Source of the DNA: Bryoerythrophyllum caledonicum
Lineage: Eukaryota; Streptophyta; Bryopsida; Pottiales; Pottiaceae
Length of the DNA: 64,000 nt
Direction: 5' to 3'
Assembly (NCBI GenBank): GCA_963971425.1
Contig: OZ020524.1
Location: forward strand, 11,969,845-12,033,844
Under the pieces are notes generated by a model. The model did no database searches. It was not told where the DNA came from and saw only the letters and a program-made list of their open reading frames with translations. Positions 1-64,000 of this stretch are shown here, in pieces. Every line of letters starts with the position of its first letter. Positions within the stretch are counted from its first letter, which is position 1. The translations under genes and the position numbers were made by a program.

Positions 1-284
1 CCTTTCTATTTGAAAAATGCAACTTTTCTCTACCATAAGGTACATGTACTACCAAAATCAACCTTTTCTACGCAAGATTCATGCATCCTACTCCACGGTC
101 ATAGGTCCATCATTTTTACTAATAATAATATTTTCCAACTAAAAATATTTCAGAAGTTTTACTTTATCGCACAATTTCCAAAAAATAACTTACTTCTTGG
201 GCTCTACGCTCACAAACAAATGCTCACCGCTCATCGCTCACCACTCTGCGCACGCAAAATAGCAATCCCCGATATATCACTGCA

Positions 285-1095
285 TTACTTTGAGAGATCA
301 TCCCGAAGCGGATGGATTGGCGGAGCGCATGGTGCAAACCGTCAAGAGGGGGCTTCGAAAGTATAGTTTGAAGAAGGAACATCATTAAGATTGGGACTTG
401 CAATTACCATAGATAGCCATCGGCTACCGGTTTAGCAAGCAAGCATCTTTGGCGTCATTTTCTCCTTACTTCTTCTTGTTTGGAAAACAACCGGTATTAT
501 CGAAGGCCATTCAAGCAAATGCTGACACCGTGTTGGCTAACATGGACAATCCAGATATGTGGGCTTAAGTGTATGAGCAACATGCGGATTTGTTCAAGCG
601 GGGGATGCCTATGACTTTGGAAACCTCTCCATTGCTCAACATTGGAATACATTGCGCTATGCTACGATACGGAGAGGAGGCTACCTACCGCAAGTGCGGC
701 GTTTTACTCTTGGAGACTATGTGTATTTGCAACAAGCAGTGCCCACCTCCTTGATGTGACGGCGGGACGTGTGACCTTGCAAGTTCGTGAGGTGAAGAAC
801 TCAGGGGTGTTGCCGTTGGAGAATCATGATGGTAAGGTGAGGAAGGACCACACGCGCAATTGCACGCCTTGTCATTTGCCACACATTGATGGCATGGTAC
901 ACCCTGAGCTGTCTCACATCTCTGCTGGATTGTAATGTTGATTGTGTGGTAGTGCCAAACGGGCAGCCACAATAGTCATTTGTGACTTGTGTTCTACGGC
1001 GTGGAATCTAGAATGTCTAACCCGCTTCTTTTAGAGATACCAGTGGGTCAATGGTCGTGTCCACAGTGTTTGGCGCATAGAGAGCCAACATAGAC
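285..1095 (+). mobile_element. Ty3/gypsy pol fossil (integrase tail plus PHD-like finger)
   Basis: This stretch is a decayed piece of a Ty3/gypsy-type polyprotein read on the plus strand. The first part matches the C-terminal half of an integrase core (residues like DGLAERMVQTVKRGL). It is followed by a basic tail and, near 940-1090, by a cysteine-rich segment with the spacing of a PHD finger (CDLC, then W.LEC, then WSCPQC). Gypsy elements of seed-free plants are known to me with such a PHD-like tail. It is a fossil with several breaks and no visible LTRs inside the window. The family assignment rests on recalled motif similarity. Confidence 0.6.
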
Positions 1096-1099
1096 AAGG

Positions 1100-2350
1100 T
1101 CTAGCAATTAAAAGTGTTGGAGCCGGCTAACGATGGGGCTCCCATTGCACCCGACCTGCTCATTGTCAATACGGTCTGTTATGTTTTTTTTGTAGGTCGA
1201 CTTGATTTCTCTAGACTTGAGAGGTTTTCATGAATGGTCATTCCGCCAGTTTACCTTAATTGTGAGGTTTGCCGGTGTGAAAGGAACTTGAGCATGGGCA
1301 AAGGGGGCAAGTAAATGAATCCTTGTAGACCAATTACTAAATGTGGTGGTCTAGGTCATTTATTTCTTTTTCCCTAGTCTAGGTTGTTGAGTGGTTGGTA
1401 GTTTCTATTGTGAACTATTGTTTTTGTTGTTTACGGAAGCAACGGTGATGATATAGTCACCATTGCTCTGGGTTTGTCTCTATTTGGGCGCTCTCACCTA
1501 TTGGCACAATGTTATCTTTGCACAATGTGTGTGTGCACGACATACAATTTTGGGCTCTAGTGGATTTTGGGCTTTCAAATACCATATCAATTTGGCACCT
1601 TCATTTGAATAATGTACGTTAAAGTGTAAAATTAACGGCTCAAGGACCCTTCACACGACAAACTCTTAAACTTTGACTGTAGTTATCTTCCAATCTATAC
1701 GGTCACAATTCACAAAAATTTAACCACATCATCTCATGTAAATTTAGAGGAAGATCCTACACTTACATTCTCAAGTTCATATTTGCAATTTTTAATCATT
1801 GAAGTAGAGATTATTCTAAATCTCCTCAGTCCTTCAGAGGTTAAACCCCTTCGAGGGGCTTATATTTTTCAAAAGTGACCTCACCAATCAAAACAAAATA
1901 GGGGGCAAGTTTAGTCCACAACCCTCACAATATGCTTGCTGCACCAAAATACGCACATCCACAGCATTGGAAGCGGAAGATTCTGTGCGCAGTTTCTGTC
2001 CATCGCAAACTTGTGCCACCGCCGCCGCGTCCCGACAGCAAAACTGACATTCTCTCGTCAAGCATCTCGCCGAAGAGGATCCTGCTGTGGATGTACTTTT
2101 CAGAGTGGAATCCTTGTCACCTTCAGGTTTCTGCACAACGCTCTTAGGGCATTTCGGTTTAGGCATTGTAACGAAATGACTTGACTCTTGAAAAGTTGAA
2201 AAGCCAGATAACGCTTAAAAGTGATGCGCATCAACGTGAACTTCTCTACAGTCGCCAGCTTGCTGTTATAATATCTTACAAGAAGAAGATCCAATTATAC
2301 AAATCTCCATGCAGCATAGCCTCTGTCTATCACCTCCCAGGTCTCCCTAC
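1100..2350. other. Intergenic stretch upstream of MOT1
   Basis: I see no supportable gene here. Short open frames on both strands at about 1890-2180 overlap one another and resemble no family I know. The interval contains one copy of a dispersed repeat at about 1690-1850 and presumably the MOT1 promoter and 5' leader towards its right end. Confidence 0.4.
1690..1850 (+). repeat. Dispersed repeat, copy 1 of 2
   Basis: This stretch resembles 43425-43565 in the same orientation. Shared words include TACGGTCA, AATTCACAAA, AGAAGATCCT and TTACATTCTCAA. It has no coding potential. The family is unknown; a MITE or LTR remnant would fit. Confidence 0.45.
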
Positions 2351-2355
2351 TCGAG

Positions 2356-2555
2356 GTACGTCGTGGATTACAACTTGTTTACTTGCAATCAGTTCCGCAG
2401 GAATTCTTTTCATCCCTCTGAAACCGCCTCCTTCTGGACTCCGAGTTAGCTTCGATCTGCCTGCAAGGTTTGATTCGTGCCGCTACATGTTTAGAGGTTG
2501 GACGTCATGCTGGAGAGTGATGAGAATTGTTGATGGTTTCTGTGATTCCTTGCAG
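2356..2555 (+). other. Probable 5' UTR intron of MOT1
   Basis: A GTACGT donor follows CGAG at 2352-2355, and a pyrimidine-rich TTCCTTGCAG acceptor ends at 2555, five bases before the MOT1 start codon. A leader intron just upstream of the ATG is plausible, but only transcript data could confirm it. Confidence 0.4.
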
Positions 2556-2560
2556 CAGCG

Positions 2561-4238
2561 ATGGCGACGGATATCGGGCAACAGGCGGGGACCGTGAGGC
2601 CGCCTGCAGGAAGGGTGGCGGCTTACCGTGGGGAGCTCAGAGACAACGTGCGCTACCAGAGCTTGTGGGAGGAGATCAGCGGCTGCTTGGGCGACTTGGG
2701 CACGTTCGTGCCCATCGTCATTGCGCTCACTCTCGTCAATGGACTTGACCTCGGCACCACGCTCCTCTTCACTGGCTTCTTCAACATCATCACAGGTACC
2801 CACCTGCAGCTCTGATATTTCTCGCATGCCTGTTCAGTTCTTGTGCTCGCGATTGGGAATGATGAGCCAACCAGAGCACTACTCCTGGGCTTCCTGCACA
2901 TTATGTTCTGTGAATTTAGGCCTGAGTTTTCAAGAAATGGATCGTCACAGTGCTGATTAGAGCCATGATTTCTTGTTGCAGGTGCGATGTTTGGAGTGCC
3001 GATGCCAGTGCAACCGATGAAGTCGATCGCCGCAGTGGCGCTAACGCCGGGGAATTTGCTCACGATCCCCCAGATCATGGCGGCCGGGATTACCACAGGG
3101 GCGGCGTTGGTGGGCCTGGGAGCCACAGGGCTGATGACGCTGGTGAACTACCTGGTGCCGCTGCCGGTGGTGCGTGGGATCCAGCTCTCGCAGGGCCTGG
3201 CGTTCGGCATCACGGCCGTGAAGTACATTCTCTACGAGCAGAACTTCGTCAAGGGCAAGCAGGGCGGCGCCCGTGCGTGGCTGGGACTGGACAGCAAGCT
3301 CCTCGCCATCGCCGCGCTATGCTTCGTGGTGCTCGTGAGCGGCGCCGGCGAGTACACCGTGAACCCGTTCCCCAAAGACTCCAACGAGTGCCTCAACGAC
3401 GCAACCATCAACCCGAACAGGAAGAGGACCTGGATTGAGAAGTTGCGCATGATCCCCACCGCGCTCTCCGTGTTCGTCCTCGGCGTCATCCTGGCTTTTG
3501 TGAGAGATCCCAGCATCGCTAGCCACCTCCGTGTTGGACCCGCCACGCCCCAGATTGTGCACATCTCCGCCAGGGATTGGAGGATTGGCTTCGTCCGGGG
3601 CACCATCCCGCAGCTGCCGTTGTCGGTTCTCAACTCCGTCATTGCGGTCTGCAAGCTCTCCAACGATCTGTTCCCTACCAAGCTCGAGGTCACGCCCACG
3701 AAAGTCTCGGTAACGTTCTTCACTGCAACAATCCTTGTCTTTCAAATTCGTCAAGTTTCTTCTTCACGCTCTTGAATCGTGGCCTGCATGCATGCAGACG
3801 AGCGTGGGGCTGATGAACGTGGTGGGATGCTGGTTCGGAGCGATGCCGACGTGCCACGGCTGCGGCGGGCTGGCGGGGCAATACAGGTTCGGCGCGCGCT
3901 CGGGAATCTCCGTGGTGATGCTGGGCGCCTTCAAGCTCCTCCTGAGCCTCCTCCTGGGAAGCTCCCTGCTACAGATCCTGTCCAAGTTCCCGGTGGCGCT
4001 GCTGGGAGTGCTGCTGCTGTTCTCGGGGCTGGAGCTGGCCATGACGTGCCGCGACCAGAGCACGCGCACGGACGCGTTCATCATGCTGTCCGTCACCGCC
4101 GTGTCCATCACCACCTCCAACGCCGCGCTAGGCTTCGGCTGCGGCATGGCGCTGGTGGTGCTGCTCAAGGCGCGCGAGCGGAAGACTTACGAGACGCTGT
4201 GGAGGGTCATGAGTGTAGAAATACTAGATCTAAGCTAA
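2561..4238 (+). CDS. MOT1: Molybdate transporter, MOT1 type, 3' end disrupted
   Basis: This gene encodes a high-affinity molybdate transporter of the MOT1 branch of the sulfate-permease superfamily, a multi-pass membrane protein without a STAS domain. Three exons are visible: 2561-2795, 2982-3709 and 3798 onward. The introns are 2796-2981 (GTACCC..TTGCAG) and 3710-3797 (GTAACG..ATGCAG). Family hallmarks are GDLGTF at residues 44-49, PMPVQPMK at 85-92 and the diagnostic PTCHGCGGLAGQYRFGARSG at about 338-357. The final exon runs at 4214 into the LTR of a Ty1/copia element, so this allele would end with eight LTR-encoded residues at 4236-4238 (about 467 aa). The native last 20 codons lie beyond the element at 9516-9578 (about 478 aa without the insertion). 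The length fits plant MOT1 proteins (about 460 aa), although Arabidopsis MOT1 genes are intronless as far as I recall. Because only the hydrophilic tail is changed, function may survive. Confidence 0.9.
4209..4213. repeat. Left target-site duplication (ATGAG)
   Basis: The five bases ATGAG lie directly left of the copia element and recur at 9516-9520 directly right of it. This is the expected Ty1/copia target duplication, and it fixes the insertion within the MOT1 coding exon. Confidence 0.9.
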
Positions 4239-4403
4239 CAAGCGCAGCAGCGCAAGTGCGCTCTGTGTCGACAAGGTGCAGAATCAGGATATATACACAG
4301 GAGTCTGTCAACACAGACAGAGAGGATGAAAGGTCGGAGAGCGAGGATGAGAAACTGTTAAGAAGGATGAATGACGAGGGTCGAGAGCAGAGAACTTTCA
4401 ACA
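4214..4403 (-). repeat. Left LTR of the copia element (3' LTR)
   Basis: This 190-bp LTR is bounded by TG and CA (TGTAGAAATACT..TTTCAACA). It differs from the right LTR at a single position near base 20. In the element's own orientation it is the 3' LTR. It supplies the first in-frame stop to the interrupted MOT1 exon. Confidence 0.95.
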
Positions 4404-7400
4404 CCCTCCCTTGCTCTCGACGTAGAGAGATCAGGAAGGGCGACACAGGGAGAGAGATCGGCGAGAAGGGGAGACGAGGGCATGAGTTTATGAGGGGACT
4501 TGGAGAACACCAACGCTCTGTCGGTTGATGTGAAACTTGTTAGAGCTTGGTGGCTTTGTTAAGAAGTCTGCCTGTTGTGATGTTGTAGGGGTGAATATGA
4601 CCTGGACTTGCCCAGCATGTGATGTTTCACGGATAAAATGTTGTTGGATGGCGATATGTTTGGTTCGCGAATGCAAGACTGGGTTGTCAACTAGTTTGAT
4701 AGAGGATTCATTGTCAGTTAGGATAGGAGTCGGAGACTGAATGTTGACTGCAATCTCATTGAGAAGCCTGTGAAAATAAAGGATATCTTTTGAAGCGTCT
4801 GTTAGGACGCGGTATTCAGCTTCAGTACTGGAAAGGGAGACTGTGGGCTGAAGTTTACTTGACCAAAAAATTGATGCATCCCCTAACTTGTGCAGGATAC
4901 CGGAAGTTGATTTGCGTGAGTCAAGGTCACGGCCCCAATCTGCGTCTGTGTAGGTGTGGTATGTTTCGAGGTTGTGGGCCGGGAAGAAGAGTCCAAAGTC
5001 GGATGTGCCATGGAGGTAGCGAAGAATACGTTTTGCCGCTTGCAGGTGTGGAATTTGTGGCGTAGCCGTATAGCGGGCAACAGTGCTAACTGCATAGCAT
5101 ATGTCCGGTCTTGTGTTTGTTAGATATATCAAGCTCCCAACAAGAGAACGGTACAGCTCTGGGTCTACAGGGTGCATGCCCATGTCCTTTTGGAGGATGG
5201 AGTTAGGATCCATTGGGAGCTGGGTTGGATTGCACGCAATGAGGCCATATTTTTCCAAGAGTTTGTGTATATAGCTTGTTTGAGTGAGGAAGATGCCACG
5301 GCGACACCGTCTGATTTCGGCTCCTAAATAAACATTCGCATCTCCAAGGTCAGTCATCTCGAATTCGCGTTTGAGTGCGGTTTTCAGGCTTTCAATGCGA
5401 TCAAAATCATCTCCTGTAATAAGCAGGTCGTCGACATATAAAAGCACAAACGTGCGCTTGCCGTCTTTCGTGGAAAAATACAGGTTTGGGTCATATTGGC
5501 TGCGTGTCAAGCCTTGGGAGATAAGCCAAGCATCTATGCGGGCGTACCAGGCCTTGGGTGCTTGCTTTAAACCATATAGTGCACGTTTGACACGACAGAC
5601 TTTGAGGGGATTTCCTGCGCATGGGAAGCCTTGAGGTATTTCCATCACCACATCTTCGTTTAAGGTACCATTGAGTAAGGCAGTGCATACATCTAATTGG
5701 TGCAGCGGCCAATTATTCTTTGCAGCCAGTGCAATGATAGTTCTAATGGTTGACCAACGTACCACGGGTGCAAAGATATCTTCGTAGTCGACTCCCTCAC
5801 GTTGTTGAAATCCCCGTGCCACAATCCGTGCTTTCAACTTTGTTTGGTCGCCATGCTTCTTGATTTTGAAGAGCCACTTTGCAGTAATGGGTTTTCTATC
5901 ATGTGGCTTGTCGACGACATCCCATGTCTTGTTTTTGATTATGGAGGTGATCTCGCTTTGAATGGCGGCCTGCCAGCCAGGGTGCAAGATGGCTTGCTCA
6001 TAACTGGTTGGCTCGACCTCTGTTGTTGTTGCAAGAGTCCAATAGTTCTGAAGCCTGGTCGATGGAGTTCTTGTACGTTTGGGGTATCGAGATGTTGTTG
6101 CAGGTGCTAGGTCGGAGGCGATCGTAGCCTGTGGGCAGTCTGGGAGGTGGACGAGGTCTTGATCGTGGCCCTGTATCGGTAGTCCAGGTCGTGAGTCTTG
6201 ATCGGAATGATCTGGGAGGAGGGCGGAGTCTGGGTCGTAGACGTCGGTTCCAACTGGCGGTCCAAGTCGTGGGTGTTCACTGCGGTCTGTCTGTACAGAT
6301 AGATGGGGAAGACTCGGCCTGAGGCCAGTTGATGTCCGCCCGTGCTCTTCCGGGCCAGTTGATATCCAGCGCTGGGGTTCCGGGTATCCGTGGGTGAGGT
6401 CCGCTGGTTCCGCCGGTTGTGGTCCGCCTGTTTAGGTCCGCTAGTTGAGGTCCGCCGCTGGCTGGAAGTGTAAGATCGGCGTTGATTCCCGGGGATTGCT
6501 GGCCAAGTCCAGCTGTCGCTAATGTGGACGTGGGTAGTGATGCACTGCAGCTCGTCAATCTCCCGCAGTCAAAGTTGGTACCAGAAGTTGACGAGGTCGA
6601 TGTTGGTTGATCGTGTTGCAGTTCGTCTCCGTTATGTTGTGCATCCACACAATGACCACGTCCTTGGGCAGAGGAGTTTAAAAAAACCTGAGTGAGCTGT
6701 GTGGGAAATAATGTTGCCGCAGTGAGTGGATCACTGTTGCTCAGAGAGATGATAGTTCCAGGTAGATTGTTAGGCTGCGGCTGTGCCAAGTGATGAAATC
6801 CAACCTTGCTTTCATCAAAGACTATATCGCGTGAGATAATATTTTTTCTTCGCAGTGGTTCATATACACGATATGCTTTGGACTCCATGTCGTAACCCAC
6901 AAAAATTCCTCTGATGGTTTTGCTGTCTAGTTTCTTTCGGTCTGCATCAGGTACATGGATATATGCTACGCATCCAAAAATTTTGAGATCTTTAAGGTCG
7001 ATGGTCTTACCAGTGAAACTTGCCTCTGGAGGAATGCCGAAGTTGCTCCTAGTTGGACTTCGGTTGATGACAAAAGTTGCCATTGATACTGCTTCTGTCC
7101 ATAGATATACAGGTAACTTGCTCTCTGCAGCAATGCTTCTCGTTCGCTCCATAAGTGTTCGATTACGTCGTTCGGCCACTCCATTTTGTTGAGGCGTTTG
7201 AGCTTGAGTCAACTCTCGATGTATGCCGTTTCTAAGACAATATTGTTGGAACTGATGAGACATATACTCTCCACCACGGTCCGATCTCAGTACTCTCATT
7301 GGATTGCCTGTCTCAACTTCAAGTTTCTGTTTGAATGCACAGAATTTTTCGAAAGTTTCGCTTTTATGTTTAAGAAAGTACGTCCAGCTCTTGCGCGAGA

Positions 7401-9325
7401 AGTCGTCCGTGAAAACTAGTATGAAACGGGATCCGCTCAGTGATGGTTGTTGTAATGGTCCAATAACGTCCGTGTGGATACGCTCTCCAGGTCGTGAGGC
7501 CCGTGTTTCAGACTTCTTCGGAAACCTTTCTCTATGTTGTCTACCCGCAAGACAACATGCACATATTTGATAATTGACGTCTAAAGCAGGCATTCCTTCT
7601 ATGTATTGAGATTTTGAGAGGAAGCTCAAACCTGAGTAACTTATGTGTCCAAGACGGCGATGCCATAAATCTGCAATGTTGGTGTCGTCTACAGCCAAGG
7701 CTTCTTCTGCAGCTTCTTGAAAATAATAGAGTCCATTTGAAGAATCTTTGTTGCCCGTGGCGATCACTTGGTGGTCTTTGAAGATCCAGCAGTGTGAGCT
7801 ATCAAAAATAACAATGTGACCAGTATCGGCAATGGATCCTAGAGATAGAAGATTCTTCTTCATACTCGGGACATAGCGCACATTATCTAACTTTATTTCT
7901 CCTGTATTGGTGTGAAGTGTGGAAGAGCCAGTTCCCTCAACAGTGTGAGTTTCACCTCCCCCAGTTTTGACAACATGGTGATAGCTAGATGAACTAGGTG
8001 GATAGTCAAGTTTGGAAACGTCAGATGCTATGTGTGCGGTAGCACCACTATCGACGTACCACGGGTTGTTCCCATGATAATATGGGTCATAATGATAATT
8101 ATGGTCGTAATGATACTCATCAATCATCTCTGCAGCATTTGCATATTGAGTACCTTCATGCTGGTTGTGTGGCATCTCCCTGCAGTTGCGTGCTATGTGG
8201 CCTGGTTTTCCACACCGGTAGCATATCGGTGGCGACCTTTGGTTCGTCACAGGTCCACTTGGTCTGCCGTATGTTGTCGTAGGTTGATATTGGGTTGGAT
8301 GGTATTGATAACCGTGCCTGCCTGGGGCAGCATGTCGGTATCCGCCTGGCCAGATTGGAGGTCGCAGCCCGTATGGTCCCCTCCCTCGCATCCAGGTGTT
8401 GCGGCCTCTTCCCCGCTAATCTTGTGCGTAGGCTGCTCCTCTTCCGTAGGTTGTCACGAGCGCTTCATCTTCCCCTTGAAGCTTATCTCGTTGGCGACGT
8501 CGGTTATACTCAGACGTCAACTTCGAGCTCAATTTTGAGAAGGTCACATCGCCTTCTAGGTTCGTCAAGGACTCCACAGTTCCATCATATGAGCGTGGTA
8601 AGCCGTTCAAAATGATCTGATTCAGATGCTGCTCGTCAAGTGGATGCCCCATGCTGATCAACCGGTTTCGCAATTCTCTCGCCTTCTTCATGAAGTCGAT
8701 GACAGATCCGCCTTCGATCATCTTCAGGGTTGAGATCTCTCCTACTAGTGATAGGATCGTGGCCTTGTCTCCTGACGAAAATTGCTCCTTCAGGGCCGCC
8801 CAAATCTTTGCAGGATCCGTATGTTCTGCAACAGTATCCACCAGATCATCAGCGACAGACAACAAGATCAATCTGCAAGCTAAGAATGTTCTTCTCAGAA
8901 ATTGTGCTCTTGATAGCTCCTCGTGATCAACAACAACTGGGAAGACTGTTGGGTTCTGCTCAGTTTCAATGAGGGGCCACATCCCTTCTCCTCTCAGAAT
9001 GGCCTTCATCTTCAGGCTCCATATGTAGTAATTTTCAGTACCTATCAGTTTCTCTCCCTCCCTCACCATTGAGCTTTCTACCATCTTGCTTTCAGATCTA
9101 GCCATGTAGGGTACTATGTTTGGTTCAGCTTCGCCTGATCTGCTCACTAACTCCTTGTTTCCTCTAGACAGATCTACTATCAACTTTGGTGGCATTGCCT
9201 ACCGTTTCAACTTTGTCTCTACTGTGCAACTCAGATCCAGCAGATCACCACCTGTTTATCTCTTCCTATTCTCTTGTGAGGATCTGATCTAATCTAACTA
9301 GTCTAAGCCGCTCGCTCTGATACCA

Positions 9326-9515
9326 TGTAGAAATACTAGATCTAGGCTAACAAGCGCAGCAGCGCAAGTGCGCTCTGTGTCGACAAGGTGCAGAATCAGG
9401 ATATATACACAGGAGTCTGTCAACACAGACAGAGAGGATGAAAGGTCGGAGAGCGAGGATGAGAAACTGTTAAGAAGGATGAATGACGAGGGTCGAGAGC
9501 AGAGAACTTTCAACA
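9326..9515 (-). repeat. Right LTR of the copia element (5' LTR)
   Basis: This 190-bp LTR is identical to 4214-4403 at 189 of 190 positions. It is followed by the ATGAG target duplication at 9516-9520 and preceded by the initiator-tRNA-Met primer-binding site. In the element's orientation it is the 5' LTR and would carry the promoter. Confidence 0.95.
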
Positions 9516-9578
9516 ATGAGGCCCTGGATCAGCAAGCGTAGAAACCAAGATCATGCTCACGCTCATCCGGTCGTTTGA
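9516..9578 (+). other. Displaced 3' coding end of MOT1
   Basis: The MOT1 frame resumes at the right copy of the target duplication and encodes about 20 residues (from MRPWISKRR to the end HAHPVV) before TGA at 9576-9578. It is the native C-terminus of the host gene, now separated from the rest by the 5.3-kb copia insertion. The residues are hydrophilic and follow the last membrane segment, as expected for a cytosolic tail. Confidence 0.8.
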
Positions 9579-10150
9579 TGCAAGGCGCATGCAGTCGATC
9601 AAACTGGTCCAGTGATCAACTCCGTTGCAACTTCAAGGGCTCCAAATCTAGACATGTGTAGCGACAATCTAGATGTTTAGATGTATCCTTTCCTTCTCTG
9701 TCAGATGGTTCCACAGTATTCTACATGTATGTTGTCGTATTTCAACACAAGTTGAAATGATCTTCAAATGAAATTTGTTGGTTGAAGAATCTTTAATGCA
9801 AAGGTGTTAGTCTTGCTATACTAAAATTCGTTTTTTTTTTCCTACGCAATCAAATACGTGCATGTATATATGGCTCCTGACTTAGGTTTAAGGGTTATTC
9901 TTTTGAAAATGTAACATAGGAACCAAAAGGTGACACTTGGCAAGTAGAAATTGGATGGGAATTTTCGGTAGTTACAGGAAATCTTCATAGTCATAGAGGT
10001 CCCTGATTTTTTGCGGAATTTATGGTGAAATGGAAGAGGCTCTATCTACATGAGTGCATATTGTAGAACACTCAACCTATGTCACTATTTAGGGTATAAA
10101 ACGTAGTTGGAGAGTTAGAAAATTCTTAGGAAGGTCTCTTTACACCAAAT
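9579..10150. other. Former MOT1 3' UTR and intergenic DNA
   Basis: No gene is visible. The first 250 bases probably are the original 3' untranslated region of MOT1. The rest is AT-rich sequence without a recognisable feature. Confidence 0.4.
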
Positions 10151-10385
10151 CCAAGGTTGAGAGTTTGTCGGTTTCCACCGATGAGATTGCCTGAATGGCC
10201 AAAGTCCAGCCTACCGGCCTTCACACCAAAGGCCATCGTCTTCCAATGTGCCTACATGGTAGTACTTTTGGAGAGTTTTGACTCCAAGGCAACGGACTCT
10301 CAAGCAAAACTTGGGTTGTCATTTTTAGTTGACCCAAACTTCCTTCGAGAGTCCGTCGATTTTTTCATCATTCTCTGACAAGATC
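10150..10385 (+). repeat. Dispersed repeat, inverted partner of 42965-43235
   Basis: About 230 bases recur in inverted orientation at 42965-43235. Shared words include CCTTCACACCAAAGGCC and TTTTGGAGAGTTTTG. Both copies hold short open frames because they share sequence. I do not think either encodes a protein. It is probably a non-autonomous transposon or LTR remnant. Confidence 0.6.
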
Positions 10386-10389
10386 TGGA

Positions 10390-11640
10390 CCGTTAGATGA
10401 AAATAGCTTAGGATTAAGGGTTTAGGATCTAGGTTTAGGATTTAGAGTTTATGTTATAGTAGGCATTTCGGCATTGCAAAAACTTGCAATTTTCCTATGT
10501 GTCAATTCCTATGCAAAAAACATGAAAAAGATTAGTGAAAATGCTTTAAAATGGCCTTGAAAAACCAATTTCAATTCACCTTGAGAAACTCAAGCAAAAA
10601 CTGTAATTGCATAAAAGAAGGAGAATGAGGCAATGGACATCAAGGAGGGAGGTAGGGCTCGGTGGAGAGTGTCTTGGTTGAATCGGGGGAGACTAGGGCT
10701 CAAATCCCAACTCCAACGGCCTTCATGTCATTGCAATGGGGGAAAAGGGGGCCGTGGTGGCTGAACGCGGGCAACGAAGGCCTTTTGGCCTCACATTGGG
10801 CCTCCAATTGACCTCATAATTATCAAAACTATTGCAATTTTAGGGTTTAGAACACCATATTCGTTATATTGGGAGATTTCCATGACTTTGAAGATATATG
10901 ATCTTTGAAGTATCAATATATATAGACATTTGTAGGTGCAAAGCATAAAGACAATGTACCAAGAATATTATATTTCATTCCATGGATGGACCAAATTAGC
11001 CGAATGTCCAAAAAAATGGTAACGGTAAAGGAAGCATATACCATCAATCCAAGCTTTATTCAAAACTTCATGAAAAAAAGTCACACACAACACTCATTTA
11101 CCTCGAGGCAAAACACAATCGTCCTATCACTAATTAAATGGTCTAGGGAGTTCCTCTATAAGCCTCTATACGCGTCTTCAAAAAAGCCCTCTGACGTTGC
11201 CTAGTAGTTTATGTTGCGCCATTCTCTTGCATTAATGGACTCTCTAGAAGACGCTGCAAACCCCGCCTACGCACCTCGTCAGTGTTTGATTTGGGCAGCG
11301 AGTGTCGGCGGGTGGGAGCTGAAGGAGAGCATTTGTTTTCAGCAGTATTTTCTGAGAGAATACGGGGGCGGAGACATTTACCAGATGGTTCCCGCACAAT
11401 AGGTGCCACATAGTACAATCCAAACAAATACACTTCAGGTCGAATACTCCTACACAACACACATGAAAACTGTATCATTAAGATCCATCCTAGTGCACTT
11501 TAGGTCGAATGGACCTAAAATGTTGAAGGATAAATTCACAGAGCACGTTTAACATCCAACGAATCAAAATAAGCTCAAATGAAGCAAAACTACATGAGTG
11601 CAATGTAGCTCAACAACAAACCAAGATTGCCTAGGCAAGA
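10390..11640. other. No gene seen
   Basis: The interval has a short run of TTTAGGAT-like words at about 10405-10455, related to but not matching the plant telomere repeat. It also has several open frames of under 90 codons that overlap on both strands. Nothing resembles a known gene. Confidence 0.35.
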
Positions 11641-12386
11641 ACGACTCAATAGTGCAATAACTTGGAGGTGAGCATAACAAGCACCGTGAGCGAGTGTGGG
11701 TAAGTAGCATCCCTTAAACCGTCATAAAGAATACGCTTTGCCGGAGTACAATTGTCGGGATTTAGAGGCGGAGACCCTGGAACTGAACGAGGCCATTGTG
11801 GCGAAGGTGAGTTGATCCTTTCATGAATTGGCTCCCGCGGAATAGGGCTTTCAACAATTCCGTCCTCCACTGCCATGGTCGAATAATCCATGGTTGACTA
11901 CGCCGTTGCAGCAGAGTGCAACAAAAGTTTTTTACTCCGAAGGGAAAGGGCAAACTCCTCCGGGCCCAGCAAGGAATCCACGGACACCCGACAATCATAG
12001 TCCTGTAGAATTTTCAACCAAAGTGACGCTCACATACCTCAGAACTATAGATGAAAACTCCAATCATTCAAAACAGAACGACATTTCATCAGCAATAGGT
12101 ATCCAATCCGCACAACAAACAAAGCGGCAAAACATCCCGGTTTCATTTATCAAAAAAATATATACACAAAAAATGGTCCAACAAAATTTACAAAATGGCG
12201 TTGCAATCAATCGATACAGTTTAGCTCTATCCAACCTAAAGTGTAATAAGGATCTAAGCGTTTCCAACGACATTAGGAGCGGAGATTTTGATAGGCTTGG
12301 ATTGCGTTCCAGATACTCGCAGACTGATCACACGTCTTCTAATCATTATAGAACATCTCCCGGCCCGAGGGATATTCGGCCCAGTA
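11640..12386. other. Uncertain open frames downstream of the FCP1-like gene
   Basis: Open frames lie on both strands (plus 11894-12523, minus 11646-11998), but none resembles a known domain. The minus-strand ones could be 3' exons of the FCP1-like gene. The plus-strand one largely shadows the region. No function can be given. Confidence 0.25.
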
Positions 12387-13096
12387 CTATGCTAGGCCAC
12401 CCGGAAATAGATGAAGGTCAGAGAGATATGGCAACAATTCCTCCAGCAGTACCAAATCCTCTTTGGCGCCATCATGATTGTATGACCATGATGGAAGTAG
12501 AAGGACGTTCTCCGTTAAATTGAGCATGTGCTTAATCGAGCTATCGTCAATGACAAGCGTATTCGCCGGAGTATACTCACGACTGAACCTATTGAAGAGA
12601 TGGTTCGATAACGTCTTCAAGAAGATGTCCTTCCGAGTGCCCAATTCCTTCATGTAGATTGTTCTGGTACTGACTCTACGCTCGGGAACCCTATCGCAAC
12701 TCTCCTGACCAAAGATCCTAAGAAGGTACGAAGTACAATGCTGAAAAAGATATTTACATATTAACGTGTTGTAGATGTCATCATCAAACTCCAAATTGTG
12801 ATGATGGCAAACTTAGACAACTTCGTGAGGAATTTTGCACAACCTGGGCGCACTCGGACTAGTTTAGGGCCTACTTCGGTCGGCAGCAAAGCCGAGTGAA
12901 TGGACGGGTCTGAGTTCCTGAATCCCCTGGCGTGCCACGTAGGTTCACACGTGCATAGAATCCCACTAAGGTCCAGCACAACATTCAACCACCTGCCCTC
13001 AAAATCTGATAGGACTCTAGGTATTTCTTCTAGATTATTGGGACCACTTATTGATGCCTCGCAGACCTGGTTCAAAAATGCCAATAGAACGAACAA
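12387..13096 (-). pseudogene. FCP1/NIF-like phosphatase-domain gene, decayed
   Basis: Two overlapping minus-strand frames together cover an FCP1/NLI-interacting-factor (HAD superfamily) domain. The order fits the family: the motif I region LNVVLDLSGILC, then RVRPGCAKFLTKLSKFAIITIW, then FGQESCDRV, then NTLVIDDSSIKHMLN, then LLPYLSDLH. The catalytic DxDx(T/V) signature reads DLSGIL here, so the second aspartate is lost and phosphatase activity is doubtful. Similar degenerate motifs occur in the plant-expanded branch of this family as I recall it. The two halves lie in different frames near 12790, which suggests a one-base frameshift or an unrecognised short intron. No clear 3' end is visible. 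I treat it as a pseudogene of a multicopy family. Confidence 0.65.
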
Positions 13097-13429
13097 TATT
13101 ACTAAAGATTCATTAACAACGACGGGTCAACAAAATGTAGAACGAAAGAGGCAAATGGGGAGAGGTGTCATGGCGGAGAGTGGAAGGTATTAGAAGAATA
13201 CCTCGAGAACTTCATCGTCTTGCAGCATTTTGTCTCAAACCACCATCGATCCCAACCCTGCATGCTGCCAAGGGGTTCCGAGTGCCCCACAACCATTTGG
13301 AGGCACGGTGTCGAGTAGCGAGAGTTTTCTTTGGGAAATCGCGGAGATCCTAGCTGCTGCTAGAAACGGTTTGAGAACAAAGGTTGTCTCCAAATAAATC
13401 TCTAGTCTTGACCACCAATTCATCTTGTC

Positions 13430-13920
13430 TTCAAGTCTTTAGTCTTCATTCTTCAGTCTTCATTCTTCATTCTTCAGTCTTCAATCTTCAAACTCCTCCC
13501 CGATGGCCTATCCTGTGGTGGTTCTAAAGGGTTAAGGGTAAGGGTAGGTGATAAGAAACCACGGCCTCGGACGGGTAAAACGGGACGGCCAAACCACGAG
13601 CTGACCGTCCGAAAGATTGGCTCTTAAACTTCAAACCCACGGTGACCAGCAATCGCGCCTCACCGGTGGGAACAACATAAACACGACCGTGTGGGCCATT
13701 AACTCCACTTCGCCGCAACAAAGTTTACGAAGCAGAATTGAAAAACAACTAGCCTCTAAAACCGGCTGGGAATAACGAATAAAGACAACGAGCCTCCAAA
13801 GCCGGCTAGGAATAACAAAGCCACAAGCCACAACACGCGAGTCTTCTAGTCTTCTTATCTTCAAGTCTTCATGTCTTCTTATCTTCAAGTCTTGAAGTAT
13901 TCAAAAACACAAAAGACCTC
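13430..13920. repeat. TCTTCA-rich low-complexity stretches
   Basis: Imperfect TCTTCA/GTCTTCAT iterations occur at about 13430-13500 and 13840-13900. Between them are two near-copies of a short unit around 'AGCCTCYAAARCCGGCT' (about 13750 and 13793). No coding function is supported. Confidence 0.5.
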
Positions 13921-13979
13921 CGAAAGTTCCTTTCCACACTAGCTGCGAGCTTCCGATTGATGCCACAGATGGTTCGAGC

Positions 13980-14420
13980 TGCCAAATGCCAAGTGCTATA
14001 ACTTTTTGGAAAGCTGGTGCAATAAGCTAATACCCTCCAAAATCTTAGGTTATTTTAAACTACCTTCTAAAAGTTATAGAGGTTCAAAGTTTGTGCCTTC
14101 TTATGTCGATGGCAGCAAACCCTCTCCAACTTCGGCGGCTATAACTTCTATACTACGATTCTAAATGAGCCGTATAATAGCTTTATAAAAAGCTAATTTA
14201 ATAAGCTACAATTTCTCTAAATTTCACTTCAAACTAACCTACTCACTAAAAGTTGTGTAAGCTTAAAACTCACGCCTCCCCACTTCCAAGACGGCAGAAC
14301 TCTCCTCTACTTAGATGGCTATAACTTTTTTGTAGCGCATCTAAATGAATCGAGTGATAGCTTCTTAGAAAGCTAGTACAATGAGGTATGCTTCTCTTAA
14401 ATTTCAAGTCTAAACACAAA
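13980..14420 (+). repeat. Degenerate TAACTT..AGAAAGCTAA repeat cluster 1
   Basis: Imperfect units of roughly 130-150 bp share the skeleton GCTATAACTTTT, then AAATGA.CG, then GATAGCTT..TAGAAAGCTA, then AATAAGCT. The same skeleton recurs at 20240-20960 and 38100-38420. Tandem repeats built round 'ATAACTTTT..CTCCGAATT' occur inside plant Ty3/gypsy internal regions as I recall, so an LTR-element origin is possible. Confidence 0.5.
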
Positions 14421-14967
14421 GTATCGAAGCCGTGGTGAAGGCCCGAAGTTGCTGCTCCTCTAGTTGGGTAGCGGCCAACCACTCCTCACTCAATCTCTCA
14501 TAACTTTTGCGTATGAACTCCAAATTGAACAAAAACACCGCTCAAAGAAGCGCAACGTCACAACAAACAACTTCACAAACTTTCATATTATTTTCATGAA
14601 AAACGAGTACACACCGCCCGATCTCCTTCTCGGGAATTTTCTCACAGCACTCCTCACACACCAAAAACACACACTAGGAAGAAAGGAGAGTCGCCCCCCT
14701 TTATCCTTCCACATCAGCCCATGCCTAAGCCACATGGGCATCTAAAGCCTATTGGTTAACCTCCGAAAGCGTTCTAAAGTCTATCAAGATAAGATAGGAA
14801 AGAAACCCCAACCATTGGGCTTCAAAAGGTGTGGTTCCCAAAAAAATTCTAAGACGGTCAAACTTTTTCTTAGTTTCTTTTCTTTTTCTTTCTTGGATCT
14901 TAATCTAATATAAACATAAACACATAACAAACTCTTATATTAACAACTAAATGGATTCTACCTTCAT

Positions 14968-15390
14968 CTAACCGTATAAAAACTCTAAAATTTTACGGAG
15001 CACCACAGAAACATAACTTGCTCTCCGTTCATCGCTTAAAAAGGTCAGCGGCCCTCGAAGCCAAAGACGGTGGCCCATCTCATTAGAAAAGCGACTCACC
15101 ATTTGGCCTTCATTGGTATTTTCAAAACACTCTTCAAACACCATCTGACGGCCACCCGTCAATGAAGCTTCAGCCTCCAATACAATCACTAGAGCTCTCG
15201 CGTCCGGTTGAAGATTCACAAATGCAAGTTGCCGCAGACTTGGATCTGGATGTGGTTGAACACGACGCTCGGAAGGCTCCGCTTCATCTCGCACTCGCCG
15301 ACTGAAAGTTGATGGCTGAGAAGATTGAAACGGATCCTGCGGTAATTGCGATAATGACAACTCCCACTCATCTGGGTCTTGAGAATCCAT
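14968..15390 (-). CDS. Hypothetical protein, 140 codons
   Basis: A single open frame on the minus strand starts at an ATG (MDSQDPDEWELSLSQLP) and ends at 14968. The composition is protein-like: an acidic, Gln/Ser-rich N-terminus, an Arg-rich patch (SRRVRDEAEPSERR), then a mixed hydrophobic C-terminus. I recognise no domain, signal peptide or membrane segment. It lies between the decayed FCP1-like gene and the ParB-like gene on the same strand and may belong to one of the surrounding repeats. Confidence 0.3.
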   Translation of the reverse strand: MDSQDPDEWELSLSQLPQDPFQSSQPSTFSRRVRDEAEPSERRVQPHPDPSLRQLAFVNLQPDARALVIVLEAEASLTGGRQMVFEECFENTNEGQMVSRFSNEMGHRLWLRGPLTFLSDERRASYVSVVLRKILEFLYG

Positions 15391-15624
15391 ACTATCAACT
15401 CTAAGCTATCCAAACTATTGGCTTGAAGCAAATCATGTGAGGCAAAGAAATTATCTTCCTTTTTATATCTCTCAGTAACTTCTTTAAGAAGCTTGCCTTC
15501 ACTGAATTACTCAAATAGCCATAAATAATTCTATTTTAACTAAAAGTAGCCTGCATCAAAAGATCTGGCTAAAGGACAAGGTCACGACATTGTACAGTCC
15601 CTCAACAGTTGTATAAAGCCGCCT

Positions 15625-15850
15625 TGAGTCCACTAATGGTCGCCAAGTTGCGGACTTGGTTGGCTGTCAAGGTCCGTTGATTGTTGCCTGCCGGTTCCGG
15701 GTTCGAGCTTTATCAAACTCGTTGAACGGCCTGGATAGTTGCAACTTGGTACTTGCTAGTGAAAGCATGAAATAAGCAGCCAACCGGCCACCTACGCTTC
15801 CCTGAGCTACAGTGACAAGATGCAGGCTTCCAAGTTACGATAACAAGCTC
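15625..15850 (+). mobile_element. tRNA-derived SINE, copy 1
   Basis: A tRNA-like head carries a Pol III B-box-like sequence (GGTTCGAGCTT, 15700-15710) and is followed by a body ending in CCTGAGCTACAGTGACAAGATGCAG. The same tail (CCTGAGCTAGTGACAAGATGCAG) and spacing occur in the copy at 21325-21530. The distance from B box to tail motif is about 112 bp here and 104 bp there. The two copies are diverged, so both are old. Confidence 0.55.
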
Positions 15851-16230
15851 CGGTTATCCCCCATTGAACCAAAGCGTGGATTTCTCCACGACCCCAACCT
15901 TTTGTATCCTTCTCCTCATATTCTATCCGCTGTCTAAGGCAACATCTTTAATATTTTCACACAATATATTAATTTACAACGCGACAACGGTTCCGAGACA
16001 AGAAGAGGTGGCTCTGAGGCAGCAGAATCAAGATTGATCTCGTCTACGAGCACGGCCGAAGCTTGGACGACCTCTTCTACGATTGGGACTGCAGTTTGGA
16101 CGACCTCATCTATGACTGGGTGAGCGATTGCATGATCACCAAAACTTAGATCTGAAAAAATTCAACAACTTCAACATATCAACCGATGCGCACGTAGGAC
16201 AGTGATACAAGTCAGAGTCGTCAGATGTCA

Positions 16231-16261
16231 AGCAGTTTAGCTCGAGTCGAGCTGAAGTGCT
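16231..16261. repeat. 31-bp palindrome (TTTAGCTC family)
   Basis: The arms AGCAGTTTAGCTCGA and TCGAGCTGAAGTGCT around a single central base pair at 13 of 15 positions. The outer AGCA/TGCT symmetry is specific to this copy. It lies just beyond the 3' end of the ParB-like gene. Confidence 0.85.
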
Positions 16262-17468
16262 CGCTGAGCACTGTATTATTTACAAAAAATACTGGAGTAC
16301 AAAATTGGACATTTACAAAATGTTCTGCCTCTATACACTCGCAACTATGTTACACTAACCTGACGATGAGCTAGGGACATCTTCGAGAGATACGTCTCGA
16401 GCGGGCGACTTTGGAGGGGAAGAGGGGCGGTTCAACGGGGATGGAGGAACATGAAGCGATTGACCCCCCATGGAGACGGGGGAGGAAGCCGCCGGAGGCG
16501 GCAACAACGAATCGCAAGACAGACTCCTAGTCCCTTCTTCCGCTGAGAAGAGAGGCTAGGAGATTGCAGCATTAACTACGGGTGGTGTCGTGGCGACAGC
16601 AGGCAACTTAGCCGACATGAATCTCTCTAGCATGAGCATCATGTTGGCATGCCTCTGCTCTTAGTCCCTCTTCATCTCTTCGTCACGCCTCCACTGCACG
16701 CTCTTGAGCTCCTCGTCACGCTCCGCCAACCGTTGCTCCATCAACCTCTGATGGGTGGCCTCTTCTTCGAGCTTCTTCTCGAGGGTGATCAACCTGCTGT
16801 CATCCTACGCGCTGCTTGCCGTAGCCAACGGAGAGCGGCTGCTCGCGCTGGGGACCTTCCTCTTCTTGGCCGTGAGCCTAGCGGATGACCCGCCCAAGGT
16901 CAAAGCTGAATGAGGCCTCTCGGAGATATCCAGCGTATCTAAAGTTGGGAACTCGAGTCGCTACCGTGAGGTACCGATTGTATCTCCCGCTTCATATTGA
17001 GAGCCACTCTAAAACTTCGGCGGAGTGGCGTCATCAAAGTCGTCATGCAATTCATCATCCAGAGTGGCCGTGCTCGAGCTCGGGCACTCACCCAGGGGGA
17101 TCGGGTCTACATCTTCCTCCTCATCGACGAGGTCAATACTTGTTTTCCCCTTCCCCTTCGCAACGGCCATGCCAAGCTCGGGGAAGATCTCCCCGTTGAC
17201 ATGATACACACCAACAACAAAATTGGCCCAATCTAACGTCAACGCGACCTCTACAGCGTTGTCGAGGTCCTGCTCATCGATGTCGTGGGAGATGCAGAAT
17301 GCCTCGAGATCCAACATCTGGACACCAATGGATTAGATAAGTAACACTTTTGGTCAAATCGAGTTAAAGTGAATGCAAAGCAATACAGATACTAAATCCT
17401 AGCTATTTCAACTTCAAAGGACACGACGCGATTGCTAACATCTATACAAAAACATCTAAGTCTAAGCC

Positions 17469-17499
17469 GGCACATTAGCTTGACTCGAGCTAAAGTGCC
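17469..17499. repeat. 31-bp palindrome in intron
   Basis: The arms GGCACATTAGCTTGA and TCGAGCTAAAGTGCC pair at 13 of 15 positions round one central base. The outer GGCAC/GTGCC pairing is not found in other copies. Confidence 0.85.
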
Positions 17500-17564
17500 A
17501 CGCAACAAAAAGCATAAGAACGACCTGTCTGAAACAATCAATGCACGACTCAGGAAGGTATCTA

Positions 17565-17591
17565 CAGTTTAGCTCGACTTGAGCTAAACTA
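17565..17591. repeat. 27-bp palindrome in intron
   Basis: The arms CAGTTTAGCTCGA and TTGAGCTAAACTA pair at 11 of 13 positions. It lies near the 5' end of the intron, 13 bases inside the donor. Confidence 0.8.
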
Positions 17592-19044
17592 CAAGGAAAC
17601 TTACCACACTCGCCGTTAGTAATTTTGTCCCGCCAAACAATTGGATAACTGCCTCCTCCCTCTTACAAAACAATTTCAGGACCTTCATGAAGAACTCCAT
17701 CCTCAGCTCGTTCATGTTCATTGACTACGCCAGCTCGTTGTACTTGCGAAGCTTGGTATGCAACACATGCTCCGGAGCTGCGTAGGTCTTCCTCACGGCC
17801 GGGATCTACGTGAGCTCTTTCTTGAAGAGGAAGAAGAGGCCAATAGGGTCGAGAGCGTTGTTGCTCTTTGGGGCGAATCCCCCCAAGTGCTTGTTCTTGG
17901 AGGGAAGATACTTCGACTGCAGCACATTGTACGCATGGCACAACGAGGGGCCCTCAGCAAACGCTTTCACTTGAAGTTGGGAAGCTCGTCACCGCAAATG
18001 AAGAGCCAAGCTGGAAGACCGGTGAGGGGGGGCTGCTTTTTTGATGCAAACATCGTCATGAACTCGTTGAAGAAGGGCTTCTCCAACGGCGACTTTGCCT
18101 TCCCAGAGAAACGAGGGATGTCTGGAAGTTGATAATGCCGAGCTTCACGTTGCAGCCCATGTTGCGCCACAAATCCGAAGGCCACATGCCGAGCGAATTT
18201 GTTGCCGCCTTGTACGAACGAAAGTGCAAGGCCCCCTGAGGTGGAACAAACCACGACCGCACATTGAGGAAGACTCTGAAGAACTCCTTAGCATACGGAG
18301 AGAGATCTTTACATTTGCAGTTGCGAAACTGCGTCTGCCTCGAATCCTTGTAGTACGAATCCGGTGGACCCCAATTCAAGAGGGCACGCTTTGAGGCCTT
18401 GCTGAAGTTGTAGTCCTTGAACTTTCGCCAGTTGCCCCGATTGTATGCTCCAGCGATGTTGAAGAGGCCCAATTCCGACCTGATCACTTGAAGCTCCATT
18501 CGAGCGACCTCCTTCCTCTTCCTCCGATCGATCCAGTACCGGGCAGTGTAGCAATCCTCGAGCACAGATTACGCCTGCTTCACAACCACCTTAGGATAAG
18601 GCAATCTCCGCGATGGGCCTGATCGATTGAGAATATACTTACACATTTTTGCGTGATCGGCCTCGGTCATGTTGTCGAAAAACTTGAAAAACACGCGCGT
18701 CAGCACTCCATCCTTCTTCGGGACCTAAGACTTGGCGTCCTTGAACTTTGCCAAGGGCGTCGAAGTCAAATTGACGTTGATGAGGTCGACCTGTACCGCC
18801 GAAGAGATGACATCCGACCAGAGCTTGAAGGTCTCATCGGTCGCGGTGATGATCTTTACCTCGATCGTAATCGAGAGCTCTTTTGCCTTTCTGGCTTTCT
18901 TGAGCACTGCCTGGCTCTTTGCAATGTCGATCATTGCAAAGTGCTCACGAATTGCGTTAAAAAATGGTTGCGCACAACATAAACAGGGTCGAATCAGTTT
19001 ATAATTACAGTAGAAAATAAACATGCCCAGTAGAGTCCGGAAAC

Positions 19045-19075
19045 TGCAAGTTAGCTCGAGTCAAGCTAACTTGCA
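19045..19075. repeat. 31-bp palindrome in intron region
   Basis: The arms TGCAAGTTAGCTCGA and TCAAGCTAACTTGCA pair at 14 of 15 positions, with a copy-specific TGCAAG/CTTGCA outer stem. A weaker relative lies at 19142-19172 (10 of 15). Both are in the non-coding gap downstream of the donor at 19195. Confidence 0.85.
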
Positions 19076-20239
19076 ACCTGAGAGTATACAATATAAGCGA
19101 TTTGAATCTATATACAACACTATACAGATAGTGAGCAAACATACATGTTAGCTCGAGTCAACTTAACGTGCATGACCTTGGTTAAGGAATATTACCTCAA
19201 ACTTCTTGTCATTGGCAATCTCCAGTGCAGTTCTCCGACCTGACCTATGAGACCCGCGAATGCCCGCGGCGGAATGCTTCGGCATCGGTCTCCCAGCTTG
19301 GATCCACAAAGCCCGAGAGCCAAGGATATTGGTTGCCAACGTTGGCTTGAATTGGACCAAGTGATTTACGCGATTATAATACGCGGATATCTTCCTCAGC
19401 TTCTGCGGATCCTCCGTCCAGACAATGTAACACTGCCATGTTCGGAAGTGCTTTCTCATTATCTCCGGGACGTTGCCGTTTATCATCGCTTTTGATGCTG
19501 CAACGCTATGCTGTCCGTTGATGATATAGTAGTTGCAGTCGCTGAGGTCCTCAACCTTTGTTGGCATAACATCCAGCAGCTTGAGCATGACACCGAGAGT
19601 CTGCTTCTGCATCTTGTCGGACATTTCGATGTAATAATGCATCAACTCCTCCATGCCCCGAGGTTCGAATGCACGGATCGTCCACTTTGGCGGTGCATTA
19701 TGCAGCCTCATCACGTCGAGCTCGAATTTCTTCTCTCTATCTCCGAGGAAAAATCAGCTTTGACACTCCCTCCAGAATTTTTGGTAAATCTCTTGGACAT
19801 TGGTATAGTCGATTGTCTCTCCGTACCCGAGCACATGAGGGAGCTCCGAAAGCGCAGAGGCCATCAAATTGGCCAACTCCTCCTCTGATACGAGCTTCGT
19901 CTTCTTCCTGGAAGAGGTCTCCGGCTTCTTGGCAGCTGAGCGCTTCTTAACTGGAGAAGTAGACAACGTGTTGCGCAAGGTGCTTCGACTTGTTCTTGCG
20001 CTAGGTGTTCTAACCAGTACCGACGCTTGACTCAACTCTTAACTCCCGATCACGGTGTCGTGGAGAGAGAATTTGCCTTGGGAAAACGCTGGGTTCTTGG
20101 CTGCTACCAGTTTCAGTCAAAAGAAAAGGAAGATGCCACAAATATGAATTCCATTAATCTACAATGATGACCAAAGTCTTGATCTACATAGAAAGTTGAG
20201 TTTTTGGTTCATCTTGACAAACCCTTGCAAGTAGTCAAA

Positions 20240-20960
20240 CATGAAGTTGTAAAAACATGGGCAGCTGAACCCCTTCCCACTAAATCGGGCTCTTTTACTT
20301 CTAAACTAACTATATAAACACATGCAATAGCGTTTTGAAAAGCTAATACAGTAAGGTTTCTATATCCAAAGTTTCAACACAAAAAGATCTTTACAACTAT
20401 TTCTATGAAGAATCAAAGTTACTGTTCTAAATTAATGAAGGCAGCCGACCCCTTTCCATTCAAACTAGCATAACTCTTGCACTATAGCTTGGAAATAAAC
20501 ATTTTATAGCTTTTAGAAAAGCTAACAACAAGATGAACAACTAACAAAAGTTTCAACTCTACTGTCTCTAATCATAATGAACTATGGTTACTCAAAGTCT
20601 CTGCTTTAAACTTGTGGAATGAAAACCGCTCCTCCGAGAACACCCCTTCAATAGATCAAGTGCCATGGCTCCATAACAACTCGGATTTGAGCTTGTGATA
20701 GCTCATTAGAAAGCTAATACAATCACCACTATACGTACAAAGATTCACTATCTCACTCTATGTATACAAGTTTCTACATGGAATCAAAGTTACTGCTCTT
20801 GAAAATTCATGGCAGCAGTACCCTTTTTTATTCAAATCCACACCACAGCTTCTACATAACTCCGATTGGAGCGTGTGATAGCTTGTTAGAAAGGTATTAA
20901 CAAGTTCTACATCACTATAAAAACTGACATCAAAGCTCACAAAACTCTATCTGTCCCACT
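20240..20960 (+). repeat. Degenerate TAACTT..AGAAAGCTAA repeat cluster 2
   Basis: Four or so imperfect units of 150-200 bp share GATAGCTCATTAGAAAGCTAA-like and GAATCAAAGTTACTGCTCT-like blocks. They are related to clusters at 13980-14420 and 38100-38420. Short open frames inside are incidental. Confidence 0.5.
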
Positions 20961-21324
20961 CGAAAATCCGAGCGTCTTTTTATACTAAATGGAGGAGACT
21001 TTGGCCGAGGGAGGACGGAAGAAAAGTCAAGGGCCTAAATCAGCCCATGCTTCTCTAGCCTTCCTTTTTACTTACCCTTGGACACCAAAGTCTATTTACC
21101 TCCAAATCTTATCCAAATCTTCCCATATAAGCCTAGCTTGACTTTTAGTTCCTAACCTATAACTCTACTACAAGTTGGCACTATATTTCTCCCCCTAAAC
21201 TAACCTCAAACTAAACATTTCTTATTTCTACTACAAACTATAATACCATAGCACTCTGTTTAAGTTTTTTGATCACAAAAGAGTTAGAGAATAGCTTAAA
21301 TATCATTAGAGCCCAAGTACTGCC

Positions 21325-21530
21325 ATCGACCGCGGCTTAGTTCGGCTGGCTAAGCTTTCGTTGCTCCTCGCCAGTCCGGGTTCGATTCCTCGGCTTGTCA
21401 GAGCGGCTGGCGCTCGCGTGGTTAGGGGACTGCTGGAATCAGCAATAAATCCAGCTGGTGGACGCTCCTAAGTCCTGAGCTAGTGACAAGATGCAGTAAA
21501 GATCCTCTAAGATAAGCTTCTGGCCTGGTA
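21325..21530 (+). mobile_element. tRNA-derived SINE, copy 2
   Basis: A tRNA-like head (GGCTTAGTTCGGCTGG, D-arm/A-box-like) is followed by a perfect B box GGTTCGATTCC at 21379-21389. The body ends in CCTGAGCTAGTGACAAGATGCAG. It matches the copy at 15625-15850 in layout. It is not a functional tRNA, because the 3' acceptor half does not pair and the sequence continues into a shared non-tRNA body. Confidence 0.65.
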
Positions 21531-21617
21531 GGGTAATTGAGGAAAAACCGTTTATTCTCCATAATTACCTTAACCAGCTAAATTCCCCATTTTTCTTCTT
21601 AATCTTATTTTTTTATA

Positions 21618-22260
21618 TCATGAACTGTATCGCATCACGACAACGGGCCCCGAAACTATCGAAATTTCTATCGGGCGCCTCCCCGCGATTATTTTTGCCT
21701 TCTCTAGAGTGGCAAAGGTTTTCATTTTTGATAGAATGACGCGGAGTTTATTCGCTACAACCTGTGCTTTCAGCGGCTCACCACTACTAGTCTCCCATTT
21801 CTTTAGTGAGATTTTGTGGTCGACCTGAGCCACTATTTCATCAAATTTGGACGCCCTAAGAGAATTGACTAAATTGTGGATACAGAAGGGAGATGAAATA
21901 TTGTTTACTATAATAGTAAACATATAAGGCTCTACGGACTCAGTGGTTGTCACACACGACAACTTAACGTGCTCATTATCTTTGTGGACTACATCTGTAA
22001 TTTAGGTCGTGAAGTCGATGTGTTGGGATTCAACGATATCACCGGCGAAGGTCTGAACAAACACTAGATTATCCGTATAGGTGGCCCACAGAAGCGTCTA
22101 CTTCAATGTCAGTGATGGGTCCTTGAGCTCCCATCAATCCAAGTGGTTGTTGTTGTCTCCATCGTCATCATCAAGGTCGACGGGCTTTTGCTGGAAGAAG
22201 TGCTGCAGTTGAGTCACCATCATGTCCCTCTCAGTTCTGCACACACACGAAATCGAGCAC
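21618..22260 (-). pseudogene. Unrecognised conserved-looking coding region, decayed
   Basis: A minus-strand frame runs through about 210 codons with three in-frame stops. The 3' 114 codons are open (SCVTTTESVEPYMFTIIVNN). The stops sit where neighbouring sequence suggests Trp or Gln codons, so C-to-T/G-to-A change explains them. It contains an Asp/Asn-rich stretch (DLDDDDGDNNNHLD). A possible acceptor (TGTGTGCAG) precedes it. It lies upstream of and on the same strand as the ParB-like gene, between that gene and the palindrome-rich flank, so it may be a 5' exon group of the same gene or a second gene of the same element. No domain is recognised. Confidence 0.45.
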
Positions 22261-22302
22261 AAATATTAGATTGCTAAATTTATCATCCAATTAAGATGGA
22301 GA

Positions 22303-22339
22303 GGTTACCCTTTAGCTCGACTCGAGCTAAAGTGTAACC
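22303..22339. repeat. 37-bp palindrome
   Basis: The arms GGTTACCCTTTAGCTCGA and TCGAGCTAAAGTGTAACC pair at 17 of 18 positions around one base. The outer GGTTAC/GTAACC stem is private to this copy. Confidence 0.9.
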
Positions 22340-22945
22340 AAATACAAAATATGTCAATAATACTCTGCAACAAAGTATAGTCATTTGGAAAACTTCCCTA
22401 GACCCATTCAATCAATTCATGCCTACTTCTCGTTCAACTCCCAAAACCGTGGAAAAGCTTACGAACCAATCCAATCACTTACGAACCTAAGGCTTTAAGG
22501 TTCTTAAGTGGCTGGAACGAGACTGAAGGTCATTCACGATTCAGGAAGCTGAACGAGAAGTAGACATGAGTTGAGATACTAGACTGCAATTACACGATGG
22601 TAACATTGTTGTATTCAAGCTAATGCTTCATCTTTAGCTCGACTCGAGCTAAAGTGTTATCAAATACAATGTATGTCAGTACAGCTCTGCAACATTAAAT
22701 ATTCCTTTGGAAGACTTTCCTAGACCCTTTTATTCAATTCATGCCTACTTCTTGTTCAACTCCCAAAACTGTGAAAAAGCTTACAAACCGATCCAATCAC
22801 TCACAAACCTCATTCTTTGAGGTTCTCATGTGGTTGGAGCGGGACTAAAACTCATGCACGATTTCTGGGAGGTGAACAAGAAGTAGACATGAGTTGTGTC
22901 ATTGATATCATTGGTAAATTTTACTTCTGGCATGTTTTTAGGTCC
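22303..22945. repeat. 322-bp tandem duplication, each unit a palindrome plus a foldback
   Basis: Two units with a 322-bp offset each contain a TTTAGCTC palindrome (centres 22321 and 22643) followed about 100 bp later by a long inverted repeat (22418-22568 and 22740-22891). In each foldback the ends CATG(C/T)CTACTTCT(C/T)GTTCA pair with their complement, and pairing continues inward through CACTTA..GAACCT to a short terminal loop. The foldbacks are about 151 bp long. They could be a MITE, a primary hairpin RNA or a replication/binding structure. Confidence 0.75.
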
Positions 22946-22987
22946 GAAAGTAATGGTGTTTGAGTTGTGGTTTAGGTCATTTGTTTT

Positions 22988-23370
22988 ACACTTTAGCTCA
23001 ATTCGAGGTAAAGTGTGTTGGCTTTGATGAATAGAAAGATTTTTTTTCGAGAGACAAGGTTTAAGAGTAGATAATATCATCACTTCAGCTCGAGTCCGGC
23101 TTTAGCGTCACCATAGACGCATTCAGTTGATACATTTTAGCTCGAGTCGAGCTAAAGTGCGAAAGAGATGCATTGGTCCTGTACATTTCAGCTCTACTTG
23201 AGCAAAAGTGTACTGGTCTAATGCATCTTTGTGTGCAATTTATCTCGACTCGAGCTAAAGTGGAGCTAACAGTGTGCTCTATTGGGCGCACTTTAGCTCG
23301 AGTCGAGCTAAAATGGAGCCAATAGTGTGCTCTATTGGCCACACTTTAGCTCGGCTCAAGCTAAAATGTG
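22988..23370. repeat. Array of TTTAGCTC palindromes
   Basis: Seven copies occur with centres near 23002, 23094, 23146, 23197, 23249, 23302 and 23355, a regular 51-53 bp pitch from 23094 on. Several are near perfect (CTTTAGCTCGA..TCGAGCTAAAG). Flanking words such as GTGTGCTCTATTGG recur between copies. The copy at 23181-23213 has its own GTACA/TGTAC outer stem. Confidence 0.85.
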
Positions 23371-23683
23371 TTGACTGAAATGTTGATTTTATTACAGTTC
23401 GTGCAGATTCGTCTTCCGTCATATGATATTCAAGGCTTAGGGTTTAGGGCTCCTGGGTGAGAGTATGGATTTTACCTTTCAGCCATTGATTATGAACTTT
23501 AATCCCAGTAATATTATGCTGGAACTAGACGTCCTGCAAGAACAATAACAAACCCACACGCACACAATCAATCAACCAATAACTCTATTCCAAAACAAAA
23601 AAATCAACATGCACACAGAAAATACAACCACAGAGAAGCAAACAAAATGCAGAACCACAGAGAAACCTAAACAGAAAGCAGTA

Positions 23684-23838
23684 CATTGAACATTCAACAC
23701 ATTGAACATTTTAACACATTGAACGTTTCAACACATTGAACGTTTCAACACATTGAACGTTTCAACACATTGAACGTTTCAACACATTGAACGTTTCAAC
23801 ACATTGAACGTTTCAACACATTGAACATTCAACACATC
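23684..23838. repeat. 17-bp tandem repeat
   Basis: The unit CACATTGAACGTTTCAA is repeated about seven times head to tail with near-perfect identity and is flanked by two degenerate units. The unit contains a near-palindrome (TTGAACGTTTCAA). A short minus-strand open frame through it is incidental. Confidence 0.85.
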
Positions 23839-23839
23839 A

Positions 23840-25300
23840 AAAGCAACACATTGAACACAAAGCAGCACATTGAAAGCAGCACATTGAAACCAATTTTTTT
23901 TAAAAAACCGAACTAGCATCAACACTACGACAGAAAATAGCACCAATTCCACAAGACAACACATACATCAATAGCATTGCAAACACAGAAAATGCCACCA
24001 AACAGAAAATACCACCACAGAAAATACAACCACATAAAACACTACCACAAAAAAAATCACCAAACTACACATATATCAAAAGCAATGCAAGACATTGCAT
24101 TCAAACATGAATGTGTGCACTTACCTTTAGAACTGAGAAATCCGACTCCTTTGCTGCAGGTCTTGCTCCTTGTTCACGTCGGTCTTCCGTGCACAGCCGT
24201 TTCTAACTCTACGTGCTAAAAAACTCACACAACAATAATCCTCACTTTCTAAAAAATCCTTTTTGCAGGACAGCAAAGCGCTGCAGAAAAATTGCGCAAC
24301 AAACCCTAAACTCTAACGCTACAACATCTACAAACTCAGCAAACCCTACTGAAAACAACATGAACACAAGCGGCAATTCTAACGCACACAACACGAACAA
24401 CGAACAACGAACAACACGAACAACTCACAACTCACAACTTGAACAACAAACAACTCACAACTCGAACAACGAACAACGAACAACTCTAACGCAAACTACG
24501 ACAGCAGCAAAGCATGCACAGAACAATGAGGGTTTCGAACTCGTGCCACGACTTCGTGGGGTACACCCTCGAGCACCTAAAGCCGTGGAGGGACGAATTC
24601 CTATAGCCGTGTAGCTCCCATGATACCCTCGGGATACTCTTCGCGATATTGGGGTAATACCCTCGGGTATTCATTTTGGATGCACCACAATTCATTAACC
24701 TTCATTATCAATACCCGAAATTAAAGAAGTGAATTTAATCTCACTAGGCTAAGTTCAAGATATTACGCGCGTTTAGTATTTCTGTACTCGTAAATTTCCT
24801 ACACAATTTATCTGAGCCATTAACACTACAAAATTGTTTATTCTGGGGCAACGAGCAGGAAGCAAAGAAAAGTGATTATTTCCAATTTCAATCATATGAT
24901 CTCAATTAATACATATAAATTGACATTTTCTCAATAATACACAAACTTTGATTGCACGGAAGTGAACGATTATAGTGTTTAGTGTTAAAAACAAAATTAT
25001 AGTGTTTAATTTTCTTTCATGCTTTGAGTGGATCAGCTGGCTATGACTTGACTTGATTTCAATTTCTGCATTACACAAGGAGTAAATTCATTACCATCAT
25101 TATGTACAAGTTCCTCCTACACCAATTATTAGATGTTCGAGAGGGGTGAAGCACATCTAAGAGAGTTATGAAGCTACAATTTAAGATTCTATTACTTTGA
25201 ATTCAAGTTTTTCTTTTTTGTGAGTTTGATATTATTTACTATGAGAATTGAACAGACAATAAGTATGTTAAGACCACATCTTGCAATAGTATAATTTTAA
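23840..25300. other. A/C-rich and AT-rich DNA without a gene
   Basis: About 23560-24110 is A/C-rich with repeated ACCACAGAAAAT words. About 24340-24500 is rich in GAACAACGAACAA iterations. Around 24600-24685 are short inverted repeats (AATACCC/GGGTATT). No gene is supported. Confidence 0.4.
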
Positions 25301-25312
25301 AATAAATGGCAG

Positions 25313-25414
25313 TGCACACTTTAGCTCTATTGGAGCTAAAGTATGCATATTTTCTTTTTAGTTCCCTACATTTAGTGATGGTGCACACTTTAGCTCTAAT
25401 AGAGCTAAAGTGTG
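25313..25414. repeat. Two TTTAGCTC palindromes, one perfect
   Basis: Copy 25313-25347 has arms TGCACACTTTAGCTC and GAGCTAAAGTATGCA round TATTG (14 of 15 pairs). Copy 25384-25414 is a perfect 31-bp palindrome with arms CACACTTTAGCTCTA. The 70-bp spacing and the intervening TTTTAGTTCCCTACATTTAG resemble the arrays at 31795 and 42184. Confidence 0.9.
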
Positions 25415-25475
25415 AATTTTTTCTTTGTTTTTACTTCATTTTGCTTTTAGTGTAACGATACAAATAGTGTAGTTA

Positions 25476-25871
25476 AAGCATTTCCACCCCTGACGGGGAA
25501 TTTTCCACGCCAGGGGGAGAGGTGCCCAAGTTTGAGATGACGGGAGGGGGGTTATCCTTTCCCCCCCACACCGTCCCCGAATTGGCCACTCTCGAGGAAT
25601 GCCAGCGCCCGGCGCTGACGCCGTGGTTGGCCAATTTTTTTTTGGGTTTTTATTGTTTTTTGAATTCCCACGTGTCATTACATGATTGAACACATGCTCG
25701 CGGGGAATTTTGGTGTCCCTTGTACTTTTCGTAAATTTATTGTTCAGAAGAGCCGACGCCGCCACCCTAGTGGGCCAAGACACCGGCCTGGGCCTCGTGG
25801 AGTGGGCCTTACCGTGTTTATTAATGCATTTTGACATTTCTCCGGGACCCTCTGCCCCTGTGGAGATGCTC
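25476..25871. mobile_element. MITE with GAGCATCTCCAC-type ends
   Basis: This is a 396-bp element with imperfect terminal inverted repeats. The left end is AAGCATTTCCACCCCTG and the right end in reverse complement is GAGCATCTCCACAGGGGC. It is flanked by TTA on the left and TTT on the right, close to the TWA target of PIF/Harbinger elements. It sits inside an older inverted repeat (ACAAATAGTGTA..TACACTATTTGT), just right of the palindrome pair. Confidence 0.6.
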
Positions 25872-26999
25872 TTTTTCTAGTACACTATTTGTCAACAAGT
25901 TGGCAATTAGTTTTAGCCGCCATTGTCCTGAATATTATCCCTCATTCGTTTATGTCGTAGTCCAGTAGTTCGTATTTCTTAAAATTAACCAAAATTAACC
26001 TTAAGAAAGCCCCACCTAACCGGATTAGTTCCAGGGATTTCTATCGTGCGTTAAACAATTTACTTCTAAACACAAAGCCATTTCAAAATACCTTAGTACA
26101 TCCCGGAGAATGGCTTCCCGGGCATTTTCATGACCAACAAATAGCAACCGACTTGTTTAGTTTAAACTCCGTTGAGCGTCGGAGTAGATTTCCGGTGAGT
26201 TTTTATAGTGCCCGGAAAATCACTACCCTCCGTTCTCGCAGTCCAGAGGCCATCAAAAATCCACAAGCTAAACTACCCTTAGATTTAGACAAAAGGTTGT
26301 AGTTAGTTTCCCCGGGTTTCACAATCTCCCGGAAGGCTACCCCGGGGAGGTTTTCCCGGAAAAGCCTTCCCGGTGAATAGGTCACGCAAACCCGGGTTTC
26401 CCACCACAACCACACCTAATGAATCAAAGCAAAAATAATGTAAGAATCATAACAAGCTAGTGTCATACAAACAAAATGAGCAAGACTTCCTTCTACGGGG
26501 ATTATGGAGCCTCATCCGCCGCAAGGGTAGAAACCTTAGAATACTCTAAGATAAGGCTTAACCGGCACCTCTACCGGCGTACCAAGAGTGGGGATATCAC
26601 CCCTCCTCTCCTACCAATCCAAGCACTTCCCACTTAAGGAACGCTATCATTAATAGCGGTGGGTTTTCCCGGATCCCGGATCCGGTGAAAACAACCCTTC
26701 CCGGTCCCGGACCGGTCTCTAGGGTTTGAAGTAGGTCCCGGACCTCCCTTCACCTATTCTAACTTGGATGCCCTACACCCTCCAAAAGCCTCGGGCTCAC
26801 AACACACACTAGCAAGTCACAACTTCACATCACCTAGGCAAAGACACACTAGGAGGACTCACCTCTTTCTATCTTCACTTGCAACAAACTCTACAAAAGT
26901 CAAGACAACATATCAATGAAGACACAAAGAAAAGAAAGAAGACACAAGGATACATATAAGGACACCAAAGACATGAGCAAAGACATAAACATAAGCAAA

Positions 27000-27195
27000 G
27001 ACACAAAGAGGGAGAGTGAAGATACGAAGAAGGAGTGTAAAGACACAAAACACAAGCAAAGACACAAAGAGGGAATGAAGATACAAAGAAGGAGTGTAAA
27101 GACACAAAAACACAAGCAAAGACACAAAGAGGGAATGAAGATACAAAGAAGGAGTGTAAAGACACAAAAACACAAGCAAAGACACAAAGAGGGAA
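27000..27195. repeat. 60-bp tandem repeat
   Basis: Three units and a partial fourth: 27000-27060 (61 bp, diverged), then 27061-27120 and 27121-27180 (60 bp, identical), then a fragment. The unit begins GACACAAAGAGGGAATGAAG. Open frames through it (Lys/Thr-rich on one strand, Leu/Cys/Phe-rich on the other) are artefacts of the repetition. Confidence 0.9.
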
Positions 27196-27593
27196 ATGAA
27201 TTAAAAGGAGCACCAAGCCCCCCTTAAGTACACCAAGGCCACTCACTAAACTACGAAAACCTAGATCCACAAATCATGGAAAAAAGAATCTAGATCCTAT
27301 AATCTAGGGTGGCCTAGTCACCGGGACACCGGGAAATCCCGGTTTCCCTTCCCGGTAACCATATCCTCAACAATAACAGGAAAATGGAAGAATTCACTTA
27401 AGTGGCAATGACCGGGTGCACAATAGGGCCCCATCGACATCATTACTCTCACTTAGTTCAATCAACCACCTTCCAAAATCTTCCCACCAATGGTAGGAAA
27501 ATTACATAACAAAACATAACATTTAACAAAAAAAACATAACGAAACATAACATGACATAACCAGTAGCATTGAAACATAGACTTCCGGTAAGT

Positions 27594-29065
27594 CTAGTCG
27601 GAGAAATAATAAACATCCTCCTCTTCCTCCGATATAGGAGAGACCGGGAGGCTGTCCCGGAAAAGCTTGTTGTCACCGCATCCCGGTGGTTGATAAACCA
27701 CCATCCGAAGCTCCTTAGGCTTGTTCTCCGTAATGTGAGTATCATTCCTCAACTCTTCAAGTATAACCTTCGAAGACTCCCCCAAAGAGGAAGAAGGGTG
27801 TCCCGGGACTTTCCCGGTGGAATTTCCCGGAAACCCTTTTTGCCTCTTGTAAACTCTTGCCTCCAAACCTTTGGAGGACAATGAGCCTACTTCACTAATA
27901 GAATAATTTGGAGGAGAATTACCTTCCTCCGAAGAGGATGATTGTTGAGGAACATACTTCCTCTTGTCTTGCACAAGATCCCGATGTTGAGCCTGGACAA
28001 GACCCGCGGGTGGACCTCCGGTAATGACCTCCTTTCCTTCCACATACATCTCCGTGAGTTTGGCCATGGTCTTGCTTGTCTTCTCTTGGGCCTCCTTCGC
28101 TGTTTTGAGGTCCGTCATAGCCTTCGATAATTTCCGATGTATTTCCCGGGAAGCGACCACGATGTCCCGGTTGTCCTCCACTTCAAAAATTCCCGGAGCA
28201 CCCGGAGAAGACTTCTAGTTTCAAAGAGCTCGTTTTCTAAATCATTCACCTTGCGAGCACACTTGTTTAAGGTGACTCTTAAAGTGGATGATCCAGAAGA
28301 ACGGGGAGACTCCTCCGCTATAGGCTGGAGCGGCCGGGAAGACTCCCCGGGAAGAAGTAAAGGAGAGGTCGTCGGTGAGTTTACAAGTAGAGTCACCCGG
28401 GAGGTTTTTCCGGGAAAAGCTCCTTGAGATAATGAGGCTAGCCTCCAAATGTTTTTCTCTTCCTCCTCTAAGCATTCAAAATGCTCGTAAAGGTGAAATA
28501 GGTATGGCGTGAGGAAAACTTTCGTATTCTCACCTTCTTGAATGGCACGAATTTGAGGTGTTAACACTTCTTGAAGAAGAAGTGCCCAATCCGGAGAGGA
28601 GACGTCGAAATAAGCTTGCACATAAGCCGTTGCCAACCTCACCGGGATTCGCTCCTTCCGGTTGGGATGGAAAATCGAGTTTAAAAACTCAATCACCCTT
28701 CTCAACCTTAAATCGATGAAGCATGAGCTATGATATCCCTCGGAGGAATCATAGCTCCGAGAGGTGTGAGAATCTAGCAATACCTTGTTATTTCTCGGCT
28801 TCCAACCCTCCCGGTTTTCGAATGAGTAGACCTTCCTCCATTTCCTTCGAGTCCATACCCGAGGCTTGGCCCGGTAAGCTCCCCGGGAAGTCCCGGGTGA
28901 TGCCAATTCTTCCACTACTCCACCTCCCGCCAACTTCCAAGGCTTCTCGTATAATCCTCCACACCCCATCCGAATGAGATCCTCTTCAAGTTGCCTTCCT
29001 TCTTCCGTCCCTTCCCGCTTGTTGGGATCCACTTTCAACAACTTGAAAGTAGTCGGTAGAGCCAT
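27594..29065 (-). CDS. Unrecognised coding region, about 490 codons
   Basis: Minus-strand coding sequence begins with an ATG at 29065 (MALPTTFKLLKVDPNKREG) and continues to a stop at 27594. The N-terminal two-thirds is a well-composed globular stretch (for example YVQAYFDVSSPDWALLL, then FLTPYLFHLYEHFECLEEEE). The C-terminal third is heptad-like (MTDLKTAKEAQEKTSKTMA) followed by a Ser/Pro-rich acidic tail ending EEEEDVYYFSD. Codons are read in more than one frame along its length. Many Pro-Gly pairs are encoded by the CCCGGG motif that dots the region. I recall similar proteins in repeat-rich plant genomes but cannot name the family. It is probably carried by a repetitive element. Confidence 0.4.
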
Positions 29066-29935
29066 GTTGTCCCGGGAAATTCACCGGGACACCTATGTCT
29101 CAAAAATGCTACTTGACTTACACAAAAACAACACTTAAGTACAACACCCCTTTTGAAGTAAAGAGGTTTCTCAAGGGTTTACCGGTGACCACCGGGAGAC
29201 CGGGACGAACTTAGAATTTGTGCAAGACAAAGTTATGCAAAATTTGCTTAACTCTTCTCACAAATCCAAACAATCACAAGCCTTCTTACAAAAGAAGAGA
29301 AACAATAATAGAAGTGAGAGTAGGAGTTTTTATGACAAACAAGGAGATTTTACAAACAAGCAATTGTACAACTAGAAGTTGCACATACACAAAAGATGAA
29401 ATTTATAAGGTGGAGGCACTTTGCTTACAAAGATTCAAGTGCCTTGGAGTTGCTTCCGCCACTCCTAGTCTCTTTGCGCTTCTCGCACTCTTACAACCTT
29501 CAAACCCCAAAAACCCTAATCTAAAATAGATTTAGTTTTTTGGGTTTTCTTCCGTCTTCTTCTTCCTTCAAGCTCCAAGCTCCACCAAGGTTTTTTAAGA
29601 TTCAAACCCTAACTCTAAATCTCTCAAAACTTAGTTTCCTCACTTCTAAAATTTAAAGACACAAAAGAGGAAATCCTTCCTCTTGTAATTGTGCAAGCCT
29701 CTTTACTCACAAACCCACCAATTGTATCTACCCTAGACACTCTTCGGTCTCTTACTTCCTTGCATCAAAGAGGACAAGAAAAAGGAGAGACAACCCAAGA
29801 AGAACAACAAAAAAACAAACAACCTCTCCTCCCCTTGGTGTCTTCGCGGCCCTCCTCTTCTTCCTCCTCTATTAAAATAAAAGCTACTGTCCGGGCCGGG
29901 GGATAGGGTCCCGGTCCCGGTCCTTTCTTTTTCTT

Positions 29936-29938
<3 letters not shown>

Positions 29939-29976
<38 letters not shown>
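29939..29976. repeat. 38-base poly-T tract
   Basis: An uninterrupted run of 38 T residues, preceded by CTTTCTTTTTCTTTC, lies between two near-copies of a CCGGGCCGGGGGAT block. As poly-A on the minus strand it could be the tail of a retroposed sequence, but no body was identified. Confidence 0.8.
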
Positions 29977-29977
<1 letters not shown>

Positions 29978-30089
29978 ACACAAAGTCCTGTCCGGGCCGG
30001 GGGATCGGGTCCCGGTCCCGGCTGGTGGTCGGGCCGGGGATTGTGACCCGGTCCCGGCCACCACAGGGTCGGGGTTGGGATCCCGGCCC

Positions 30090-31700
30090 TGGGCCATTTA
30101 TTTATTTATATATTTTTATTTTTATTTTATTTTTTATTTTTATTTTTTAATTAATTTTTTTTTTATATTTAAAAAAAATCTAATTTATTTTATTCTTTTC
30201 TAATTAAATAAAAATCTAATTCATTTACAAAACAAAACATAAAGACTAACTAACTGACTAAAAGAATTTGAAAAAAAAACTACAATTACTAATATAACTA
30301 ATCTATCTTCTTACTAATCTAGTTAAATAAGGTATTAACTAATATGTGAAAACCTTAACTATAAAAATTTGATTAGAATGGTGGTTCCACATAAAGAAGT
30401 ACCGGGAAGGTTTTCGGACTATCCCGGGAAAGGTTTTCCCGGCCTCCCGGGCATCTTTCATAGTGTTTCCGGGTATAGGAATTTACTAGTTTAAGACCCG
30501 GTATTATTACCATTCTAAAACTAATTAAGAAGTTAAGCATTTTCCTATTTTACCTAATTCTTATACTAACTAATTATATGTACAATTAACTACTTTCTAA
30601 CAACAATTAATCAAAACAAATACTTTTAACTCATTTTTTTAGTGGGGCCTATAAAGTGGGAGTTTTCACACTCCCACAGTTTACCTACTGCAGTTCATTT
30701 TGTAATAGCCCTCAATCAAGACTCTACCCTAGCACACAAATTTGTTACTTGATAAATAGTGTCAGCTCAGAATCTTCTGCCTACCGGTCGCCATGCATTT
30801 ATTCTTCTTGTCTCATCTTCAACCTCAAATTCTTATCGTCTTATCCACAACTATTCTCATTCCCATCTCTTGCATTCCCTTTACATTATTTAATATTATC
30901 TAATGAATATTTAATGTGTAATCATATATTTAGCCAATAGCTAATGACTTTGTAATGAATTTTTATACAATATTTAATGTATATTTGTATATCTGTAACT
31001 TTTATGAACAATTAAAGAATATTTAAATATTATTTGATGAATCTTTAGAGATTTAAAATTATATTTTATGAGAGTTTAATTAATATTTGTATGTTTAAGA
31101 ATTATTTATAGAGTATTTAATGTATTATTAATGAATAGTTAATGAATAGTGCATAAATTTCTAATGTAAAATCAATGTGTATTTGAATATTCAATGAATA
31201 TTTGATGAATATTTATTGAATATGTAATGCACATTGAATGCATATGTGATGGATATCTAATGAGTATTTTACTTGCATTTCTATATTTATTGTATATTTA
31301 AGTTTTTTCTTTTTCCAATATTCCTTTCCTTTCTCACTTTCGTTCCCAAAGAATGTTCTTATATTTCCAATCTTCTACTTGTAGTTTCATTTTCCCTCCA
31401 TATTTTACATTCTACTTTGTCCAATTTTTGAGATTTTCCTTTTGCTCCATACCTACGTCCGATTATTCCCAAGCTCTTTCTTGCAAATTCTTGTTTTTCT
31501 ACATGCACTCAACCCTTCTTTACTTTGATGCTCAAGATGTAATCAAATCATTGTTAAGGTTTCATACGGTAACTGTCCACAAGTAAAAAACTTTATGTTC
31601 TACTATTTCCTAGGATTGACATTTAGTGTAGTAGTTGACATTTAGTGTAATATAGATTTGTCACTATACTTATTGTAAATTTTACAATTAGTGTATGGAT
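30090..31700. other. AT-rich DNA, no gene
   Basis: Simple A/T-rich sequence, with degenerate GAATATTTAATG-type iterations at about 30890-31300. Open frames are short and biased in composition. Confidence 0.5.
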
Positions 31701-31794
31701 TCCTATTTAGTGTCCACTACACTAGAAGCCATCTTGTGTGTACTGGAGCTACATAGTGCATTTTTGCTTTCTAATCCACTCCATTTAATGATGG

Positions 31795-32100
31795 TGCACA
31801 ATTTAGCTCTAGTAGAGCTAAAGTGTGCGTATTTTCTTTTTAGTTCACTGCACCTAGTGATGGGGCACACGTTAGCACTACTGGAGCTAAAGTGTGTGCA
31901 CACACTCCTTTTAGTTCATTCCACGTAGTGATGGGGCCACCTCTGCTAAAAACCGAGCTAATGTATGTGCAATGTATATTTCCACTTCTTCAAACAATCA
32001 TTTTGAAATACTTAATGTACTTCTCTTTATGGTTAAGTATTTCACAAGGTGAAATAGAAATCTTTTGAATTTTAAAAGGATTTTCAAAATATGTAGACCT
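31795..32100. repeat. TTTAGCTC palindrome array and flank, repeat of 42184-42490
   Basis: A near-perfect palindrome lies at 31797-31827 (arms CACAATTTAGCTCTA and TAGAGCTAAAGTGTG, 14 of 15). It is followed by two degenerate copies at about 31865 and 31940. The spacer sequence (TTTTAGTTCACTGCACCTAG) and the right flank (TTTCCACTTCT, then CACAAGGTGAA, then TTCTTTTGAATT) match 42184-42490 in the same orientation. Confidence 0.8.
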
Positions 32101-33310
32101 AAATCTCCAATAGTAATATTAAATAGCAAAAAAAAATATGACGATCCTCTAGTCTTCAGTGGGTATGAAGTCTAAGTATTCTTGGTACCCTAAGTCAACA
32201 ATATGTGACAATGTGTGAAAATGTATGAATTGGGATGTAATCTTATTTTTCACTAGAAAAATAACATGTTTTTCCACAATATCAAATGTTCTAATATTAC
32301 TTCTATGTATTGAAAATATCACATTCCATAGTATGTCATAGCAAAAGGTTTTTAAGTTGCTCGACGTGCCGGCAATCGAGAAGTTTCTTTTTTTGGCTAG
32401 CATAACTTTTATTGAAGACGTTCAATGAGAAAATAAATTACTTAGAAATATGCCTCATAACTTCTATCATCCTTCTACAAAATTTTGAGAATTTAAAATA
32501 TAATTTGCGACCACTGGAACGTGCTCAAAAACTAATTATTCTTTTTTTGCATGAATAAATAAATTTAAAATTGCTTACATTATGAACATTAAATTATGCT
32601 TGATGCACTAAGTGATACACTTTGTATTAGTTATATTTTATATTTTGATTATCCTTTTTTTGTCGTGAGGAGGTCATTCCATTTCTTGTTTAAATCTTTT
32701 AATATTGTTCCACTCTCTTTGTTTTACAAAAGACAAAGTCTCTAATTTCAGGTCAAAACATGAAATAAATTGTATATGGTCAAGAATTACTCCATCTTTC
32801 ATGTCATGCTTAGATTGTCACACCTAAACTCACGATAATACAATGTGAACTCAAGAATAAGATATTTTAATCCAACTGTTAGTTCGCGCACATTTTCAGT
32901 CTTTGAGTACTTAGTGGATAGTAACCAATTTCAATTCCAAATCTAGACCATGGGGACACTTGGGATTCTTGCAAAAGAATGAACATTCTAATTGATTACA
33001 AAATAGTAACATTATGCACTTTTTAAAACCCCAAAGAAATGATGTCCAAAGCATGTTTGAATACATACTTTTTTGCTCAAAATACACGTGCACATATAAT
33101 TTGTTTTTTATTTTTCTTAATGCTACTCGTTTGTTAAGGTCTTGCTTTCAACTTTATAGATAAGTCCTATTTGGATTGTAATACAAATTCTTTCTAATCA
33201 TCTCAATATCTTCTCTATATATCCCTATACCTTAGTTAAATTGTCAATATCATGAATATTCAAAGTATTAGTAAATTGAAATGAAATATCATCAGAAGGA
33301 TAATACCTAA
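32100..33310. other. AT-rich DNA, no gene
   Basis: No coding, RNA or element signal was seen. Open frames are below 85 codons. Confidence 0.5.
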
Positions 33311-33317
33311 ACCAAGG

Positions 33318-33415
33318 ACCCTAAACCCTGAACCCTAAACTTGAACCTAAATTCCAAACCCTAAATCCTAAACCCTAACCATGAGCGTTACCCTAACCCT
33401 TAATCCCACAATTAC
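33318..33415. repeat. Degenerate interstitial telomere-like repeat
   Basis: About a dozen imperfect units of the plant telomere repeat CCCTAAA occur on the plus strand (ACCCTAAACCCTGAACCCTA and variants, then CCCTAACCCTTAATCCC). They may mark an old telomere-addition or repair event, or chance expansion in AT-rich DNA. Confidence 0.6.
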
Positions 33416-33419
33416 GTGT

Positions 33420-34020
33420 ATATTTCTCGCATGAGCGAGTATATTTGAGGTATGTACTCTTCCTTATTTTAGTCAACCGGGAAATTGTTGATTCAGTTTC
33501 CCGTAGAGATTTCAAATTTGCACTTTTTAAGGGGCTGTGGAAAAGTTTCCTCCCGCCAATTCTGAAATTGTAGCCCGCAATTGAAACGGTCGTGTATCCG
33601 TGACTGACCTCGGCGAACCTCGCCCAGTTTCTTCATTTCTTTCCTTCTCAGTTTGGTTGCTGTGCAAGGCTGGTGGGTGGGAGGCTTGGAAGTGGTACAA
33701 CAGTGGGAGGTTGAGGAGGGCAACATTTATAGGTTGCGCACGGTTGAGCAAGGCGCTTGTGCGAGGCAACAATGCACCAGTTGTCTACTATATAAGGTAC
33801 ACAAAGTTTACTTCTTGCATTCTCCGTGTATCCTAGCAATTAGGATGTCAGAGTGATGCTTATTGCTCTGGTTCCAATTGCTACTGTGATTTTGAAGCAT
33901 CACTGCGAGTTTCTTGACGACTAAAGCAAATATTTGGGTTCTAGTATACAGAAAGGCAGATTCATAGGCTGAAGAGTTTGTCCATATGAAGCCTGAAAAT
34001 GACGTCGAGAATCACGGAAG
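33420..34020. other. No gene seen
   Basis: Overlapping open frames of 60-80 codons lie on both strands at 33490-33860. None resembles a known protein. A TTTATAGGTT element near 33725 is not convincing as a promoter. Confidence 0.35.
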
Positions 34021-34224
34021 GACATTTTAGCTCAAATCGAGCTAAGCTGTCATTCCATATTATTAACAATAGTTTGGCTCGACTCGAGCTAAACTGTCAT
34101 ACCTTATTTCCAACAACAGTTTAGCTCGAGTCGAGCTAAACTGTCATACCTTATTTTCTATGTCAGTTTACCTCGACTCGAGATAAATTGTCATACCGTC
34201 TAATAGTCAACATTTCAAGTCGGG
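34021..34224. repeat. Array of five TTTAGCTC palindromes, left of the DUF7869-like gene
   Basis: Centres lie at about 34036, 34083, 34130, 34177 and 34224, a regular 47-bp pitch. The copy at 34116-34144 is a perfect 29-bp palindrome (arms ACAGTTTAGCTCGA). Spacers share GTCATACCTTATTT. Outer stems are GACA/TGTC, ACAG/CTGT and ACATTT/AAATGT in different copies. Weaker relatives follow at about 34330 and 34400. Confidence 0.9.
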
Positions 34225-37200
34225 TCGGGCTAAAATGTCATTGTAAGGGTGAGATTATTTCATTTTCGCATTAAAAGTGATGACATGAAATTGTATTCTT
34301 GTCATATAATACCATATGTTTTTACTTTGAGTCGAGCTAAATTTGTTTGTTCTACAATGTCAATTCAGTTGAATGCAAGTTATTTTTCAAGTGCCAAACC
34401 TTACCTCGATTCAAGCTTAATTACCCTCTTCATATGCTTCTTCATTGATGTCCATTCCTACAAGGCATTCACCCATACTTATTGGAAGGATTATCTAATA
34501 TTTATCTCATTGGAATGCAGGATGTCGTCTTCGGAGGACGATGATGTTCATGTTGACGCTCCCGTGAACCCAGACCTTCCTAAGTTTGATGTTATTCCTC
34601 GCCGTCTTTGGGTTGAGATGACTGTTTTGCTTCACAATGGTTCGAGTGTTCGCATTGCGGAGGGGTTGGTTCCCAATGTCCGGTCCAGTGCAATTCTAGG
34701 TTCCTCTGGTCCACTTGGGGATTCTAATGTTGTAGTATAGGTGTCCAGTTCTTTTGTTTAGGAGGAAGCTCTTGATTAATGGAGGTACTCGTTTAAGTCC
34801 TGGCCAATTCATCAAGTCTTTTTAAACGGTGTGAGTCTCTTCCATCATTGCCTTAAGGACGTTTACAATGTCTGGTTGGTTGAGCGTAACAAACCTCAAG
34901 GTGGGAGCTCCTGTTCGTACGACAATTCCTCAAGGAATACACGTCCAACAGTGTCCAGGAATGTTGAATTCCTCATGACCCCTCATTCCATTAATGCAGT
35001 TGCGAGCAGTAGTTGTTGCATTCAAAACTATATTCAACACTACCCTAGAGTTAAAATAAAAGTCCTCCGGACGCGCTTGTACAGTGAGACCATTGTGTTG
35101 TTCAGAAATCATATCAAACTCGACATTCATAGACAGTTTCATAGAAACGCTGGGGGTAGGAAGGTTGTAACCCTAGAGGGTGTGGACGTTTGTGCCCATG
35201 CCAGGATGAAAATCATGGGTGTAAGTTCAAATACTTTCTATCGGAATGCGAAGGACGCTGCTGCTAGTCATGCGGCTCAACACCATGGGAATACCGGTTT
35301 GCGTAAGCCTAGAGGTCATACGGTTGTGGCTACTGCCGCTCTTGGAGCCATCCTCGATAGACATGCGGACCGCATGCCTCACAAGTCTTGTGTTCTCCCA
35401 TCTGGCGAGAAGGCTCTGGCAAAGGTCCTTCCTGCAAGTTTTAAGTGGAAGGATCAGATACCGCTTCTTGATGATCATCTCGCTTATTGTGGATTGCCAC
35501 CAATCTCAACCTCAAGCTTGAGTAAGATTTGGCGAGTGAGCTTCCCTGAGTACTATGCCAAGAAAGGTGGAGACAACTTTGCCGGTTGTTCTACGTGTGA
35601 CAAATACCAGGATCAGAAGAAGCTTACTCAACATGGAACACAAGCATCACTGCTATGGCAAAAGAAGATGCAGGTTCACATCGATTCTGCTTTCTCACAT
35701 CGGGACTTGTACTACCTAAACCGATTTCGATCAAAGTCGTCGCCCCAGGAGGTTCTAACGATCATGCATGATAAGATGGATCACTCAAAGACCACCTCCC
35801 CGGTTTTTTCACGTAAAACAAAGCACTTAGATGGGCTTTTCAAGTAGCCTCTAGCAGTCACATGCATGCTTGCCCATGGTCATGTGGACCAGCGTTACGC
35901 CCATTACGGCCTTGATTTATACTCCCATGATGCCAATTACACGACCGGGTCGTTCGCAAAACTATTGCGTGACCTGGAGGCGCCTCCAAAGTCATCGTCC
36001 CGGCAACTCTTTCCAAAATCTAATTCTCATCCATTGTATGTGGCGGTATTACGGAGTGCAGAGATGTGTTTGAATCCATTAGGGCAGATTCTAGATATCC
36101 TAGTTCCAGGGAGGCCTTTGCCTTCAATATTGAACGTGCAAATGGACAATGTTGTTGGTGATAACAAAAATAAATTTCACTACGGGAAATCGAGGCATCA
36201 ATGACTAGCGATTTTAGTCATTGTTAAGTCATAGATGACCTGTATTACTAGGGAATGACTATAAATTTTTTTGTTCGGGCACAGTAATAGTTTTGAGTAA
36301 TAGATTTCTGTAGTCATTCTTTTTGCCACGTGGACTTCTCATCCATCTGCCTATGTGGCCCATCATCCTCGAACATTGATGAGTTGGCTACTGACGTGGA
36401 TTTGAGTGTGACATGGAATTTATGGTGGATGATGATGTGGATTTTTGTGTGACGTGGAATTAAACGTGGCAGTTGATGTGGACAATGATGTGGACAATGA
36501 TAGTTTTTTTGTGAACTGCCTAGTTATTGTTTAGTCATTGTGTAGTGTTAGTTTAGTAATTCCTTAATTAATCTTGTAGTGTAAATTTACCCATAATAGA
36601 TATGCATGTACTAATTTTAGTTTCGGTCTAGTTATTGTTTGGTAACCATATGGTTTGAATGCAGTCATTCTACAGTTATTTGATAGACTTTTTGTAGACT
36701 GTCTACTTATTGTTTAGTCATTATGGAGTTAATTTTCAGTCATTATGCAGTTTATTTTGAGTAATTATGTAGTGTTAGTTTAGTAATTTCTTAGTTATTG
36801 TGGTAGTAATAAATTGCCTACAATAAGATTGCAAGCACTAATTCTACTTCTACTCTAGTCACAATTCGGTTGCTGTGAGGTTTGTGTGTAGTTATTATGT
36901 AGCTATTTATGTATACTATCTTGTCATTGATTAGCCATTACGCAATGTTATTTAGTAACTTCTCAGTTATTGTGGTGGTTATTAAGTTGTTATGCTTGGT
37001 CATTATTTCAGAGATGTATTAGTTATTTCATAAAGAGTATATGGTTACTACAATTATGCGAATAACCCATGTACAATTACATAACACTTTTATAATACCA
37101 TAAATAATATCAAAGATGTCTCGGTCATGAAATACTTTGAAATAAACAAAATGGTGACTAGGGCAATGACTACAAAAGCCCCTCAAATACATCGCCTAGT

Positions 37201-38099
37201 AAAAACCATCTACTAGCATCTAGTGTGATGCATGCTCAATAAAAACCAAACATAAAACAAAGTTGTCATTTGTCCCCTACGATACTACTCACTCTTCCCC
37301 AAGCCCCTTTCTGTCGCTTATTTTTGGGGTTTAGCAAATCCACCAATACCCCCTTTTGGAACTACAAGCCCACATCCATACAAATTTATTAAACAACAAG
37401 ATTTTTGTACAATGACTAAACAAGTGATCAACAGTTACTAAACAATGACTTTAGTACAACTACAGAATTACTAGAGAAAGCATAAATAGTACATGAAATG
37501 ACTACAAATCATTGACTACACAATTACTAATCACAATTAAATGATTACATGAAAAAAACGAGTGATGTTACATCTAAATGAGTGCAATATCACCATATTA
37601 TGACTTTAAATTACATACTAACAAGTATAGAATTTATACATACCAACTTCAAAAAGTCACTATTGTTTAGTGTTTACTGTGAGCAATCCGCCCCGCAAGA
37701 TGAATGTCATAGAGATGGGCCGGTGGAAAGTGTATGTGACCTAAGTGCCTCCAAGCAATGGACTTCTAACCAAGAATTTGACTTCCACATTCACATGTAC
37801 GTCATGTACATAACCTATGCACTTCACATCCATGACAACATACACATGCACGTGCATGTATCATTCACTTACATTCACCACACAAGCTAAGATTATACAT
37901 GTAGATAATAGCAAGGACATTGAAAACAATACTTGCAAGTGGAAAATCAACACCAAAAAGGGGGCAGCACACCCCCTAGCACTAAAACATACGCCATTTC
38001 CTACCGAAGACTCCAAATTCAACAAAATAAACTTTTAATGAAAGCTGGCTAAAATGCACTTCAGCTTGTGAAAAAATCACTGAAAAAACCTCACCAATC

Positions 38100-38420
38100 A
38101 AATGTCACGAGCCTCCAAAGTATGGGCTTCCCAAATCTTGCGGCAGCCAATCCTCTTGCAATTGGTTGGACATAACTTTGTTGTTATTGCTCCAAATTCT
38201 TTGATTTTAGACTTATTGAAAAGCTAACTTAACAAGCTTTAAACTCTGCAAATCTTAGGTCTTGAATCGTCCTCACCTCAAAGATATTGTCCTCCAAAGT
38301 CAGTGCTCAAGGTCTGTGTTGACGGCGGACCCTTTCTTGCTTTGGCGGCCATATCTCACTTGAAAATGCTCCAAATTCTTTGAGCCTAGGCTTTTTGGAA
38401 AGTCAGCTTGATAAGCTTGA
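38100..38420 (+). repeat. Degenerate TAACTT..AAAGCTAA repeat cluster 3
   Basis: Two imperfect units share GGCGGCCATATCTCACTTG/TTGGACATAACTTTG, then TGCTCCAAATTCTTTGA, then TTGGAAAGTCAGCTTGATAAGC. They are related to clusters 1 and 2 and sit inside the CACTA element, so they were captured or inserted there. Confidence 0.5.
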
Positions 38421-38929
38421 TCTTCTTGGAATCTCACTACCACCTCTTACTTACTCCAACCGTAGTTGTAGATCTAGCCACGGCCTTCTCATATCTCACT
38501 CTAATCCTAATTTACTATACTCTTTCACATACTCCACACACACACACCTTGGAAGAGAGAGAGAGAGTGAGAGAGGGAGGAGGACAGCCCTTGCAAGCCA
38601 CTCCCTCAAACCCTAGCCACCACCTTTTGTCACCCTAAGTCTAACATTCATCCGGTTGGGCATTTCCCATCCCGGTCTTCTTCTTTCTACCTAGTTGCAC
38701 ACTCCTATTCATTTTTTATGTACTTTTCTACCTATTTCATGTTTCACTTGTATTTCTCCATAGTCTAACTCTTACTTAATCCTTTAATTCTCCCTATTTC
38801 TATTTTTCTGCTTGAAATCTTTTAATAATCATAATATAGTACGGATATTTTCCTCTTGCCATTCTTTGGCATACATTTTTCATTGATTGCTTCTTCAAAG
38901 TTTACTAATTCAATTTTGTGGGCAAACAT

Positions 38930-40440
38930 TCAAATATTTAATTGAAATTTGACACTAACATATTCGACACATCATCAATGTCAAACATAAATAGACATCC
39001 ATCTACGTCAACAACTAGAAAAAATATACAAGAGTAATTTTTTAGTTATAAATATATTTCTAGACCTAGTTCTTTTTTAGTGACACAATAATTCTTTTAT
39101 ATGTATCACTAATGAATGACTTTAGAATCCAAGTCAACAGTATCTGAAAAAACCTTGCATCCATCCACATCAGCAAAATGTCTAAAGTGTCAACATTTTA
39201 ATTGGAATTTATAAAATATATTAATGTGTTGAATAATTATCTAGTGAGGCAGTAATATGTCTCAAATGTATCACTGAAGGATTACTAGCATACAATCCAA
39301 ATCACCCTTAAATACTACATCAGAAATGTCAAATGGAAATGGGCATTCATCCACGTGAGCAGTTTATAAAAAATTATCCACTAGTAATTTTTCAGTTATA
39401 AAATATATTACTGTGCAGAGTTATTTCCCAATGATGCAGTGATTTGTGCGAAATGTATTATCAAGGAATTACTAGAATACAATCCAAGCCACCACCTACT
39501 TGCCACATCACTAGTGTCAAATGGAAGTAGACATTCATACACGTCTACAATTTTTTTTAAATACCCATGAGTTATTTTTGAGTAATACAATCTATAATTG
39601 TGCCGAGTTATATTCCAACGACATAGTAATTTGTGTCAAATGTATTACTAAAGAATTACTAGAATACAATCCAAGTCATTGCCTATTTGCCACATCAGCA
39701 ATGTTGGACAGAAGTAGACATTCATCTACGTCAACAATTTTCTAAAAATACCCATAAGTTATTTTTGAGTTCTAACATATATTACTTTAGCTAGTTATTT
39801 TCTAGTAAGACAATAATTCTTTTCAAACGTATCACTAATGAATGACATAGACATAATCCAAGTCAGTAGTATTTGACAAAACCCTACATCCATCCACGTC
39901 AGCAAATTATCCAAAGTGCCAACGATCTGATTGCAAGTTATAAAAAATTATCCACTAGTCATTTTTCAGTCATAGAATATATTACTCTGCCGAGTTATTT
40001 CCCAGTGATGCAGTAATTTGTCTGAAGGGTATCACTAAAGATTTACTAAAACACAATCCAAGTCACCGCCTACTTGCCACATCAGCAATGTCAAACAAGT
40101 AGACATCCATCTACGTCAACAACTTTCTAAAAAGTATCCCCGAGTAATTTTTTAGTTATAAAATATATTACTGCACCAAGTAATATTTTAGTGACGTAGT
40201 GATTTGTGCCAAATGTATTACTAAGGAATTACTGGAATACAATCCAAGTCATCACCTATTTGCCACATCAGCAATGTCCAAGAGAAGTAGACATCCATCT
40301 ACTTCAACAATTTTCTAAAAATACCCATAAGTCATTTTTGAGTTCTAACATATATTACTGTAGCTAGTTATTTTCTAGTGAGAGAGTAATTCTTTTCAAA
40401 CGTATCACTAATGAATCACTAAGGCACAACCCTAATTAGT
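38930..40440 (+). repeat. About 190-bp tandem array with a higher-order period
   Basis: Eight or so diverged units recur at about 190 bp. Each contains CATCCATCTACGTCAACAA, then AGTTATTTTTGAGTTCT, then TATATTACTG, then GTATCACTAATGAATGACT, then CAATCCAAGTCA, then TTGCCACATCAGCAATG. Subtypes alternate so that the closest copies are about 740 bp apart (for example about 38994 with 39722, and 39148 with 39893), which indicates duplication of a four-unit block. Confidence 0.75.
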
Positions 40441-42183
40441 CACCTTCTTGCCACGTCAACACTACCGGATGAAGCATGGATGAAAACACTGGGATGACGA
40501 TATGAACGATGTTGTCCGTCACATGGTTTTCATCACCTCTCTACCCACGAAAACTTAAATTACTGTAAAATGACTAGGGCATCTAACTAGCTAGATCCGG
40601 GCAGCGTCTGCAGATCCTCAGTAATTCTGTAGTAATTGTTTTCTGGCAAGTCATTTGTGCTGTAGTCATTTATAGGCCGATTTCCCGTAGTATTTGTTTT
40701 CTGTTTTTGGTCTCTCCTTGTTGCAAAACGCATCTTCCGCGAGGTATATGTTAATTTTATGCTAGTTGGTGATACACATGATGATATAGATGCATTATTT
40801 AGACGTAGGAGTATGACACTAAGGAAGGAGAGTTTTCCAACCATTCCTTTGCTCATGAGGTCGTTCATGAAAAATGAGACTGTTCGCACAATTCCGCATC
40901 TCATCCAAGACGTTCCTGACTTTGAAAAGTTCATTGGGGATATGATTGCGGACGGTGATGAAGCTTTGCACGGTCATACAAAGGCTCATCAGTTCAAGTT
41001 TTATGTGGACTCAAGTGGTTGTCCGATAATGAAGTATAAAATCCTTCGTCATGATGAGGATTGGCTTCCTAAGAGAGGAGAAGGTAGTGGCATCAAATTG
41101 TAGAAGGAGGATTCTGAAGGAAGGGCTTTATGGCCTCGTAGAGAACCTGATGCATTGAAGCCTTCTACGATGCGACATCTCCCTGAGATTGTGAAGGGGC
41201 TTTCAGGATTCATCGATCACTGGGAGCAATCCTCGCGGGAGTCTGTTGAAGCCAGATCACGTTTTGAGCCGCTATCGTACTATTGGCTCGACGTTAGAGA
41301 TGCTCTGATTCTTCCAATGGATACGCCGATATCATTGGAAAACGGCTTCTGGCCAACAACCCGAATTGCCCATGCTATTGAAGATGAGTTCTCAGCGGAG
41401 GGTGAGGTTCGCGAGGAGTACCGTGAAGATGAGCATTTTGTTGTCCAGAGACGCGATCGTCCACCTCCTTCTTTTAGAGTTGGTCGTGATATTTTTGCTG
41501 GCTATTTTGTTGCATTGCGGCCTTGTGATGGAGACGAACGCCCATTTTGGATTGCTCAAGCAATTTCAGATCTTAACTCTAACCCAGATACGCGAAACAC
41601 CGTCCGTATCCAATTCTTCCGCCCTATATCGCGCGATCGGGATGTTCTGAAGCTCTATAATGATTGGAATATAGATTGCAACCTTCGCTGGACAGTTGAA
41701 TAGGGGATAGCCATATTGTGGGAGAGTACCGATTCAATCTTGACAGCATGGAAACCTAGGTCTTCAAAGAGGGATGGAGGTCATGTGCAAGATTCAACTA
41801 CAAAAATTCCAAAGGGGCAAACTGTAGCGATTATCAAGGCCTCCTTGGAAGCACTTGCCAGGTCCGAATCGTAATAGACTTAGATAAATGGACTTTCTTT
41901 TTCCTAGATTTTGGATTCTGATGCGTAATACTTCATGTAGTATGGTTAGATCCACTAGTGCTGAGATTATAGATATTTGTATTCGATTAGACTCTGTATG
42001 ACTATATGTGATGCCAATGATTGCTATGAAATATTCTCTCCAGCGGTTTTGCGTATCAGTGATAATTTGCAGTATGTTTTATTTTCTTTTTTAAATAACA
42101 ATGTGGTAAATTGCTTCTAATCTTGAAACCAATAATACCAGTAATTGCCTTCATGGTAAATGATAGAAAGTAAATGCTGGTTC

Positions 42184-42490
42184 GCACTTTAGCTCTAGTG
42201 GAGCTAAAGTGTAAGCAAATCTTCTTTTTTAGTTCACCGCACTTAGTAATGGTGCGCACTTTAGGTCAAGTGGAGCTAAAGTGCGTGTAATTTCTTTTTT
42301 GAGTTAATTGCACCTCTAAGTGATGGGGACACTTTAGTTCAAAGAGAGCTAATGTGTGTGCAATTTTTTTTCCACTTCTGAACACCATCATTTGAAACTC
42401 GTTACTTTTTTTTTAGCCAATGTGTATTCCACAAGGTGAATTGAAATTCTTTTGAATTAAAAAAAGGCTCATGAGAATATGTTTAGCTAA
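42184..42490. repeat. TTTAGCTC palindrome array right of the DUF7869-like gene
   Basis: Palindromes lie at 42185-42211 (arms CACTTTAGCTC and GAGCTAAAGTG, 11 of 11, round TAGTG) and at about 42255-42285 (GCGCACTTTAGGTC with GAGCTAAAGTGCG). A degenerate copy lies at about 42328, with 65-70 bp pitch. The whole segment repeats 31795-32100. A further weak relative (TTTAGCTCGCTTTTAGCTAAA) lies near 42520. Confidence 0.85.
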
Positions 42491-42549
42491 TTCTCTTATA
42501 AGTGGCTACATGTCCGTCATTTAGCTCGCTTTTAGCTAAATTGAAGCAT

Positions 42550-42960
42550 GGTGTTAATCCGGGTTGGTAGGTTCGAGAGAAATTTGTAACTTCTAAGGCT
42601 TCAGTGTGAATATTTAGCTATTCATATTCGATGAACACATGTGGTATAAAAGAAGTGTTGACTAATGTGTTCTTCTTTTCAATATTATAGTTAGGTTTGT
42701 AATGTAAACCTAAAACCGTAGTACTTATATTTCTAGGGATTTTTGTAGTGAATATTACCTCCCAATTTAATGGAAACTCATATCCGTCCATAGTGTAAAG
42801 TTTAGATGTGCACTTTAGCTCTTATGTTCTACATGTGTTAATTTGAGAGTCGCTAAATCTCCCAATATAAGGAATATGGTGTTTTAGGTTTTAAAAAATT
42901 TACTTACACCAAGAAAAATCAACCAAAAAATTCGGCTGAGTCTTTTATCTTATGGTCGAG
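42550..42960. other. No gene seen
   Basis: AT-rich sequence without coding or structural features that I can support. Confidence 0.4.
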
Positions 42961-42964
42961 TTCT

Positions 42965-43235
42965 TGTCAGATTTTGATTATTTTATCGAGTAAATCAACG
43001 GACTCTAGAAGGAAGTTTGGATCAACTGAAAACGGCGACCGAAGTTTTGCTTGAGAGCCCGTTGCCTTGGCACCAAAACTCTCCAAAAGTACTACAATGT
43101 AGGCACATTGGAAGACAACAACCTTTGGACTTTGGCCTTTGGTGTGAAGGCCGAGAGGCCGGACTTTGGCCATTCAAGCAATCTCATTGGTGGAAACTGA
43201 CGGACTCTCGACCTTGGATTTGGTGTGAAGCAGCC
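42965..43235 (-). repeat. Dispersed repeat, inverted partner of 10150-10385
   Basis: The minus strand matches 10150-10385 over most of its length, including the words CCTTCACACCAAAGGCC and AGTACTTTTGGAGAGTTTTG. It is slightly longer and more GC-rich than the partner. Confidence 0.6.
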
Positions 43236-43424
43236 CTTAGGCCATGTGTAGGATGTCTCTTTCCGGGCATTCAACCCAAATACATCACCATGCTCCAGCT
43301 GTAGCACTTCAAAGTTTACGTACGACCCAAATTAGGCTACCAAATCACTTCGAGGTTTACCACTAAATGACCAAGTACCTATTTGGGGACACGTGTTTTT
43401 TACTTTGAATGAAATTATCTATCA

Positions 43425-43565
43425 ATTGATACGGTCAAAATTCACAAATATTTTACCATATCATTCCATATAAGTTGAAAAGAAGATCCTTCAATTACAT
43501 TCTCAAAAAGTTCATCTGTATAGCTTTTTTCAATGGATATTCCTTGGTCCTTTACAAGTTAAGAG
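43425..43565 (+). repeat. Dispersed repeat, copy 2 of the 1690-1850 family
   Basis: It is related to 1690-1850 in the same orientation (ATACGGTCAAAATTCACAAA, AGAAGATCCT, TTACATTCTCAA). Confidence 0.45.
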
Positions 43566-43654
43566 GATTGGAAACTTATAGATAAACTAGGGCAAGAGCC
43601 AAAGTCCACAGTTGCAACTGCTAGGGTTCCAAACAATGAACATAAGTACGGTAA

Positions 43655-43890
43655 GCCCCCCTAACCTACAAGTTATGCAATGTGCATATATGGAGAGAAC
43701 AAATAATAATACATTTATCTTTCCGTGATAGCCAAAATATATACAATGACAACCTAAGTGATTTCATATTTTTCCAATGAAAATTGAAATAGTTATGAAT
43801 TTTCAAAGTATGATGTCATTTTTAGTGGGTGGCCACCAATAGGTACCCCTTGTAAGCACCAACCAAAAGTAAAGGATTATGACTAATAGC
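43655..43890 (+). repeat. GTGCATATATGGAGAG repeat, copy 1 of 3
   Basis: It shares an ordered set of words with 44172-44400 and with the minus strand of 54258-54530: GGTAA.CCCCCC near one end, GCATATATGGAGAG.. AATAATAA, then CCTAAGTGATTTCATATTTTTC, AGTTATGAATTTTCAAAG and GGTGGCCACCAATAGG. It has no coding capacity. It is probably a non-autonomous element. Confidence 0.65.
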
Positions 43891-44171
43891 AAATCTCCAT
43901 TTGGAGTTGAATTGGTGGCAATAGGACATTGGAAGTGGGTTGGATAATTCCCAATTTTACAGCCGTTGATTATAGGAATTTGTTGGTTATGGGGGCTTTT
44001 CTTAAGTGCACAGTTTATGGAAATTTATATGTTTGAGGCCTGAGAAGAGAAAGTGCGATGATTTGTTCATAGATTTTGGTGTTGAATGTACTCGAGATTA
44101 TTATCATGGAAAGGTGGAAGTGAAGCAGCTGATCCATGAGCAGGAGAAGGGAGTTAGGAGAAGGGAGTTAT

Positions 44172-44400
44172 AAGGTAAACCCCTCATAACCGTCAAGTTA
44201 AGCAGTTTGCATATGTGGAGAGCTCAAATAATAATTAAATTATTTTTCAGCCAATAGAATTACAGTTTCAACCCAAGTGATTCCAATTTTTTTTGATGTA
44301 AATTAGTTAAGCCAATATAAATTAGTTATGAACTTCCAAAGTCACATGTGAAGAAAGTTGGGTCAACGTTAGTAGGTGGGGGCCATGACCTTCCTACAAA
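44172..44400 (+). repeat. GTGCATATATGGAGAG repeat, copy 2 of 3
   Basis: A more diverged tandem neighbour of the copy at 43655-43890 in the same orientation (GCATATGTGGAGAGCTCAAA, CCCAAGTGATTCC, AGTTATGAACTTCCAAAG). Confidence 0.6.
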
Positions 44401-45240
44401 TGGCCTAAACCCACCAACAAAAAAGTGGAAACCGGGTATTACTCACCCTAAATCTAAATTTGGAAAATCCTAGTTCCCTCTATCTTACATGCACTTTGAT
44501 GCATTCACTAATTTTGACAGCAACCCATGCCCATTCATGCCATGATGCATAACCGCCAATAATACTTGGCAATTTCACCATTCTATTCAATTACCCCTAA
44601 AACCACCAGCTTTGAAACCACTGTGGCACATGATGTCACACCCTAAACCTAAACCATAAATCTAAACCTAAGTTGTGGAAATAGTGTGGGACTTGCAGAT
44701 TTAGGACATGATCATATAAGGCTCGAAGAACAATCGAACATGCTCACGAGCACAGCAACAAGCTACAAGATTGTGTTAAACATGAATCAGATGATGTAGA
44801 ATGTAGAACATTACAGAAGAACTCTAATCTCAGGAGGAGGCTAGTGTAAATAATATATATGTGCATGTCGAACATTGTAGAAATTATATGCTTTAGAGGC
44901 ATTTCATAGCATTAAGATTTAAAATTTAGGGTTTAGGGTTTGCAATTTCTGTAAACTTTTTTGAAACAATTTTTTTTCCATAATTTTGAGCCATGGGATT
45001 CTTCTTTGATTTCAAAAAATGGTAAACGTGTCCATAAAGGAGTGAAGTAGATAGGCCAAAGGCAATCTTTAATAAGTGAACAATCATGTGAAGGAAGATT
45101 GTTAAATACAATAGATCAGGAATCACGACCAACATCAAATAAACGAAAAACATAGACAAAAATAACTATGCTCATCATACCCGGTCACACCCAATCATCC
45201 ACCCTCAATGGTAACTAGTGATAACTAAGCCGCAAATCTA
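44400..45240. other. No gene seen
   Basis: AT-rich intergenic DNA with a short TTTAGGG doublet at about 44928-44941. No gene is supported. Confidence 0.4.
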
Positions 45241-45244
45241 TAGT

Positions 45245-47290
45245 ATTTAATAATCTAGCGTGGCCTACTGCATCAAATCACTTCTCCATCATGGGCATGG
45301 AATATTGGTTCGACTTACTCTTGCAATTGACCAATCTATAATCCCCACACATCCGCTTCTCCGTCAGTTGGCAAAGATGTCCTTCTTTAATGGCATAATT
45401 GTAGCACGAACGTATTCGCCGTTGGGAACTCAATCAAGCTGGTGGCCAACAACTCTCAACAACAAGTCTGAACCCCAATTTTCTCTTAAATTGAGCTAGT
45501 ACGGTCGTCAAAAGATCGGGTGGTCGTCCTCCAACTGAATATGAATCGTTTTGCCTTTGTAGCCCTTGAAATTATAGAGGCTAAAGGCAAAATAGCTACA
45601 ATACAAACGTATGAGTGCTCGTACCCTTAGTGCCCAGGCACTAGTAAGATGTAGCCCCAAATCTAGAGGCCAGTGATCAAACTCCGTGGTCTCCTTCTCC
45701 ACTGTTGGAGACTCACCCACTATAAGAAACCCGTGTTTTTTGTGACAGGGCAACTAACGTTCAATTATGTTTTGTGCAGCATCCGGCACGTCAACGTTGA
45801 CGTCCAAAAAAATCCGTTATAATTGACATGCGAAAAACATGCCAAAATCTCAAAAAACAGGCCCACGTTTTTTAAAACATCACAAAAACTTGGGGGTTGA
45901 AGGTGTTAAAAATTTGCCATGTGGCTGCCACGTCGCGTCCACGTCATCGCCACATGGACGGGCAGTGCCACATCCCCAACTTTTTCATCTGGGCCCTTGG
46001 TAATGTGGCCCATGATGTGGCGCATGACGTGGCATTAGATTGTGACTAGGCTTGCATACGTGGACCCGCCATTTTATGACGTGGCACCTTTAAAATATGA
46101 CGTGTCACTTTTTAAAATATGACGTGGCATGTCCAATCAGCATAGTTTAATGCAATAATTAATTGTGGACAGTGTAAATTGGGACGTCATTTCTAACACG
46201 GTATGTTTTCTGTGACGTTTGTTATGACATTTTCTGTGACGTTCGTTGAGATGGAGGTCACCAAAAGCAAGCACCACGTCAGCAAAAGCAAGTGCCATCT
46301 CACCAAAAAGAAGCGCCATGTCATCAAAAAGTACCGTATCACTTTAAGTTTCAAGGGTAATTCAAATTCATCCAAATAGATGGATGAAAGTGAATCACTC
46401 TTGATTCAAGTGTGATGAGATAGGAGAGAAGGCCTTACATATATATACAATGGGATGCACAAGTGGTGACAATCCATATGGGATTATTGGATTTGTCATG
46501 GTGTTAGCCTCGTGTTAGCATAAACATTAAAATGTCACAGTAGACGTTCATCCAGACGTCTGTTCCAACATCCTCTTTGCCTACGTGGCAGCTGATTTCA
46601 ACCTTGCCTACGTGGGTCAAACATGTTTTTTGTGATGTCAGTAAGGACATTCACGTTTTTTGTGACGTCAGTAACGACATCCACGATTTTTTTTTAGGGG
46701 TCAGCCCATCTCCATTGTGTTTTAACCGTTGGACAGTGTTTTACGGGAGGTTGTAGTAACAATCTCGAAGTTACTCACAGTAAAGCTGAAACCCCCCTGC
46801 CGACGTGGCATTGTCACCTTTCTGAGGACGTTGTCTAAAACATGACTATGTTCACTAGGACGTCCCGCAAAACAAATACGTTTATGCCGACATCTCTGCG
46901 TTTTTCCGCCAATTTTTCCATGTTTGGTGCAACATCCACCAGAATCCGAGAGCCCAAGGCTCGGCCCGTTCGCAAAAACATGTTTTGAAAAACACACTTG
47001 ATCACAGCTAACGTCACAAAAATCACGGGTTTCTTATAGTGACCGCGTAATAAAACAACTGGTGATTGCTACTTGCTAGCAGAGAGGGCATTCATGGCCC
47101 TAGACTCCTGACTCATGGGATCCACAAAAAATCCCATATCATGATGATAAAATCGGGAAAAGATATCATGGGCATCTTTTCTACCAAAGTCCTCGGCCAA
47201 AGTGGCAAAGGCACACTCAACTCCAAACTCCTCTTTTGTGTGCCTCTTCAAACAAAAAAAATAGCTCTGCTTCTTAGACCTCTATGAGAT
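45245..47290 (-). mobile_element. Ty3/gypsy pol fossil split by a CACTA element
   Basis: On the minus strand this is a decayed Ty3/gypsy polyprotein fragment. The segment upstream of reverse transcriptase lies at 47290-47045. The start of the reverse transcriptase domain follows at about 45717-45245 (motifs like KGYKGKTIHIQLEDDHPIF, then MPLKKDIF). A 1.3-kb CACTA element is inserted between the two. Several breaks are present and no LTRs were recognised. It may be of the same broad lineage as the fossil at 285-1095. Confidence 0.55.
45718..47041. mobile_element. Non-autonomous CACTA element, 1.3 kb
   Basis: The ends are CACTATAAGAAACCCGTG at the left and its exact reverse complement at the right. 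Pairing continues with one mismatch through TTTTTGTGAC. The 3-bp target duplication ACC lies at 45715-45717 and 47042-47044. Internal sequence repeats the subterminal word TTTTTGTGACGT(CAG) many times (for example about 46625-46690). No transposase is encoded. The well-preserved ends and target duplication suggest a fairly recent insertion. Confidence 0.92.
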
Positions 47291-50100
47291 GTCGTACCGC
47301 TATCCCCTAATCATCAGAAACTGCCTCCAACATGCGTGAATAGTCACGTGGACACCGTTGGACGACAAAACAGAGGCTACAAATCTAAACTAGAGTGTTG
47401 AGGTTAGTGGTTTAATCCAACAAAAAAATGACACTAACCTTCCAAACGATCCGTTGCCGCGGTCGTGCTTGTCAAAAGCCCATCGTCCGCTCATGCTTAT
47501 CAGCAAAAGGTTTCTTGTAAGTTTGATTAACCCTTAAACAACGGAGCCTATGACTGTGGCATCAATCTAAATATTCAATCAACTGTACGCTCTAGTTTCT
47601 CATAAATATAAGTGGGATTTTTTTAAATTTTTTTTCAGAGATGAGATCATACGTCTCAATTGTGTTACAAAAATCACAGATTTTTTTGTAGAAATTTGAA
47701 TTTATTGTGATTTTCTGAAGAAAAAGTGAAGAAAATTCATGTTATATACAAATTATGCCAAACAATTCTGAAAATTTCACCAAAGGTGAAAATTATAGTG
47801 CCAAAACTTGTGGTGTAAATGAAAGTTCGGTGTTTGGCCAAAATTAGACCAACGGTTATAGGTCCAAGTTCAAATTGAAATAACTTATTCAATTTTACGT
47901 ATTTTTAAAATTTTCAAAATGGTATGGAAACTAGACATCATTAATTTTATTTCATTAGTTGGACTCAATTCAAGAAATATAATTTTGATGGCTTGAATTT
48001 AGGTCTAGAGCTAAAGGTAGAAGTTTATCAGTTTCATTGTATTGAGATCCGTGTCACAAGCATTTTCTTTCTTAGATAAAACATGATTACCTCAATGTCA
48101 AGGCCAGTTTCATCATCATCTAATGCTTGTACATACAAGGAACTCTCCTAAAAAAAAGGATGAAAAACAATTGTTTACGTTGATTATCATCCAACAATGT
48201 CATCCGAGAAGCCAATATCTGGCTGCTTCAGTGTTTAAGGGTCAAGGAATAGTTTTATGCATGTCAAAACCATTTCAAGCATGCATGAAAATCAACAAGT
48301 GATAACATCAATCTAAATAAACATAACATACATATCTTATTACGAGAGTCAATTTTACAAAGAAAATAAAGAGATCAAATTTACAAGGGTAGAAGAAAAA
48401 TCAACGACCATGCTACTTTTAAGAAAGAAAATGGTTAACAAGCTTTCCTAATAGAAATTACTTCAGTTATGTAATATCCTATACTTAGGAAACTTAGTAT
48501 TAAAATTAATTTCTTGAAATATAAATATATCTCTAAAATGTGTAATAGAATTACCAGTCTTTGAATTACTAATGATAAAATCAAATTGTTACATTTTATC
48601 TGTGATAAAAAGTAAACTTGACACCAAAATTTAAATATCATTCTAATTACGTTATTAGATTTCTTCTAAAAATGGATTTTATTTCATAAAATTAATTCAT
48701 GGTGATATCACACACAATGTCTGTATTTAAAATCTACCAAAATGTTTGTCTAGGTTTAAAGAAAATCAAACAATCATTTATCATATTAAAAAACCCATAA
48801 TATAAAATCATCCTCTGAAATTCTATTCTATGCAAGGCTAATCCCAAACATTTATAATGTTTTTAGATTCTTTTCTTTTGGAACAAAAACACAAAATATG
48901 CATAACTTATATTTGAAACAAAACTTATATTTGAAACAATTATAAAAGTCTTTCAAAGACTATATGAATATTTATTTTTTGAAATATCATTCAAAATTTC
49001 ATTAAAAATGAAACCGAATATAAAAAAATCCATTTTTCTTAAAATATAAATAATATTAAGAGATTTATATAGAGATTTTAGAATAATTTTTTTATTTAAA
49101 AATTTAAAAATTAAACTTTGTTTTGTGGTCTTTCTTAATATGTTTGTATTTATTAAATTTTTCATGGATAATTTATGAATTAAAAATCTAATAGTCATAT
49201 TAAAAATTAACAAACATAGTAACATACACATATATCAATGAAATTTATTTAATGTAAAGGAAAAAATAGACTAAGACTTAGAGGTGGAGGAAGATGGGCA
49301 TCTATATGAGACCATTGCCTCCACAACTGGTGCAAGCATTGACGAGCTATAGTGATTTCCGTGAAATGACTTTGTAGATTTTTTGTGCCAAAATGTACCC
49401 AATTCGTAGATGTCATTTTGCATGATCTAGAACACTCGTAGCCAAAAAAGCCCATCCGCTTTAAAGAGTTTAGACAAGGGCCCACCTCTCCGAAGAAGCT
49501 CGTACCACCAAAATATTAGAGATCCAGCTTGGACCGAAGGATGAGCGCGATGCCGGATCGACAGCGTGAGTGGCGAAAGCGCAGGGCGAGTTGGGCGAAG
49601 CTCGTTGGGCAGGGTGTGGTGTGGACGCCGCCGCTGCCACTCGGCACTCCCACGCTGCTCTCCCACCTGGCACGCTCATCATATCATCCTCTAATTACTG
49701 AGTCACCATCATACGCTATTCATTCTCATCCTTGAATATCCACAAGACCTCGCGATCACTCTCACGTAAGCTCGCACTGCCAGTGATTGCTCGAACCAAA
49801 TTTTCAAAGTTTGTTCCGAACTGCCTGCGCCTGTCTAGTCAGTGGTTTGTATTTGTAGTAGACGAGATGAACCTGAGTTTACTGCATGTATTGGGATCGT
49901 TCATTCACTGTCGGCACATGATTATTAGCATACCTGTCATTCAGCTTCGTCGAATTGATGTGAATGGTCTTAAAGAGCACGTATTATTACGTGGGCTACC
50001 TGAAAGATCGTTTCTTCTGGCCTTGTTGATTGGTTTCCACTAGCATTGTTGATTGGTTTTCAAGTGTTGAGATGGTGCATACATTCGACATTACTGTTGG
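47290..50100. other. Gene-free, mostly AT-rich interval
   Basis: 47.4-49.25 kb is strongly AT-rich with no supportable gene. 49.3-50.1 kb is less AT-rich and has overlapping open frames of 60-100 codons on both strands, none recognisable. The last part presumably holds the promoter and leader of the MscS-like gene. Confidence 0.4.
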
Positions 50101-50109
50101 TCACGAAGA

Positions 50110-52850
50110 TTGAATGCAACTCTTGGCGATAATTTTAGTCACAGGATGGTTTTCCGAATCGAAAGTGCAGCAATATCACGATGTTGTGGCGGAAGGATTT
50201 GGAGCAGACATTGTGAAGTGTCGTGCAGAGTGAAATTACTTCATGAGGTGAGTGAACTCGACACTCTTGCACTGTCTCGATATCTGCACACGGGTTCGAG
50301 TTACAGGTGAATGTGCAGCAGGTGGGATCCAGATCAGGTGCAGTTTTCGGGAGAGCGTTGCGAATTGGAGAAGCTGCAACAGCGGCGAGATGGCGGCGGA
50401 GAGTGGTGGCCGTTGCAGCCGCGCCCAACGCCCCTGCCATCACCTATGGCGCCTCGCCATCGCTGAGTGACCACATCCTGGACCGCCTCAGCGCCTTCCT
50501 GCTGGCGGGAGGGCGAATGCTCATGCCCGACTCGGCGGCCGCGCTCGACTGGCTGCCTCCCAAGCTGCACGAACAAATTCACAAGAGCGAAGTCTTTGTA
50601 AACACCTCTCGATCTCTCCTCAAACTCTTGCAACCACTTATGTGGTGAATCTTACTCTCTGCGCTTTGGGACAGGCGACGACGCTGGTGCGTGAGGGGTT
50701 GGTGTTCGGGGCGTTAGGGTTGATGTACTGCCGAGTGGATGCCTTATGCAGAGGGCTCTTCAGGTCCGGACCTTCTTCCCATTCACAACCGGGATGTGTT
50801 CACAGTAGAAGTAGAGATCAACTTGAAGCTGAGGATTGATAACTCGTGTGGGCTCAGGATTGTTGCAGCAACGAGAAGAATGCCGCTCCTCACGGATGGC
50901 GCCGACTACAGGAACTCCGTTTTCCATGCTGCCACGGCTCCGCTTCGACTTCTCATCACTATTTGGGCGTCCACGCGCATGTCAGAGGAAACCCCAAACC
51001 TCCGCTTCAATGGTTGCATTTTTTAGACCTTCTTGCTTATTCATTCGGTTGATTGCAGGGTACGAATTCTTGCATTTTCTGCCCAGTTGCAACAGTATTT
51101 CCGGGGCGAAATATTTGTGAAAGCCAGAGGCATAGGATTAGTGGTGTGCGGCACGTGGTTCCTCTTTCGTTGGAAACAGCACGTCATCGACAACTACATT
51201 GCCAAGCACAAAGTTGACGAGGTAAGTGCCACTCCATACAGCTTGACAATCATCTTATCTTGAATCACAATTCTCTTGAATTTGCTAGAGTTAGGGTTTA
51301 AAGGTTCAAAACGTTGAAGCATATGTGAAATTGCTCACTCTGAAGCCTTTCTCTCTTGTGCAGCCACGCATATTAGCACTCGATCGACTGGTGTCACTAC
51401 TTTTGTACTTTCTATCCGGCACGTGCATTGCCGAGATAGTGGGATTTGCATTGCGTTCGTTACTCGCAGTCGGTGGAATCTCAGGTATGTATTGTTAGCT
51501 TCTAACTTAATTTGCACTGGATAAAGTGAGAGTTTTGTATGTGCAAACAGAGCTAACCGAGACTTGTTTGCAACAGGTATAGCAGTGGGTTTGGCAGCGA
51601 AGGAGGTGGTGAGCAACTTTTTTGGTGGAGCAGTGATCTTTCTCACGCGGCCTTTCGTGATCGGTGAAAGCATAAAGGTGAAGAAACTGACATGACTTGA
51701 AGTTGGTTTCCAGTTCATTTTGTTCAGAAAGTACGCTCTGTCTTAGGATCTGCTTGTTCACAAGATTGTCCCAAAACCATCGGAGTTATTTGTCAAATCA
51801 CCTGCCTGCCATCTCACCTTCTCCTTACCTCATACATTTTATATGATTGAAGCACACGCTTCAATGTCACATTGTTTCATTCTTGATTGGAGCGCTGGAG
51901 CACAATGTGTTTCATTGCAAGCATCCGAGGTCACTGATGAGTTGACAAATAACTCTGATATTGGCTGCGTATTATTATTTGAATCATTTGTGGCCGCCAG
52001 ATGAGTGTGAGTTTTGAAAAGTGACGTTTCAACATTTTTTCACGTGGGTGGGAGAGTGGTGGTGTAGGCAGGAGCAATTTCTGGGCGAGTAGTGGACATT
52101 GGGTACATGCAAACGAAAGTTCAAGGTTTCGATGGCACACCACTGTTAGTTCCCAATCAGTCTTTCATCAACCAGGTACGTTCATGTGTCATCCCATCAT
52201 GTAGATCTGTCGCAACGACTGCGTTTTTTCCTGAGTGAGCGAAGGGATTCACATCACAAACTTTTGGACGTTGAAGTAAATTTGTGCAAAGACTTTGACA
52301 ATTTCCTTGGGTGAACTTGTGTATATCATTGATTGTGTACATCATACGAATTGGCAGGTGGTAACGAACTTCTCGAGAGCAAATTCGAAGCTGTTGGAGG
52401 CAAACTTCTACTTGCACAACCAGGACATATTCAAGGTGAACAAGATCACGGAGGATGTTGTGGCGTACTTGAAGACGCATTCTCAAGTGGACACACAGAA
52501 ATCCACTCCCATGTGCTACCTCAACACCATGGGACACTGGGGCCCTGAGATTTCCATCATGTGCACAATCAACTTCGGGGTAATATGCTTCCATTCACCA
52601 AGATTTAATGCATCACCATTATTAACCCATCTCTCATTCACTGATCACCATGATTGATGTTATGTGATTATAGGGGGGGAGCTTTTTTGCAGTTCGGCAG
52701 GAGATTATGGTGCAAGTTGCTAAAATCTGTGTGGACGTGTTGGGAGAGGACGCCCCATATTTCCGCAATAGTGTTACAAATCTAATGTGGGAACTAAGGA
52801 TGCATCTGCTCTATGCAGCCCAGGGCGCACATCCAGAGCGCATCATGTAG
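50110..52850 (+). CDS. MscS-like mechanosensitive channel, organellar type
   Basis: This gene encodes a plant MSL protein, a channel that opens under membrane tension, most like the class found in mitochondrial or plastid inner membranes. My exon model is 50110-50247, 50307-50597, 50675-50804, 50869-50968, 51059-51221, 51364-51484, 51577-51677, 52068-52175, 52358-52579 and 52674-52850. All introns are GT..AG and the phases agree, giving 516 codons (504 if ATG 50146 is used). Exons from 51059 on are secure; 50675-50968 are less certain, with short introns and a weak GTCCAC donor. The N-terminus is Arg/Ser/Cys-rich without acidic clusters (MVFRIESAAISRCCGGR), like an organellar transit peptide. 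Membrane helices precede the MscS core: SLLAVGGISGIAVGLAAKEV (pore-helix region), FLTRPFVIGESI, then PNQSFINQVVTNFSR, the family's PN..N signature. Length agrees with Arabidopsis MSL1 (about 497 aa). Confidence 0.85.
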
Positions 52851-53151
52851 CTGAGCGTTTCCATGTAAATGCGTGGAATATAGTATTTTGTAGTCCGTGT
52901 ATGATAGCTTTGGAAATTCATATTGTACGATAGCCAAATTCTAAATGAAAGAAAAGTGTCTTGCTTCTTGAATTGTCTGTGCTGTTCGGTGTTCAAAACT
53001 TTTCACATCTACTCTCAACATCAGAGTTCATCTTACTCGGAAAAATACCTTTACTTCTCTGATTTCGAACCTCAAAATACTTCAGACTATTTTAAGCAAT
53101 TCATGTCAAGACGACAATTAGTTAAAAATCTATGTGAATACTAGGGAGATT

Positions 53152-53155
53152 AAAA
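53152..53155 (-). terminator. Pol III terminator of tRNA-Thr
   Basis: Four T residues on the minus strand begin six bases after the discriminator base, as expected for RNA polymerase III termination. Confidence 0.7.
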
Positions 53156-53161
53156 GCATAT

Positions 53162-53233
53162 TGCCCCCAGTGAGGATCGAACTCACGACCTTTCCCTTAC
53201 GAAGGGAACGCTCTACCACTAAGCCATGGAGGC
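53162..53233 (-). tRNA. tRNA-Thr (CGT anticodon)
   Basis: On the minus strand the sequence folds as a complete cloverleaf: acceptor GCCTCCA/TGGGGGC with seven pairs (one G-T), D arm GCTTAGTGGTAGAGC, anticodon stem TTCCC/GGGAA with loop TTCGTAA (anticodon CGT, Thr), variable loop AGGTC, T arm GTGAG-TTCGATC-CTCAC, and discriminator A. No intron and no encoded CCA, so it is a nuclear-type gene of 72 nt. A TTTT terminator follows six bases downstream. Confidence 0.93.
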
Positions 53234-53239
53234 CACAGT

Positions 53240-54250
53240 TCTTCCTCTCGGACCCACTCTGATTGGTGAATGGGCATCTCATATCCAGATCGCGATAATA
53301 GAATTCTAGGTATACTATATGAACAACTTGAAATTCTGAGAGACAATGAGTAGAACAATAAAACCATGATAAAGTATGTAGACTCCGATCAGCTAATGCC
53401 TCAAATGTCATGGACTTCTTCCGTAGCAGTCTCCAAAATCACTTTACCATGCAACTTGACAGTTTTTCCAATTGTTGTGCATGTTAATATAAGGTGACTT
53501 TGGTACAAATTTTTTTCGCAATATATCACCATGTATTGGCTTTAAGATTGCAAAGTTGCATGGTATGTGGAAAAAGGCGTTCATATTATTAACTTCGCCT
53601 GAACTTGGTTCAAGAATTCTCAGGCTTGTTATAATTGTGGAAGGCTTGTTGGAAATATCCTTGAAGGCTCAGTTCCCCTAACTACAATGAATATTTAAGA
53701 AAGAAATTGCAACATGTAGAAGGCAAGAGGTAGAATGAAGTGGTAAATGTAGTATTCGAATGTTGTTTGATTTAAAAACTCAATTATTATAAACAATAGT
53801 CATACCTATGTATAATTACATGTGACTACAATAGTGGTATTATATGTAATGTGATTTTAGTACACATCACTTTTGTACCGCTAAAAAGGAACAAAATATG
53901 TTAGACCACAACTAGATGAAAATCCGTCAGACAGTGGTTCAAAATCTCACTGCATTTGTCAGAAGTACACAGATCCACGTAAGTTTCCACAGTTTTTGGA
54001 CGAAGCACTAATGAACTATCAGTAAAGCTAGTTGTAGATTGCTTCAGAAGTGACCATGTATGGGCCTGTTGTCCTTCAAGGGCTAAGTGATATGGTTCTT
54101 AACGAGCATGGAGAAGAGTTCATGTCCATTGCCTCTAAAAGCAAGTTTCTTATACGATAGAGTACGGTAACCCCTTTCACAACCAACCAAATTCGGTAAC
54201 CGACAACTATAGATTTGGCCCGATAGATCCCACCGACTTCTATCCTAATA
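53240..54250. other. No gene seen
   Basis: Intergenic DNA between the tRNA gene and a dispersed repeat. Only short open frames occur. Confidence 0.4.
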
Positions 54251-54257
54251 CCACCCA

Positions 54258-54530
54258 TCTAATTCCAAGTGGAGAGTTGCTATTAGTCAAGACCCCTTAC
54301 TTTTAGTTGGCGCCTTTTGAGGTTGCCTATTGGTGGCCACCGACTAAACATGGCAGTACACTTCAAAAATTCATAACTAATTCACCAAGTTCTATCTGAA
54401 AAATATGAAATCACTTAGGTGAGATTTGTAATTTTATTATTGGCTATCACTGAAATTTTAAATATCTTATTATTTGAGCTCTCCATACATGCACATTGCT
54501 TAACTTGTTGGTAATGGGGGGTTTACCTTA
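54258..54530 (-). repeat. GTGCATATATGGAGAG repeat, copy 3 of 3
   Basis: The minus strand carries the same ordered words as 43655-43890 and 44172-44400 (GTAAACCCCCCATTACC, GCATGTATGGAGAGCTC, CTAAGTGATTTCATATTTTTC, GGTGGCCACCAATAGG). It abuts the MITE at 54536. Confidence 0.65.
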
Positions 54531-54535
54531 CTTAA

Positions 54536-54818
54536 CCCTTTAGTGCCAAGGAGGCCCAAACGGGGTCTCTCATCATAGTTTTGGGCAAATCTCTCTCCAC
54601 CCGTCCACAAGTAGGCTTTGCCTATTTAGAATGGAGGTGCACCGTGGAATTGGGGATTGCATGCAAAACTTAAATGCCAAAATGTGACCACTACAACCGG
54701 GGCACAAAAATGATTTCCATGAAGTAGCGTCGCGGTTGATTTGTACATGATGTTATGCATAATCTGTCATCCTCATAGAATCTCCTAGCTCTCGCCAGTC
54801 ATGCTTGGCACTAAAGGG
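54536..54818. mobile_element. 283-bp MITE-like element with perfect 15-bp inverted ends
   Basis: The left end CCCTTTAGTGCCAAG and the right end CTTGGCACTAAAGGG are perfect complements. The flanks (TTAA left, ATAA right) do not give a clear target duplication. It lies about 140 bp upstream of the ABRE of the LEA gene, so it may affect that promoter. The superfamily is not assignable by eye. Confidence 0.7.
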
Positions 54819-54957
54819 ATAATATCGATTCCTGAGGCAGTCTGAACTAAAGGGCTTAGTGTCATCGTGCAACAGACAGGTGTTCGCCATATTGACATGA
54901 ATCGCCAGTTTGTTAAAACTTCACACGCTCAACATCAGTGCTTATTACTGCACTTAA

Positions 54958-54965
54958 CCACGTGG
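54958..54965. promoter_or_regulatory. G-box/ABRE (CCACGTGG)
   Basis: A palindromic CCACGTGG lies 120 bp upstream of the TATA box of the LEA gene. In Em promoters this element is bound by ABI5-type bZIP factors and confers abscisic-acid response. A CATGCA (RY-type) element lies further upstream at 54660-54665. Confidence 0.65.
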
Positions 54966-55084
54966 CTGTATGCTAATCTGTGGCAAACACTTGGTTTGTG
55001 CAGAAGCACTCTCACAGCGACATGCCGCCACGCCTCTGTCTGTTGCTAATTTCTTCCTACTCTGCTCACACTGGACTCGGACCG

Positions 55085-55090
55085 TATAAA
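55085..55090 (+). promoter_or_regulatory. TATA box of the LEA gene
   Basis: TATAAA in the context CCGTATAAAATCAC lies 127 bp upstream of the start codon. This is a good position for a leader of about 90-100 bases. Confidence 0.65.
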
Positions 55091-55216
55091 ATCACAACCT
55101 CCACTTGATCAATTCAACACTGCAATTTCAACAAGCTGGCTAAGTAAGAACTTACTTTCTAGTCCTGATCTTCAGCTGAGTTAGCACTGAGACGTTACGT
55201 GATTAGTGTCAGCTCC

Positions 55217-55831
55217 ATGGCACCAACTCACCAGGAGAACGAGGGCCCCATGTCGGAGGAAGCGCAGTTCCGGGTGAAGTATGGCGGTAGCAAAGGTGGC
55301 TTGACCCGGGGTGATGGCGAGCAGCTGGAGCCCTCCGAGGAGAATGTTCATGTCAAAGGAGGACTGTCCAAAGAAGCTCAGGTACGTAAAATCCAGATGA
55401 TGCGTCTTCTTTCTGTGTAAAGTGTGAAAGTAGGTACTGTATATAGATCATGTCATGAAGTGCATGGCGTGCGATTCTAGGTGTGTCACTCGTCTGATTC
55501 CGACGTGATGTACGGTGATACTGAGGCGGTTATGTATGGTGCACTACCTAGTATGCTTTGGTAGCGTTAGATAATCTGAGTGTGGAACTAATTGAATGCT
55601 AGTTTTTGTCTGTTTGTGTTTGATTTGCAGGAGCGCATTGTGGAAGGGGGGAGGAAGGGAGGTCAGACTCGAGCGGCGCAGTTGGGGCGGGAGGGTTACC
55701 AGGAAATGGGGCGCAAAGGAGGGTTGGCTACCAAGGACAAGTCTGGGGAGGAAGCTGCCAGAGAGAAGGGCATTGAGATCGACGAAGCCAAGTTTAAGTG
55801 TATATCCGAGCTTTCCGACGTTGCCAAGTGA
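55217..55831 (+). CDS. Group 1 (Em-type, LEA_5) late embryogenesis abundant protein
   Basis: Two exons (55217-55381 and 55631-55831) joined across a GTACGT..TTTGCAG intron encode 121 residues. The protein is extremely hydrophilic and glycine-rich. It carries the Em 20-mer signature (GGQTRAAQLGREGYQEMGRK at about residues 63-82) and several KGG boxes (GGSKGGL, KGGLSKEAQ, RKGGLATKD). This is diagnostic of the LEA_5 family, disordered proteins that protect cells during desiccation, usually cytosolic. The start is ATG 55217 (MAPTHQENEGPMSEEAQ); no in-frame ATG precedes it after the TATA box. The promoter has a TATA box and a perfect ABRE, so ABA and dehydration control is likely. The C-terminus (DEAKFKCISELSDVAK) is longer than in seed Em proteins. 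Confidence 0.92.
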
Positions 55832-55839
55832 GAGACTGA

Positions 55840-57200
55840 CATGAGCTGTGTAGATCTTGTACAGCTCTCAAGGAAAATACGGTAGTGTGATTTTGGACAA
55901 ATATGGCCGGCCATCAGTGCTTCATGTGCTTGGATACAGTGGCAGCAAAAACGTTGCAGCTTTTGAAATTTGGACTTCCGTATATAATACGTAAATGCAC
56001 ATATCTTTTTTTTGAGTATGTTTACAAATTCATTCTTTGGATACCTCGATGTTATCACGCTTGCAGGTTCGTTCTAGACATGGCTGACACTGGGCACGGT
56101 ACTTGAAATGACTTAGTCTTAGGAAGGAATCAGAATCACTGTTCCTATTCGTGCCCATTTTTCAACTTCACACACAGGACACTTTCTTTGGCTCCCTTAT
56201 GAGATATATAAAAAGTCACCAATGTGAGAATGGTTATGTTCTCCTTTGCTTGTTTGATTGTTTTGTTCTGTTTTTTTTGGTTTTCGTGGTTGCCACCGAA
56301 GTAGCTATATTGGCACCTTGCGGTCAGTGAAGTTGTTTTGTGTGAATTTTCGCTTTTTTGCTACACGGACGATACCCCTACGAATTGATACACAGGGATT
56401 GTAAAAAAAAAAATATCAATATCACCTCATATCCGCGGGTACAAATAGGACTTGAGCCTCAACCAGCGTGAAAAGATGTGCCTTGAGCTAGTAATGCGAA
56501 GTGAAGTGTACTCTGTGAACATGAACTGATTGACAAGAGTTGTGAGGGAGATAGAGTGGCGTGCAGTGGAGCACCTACGGCGCCACAGGTTGTCCACTCC
56601 TAGTTTGGAGTCTCATAGGGTTGTCGTAGAAGTGGCCCCCCCAAATTCACCTGTGATGTTGTCTTTGCTTTGTATTCCGCCTGTTCCTCGCGAGTTGCAT
56701 TGCAAATTTGCTCCGAGCGGACGCAATGTTGAGCGGAGTGCTTCTTCTTGCTGCTCGCACGAGTCGCATAGTGCACGTCGATCCTAAGTCTTGACTCCTT
56801 GCAAGTTGCGGTGCCCTCTACCCAGCCGCCCAGGCTTGTAAGTTGTAAGTTGTGCTGTTGTAAATTGTAACTTGTAAGTTGTCAGTGTGATTCGGCGTCA
56901 CAACTCACGGCGTGTAGTGATTCACGCGGGACGGTGGACCTTCAACCCTGGCGCGGTCAGGTTCGAAACTTCAACGGTCGACTGTTCGAGAATCAACGAT
57001 GTTGTTTTTGGGTTCTGGAATCTGGACTCGGGAGTCGGGAGCGGCGGAGCCGCGAGCGTCTGCGACTCTGCAACTTCGCTGGAAGAGGTACGTGACTCAA
57101 ACTCGCCTTTAAATCACCATCAATCCTCGTCTCAGCCATTCACTTCTTTGCTTTGGGTTTAGGGTTTTAGGGTGAATTATGAGTCATGTGTCTAGGAGTC
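55840..57200. other. Intergenic DNA before the hAT remnant
   Basis: 55832-56110 is probably the LEA 3' UTR. The rest has only unrecognised open frames on the plus strand (56530-56787, 56887-57162) that might be non-coding 5' parts of the hAT element. GTAAGTTGT words are iterated at about 56837-56880. Confidence 0.35.
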
Positions 57201-57204
57201 TTCG

Positions 57205-60075
57205 GTGTCTTCATTGCTTGCCGAGGTGGGAGCGATGGCTTCTCAAGTCAGGTTTCGAGGGAAGAAACATGTGCTGCCCACGCTCCCCACGTCGTACTGT
57301 GCGAAGGTTTTTGAATCTGGGAGGGGGTGCTTGCTTCAACGAGGACGGTACAATCTGACACAAAAGTGTCGTTGCCTGTTGTGTCTCTTGAGTCTGATAG
57401 CTTGATGGTCCTTGCTGAGATGGTTTCGTCTGAGGGTGTTTCGGGAGATTTGAGACAGGAAGGAAGTGACGGAAGCACTGCCTTCAAGCACTGTAAGGTG
57501 GTCCACCTCTCTGACTCGGAGCCAATGCCGATGAGGTCCGAGGTTGGGAAGAAGGTTGCATGTCGTCCCCTGTTTTCTGACTTGGTTTTGTTGTCCTCTG
57601 ATTCGGAGGTTAAGGGTGAAAGCTCCTCCCAAGGGGGCTCTAGAGGCTATGTTCAAAAGTTCCAACCCTCTTGGGCAGCCTCCTTTCCTTAGGCCGAGCC
57701 TGTCTACGACGATGCAGGAGTTGCGCACATGATGAAGTGTACAATCTGTACACGGATTGAGAAGCGCGTTGCAACAATTTGCATGAAGGACAATCTCAAC
57801 AAGCATACTGGCTGGAAGTGTGCAACCTGAAATATGCCGAAGAAGGGAGTCTTGAAGGGAGAGTGGTACCGTGACCGCCAGAACAAGCACTTCAAGAACG
57901 AGAGGTTGTTTGCGGCCTTGGGGCGTGACACTGTTCTGGACTTCCTGCAGAAGGACAATCCAGCAGCCGGGCACAAGAAAATTGAGCAATTCGCGTTGAT
58001 TCTCAGGCTCTTGAGTAATGGCCGACCGTTGAGGGACTACCCTGTTGCACTGGAGCTTTTCAATTTCCTCAACGTTTCATGTTCCAAGAAGCACTGGTGC
58101 TTGTCATTGGCGTGGGGCATGGCAAAGGCACTGCATCATGTCTTCCGCATGAAAGTGAAGTCCCTCTTACTTTCTGCTCGTTTCATTGTAATGTCAGCCG
58201 ATGAGGTTACGTCAATTGATAATGCTTCCTGGATCTCTATTCATGCGTATGTAGTTGTGGACAATGTGAGAGTGCCCTTACAGTTGGCATTGGAGAGAGT
58301 TGTTGCCATTGGCAGGGCTGGAAGCGACCACATTATGAAGGTCATCATGGCAGCCCTTTTAGGGCTTGGTGGTCTTATGCACGAGCAAGTCATGGAGAGG
58401 CTGGTATCGTTTGGTGTTGACGGACATAGTGTGTTCCAAGGCTGTAGAAACGGCATTACAGTTCAGATTAGAGAGAAATATGCACCACACCTGATAGGTG
58501 TTCATTGCATAGCTCATCGGACAAACTTAGTTGTACAGGCCATGTCCGGTACTTATCTTATAGCCCATACTTAAGTCCTCATTTAGAAAGTCTACGAGTA
58601 CTTCTCGAAGAGTTCTAAGAGGCATTTGGAGTTCACAAAACTAGCTGACATTATGGAAACAAAGGGGAGGAAGATCTTGAAGCATGTCAAAACCCGCTAG
58701 TTGAGTTTGCTTCTACCCTCTCAGCGTGTACTTAGTGAGTACCGCACCCTGGTGATGAAGATGGAGTTAGATGATTCAAAGGATACTAACTCAAAGAATC
58801 TATTGGCTTCTCTCACGGACATAGAGACCCTGCTCGGGCTTGCATGCCTAATTCCGCTCATGGAGGTTATTGACTGCATGATGCAGTTCGTGCAAGCGAG
58901 GGATGTATACGTGTGTGACTTTGTAGCCTCCCTTAGGGAATGCCAATTGCAAATTGGCACAATGTTCTTGGATCCCATTTCAGCCTTCAAGTCAGATAAT
59001 TTTGACTTGTTGCATGGGCTGGAGGAGACATGTTCTCCAGCCATTCGTTTAAAGTGGGTCAGTGTCCTAAACGAGAACGATGTAGAGCACCTTGCCTTCG
59101 CAGGCACAGAGGTCTCAAACAACGTGTTGCTTTATGAAACTAACTTTGTGACTCGTGAGAAAACAATGGTTATCCGGCAGGTTTGGGCCGCTGCCATTGC
59201 AAGGACGAAGGACGCTGCCACAGGTAAGATCCCACCCCTCTTTCAAATTGCATTCCATGTTTTTGAAGGTCGCTCAGTCTGCATTGTTCATTTTGGATTG
59301 TTGTCCCTCTTCTTCTGTTGCGCTGCTCGTTTCATTACTCTGTAAGTCTGGTTGTATTAGTTGTGATGTTGACCTAGTTGCGTTTGTTGCGCTGTGATCC
59401 TTATTTTGTTTGTTGCGCTGTAAGTCAATATGTGTTTGGTACTCTGTGACCCTGGGACCGTTGGTTGCGTTGTTGCGCTGCTCGTTTCAGTACTCTGTGA
59501 GTTTGGTGATGTTGTTCATACGTTGCCTGACTTCTGTAAGTTGTGCGTATTGTGCAGGGGCTGCCCGCTCCATTGCTGCGGAGCTGCATTTCCGATTCCC
59601 TTCCTAGCCAATCATGGATGCCCTGAGAGTGGTGCTCCCGCAGTTGTGGAGGGATGAGCATGCGGACGAGTCCTTTTTCAAGCACCTTGTGGTGCTGAAG
59701 CAACATTTCTGCCGGGCGAAGAGCATTACCGGATGGCCTGACCGAAATGATGTTAGTACCGCACGGCTCCTATCTGCCCACGCCCTTGACGCTCATAGCG
59801 CCATGTTTCGCTTGGCGATGAAGGCAAATTGGTCCACTGCCATGGCTCGGCCCATCACCATCAATCCTTTGACGAGAACATGGCAGCAGCTTGGGGCAAA
59901 TAGCATCTTGCTAGCAGGCTTTCCCGAGTACTTCAAACTTGCTGAGATTGCCACTGTGCTTGTTCTTGGCAGCGTAGAAGATGAGCGAACGTTTTCTATA
60001 TTTGGCTTTGTGAAAAGTCAAATTCAAAATAATCCAACGGACTACATGGCTTTGTGTGTACAAATGTACACGTAA
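57205..60075 (+). mobile_element. hAT-type transposase gene, decayed
   Basis: This plus-strand transposase is of a zinc-finger hAT lineage. A leader with several frames (57205-57730) is followed by a BED-like zinc-binding segment (CTICT, then NKHTGWKC, about 57735-57830). The first core block is 57834-58574, ending GVHCIAHRTNLVVQAMS, typical of the hAT catalytic region around the second acidic residue. The second block is 58701 onward. An intron (GTAAGA at about 59224, TTGTGCAG at about 59558) precedes the last exon with the dimerisation region (EIATVLVLGSVEDERTFSI), which ends at 60075. In-frame stops lie after 58574 and upstream of 59614, so the protein is not made whole. No clear 8-bp target duplication or inverted ends were found by eye. 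Confidence 0.75.
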
Positions 60076-60079
60076 AAAT

Positions 60080-61690
60080 TTTGGAGTTTGGAAAATTTCC
60101 CCTTCAATGAGGCCATAGCAGAGTGGATGGCTATCAAGCCAAGATATGCTGTAGATGGGCAGTAAGTTTGAGCCTAGTTTCGACTCAGGCGAGGTGATGT
60201 CACCAAATCAGTGAACTTCACTGTGGCTGGGTCTGAACTCGCCCTTGTTTCCATACTGGCAGTTAATTTCGTGTCTCTTGACATGGATATTCGCCACCAG
60301 TATGTTATATTGAAGTACTTGAATCTAAATTGTTTGTTTTGTAGACTCTTGTTTATGTATGTTTTGATCATGTATTGACTAGGGCGTCGGAGTGTGTGTT
60401 TGTCGTGTGCAGGTTATTGAGGTCTCTGGAGTGTGAGCTGAAGAATAAGCAAAGTCTTTGTTCCACAAGTAAAGTAGTTAGCAAAATTCAATACAGTAAT
60501 TTGTCGTTTGATAGCCTGATACAGTGGAAAAATTATGCAAAGTAGCGTGCTATAGCTACCTTGAAACTCCCCATTGAGTAAATTTTTTTTAATACAAAAC
60601 TACAGTTTTAGCTACAATTCTCAGGCTACGAATGTTGGAAAAAGTGGCCAAATTTTTTCGCTTGCGGCACACCATTCGGCACAGTAACTTCGTTGAATTT
60701 GCACCTCTATGCGCACCAAAAAAAAACACTGCTTGCGGTGGGCCTGTCAAGTGAGATGATTTTATGACCTCATATCTTTGGGTATCTCAGATAATCACCT
60801 AGGTAGTTTAGGGTCATCTCAGACTACTAATAATGACTTTTAGTTTAAATGTTGGTTTCCATAGTGTCGGTTTAACTCTCTAATTAGCTTGTGATTCTAT
60901 CCCTGCTCATGTGCCAAATCTAACATTCCATGATGCATCAGTAGAGTGTATTCAAAACACATCAAAACTTAACAGCAACAAGGTGCACTATATGGGGAAT
61001 TTTATATGAAATAGTAATCACCAATGTTGCAACTTTAGCTGCAAGTGCAATTTTAGTATGTAGGCAGATATTTTCAAATTTCATGTGGGTAGGTATTTTT
61101 TTTGAGCGTACACTATAATTCATCATCCTAAAAAATCTATAATCTTGTGAAAGGAACAAGCTCCGCAAGGAAAAATTATGTCACAAAATAAAATTTGTTG
61201 CCTCAAATATATATTGCTTCAACCGTCTCTTGGTACAACTACACTCATTAATTCACTCTTGGTACGAGAGGCCATTGATGCAATTGGCGTGTGGGTAACA
61301 GACACTTCAGAAAGGATGTGCCATATGGGCTGCCAAATCATAAGGCAACTTTTAAAACCTACTTTTTGGATGGACAACAAATACTTGTATCGGAGACTCT
61401 AGAACTGTTGAAGGTAGCCCTAATTTACAAGGTCAGGGATGGTTGGCCTCCCTGTTTTGAATTTTGAAGATGCTCCTTCAAGCATGCTCTTCTCAACTGC
61501 AGCAAAGTCAGGGTGATACCGTATCAAATTTGGTGATTGGTATACACTTCTATAACGACTGGATGATGTACATGGTACTATGAATGACGACTAAGTATTT
61601 AGTCAAACAATATGCATCTTGGAATGCTAACAATTTGTCTTTTTGCAAGAATGGCTTGTATTAGATATTTGATTGCATTTGTATGGATGC
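60080..61690. other. No gene seen
   Basis: AT-rich intergenic DNA beyond the hAT remnant, possibly containing its 3' end. No repeat or coding feature is supportable. Confidence 0.4.
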
Positions 61691-61696
61691 CTCTTA

Positions 61697-62051
61697 GAGC
61701 ATTTGCACCCTTCAACCGACCAAGCAACAGCTTGGTGATTGGATGGGGCAGAATTAATTGTGGTGTTGTAGTAGCCCTAGTCAACCAATGTGAGGTTGGT
61801 GGGTTCAACAAAAAAAAGCCCTTCAAAATGGGGAAACCGAAGCATGTGCCATGCTTGCTCAAGTGTATTCACTAAGAAAATCCTCTAACTTTGTTGGTGT
61901 GTCACTAATGTGGCAGAATGTGGTAGGTGGACCGGGAAATAGATGTACGCCATGGATGCAAGGTTGGGCCTGACCCAGAAGAGATCACCTTTTTAAAATG
62001 CATGTAGGACATGGCGGACCACAGTGAACGTAGCAGGTGGATAAGATGCTC
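61697..62051. mobile_element. PIF/Harbinger-like MITE with TTA duplication
   Basis: This 355-bp element has ends GAGCATTTGCACCC at the left and GAGCATCTTATCCACC (reverse complement) at the right. It is flanked by TTA on both sides (61694-61696 and 62052-62054). TWA duplication and GAGCATCT ends fit PIF/Harbinger-derived MITEs. It is related in its termini to the element at 25476-25871. Confidence 0.65.
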
Positions 62052-62059
62052 TTAGGCTA

Positions 62060-62730
62060 ATACAACATAAAGAAGTTTTAACTTGTATTAGGTAAGGTCC
62101 AAGGATATCAATTGCCATTCTCATTACTACTCATACATTTCATTGGTGCAAAAAACATAGCATAGACTCCACTCATGTTCTATTTATTTCTGATTTGAAA
62201 TTTGCTTTTATTTCACTTTTTCAAGTAAGACTTTTATGACAACTCCAAGCTTACAAGTGCTTGGAAGAATCTATGAGAGTAATAGATTAGGCTGAATATC
62301 ATTTACACAATGGGTACATTTCATTGTGACCCCACTTCACGGAAATCACAGTGTGTTTGTCAATGCCTCCATTGATTGGAGATCTATGCACCAAAATCGA
62401 CCCTGTAGGCGTTAAAAAGCTAATACACAATCATCCCCAAATCGCCCACACAAACATGGTTTTGGCATACGTCTGAAGTTGCTCAGATGGAGAGATTCAA
62501 GTACTTTCGGCAATAATAATGAGTGTCATAGAAAAATACGTACCTCCTGCCTCAAACACCATCCTTTCAGAATGTGCAGTTGCCGGTTATGGACCTCTCT
62601 ACCCTTGCCTCAGATCCCAAAACACCCTGAATATTCAAAGGATATTCGGGAGGTTCATTGAACAGAAAGCATCATGGAATGATGATGTTATGAGGAGGTC
62701 TGTGGTAGGCCGGAGGAAGTAGGGGCCAGC
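62060..62730. other. No gene seen
   Basis: Short open frames at 62479-62722 overlap in two frames and resemble nothing known. The right end presumably holds the promoter of the gene at 62733. Confidence 0.35.
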
Positions 62731-62732
62731 CA

Positions 62733-63738
62733 ATGGCCGCGCTCGCAGCAACCTTATCGCCTTTTGCAGGGAACGCTCCTCCGGATTCTCCGATGCAGCG
62801 CATAGGCTCTTGCTCGCAACGCCAGGCTCGTCCTTTCCCCCTTTCCATCATCTGGACATGGTACTTGCTCATCACCCCTCCCCGTCTCTGCTGCAGATCA
62901 ATGCCAGGAAAATGTCAGCTTGTGAGAGAGAGTCAGGGTGAGAAAGATGACGCAGTTGCACGGGCCAATGAGTTGCTTTTTGAGGCTACCTCTAATGACT
63001 TGTTGAGGCTAGGTTTATTGTTGGGAGAGAAGGTGAGTGATGGTGTGGTTGGGCTGACTGTTGGGGGCCTGAGGTGTGATTGTGTGGTCGAGGGGAAGGG
63101 GGAATAGGTCTTGTGGGCGAGTGAGTTTTGTGGTTGGTCTGGATTGTTGGGGTCGAAACTGGGAAGTTTGGCGTTGGTCTTAACTGAAGAAGGTAGGGAA
63201 TGGCATTGGTAGGGGTAGTTATTGAGGAGTAGTGTTGGTAGGCATTTATTGCATGCAGTTCTTTTTTCGCGTTCCGGGTTGTTGGGATCTGATTGCCGAG
63301 ATTGGTGAATCTGGAAGGTTTTCGTGCATGTGGCATGCGTTGTAGGGAAGGAGTCGAGTGCTCTTTTCTTTTTGACCTAAATTGTGGGGCAGAAGTTGAG
63401 GTGGCCTACTCGAGCTGCAATTGCATTCGCTGAAGTGTGAATTTCGGATTGGCATTTGTATTGGTTTGGGTTTTAGGTCTCGTGCAAATCGCAACGTTTT
63501 CCGATTCACCTCATTAATGGGAAGGTCGCAAAGTGGATTGGTATCTTACTTCCTAGGATGCTCCCCCTCAGTCACGGAAACTGAATGCTTGATACTTGAT
63601 TCTTGCACATTGGCTGGCTTAGGGTGAAAATCAGACTGTTGTAGCCTTCCAGGCCTGTGGATAGGCATGATTTTGAGGGAGCTCTGTTTGTTTTTGCTGC
63701 AGGGAGTTTTGATAGACGGGTTGCCGACTGAGGACTAG
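62733..63738 (+). CDS. Small two-exon gene, function unknown (putative organellar protein)
   Basis: Exon 1 (62733-63032) starts at an ATG in good context (GCCAATGGCC) and encodes 100 residues, ending LLRLGLLLGEK at a GTGAGT donor. A pyrimidine-rich acceptor (TTTTTGCTGCAG, ending 63702) opens a short exon GVLIDGLPTED ending TAG at 63736-63738, in phase, for about 111 residues. The N-terminus is rich in Ala/Ser/Pro/Arg and poor in acidic residues for about 60 residues (MAALAATLSPFAGNAPPDSP), like a plastid or mitochondrial transit peptide. The C-terminal 45 residues form an amphipathic helix-like stretch (DAVARANELLFEATSNDLL). I do not recognise the family, and the second exon rests on splice phase alone. 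Confidence 0.45.
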
Positions 63739-63739
63739 G

Positions 63740-64000
63740 CAGAGGAGGATATCATGCATCCCTGAATCGCCCCACATGCAGACACACTCTGAACACCTTT
63801 AGAGACGAACAATTTTCAGGCCTAGGAGGCAGGCCTGAGGAACACTTGGGGCCGCTGGGGGAGCAAGAAGGGACAGTGCCATGGGGAGCATGACCAGGTT
63901 GGGGCAAGGTCTCACTTTTGAACATGCTGTAAGAGGCCCAAACTTGCGCATCAGCCGCACTTGTGGTCTCCACAGGTTTAGGGTTTTCGATGTGCAGAAG
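63740..64000. other. Window end, no gene assigned
   Basis: Probably the 3' UTR of the gene at 62733 or its continuation. A minus-strand open frame (63752-63973) is not convincing. Confidence 0.3.

Follow-up and report, generated by a model that had tools for sequence, protein, structure and literature searches.

Within a 64,000-nucleotide stretch of Bryoerythrophyllum caledonicum DNA (hereafter the window), a family of odd-length palindromes appears not to be a free-standing repeat and is confined to what looks like one large DNA transposon. We hold with moderate confidence that the palindromes are dyad sites for a dimeric protein of this terminal-inverted-repeat (TIR) transposon, and that the symmetry of their outer arms comes from strand-switching. 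A pattern search tolerating up to three core mismatches located 28 copies in the window, against 0.31 expected by chance. The consensus reads CA-n-TTTAGCTC-GA(C/G)TC-GAGCTAAA-n-TG, and the exact core TTTAGCTC-N5-GAGCTAAA is present in 10 of the 28, so that the original prediction of at least 20 copies sharing the core stands when mismatches are allowed and falls when they are not. A palindrome model, built from 28 of its own 29 places, finds those places at E < 0.01, all of them in 11485–42554 and between a pair of inverted repeats; none lies in the ~31 kb of the window outside this pair. The 28 palindromes of the pattern search (≤3 mismatches) all fall between the inverted repeats as well, spanning 11499 to 42540, and the range first proposed, 16231–42340, was too narrow. 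A separate pattern scan of viral contigs returned 14 stretches with one palindrome each and no arrays, which we took as chance; the best model match among them (L003, 32.9 bits), the one inspected by reading, is a short lone palindrome.

The left inverted repeat (10131–10402, plus strand) and the right inverted repeat (42943–43238, minus strand), the probable left and right ends of the element, were identified by their match to each other and are 80% identical over 296 columns when one is reversed. A second inverted match joins 10848–10879 to 42855–42886 (94%), and a weak match common to both ends (10562–10588/42427–42453) is out of order. The trinucleotide AGG stands directly outside each repeat, a 3-bp match that has a chance of about 1 in 64 and alone proves little. 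From these sequence matches, the inverted repeats are probably the ends of one TIR DNA transposon of about 33 kb, decayed and carrying a nested CACTA insert. Alternatively, several related elements may together make up the span, since palindrome arrays at 25320 and 31802 sit mid-element, or the inverted repeats may be two unrelated short insertions. The palindrome closest to the left end lies 1.4 kb inward, and on the right an array lies no more than 1.1 kb from the end.

Two divergent genes occupy the element. Gene B (34522–41874, plus strand, borders read from the reading frames) encodes a DUF7869 protein and is interrupted by in-frame stops and by an insert. Positions 37–76 of the PF25273 profile match at 35848–36201 (E = 5.9e-10) and positions 76–188 at 40666–41100 (E = 6.8e-23). 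The insert, delimited by its located CACTA end motifs (36178–40691), is free of palindromes in the pattern search and is a passenger in gene B. The gene B product is a candidate transposase; in a check for a catalytic fold, DUF7869 was its sole domain, and one piece compared with solved structures gave an unconvincing best E of 0.59. Gene A (16358–22265, minus strand), delineated from reading frames, is decayed, presumably multi-exon and perhaps more than one gene, and those of its pieces that were scanned yielded nothing above the family cut-off in Pfam and NCBIfam. No tnp2-type transposase was detected among the 25 distinct ORF pieces scanned from outside the nested insert. One piece of gene B and one of gene A, used as protein queries against viral contigs, recovered no relative, and a literature search for DUF7869 returned no paper with the term.

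The palindromes are distributed along the element both singly and in arrays. On the far left, two outlying copies without assigned strand (11499–11519 and 12220–12240) were found by pattern and model. One palindrome (16236–16256, outer arms AGCA/TGCT) lies just past the point where gene A presumably ends (3′), and three more (17348, 17474 and 17568; span 17348–17588) occupy a presumed gene A intron at about 17318–17604, deduced from reading frames and splice-like borders. A further presumed intron of gene A holds two copies (19050 and 19147; span 19050–19167), the second of which departs from the core at five positions and was detected with the model (E = 0.00095). The pattern search placed the next group (22303–23012) at 22303–22339, 22633 and 22992, and a tandem duplication of ~322 bp starts at the palindrome at 22303–22339. 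Gene A is flanked, on what is presumably its 5′ side, by an array with 51–53 bp spacing (23084–23365) that comprises copies at 23136, 23187, 23239, 23292 and 23345 and a weak one at 23084. Two pairs, each 69 bp apart, follow at 25320–25409 and 31802–31891; both belong to the family of the array at 42188, and 31787–32107 matches 42173–42495 at 74%. The DUF7869 gene is bordered directly 5′ by an array with 47-bp spacing (34026–34420; copies at 34026, 34073, 34120 and 34167, a weak one at 34214, and additions at 34321 and, weakly, 34400) and directly 3′ by an array with 72–73 bp spacing (42188–42540; copies at 42188, 42260 and 42333, plus 42520).

This position of the DUF7869 gene between the 47-bp and 72-bp arrays, and the confinement of the palindromes inside the inverted-repeat pair, favor their reading as dyad sites of the element. 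Against it, many copies lie many kb from either end, mid-element or in presumed introns. The array layout also resembles that of plasmid centromeres, which raises a partition-like or replication function: the arrays would be bound by a ParB-like gene A product that maintains a virus- or plasmid-like element. One stretch of gene A does look ParB-like by eye, but it finds no match in Pfam or NCBIfam, its best hit among PDB sequences is unconvincing (E = 0.79), and a model predicted from its sequence alone has a mean pLDDT of 32.8, too low to be used. We rate this explanation as very remote.

The outer arms of the palindromes are symmetric on average. At outer positions 4–8, 64 of 140 positions pair within copies, compared with 40.5 (sd 4.8) when right arms are permuted among the 28 copies; sliding the partners by 1–3 gives 20–41 Watson–Crick pairs of 140. 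A covariation score that accepts G-U pairs reaches 0.468 against 0.242 (sd 0.042), a level attained in 0 of 500 shuffles, although all-copy P values are inflated by the kinship of tandem copies. When G-U pairs are counted, a slide of −2 pairs 55.7% of cells (score 0.244) versus 60.0% unslid. Neither the number of double-change pairs in the outer arms (448 of 500 shuffles as high) nor the pair-type count (88 of 500) is exceptional. The excess of pairing extends to the 20 copies absent from the earlier list (39/100 versus 28.1, sd 3.9; P = 0.005), to a set with one copy from each of the 10 clusters (22.5/50 versus 14.9, sd 2.9) and to comparisons within clusters (56/120 versus 48.5; P = 0.013), where the core and position 1 display no pairing excess. 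Outer positions 2–3 pair at 0.82 both within copies and between clusters and thus reflect consensus, not covariation. A run test for block-wise copying of the outer arms was not significant (73 runs versus 79.4; P = 0.07). All eight outer-arm pairs listed in the original prediction were found and are reverse-complementary. The broader proposal that each copy has its own outer stem applies as the average excess described above: six of the 28 copies are singly clear (22311, 23187, 25320, 34026, 34167 and 34321), and seven fall below their own null mean (11499, 17348, 17568, 22992, 23136, 23239 and 42520).

The core behaves differently. Identity between copies is 0.86–0.88 in the core and falls to ~0.30, the value of random sequence, at outer positions 4–8, a drop that marks a sequence constraint on a bounded dyad; the base directly outside the core is variable, though it sits between two conserved stretches. 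Changed core pairs are one-sided in 25 cases and compensated in two. Double changes in the core number three against 1.06 expected, two of them complementary, giving no reliable excess. The predominance of uncompensated changes favors symmetry at birth over continuous repair. The earlier view of a symmetry that persists as the sequence drifts describes the outer arms, on average, and not the core, where sequence is kept and changes are mostly one-sided. Selection on a dyad and copying of one arm onto the other had been offered as alternatives; we find both suggested, the former as a constraint over ~27 bp and the latter, as strand-switching, for the outer arms. The center base is C in 10 palindromes, G in nine, A in five and T in four. 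Between neighboring array copies, seven of nine changes at the center are complementary versus seven of 28 in the arms, as expected if a dimer sees the two orientations as equal or if strand switching inverts the center.

These observations bear on a purely mutational origin, in which hairpin-prone palindromes keep their symmetry by template switching, spread by tandem duplication and have no function. Outer arms that are symmetric with no conserved sequence, complementary center changes, tandem arrays with several periods and the 322-bp duplication starting at a palindrome would all fit. Mutation alone, however, does not predict a core conserved over 10 clusters beside random outer bases, nor a variable base flanked by conserved stretches on both sides, and the 25 to 2 ratio of uncompensated to compensated core changes indicates that homogenization is not strong. 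We regard a solely mutational account as doubtful.

The spacers speak to how the arrays grew. Adjacent spacers are directly similar in four of nine comparisons at P = 0.002, pointing to tandem duplication rather than insertion. Spacers were also considered as second dyads; one of 16 (23292–23345) passes P = 0.01, and the idea was dropped as a general one. The tandem duplication counts against free-standing mobile palindromes of the Volvox organelle or bacterial REP/REPIN type that happen to be dense here, as does the lack of any model place beyond the inverted-repeat pair in the window. Dispersed copies with seemingly unrelated flanks (16236, 17474 and 19050) agree with such mobility, and the Volvox repeats, too, are restricted to non-coding DNA (PMC2670323). 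As described there, they are likewise short palindromes able to form hairpins and located between genes and in introns, but they are found chiefly in organelles, with some degenerate copies in the nucleus, are very abundant, have another motif and are not tied to a TIR element; similar copies and, in the nucleus, degenerate stems are reported, and the word "compensatory" is absent from the main text (PMC2670323). We judge free-standing mobility very unlikely.

We judge it very unlikely that the palindromes act as RNA hairpins, serving as structural, processing or termination signals in transcripts of genes A and B. Their location in presumed introns and gene flanks suits such a role, as does an excess of G-U-type mismatches on the sense strand over the opposite one (22 versus 14, transcript strands assumed: AC 11 and GT 8 in copies below 25 kb, taken as minus-strand; GT 11 and AC 6 from 25 kb, taken as plus-strand). 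The bias is nevertheless weak, and either kind of mismatch is a transition product. RNAalifold returned no consensus pairs, for which the very short loop may be partly responsible, and Rfam over the window gave one tRNA, away from the palindromes, and nothing else. The balanced C/G center fits a DNA dyad better.

Under the dyad-site reading, the element would encode a dimeric protein that binds the ~27-bp dyad, in all likelihood the transposase or a partner DNA-binding protein. The arrays flanking the DUF7869 gene, together with the sites in non-coding parts of gene A, would serve the assembly of a transposition complex and, by analogy with CACTA subterminal repeats, perhaps also repress transcription. 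Strand-switching is favored by outer arms that are symmetric with no sequence conservation. We propose that palindromes are born or lengthened by such synthesis, templated by a hairpin or cruciform; it would mirror any flank adjoining a half-site, so that outer arms match copy by copy, and the symmetry would decay after birth. Published work on quasipalindrome or template-switch mutation reports comparable outcomes, namely extension of arm identity (PMC3820800), homogenization of arms and inversion of spacers (PMC8604942) and creation of hairpins (PMC8794818). Quasipalindrome mutation is a process, not a repeat family, and in the present element its target would be a conserved site.

A literature search for subterminal palindromic repeats matched no paper. 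The subterminal stem-loops of the soybean CACTA element Tgmt* are a near precedent. As reported, Tgmt* is 20.5 kb long, has 12 stem-loops on the right and two on the left within subterminal repeat stretches of 159 and 732 bp, and combines a transposase with a presumed DNA-binding function; one sub-motif occurs in all stem-loops and another is more divergent (PMC2613891). Our element, if the inverted repeats do bound it, would likewise be a large TIR element, with asymmetric ends, palindromes of conserved and divergent parts, and a presumed transposase plus DNA-binding function. The two differ in that our element has one palindrome per 47–73 bp unit, whereas Tgmt* has a 17-bp motif paired in both direct and inverted orientation, and in that it also has palindromes in presumed introns; classical subterminal repeats, as in Tgmt*, lie nearer the termini. 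Neither its ends nor its gene mark our element as CACTA: its outer inverted repeats begin AAGG, and a gene with the DUF7869 domain (PF25273) takes the place of a tnp2 gene.

A broader proposal, speculative and on the unlikely side, is that the element represents a giant TIR superfamily with an undescribed DUF7869 recombinase, and that strand-switching at hairpins keeps regenerating its dimer-binding sites: protein binding would maintain the core while the arms are rewritten symmetrically from the flank, and arrays would grow and diversify with the dyad kept. If confirmed, the findings would connect DUF7869, an uncharacterized domain, with a class of transposons of very large size, and would provide a natural record of strand-switch mutation at protein-binding palindromes. 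Core, center and outer arms would then allow selection and mutational symmetry to be told apart within a single dataset, helping to account for the origin of long arrays of palindromic sites.

A pattern search of the window recovered 28 copies of TTTAGCTC-N5-GAGCTAAA at ≤3 mismatches, versus 0.31 in shuffles, and 10 of the 28 match the motif exactly. A covariance model trained on these copies added one more, at 19147, giving 29 places in the window at E < 0.01, 28 of them the training copies. Three weak copies with 4–5 mismatches (23084, 34214, and 34400) were accepted for their array position because chance matches are frequent at this level, with three shuffles yielding 1–4 matches at 4 mismatches and 15–26 at 5. 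The palindrome is odd-length, with a single base as its centre. Aligned, the copies give the consensus ACAC-TTTAGCTC-GA-n-TC-GAGCTAAA-GTGT; writing the variable core-adjacent base as n, conservation extends over CA-n-TTTAGCTC-GA-n-TC-GAGCTAAA-n-TG.

Counting outward from the core, position 1 is variable and pairs in 16/28 copies versus 0.36 between copies, with no excess over chance within clusters of neighbouring copies (15/24 paired versus 13.2). Positions 2–3 are almost invariant (A-T in 24/28, C-G in 22/28), so the common parts of arms like CACAC/GTGTG, which the original prediction had read as covariation, are consensus. Farther out, at positions 4–8, 64/140 cells pair versus 40.5 (sd 4.8) when right arms are permuted among the 28 copies. 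The pair-counting score is 0.468 versus 0.242 (sd 0.042), a value reached in 0/500 shuffles, and sliding the partners brings it down to no more than 0.244. By this tool's counts, a slide of −2 pairs 55.7% of cells versus 60.0% unslid, and double-change pair counts and pair-type counts are unexceptional. Because tandem copies are related, a permutation with one copy per cluster was added, giving 22.5/50 paired versus 14.9 (sd 2.9) over 10 clusters; restricting permutation of positions 4–8 to within clusters gave 56/120 versus 48.5 (P 0.013). The 20 copies outside the eight originally listed show 39/100 paired versus 28.1 (P 0.005). The predicted copy-by-copy covariation thus holds as an average excess but is individually clear in just 6/28 copies (22311, 23187, 25320, 34026, 34167, and 34321), while 7/28 pair below their own null mean.

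The excess peaks at positions 4–8, with pairing of 0.46 within copies versus 0.27 between clusters, and is small at positions 9–13 (0.32 versus 0.28), 14–18 (0.36 versus 0.28), 19–24 (0.32 versus 0.27), and 25–30 (0.35 versus 0.27); this residual pairing is background. Positions 4–8 are ~30% identical from copy to copy, and therefore symmetric without a common sequence. The proposal that symmetry is kept despite sequence change is borne out there on average but not in the core, where 25 of 28 changed pairs are one-sided and three two-sided (two of the three complementary), which argues against continuous repair.

The centre base is C in 10 copies, G in 9, A in 5, and T in 4. It differs in 9/12 neighbouring array pairs, and 7/9 differences are complementary, versus 7/28 arm changes between neighbouring array copies. 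P values for the centre are optimistic because neighbours are non-independent and the two spacers that flank 23187 are copies in inverted orientation. Over all copies, C to G is the joint commonest core change (9, tied with G to T).

All 29 palindromes fall inside an inverted pair identified by self-comparison (10131–10402 and 42943–43238, 80% identical), which has a second short inverted pair nested inside it and AGG immediately outside each end. We infer that these 33 kb represent one putative element, with DUF7869 as candidate transposase. The DUF7869 gene (34522–41874, + strand) has a 47-bp array 5′ and a 72-bp array 3′, the latter related to arrays at 25320 and 31802. Its DUF7869 matches flank a CACTA-ended insert (36178–40691) on both sides; TTT precedes the left end of the insert and also lies one base beyond the located right motif, and ~187-bp tandem repeats occupy 39250–40361 internally. 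On the opposite strand, the pieces scanned of a decayed gene (16358–22265) gave no family match in Pfam/NCBIfam; its reading frames suggest that its five palindromes sit between coding stretches. A tandem duplication (22310–22896) has a left border beginning at a palindrome, and each unit carries a separate ~163-bp imperfect foldback (22412–22574 and 22735–22896). An NLI-interacting-factor-like phosphatase fragment (12764–13126, − strand; Pfam NIF, E 1.1e-5), also within the putative element, is possibly a captured gene.

Outside the putative element, a molybdate transporter (MFS_MOT1) reading frame lies at 2969–3775 (Pfam E 1.7e-14). By eye, 4214–9515 (− strand) is a Copia-like retrotransposon, with 190-bp direct repeats whose 99.5% identity indicates recent insertion, and frames at 57831–60075 resemble a decayed hAT-type transposase with no Pfam match. 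A further inverted pair (43643–43991 and 54178–54534, 76% across 360 columns) perhaps marks the ends of a second ~11-kb element.

A pattern scan and protein searches of viral contigs found nothing. The closest precedent we found is Tgmt*, a CACTA element of soybean in which the stem-loops near the ends combine one conserved and one divergent sub-motif (PMC2613891); judged on its ends and gene content, the putative element here is not CACTA. We infer that strand switching at palindrome birth or extension (PMC8604942, PMC8794818) best explains the outer symmetry; a run test on the outer arms was not significant. The centre balance would be expected both from strand-switch centre inversion and from a strand-indifferent dimer. 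A conserved, bounded dyad that recurs on either side of a mobile-element gene fits the needs of a dimeric DNA-binding protein encoded by the element, and such a protein may bind it here.
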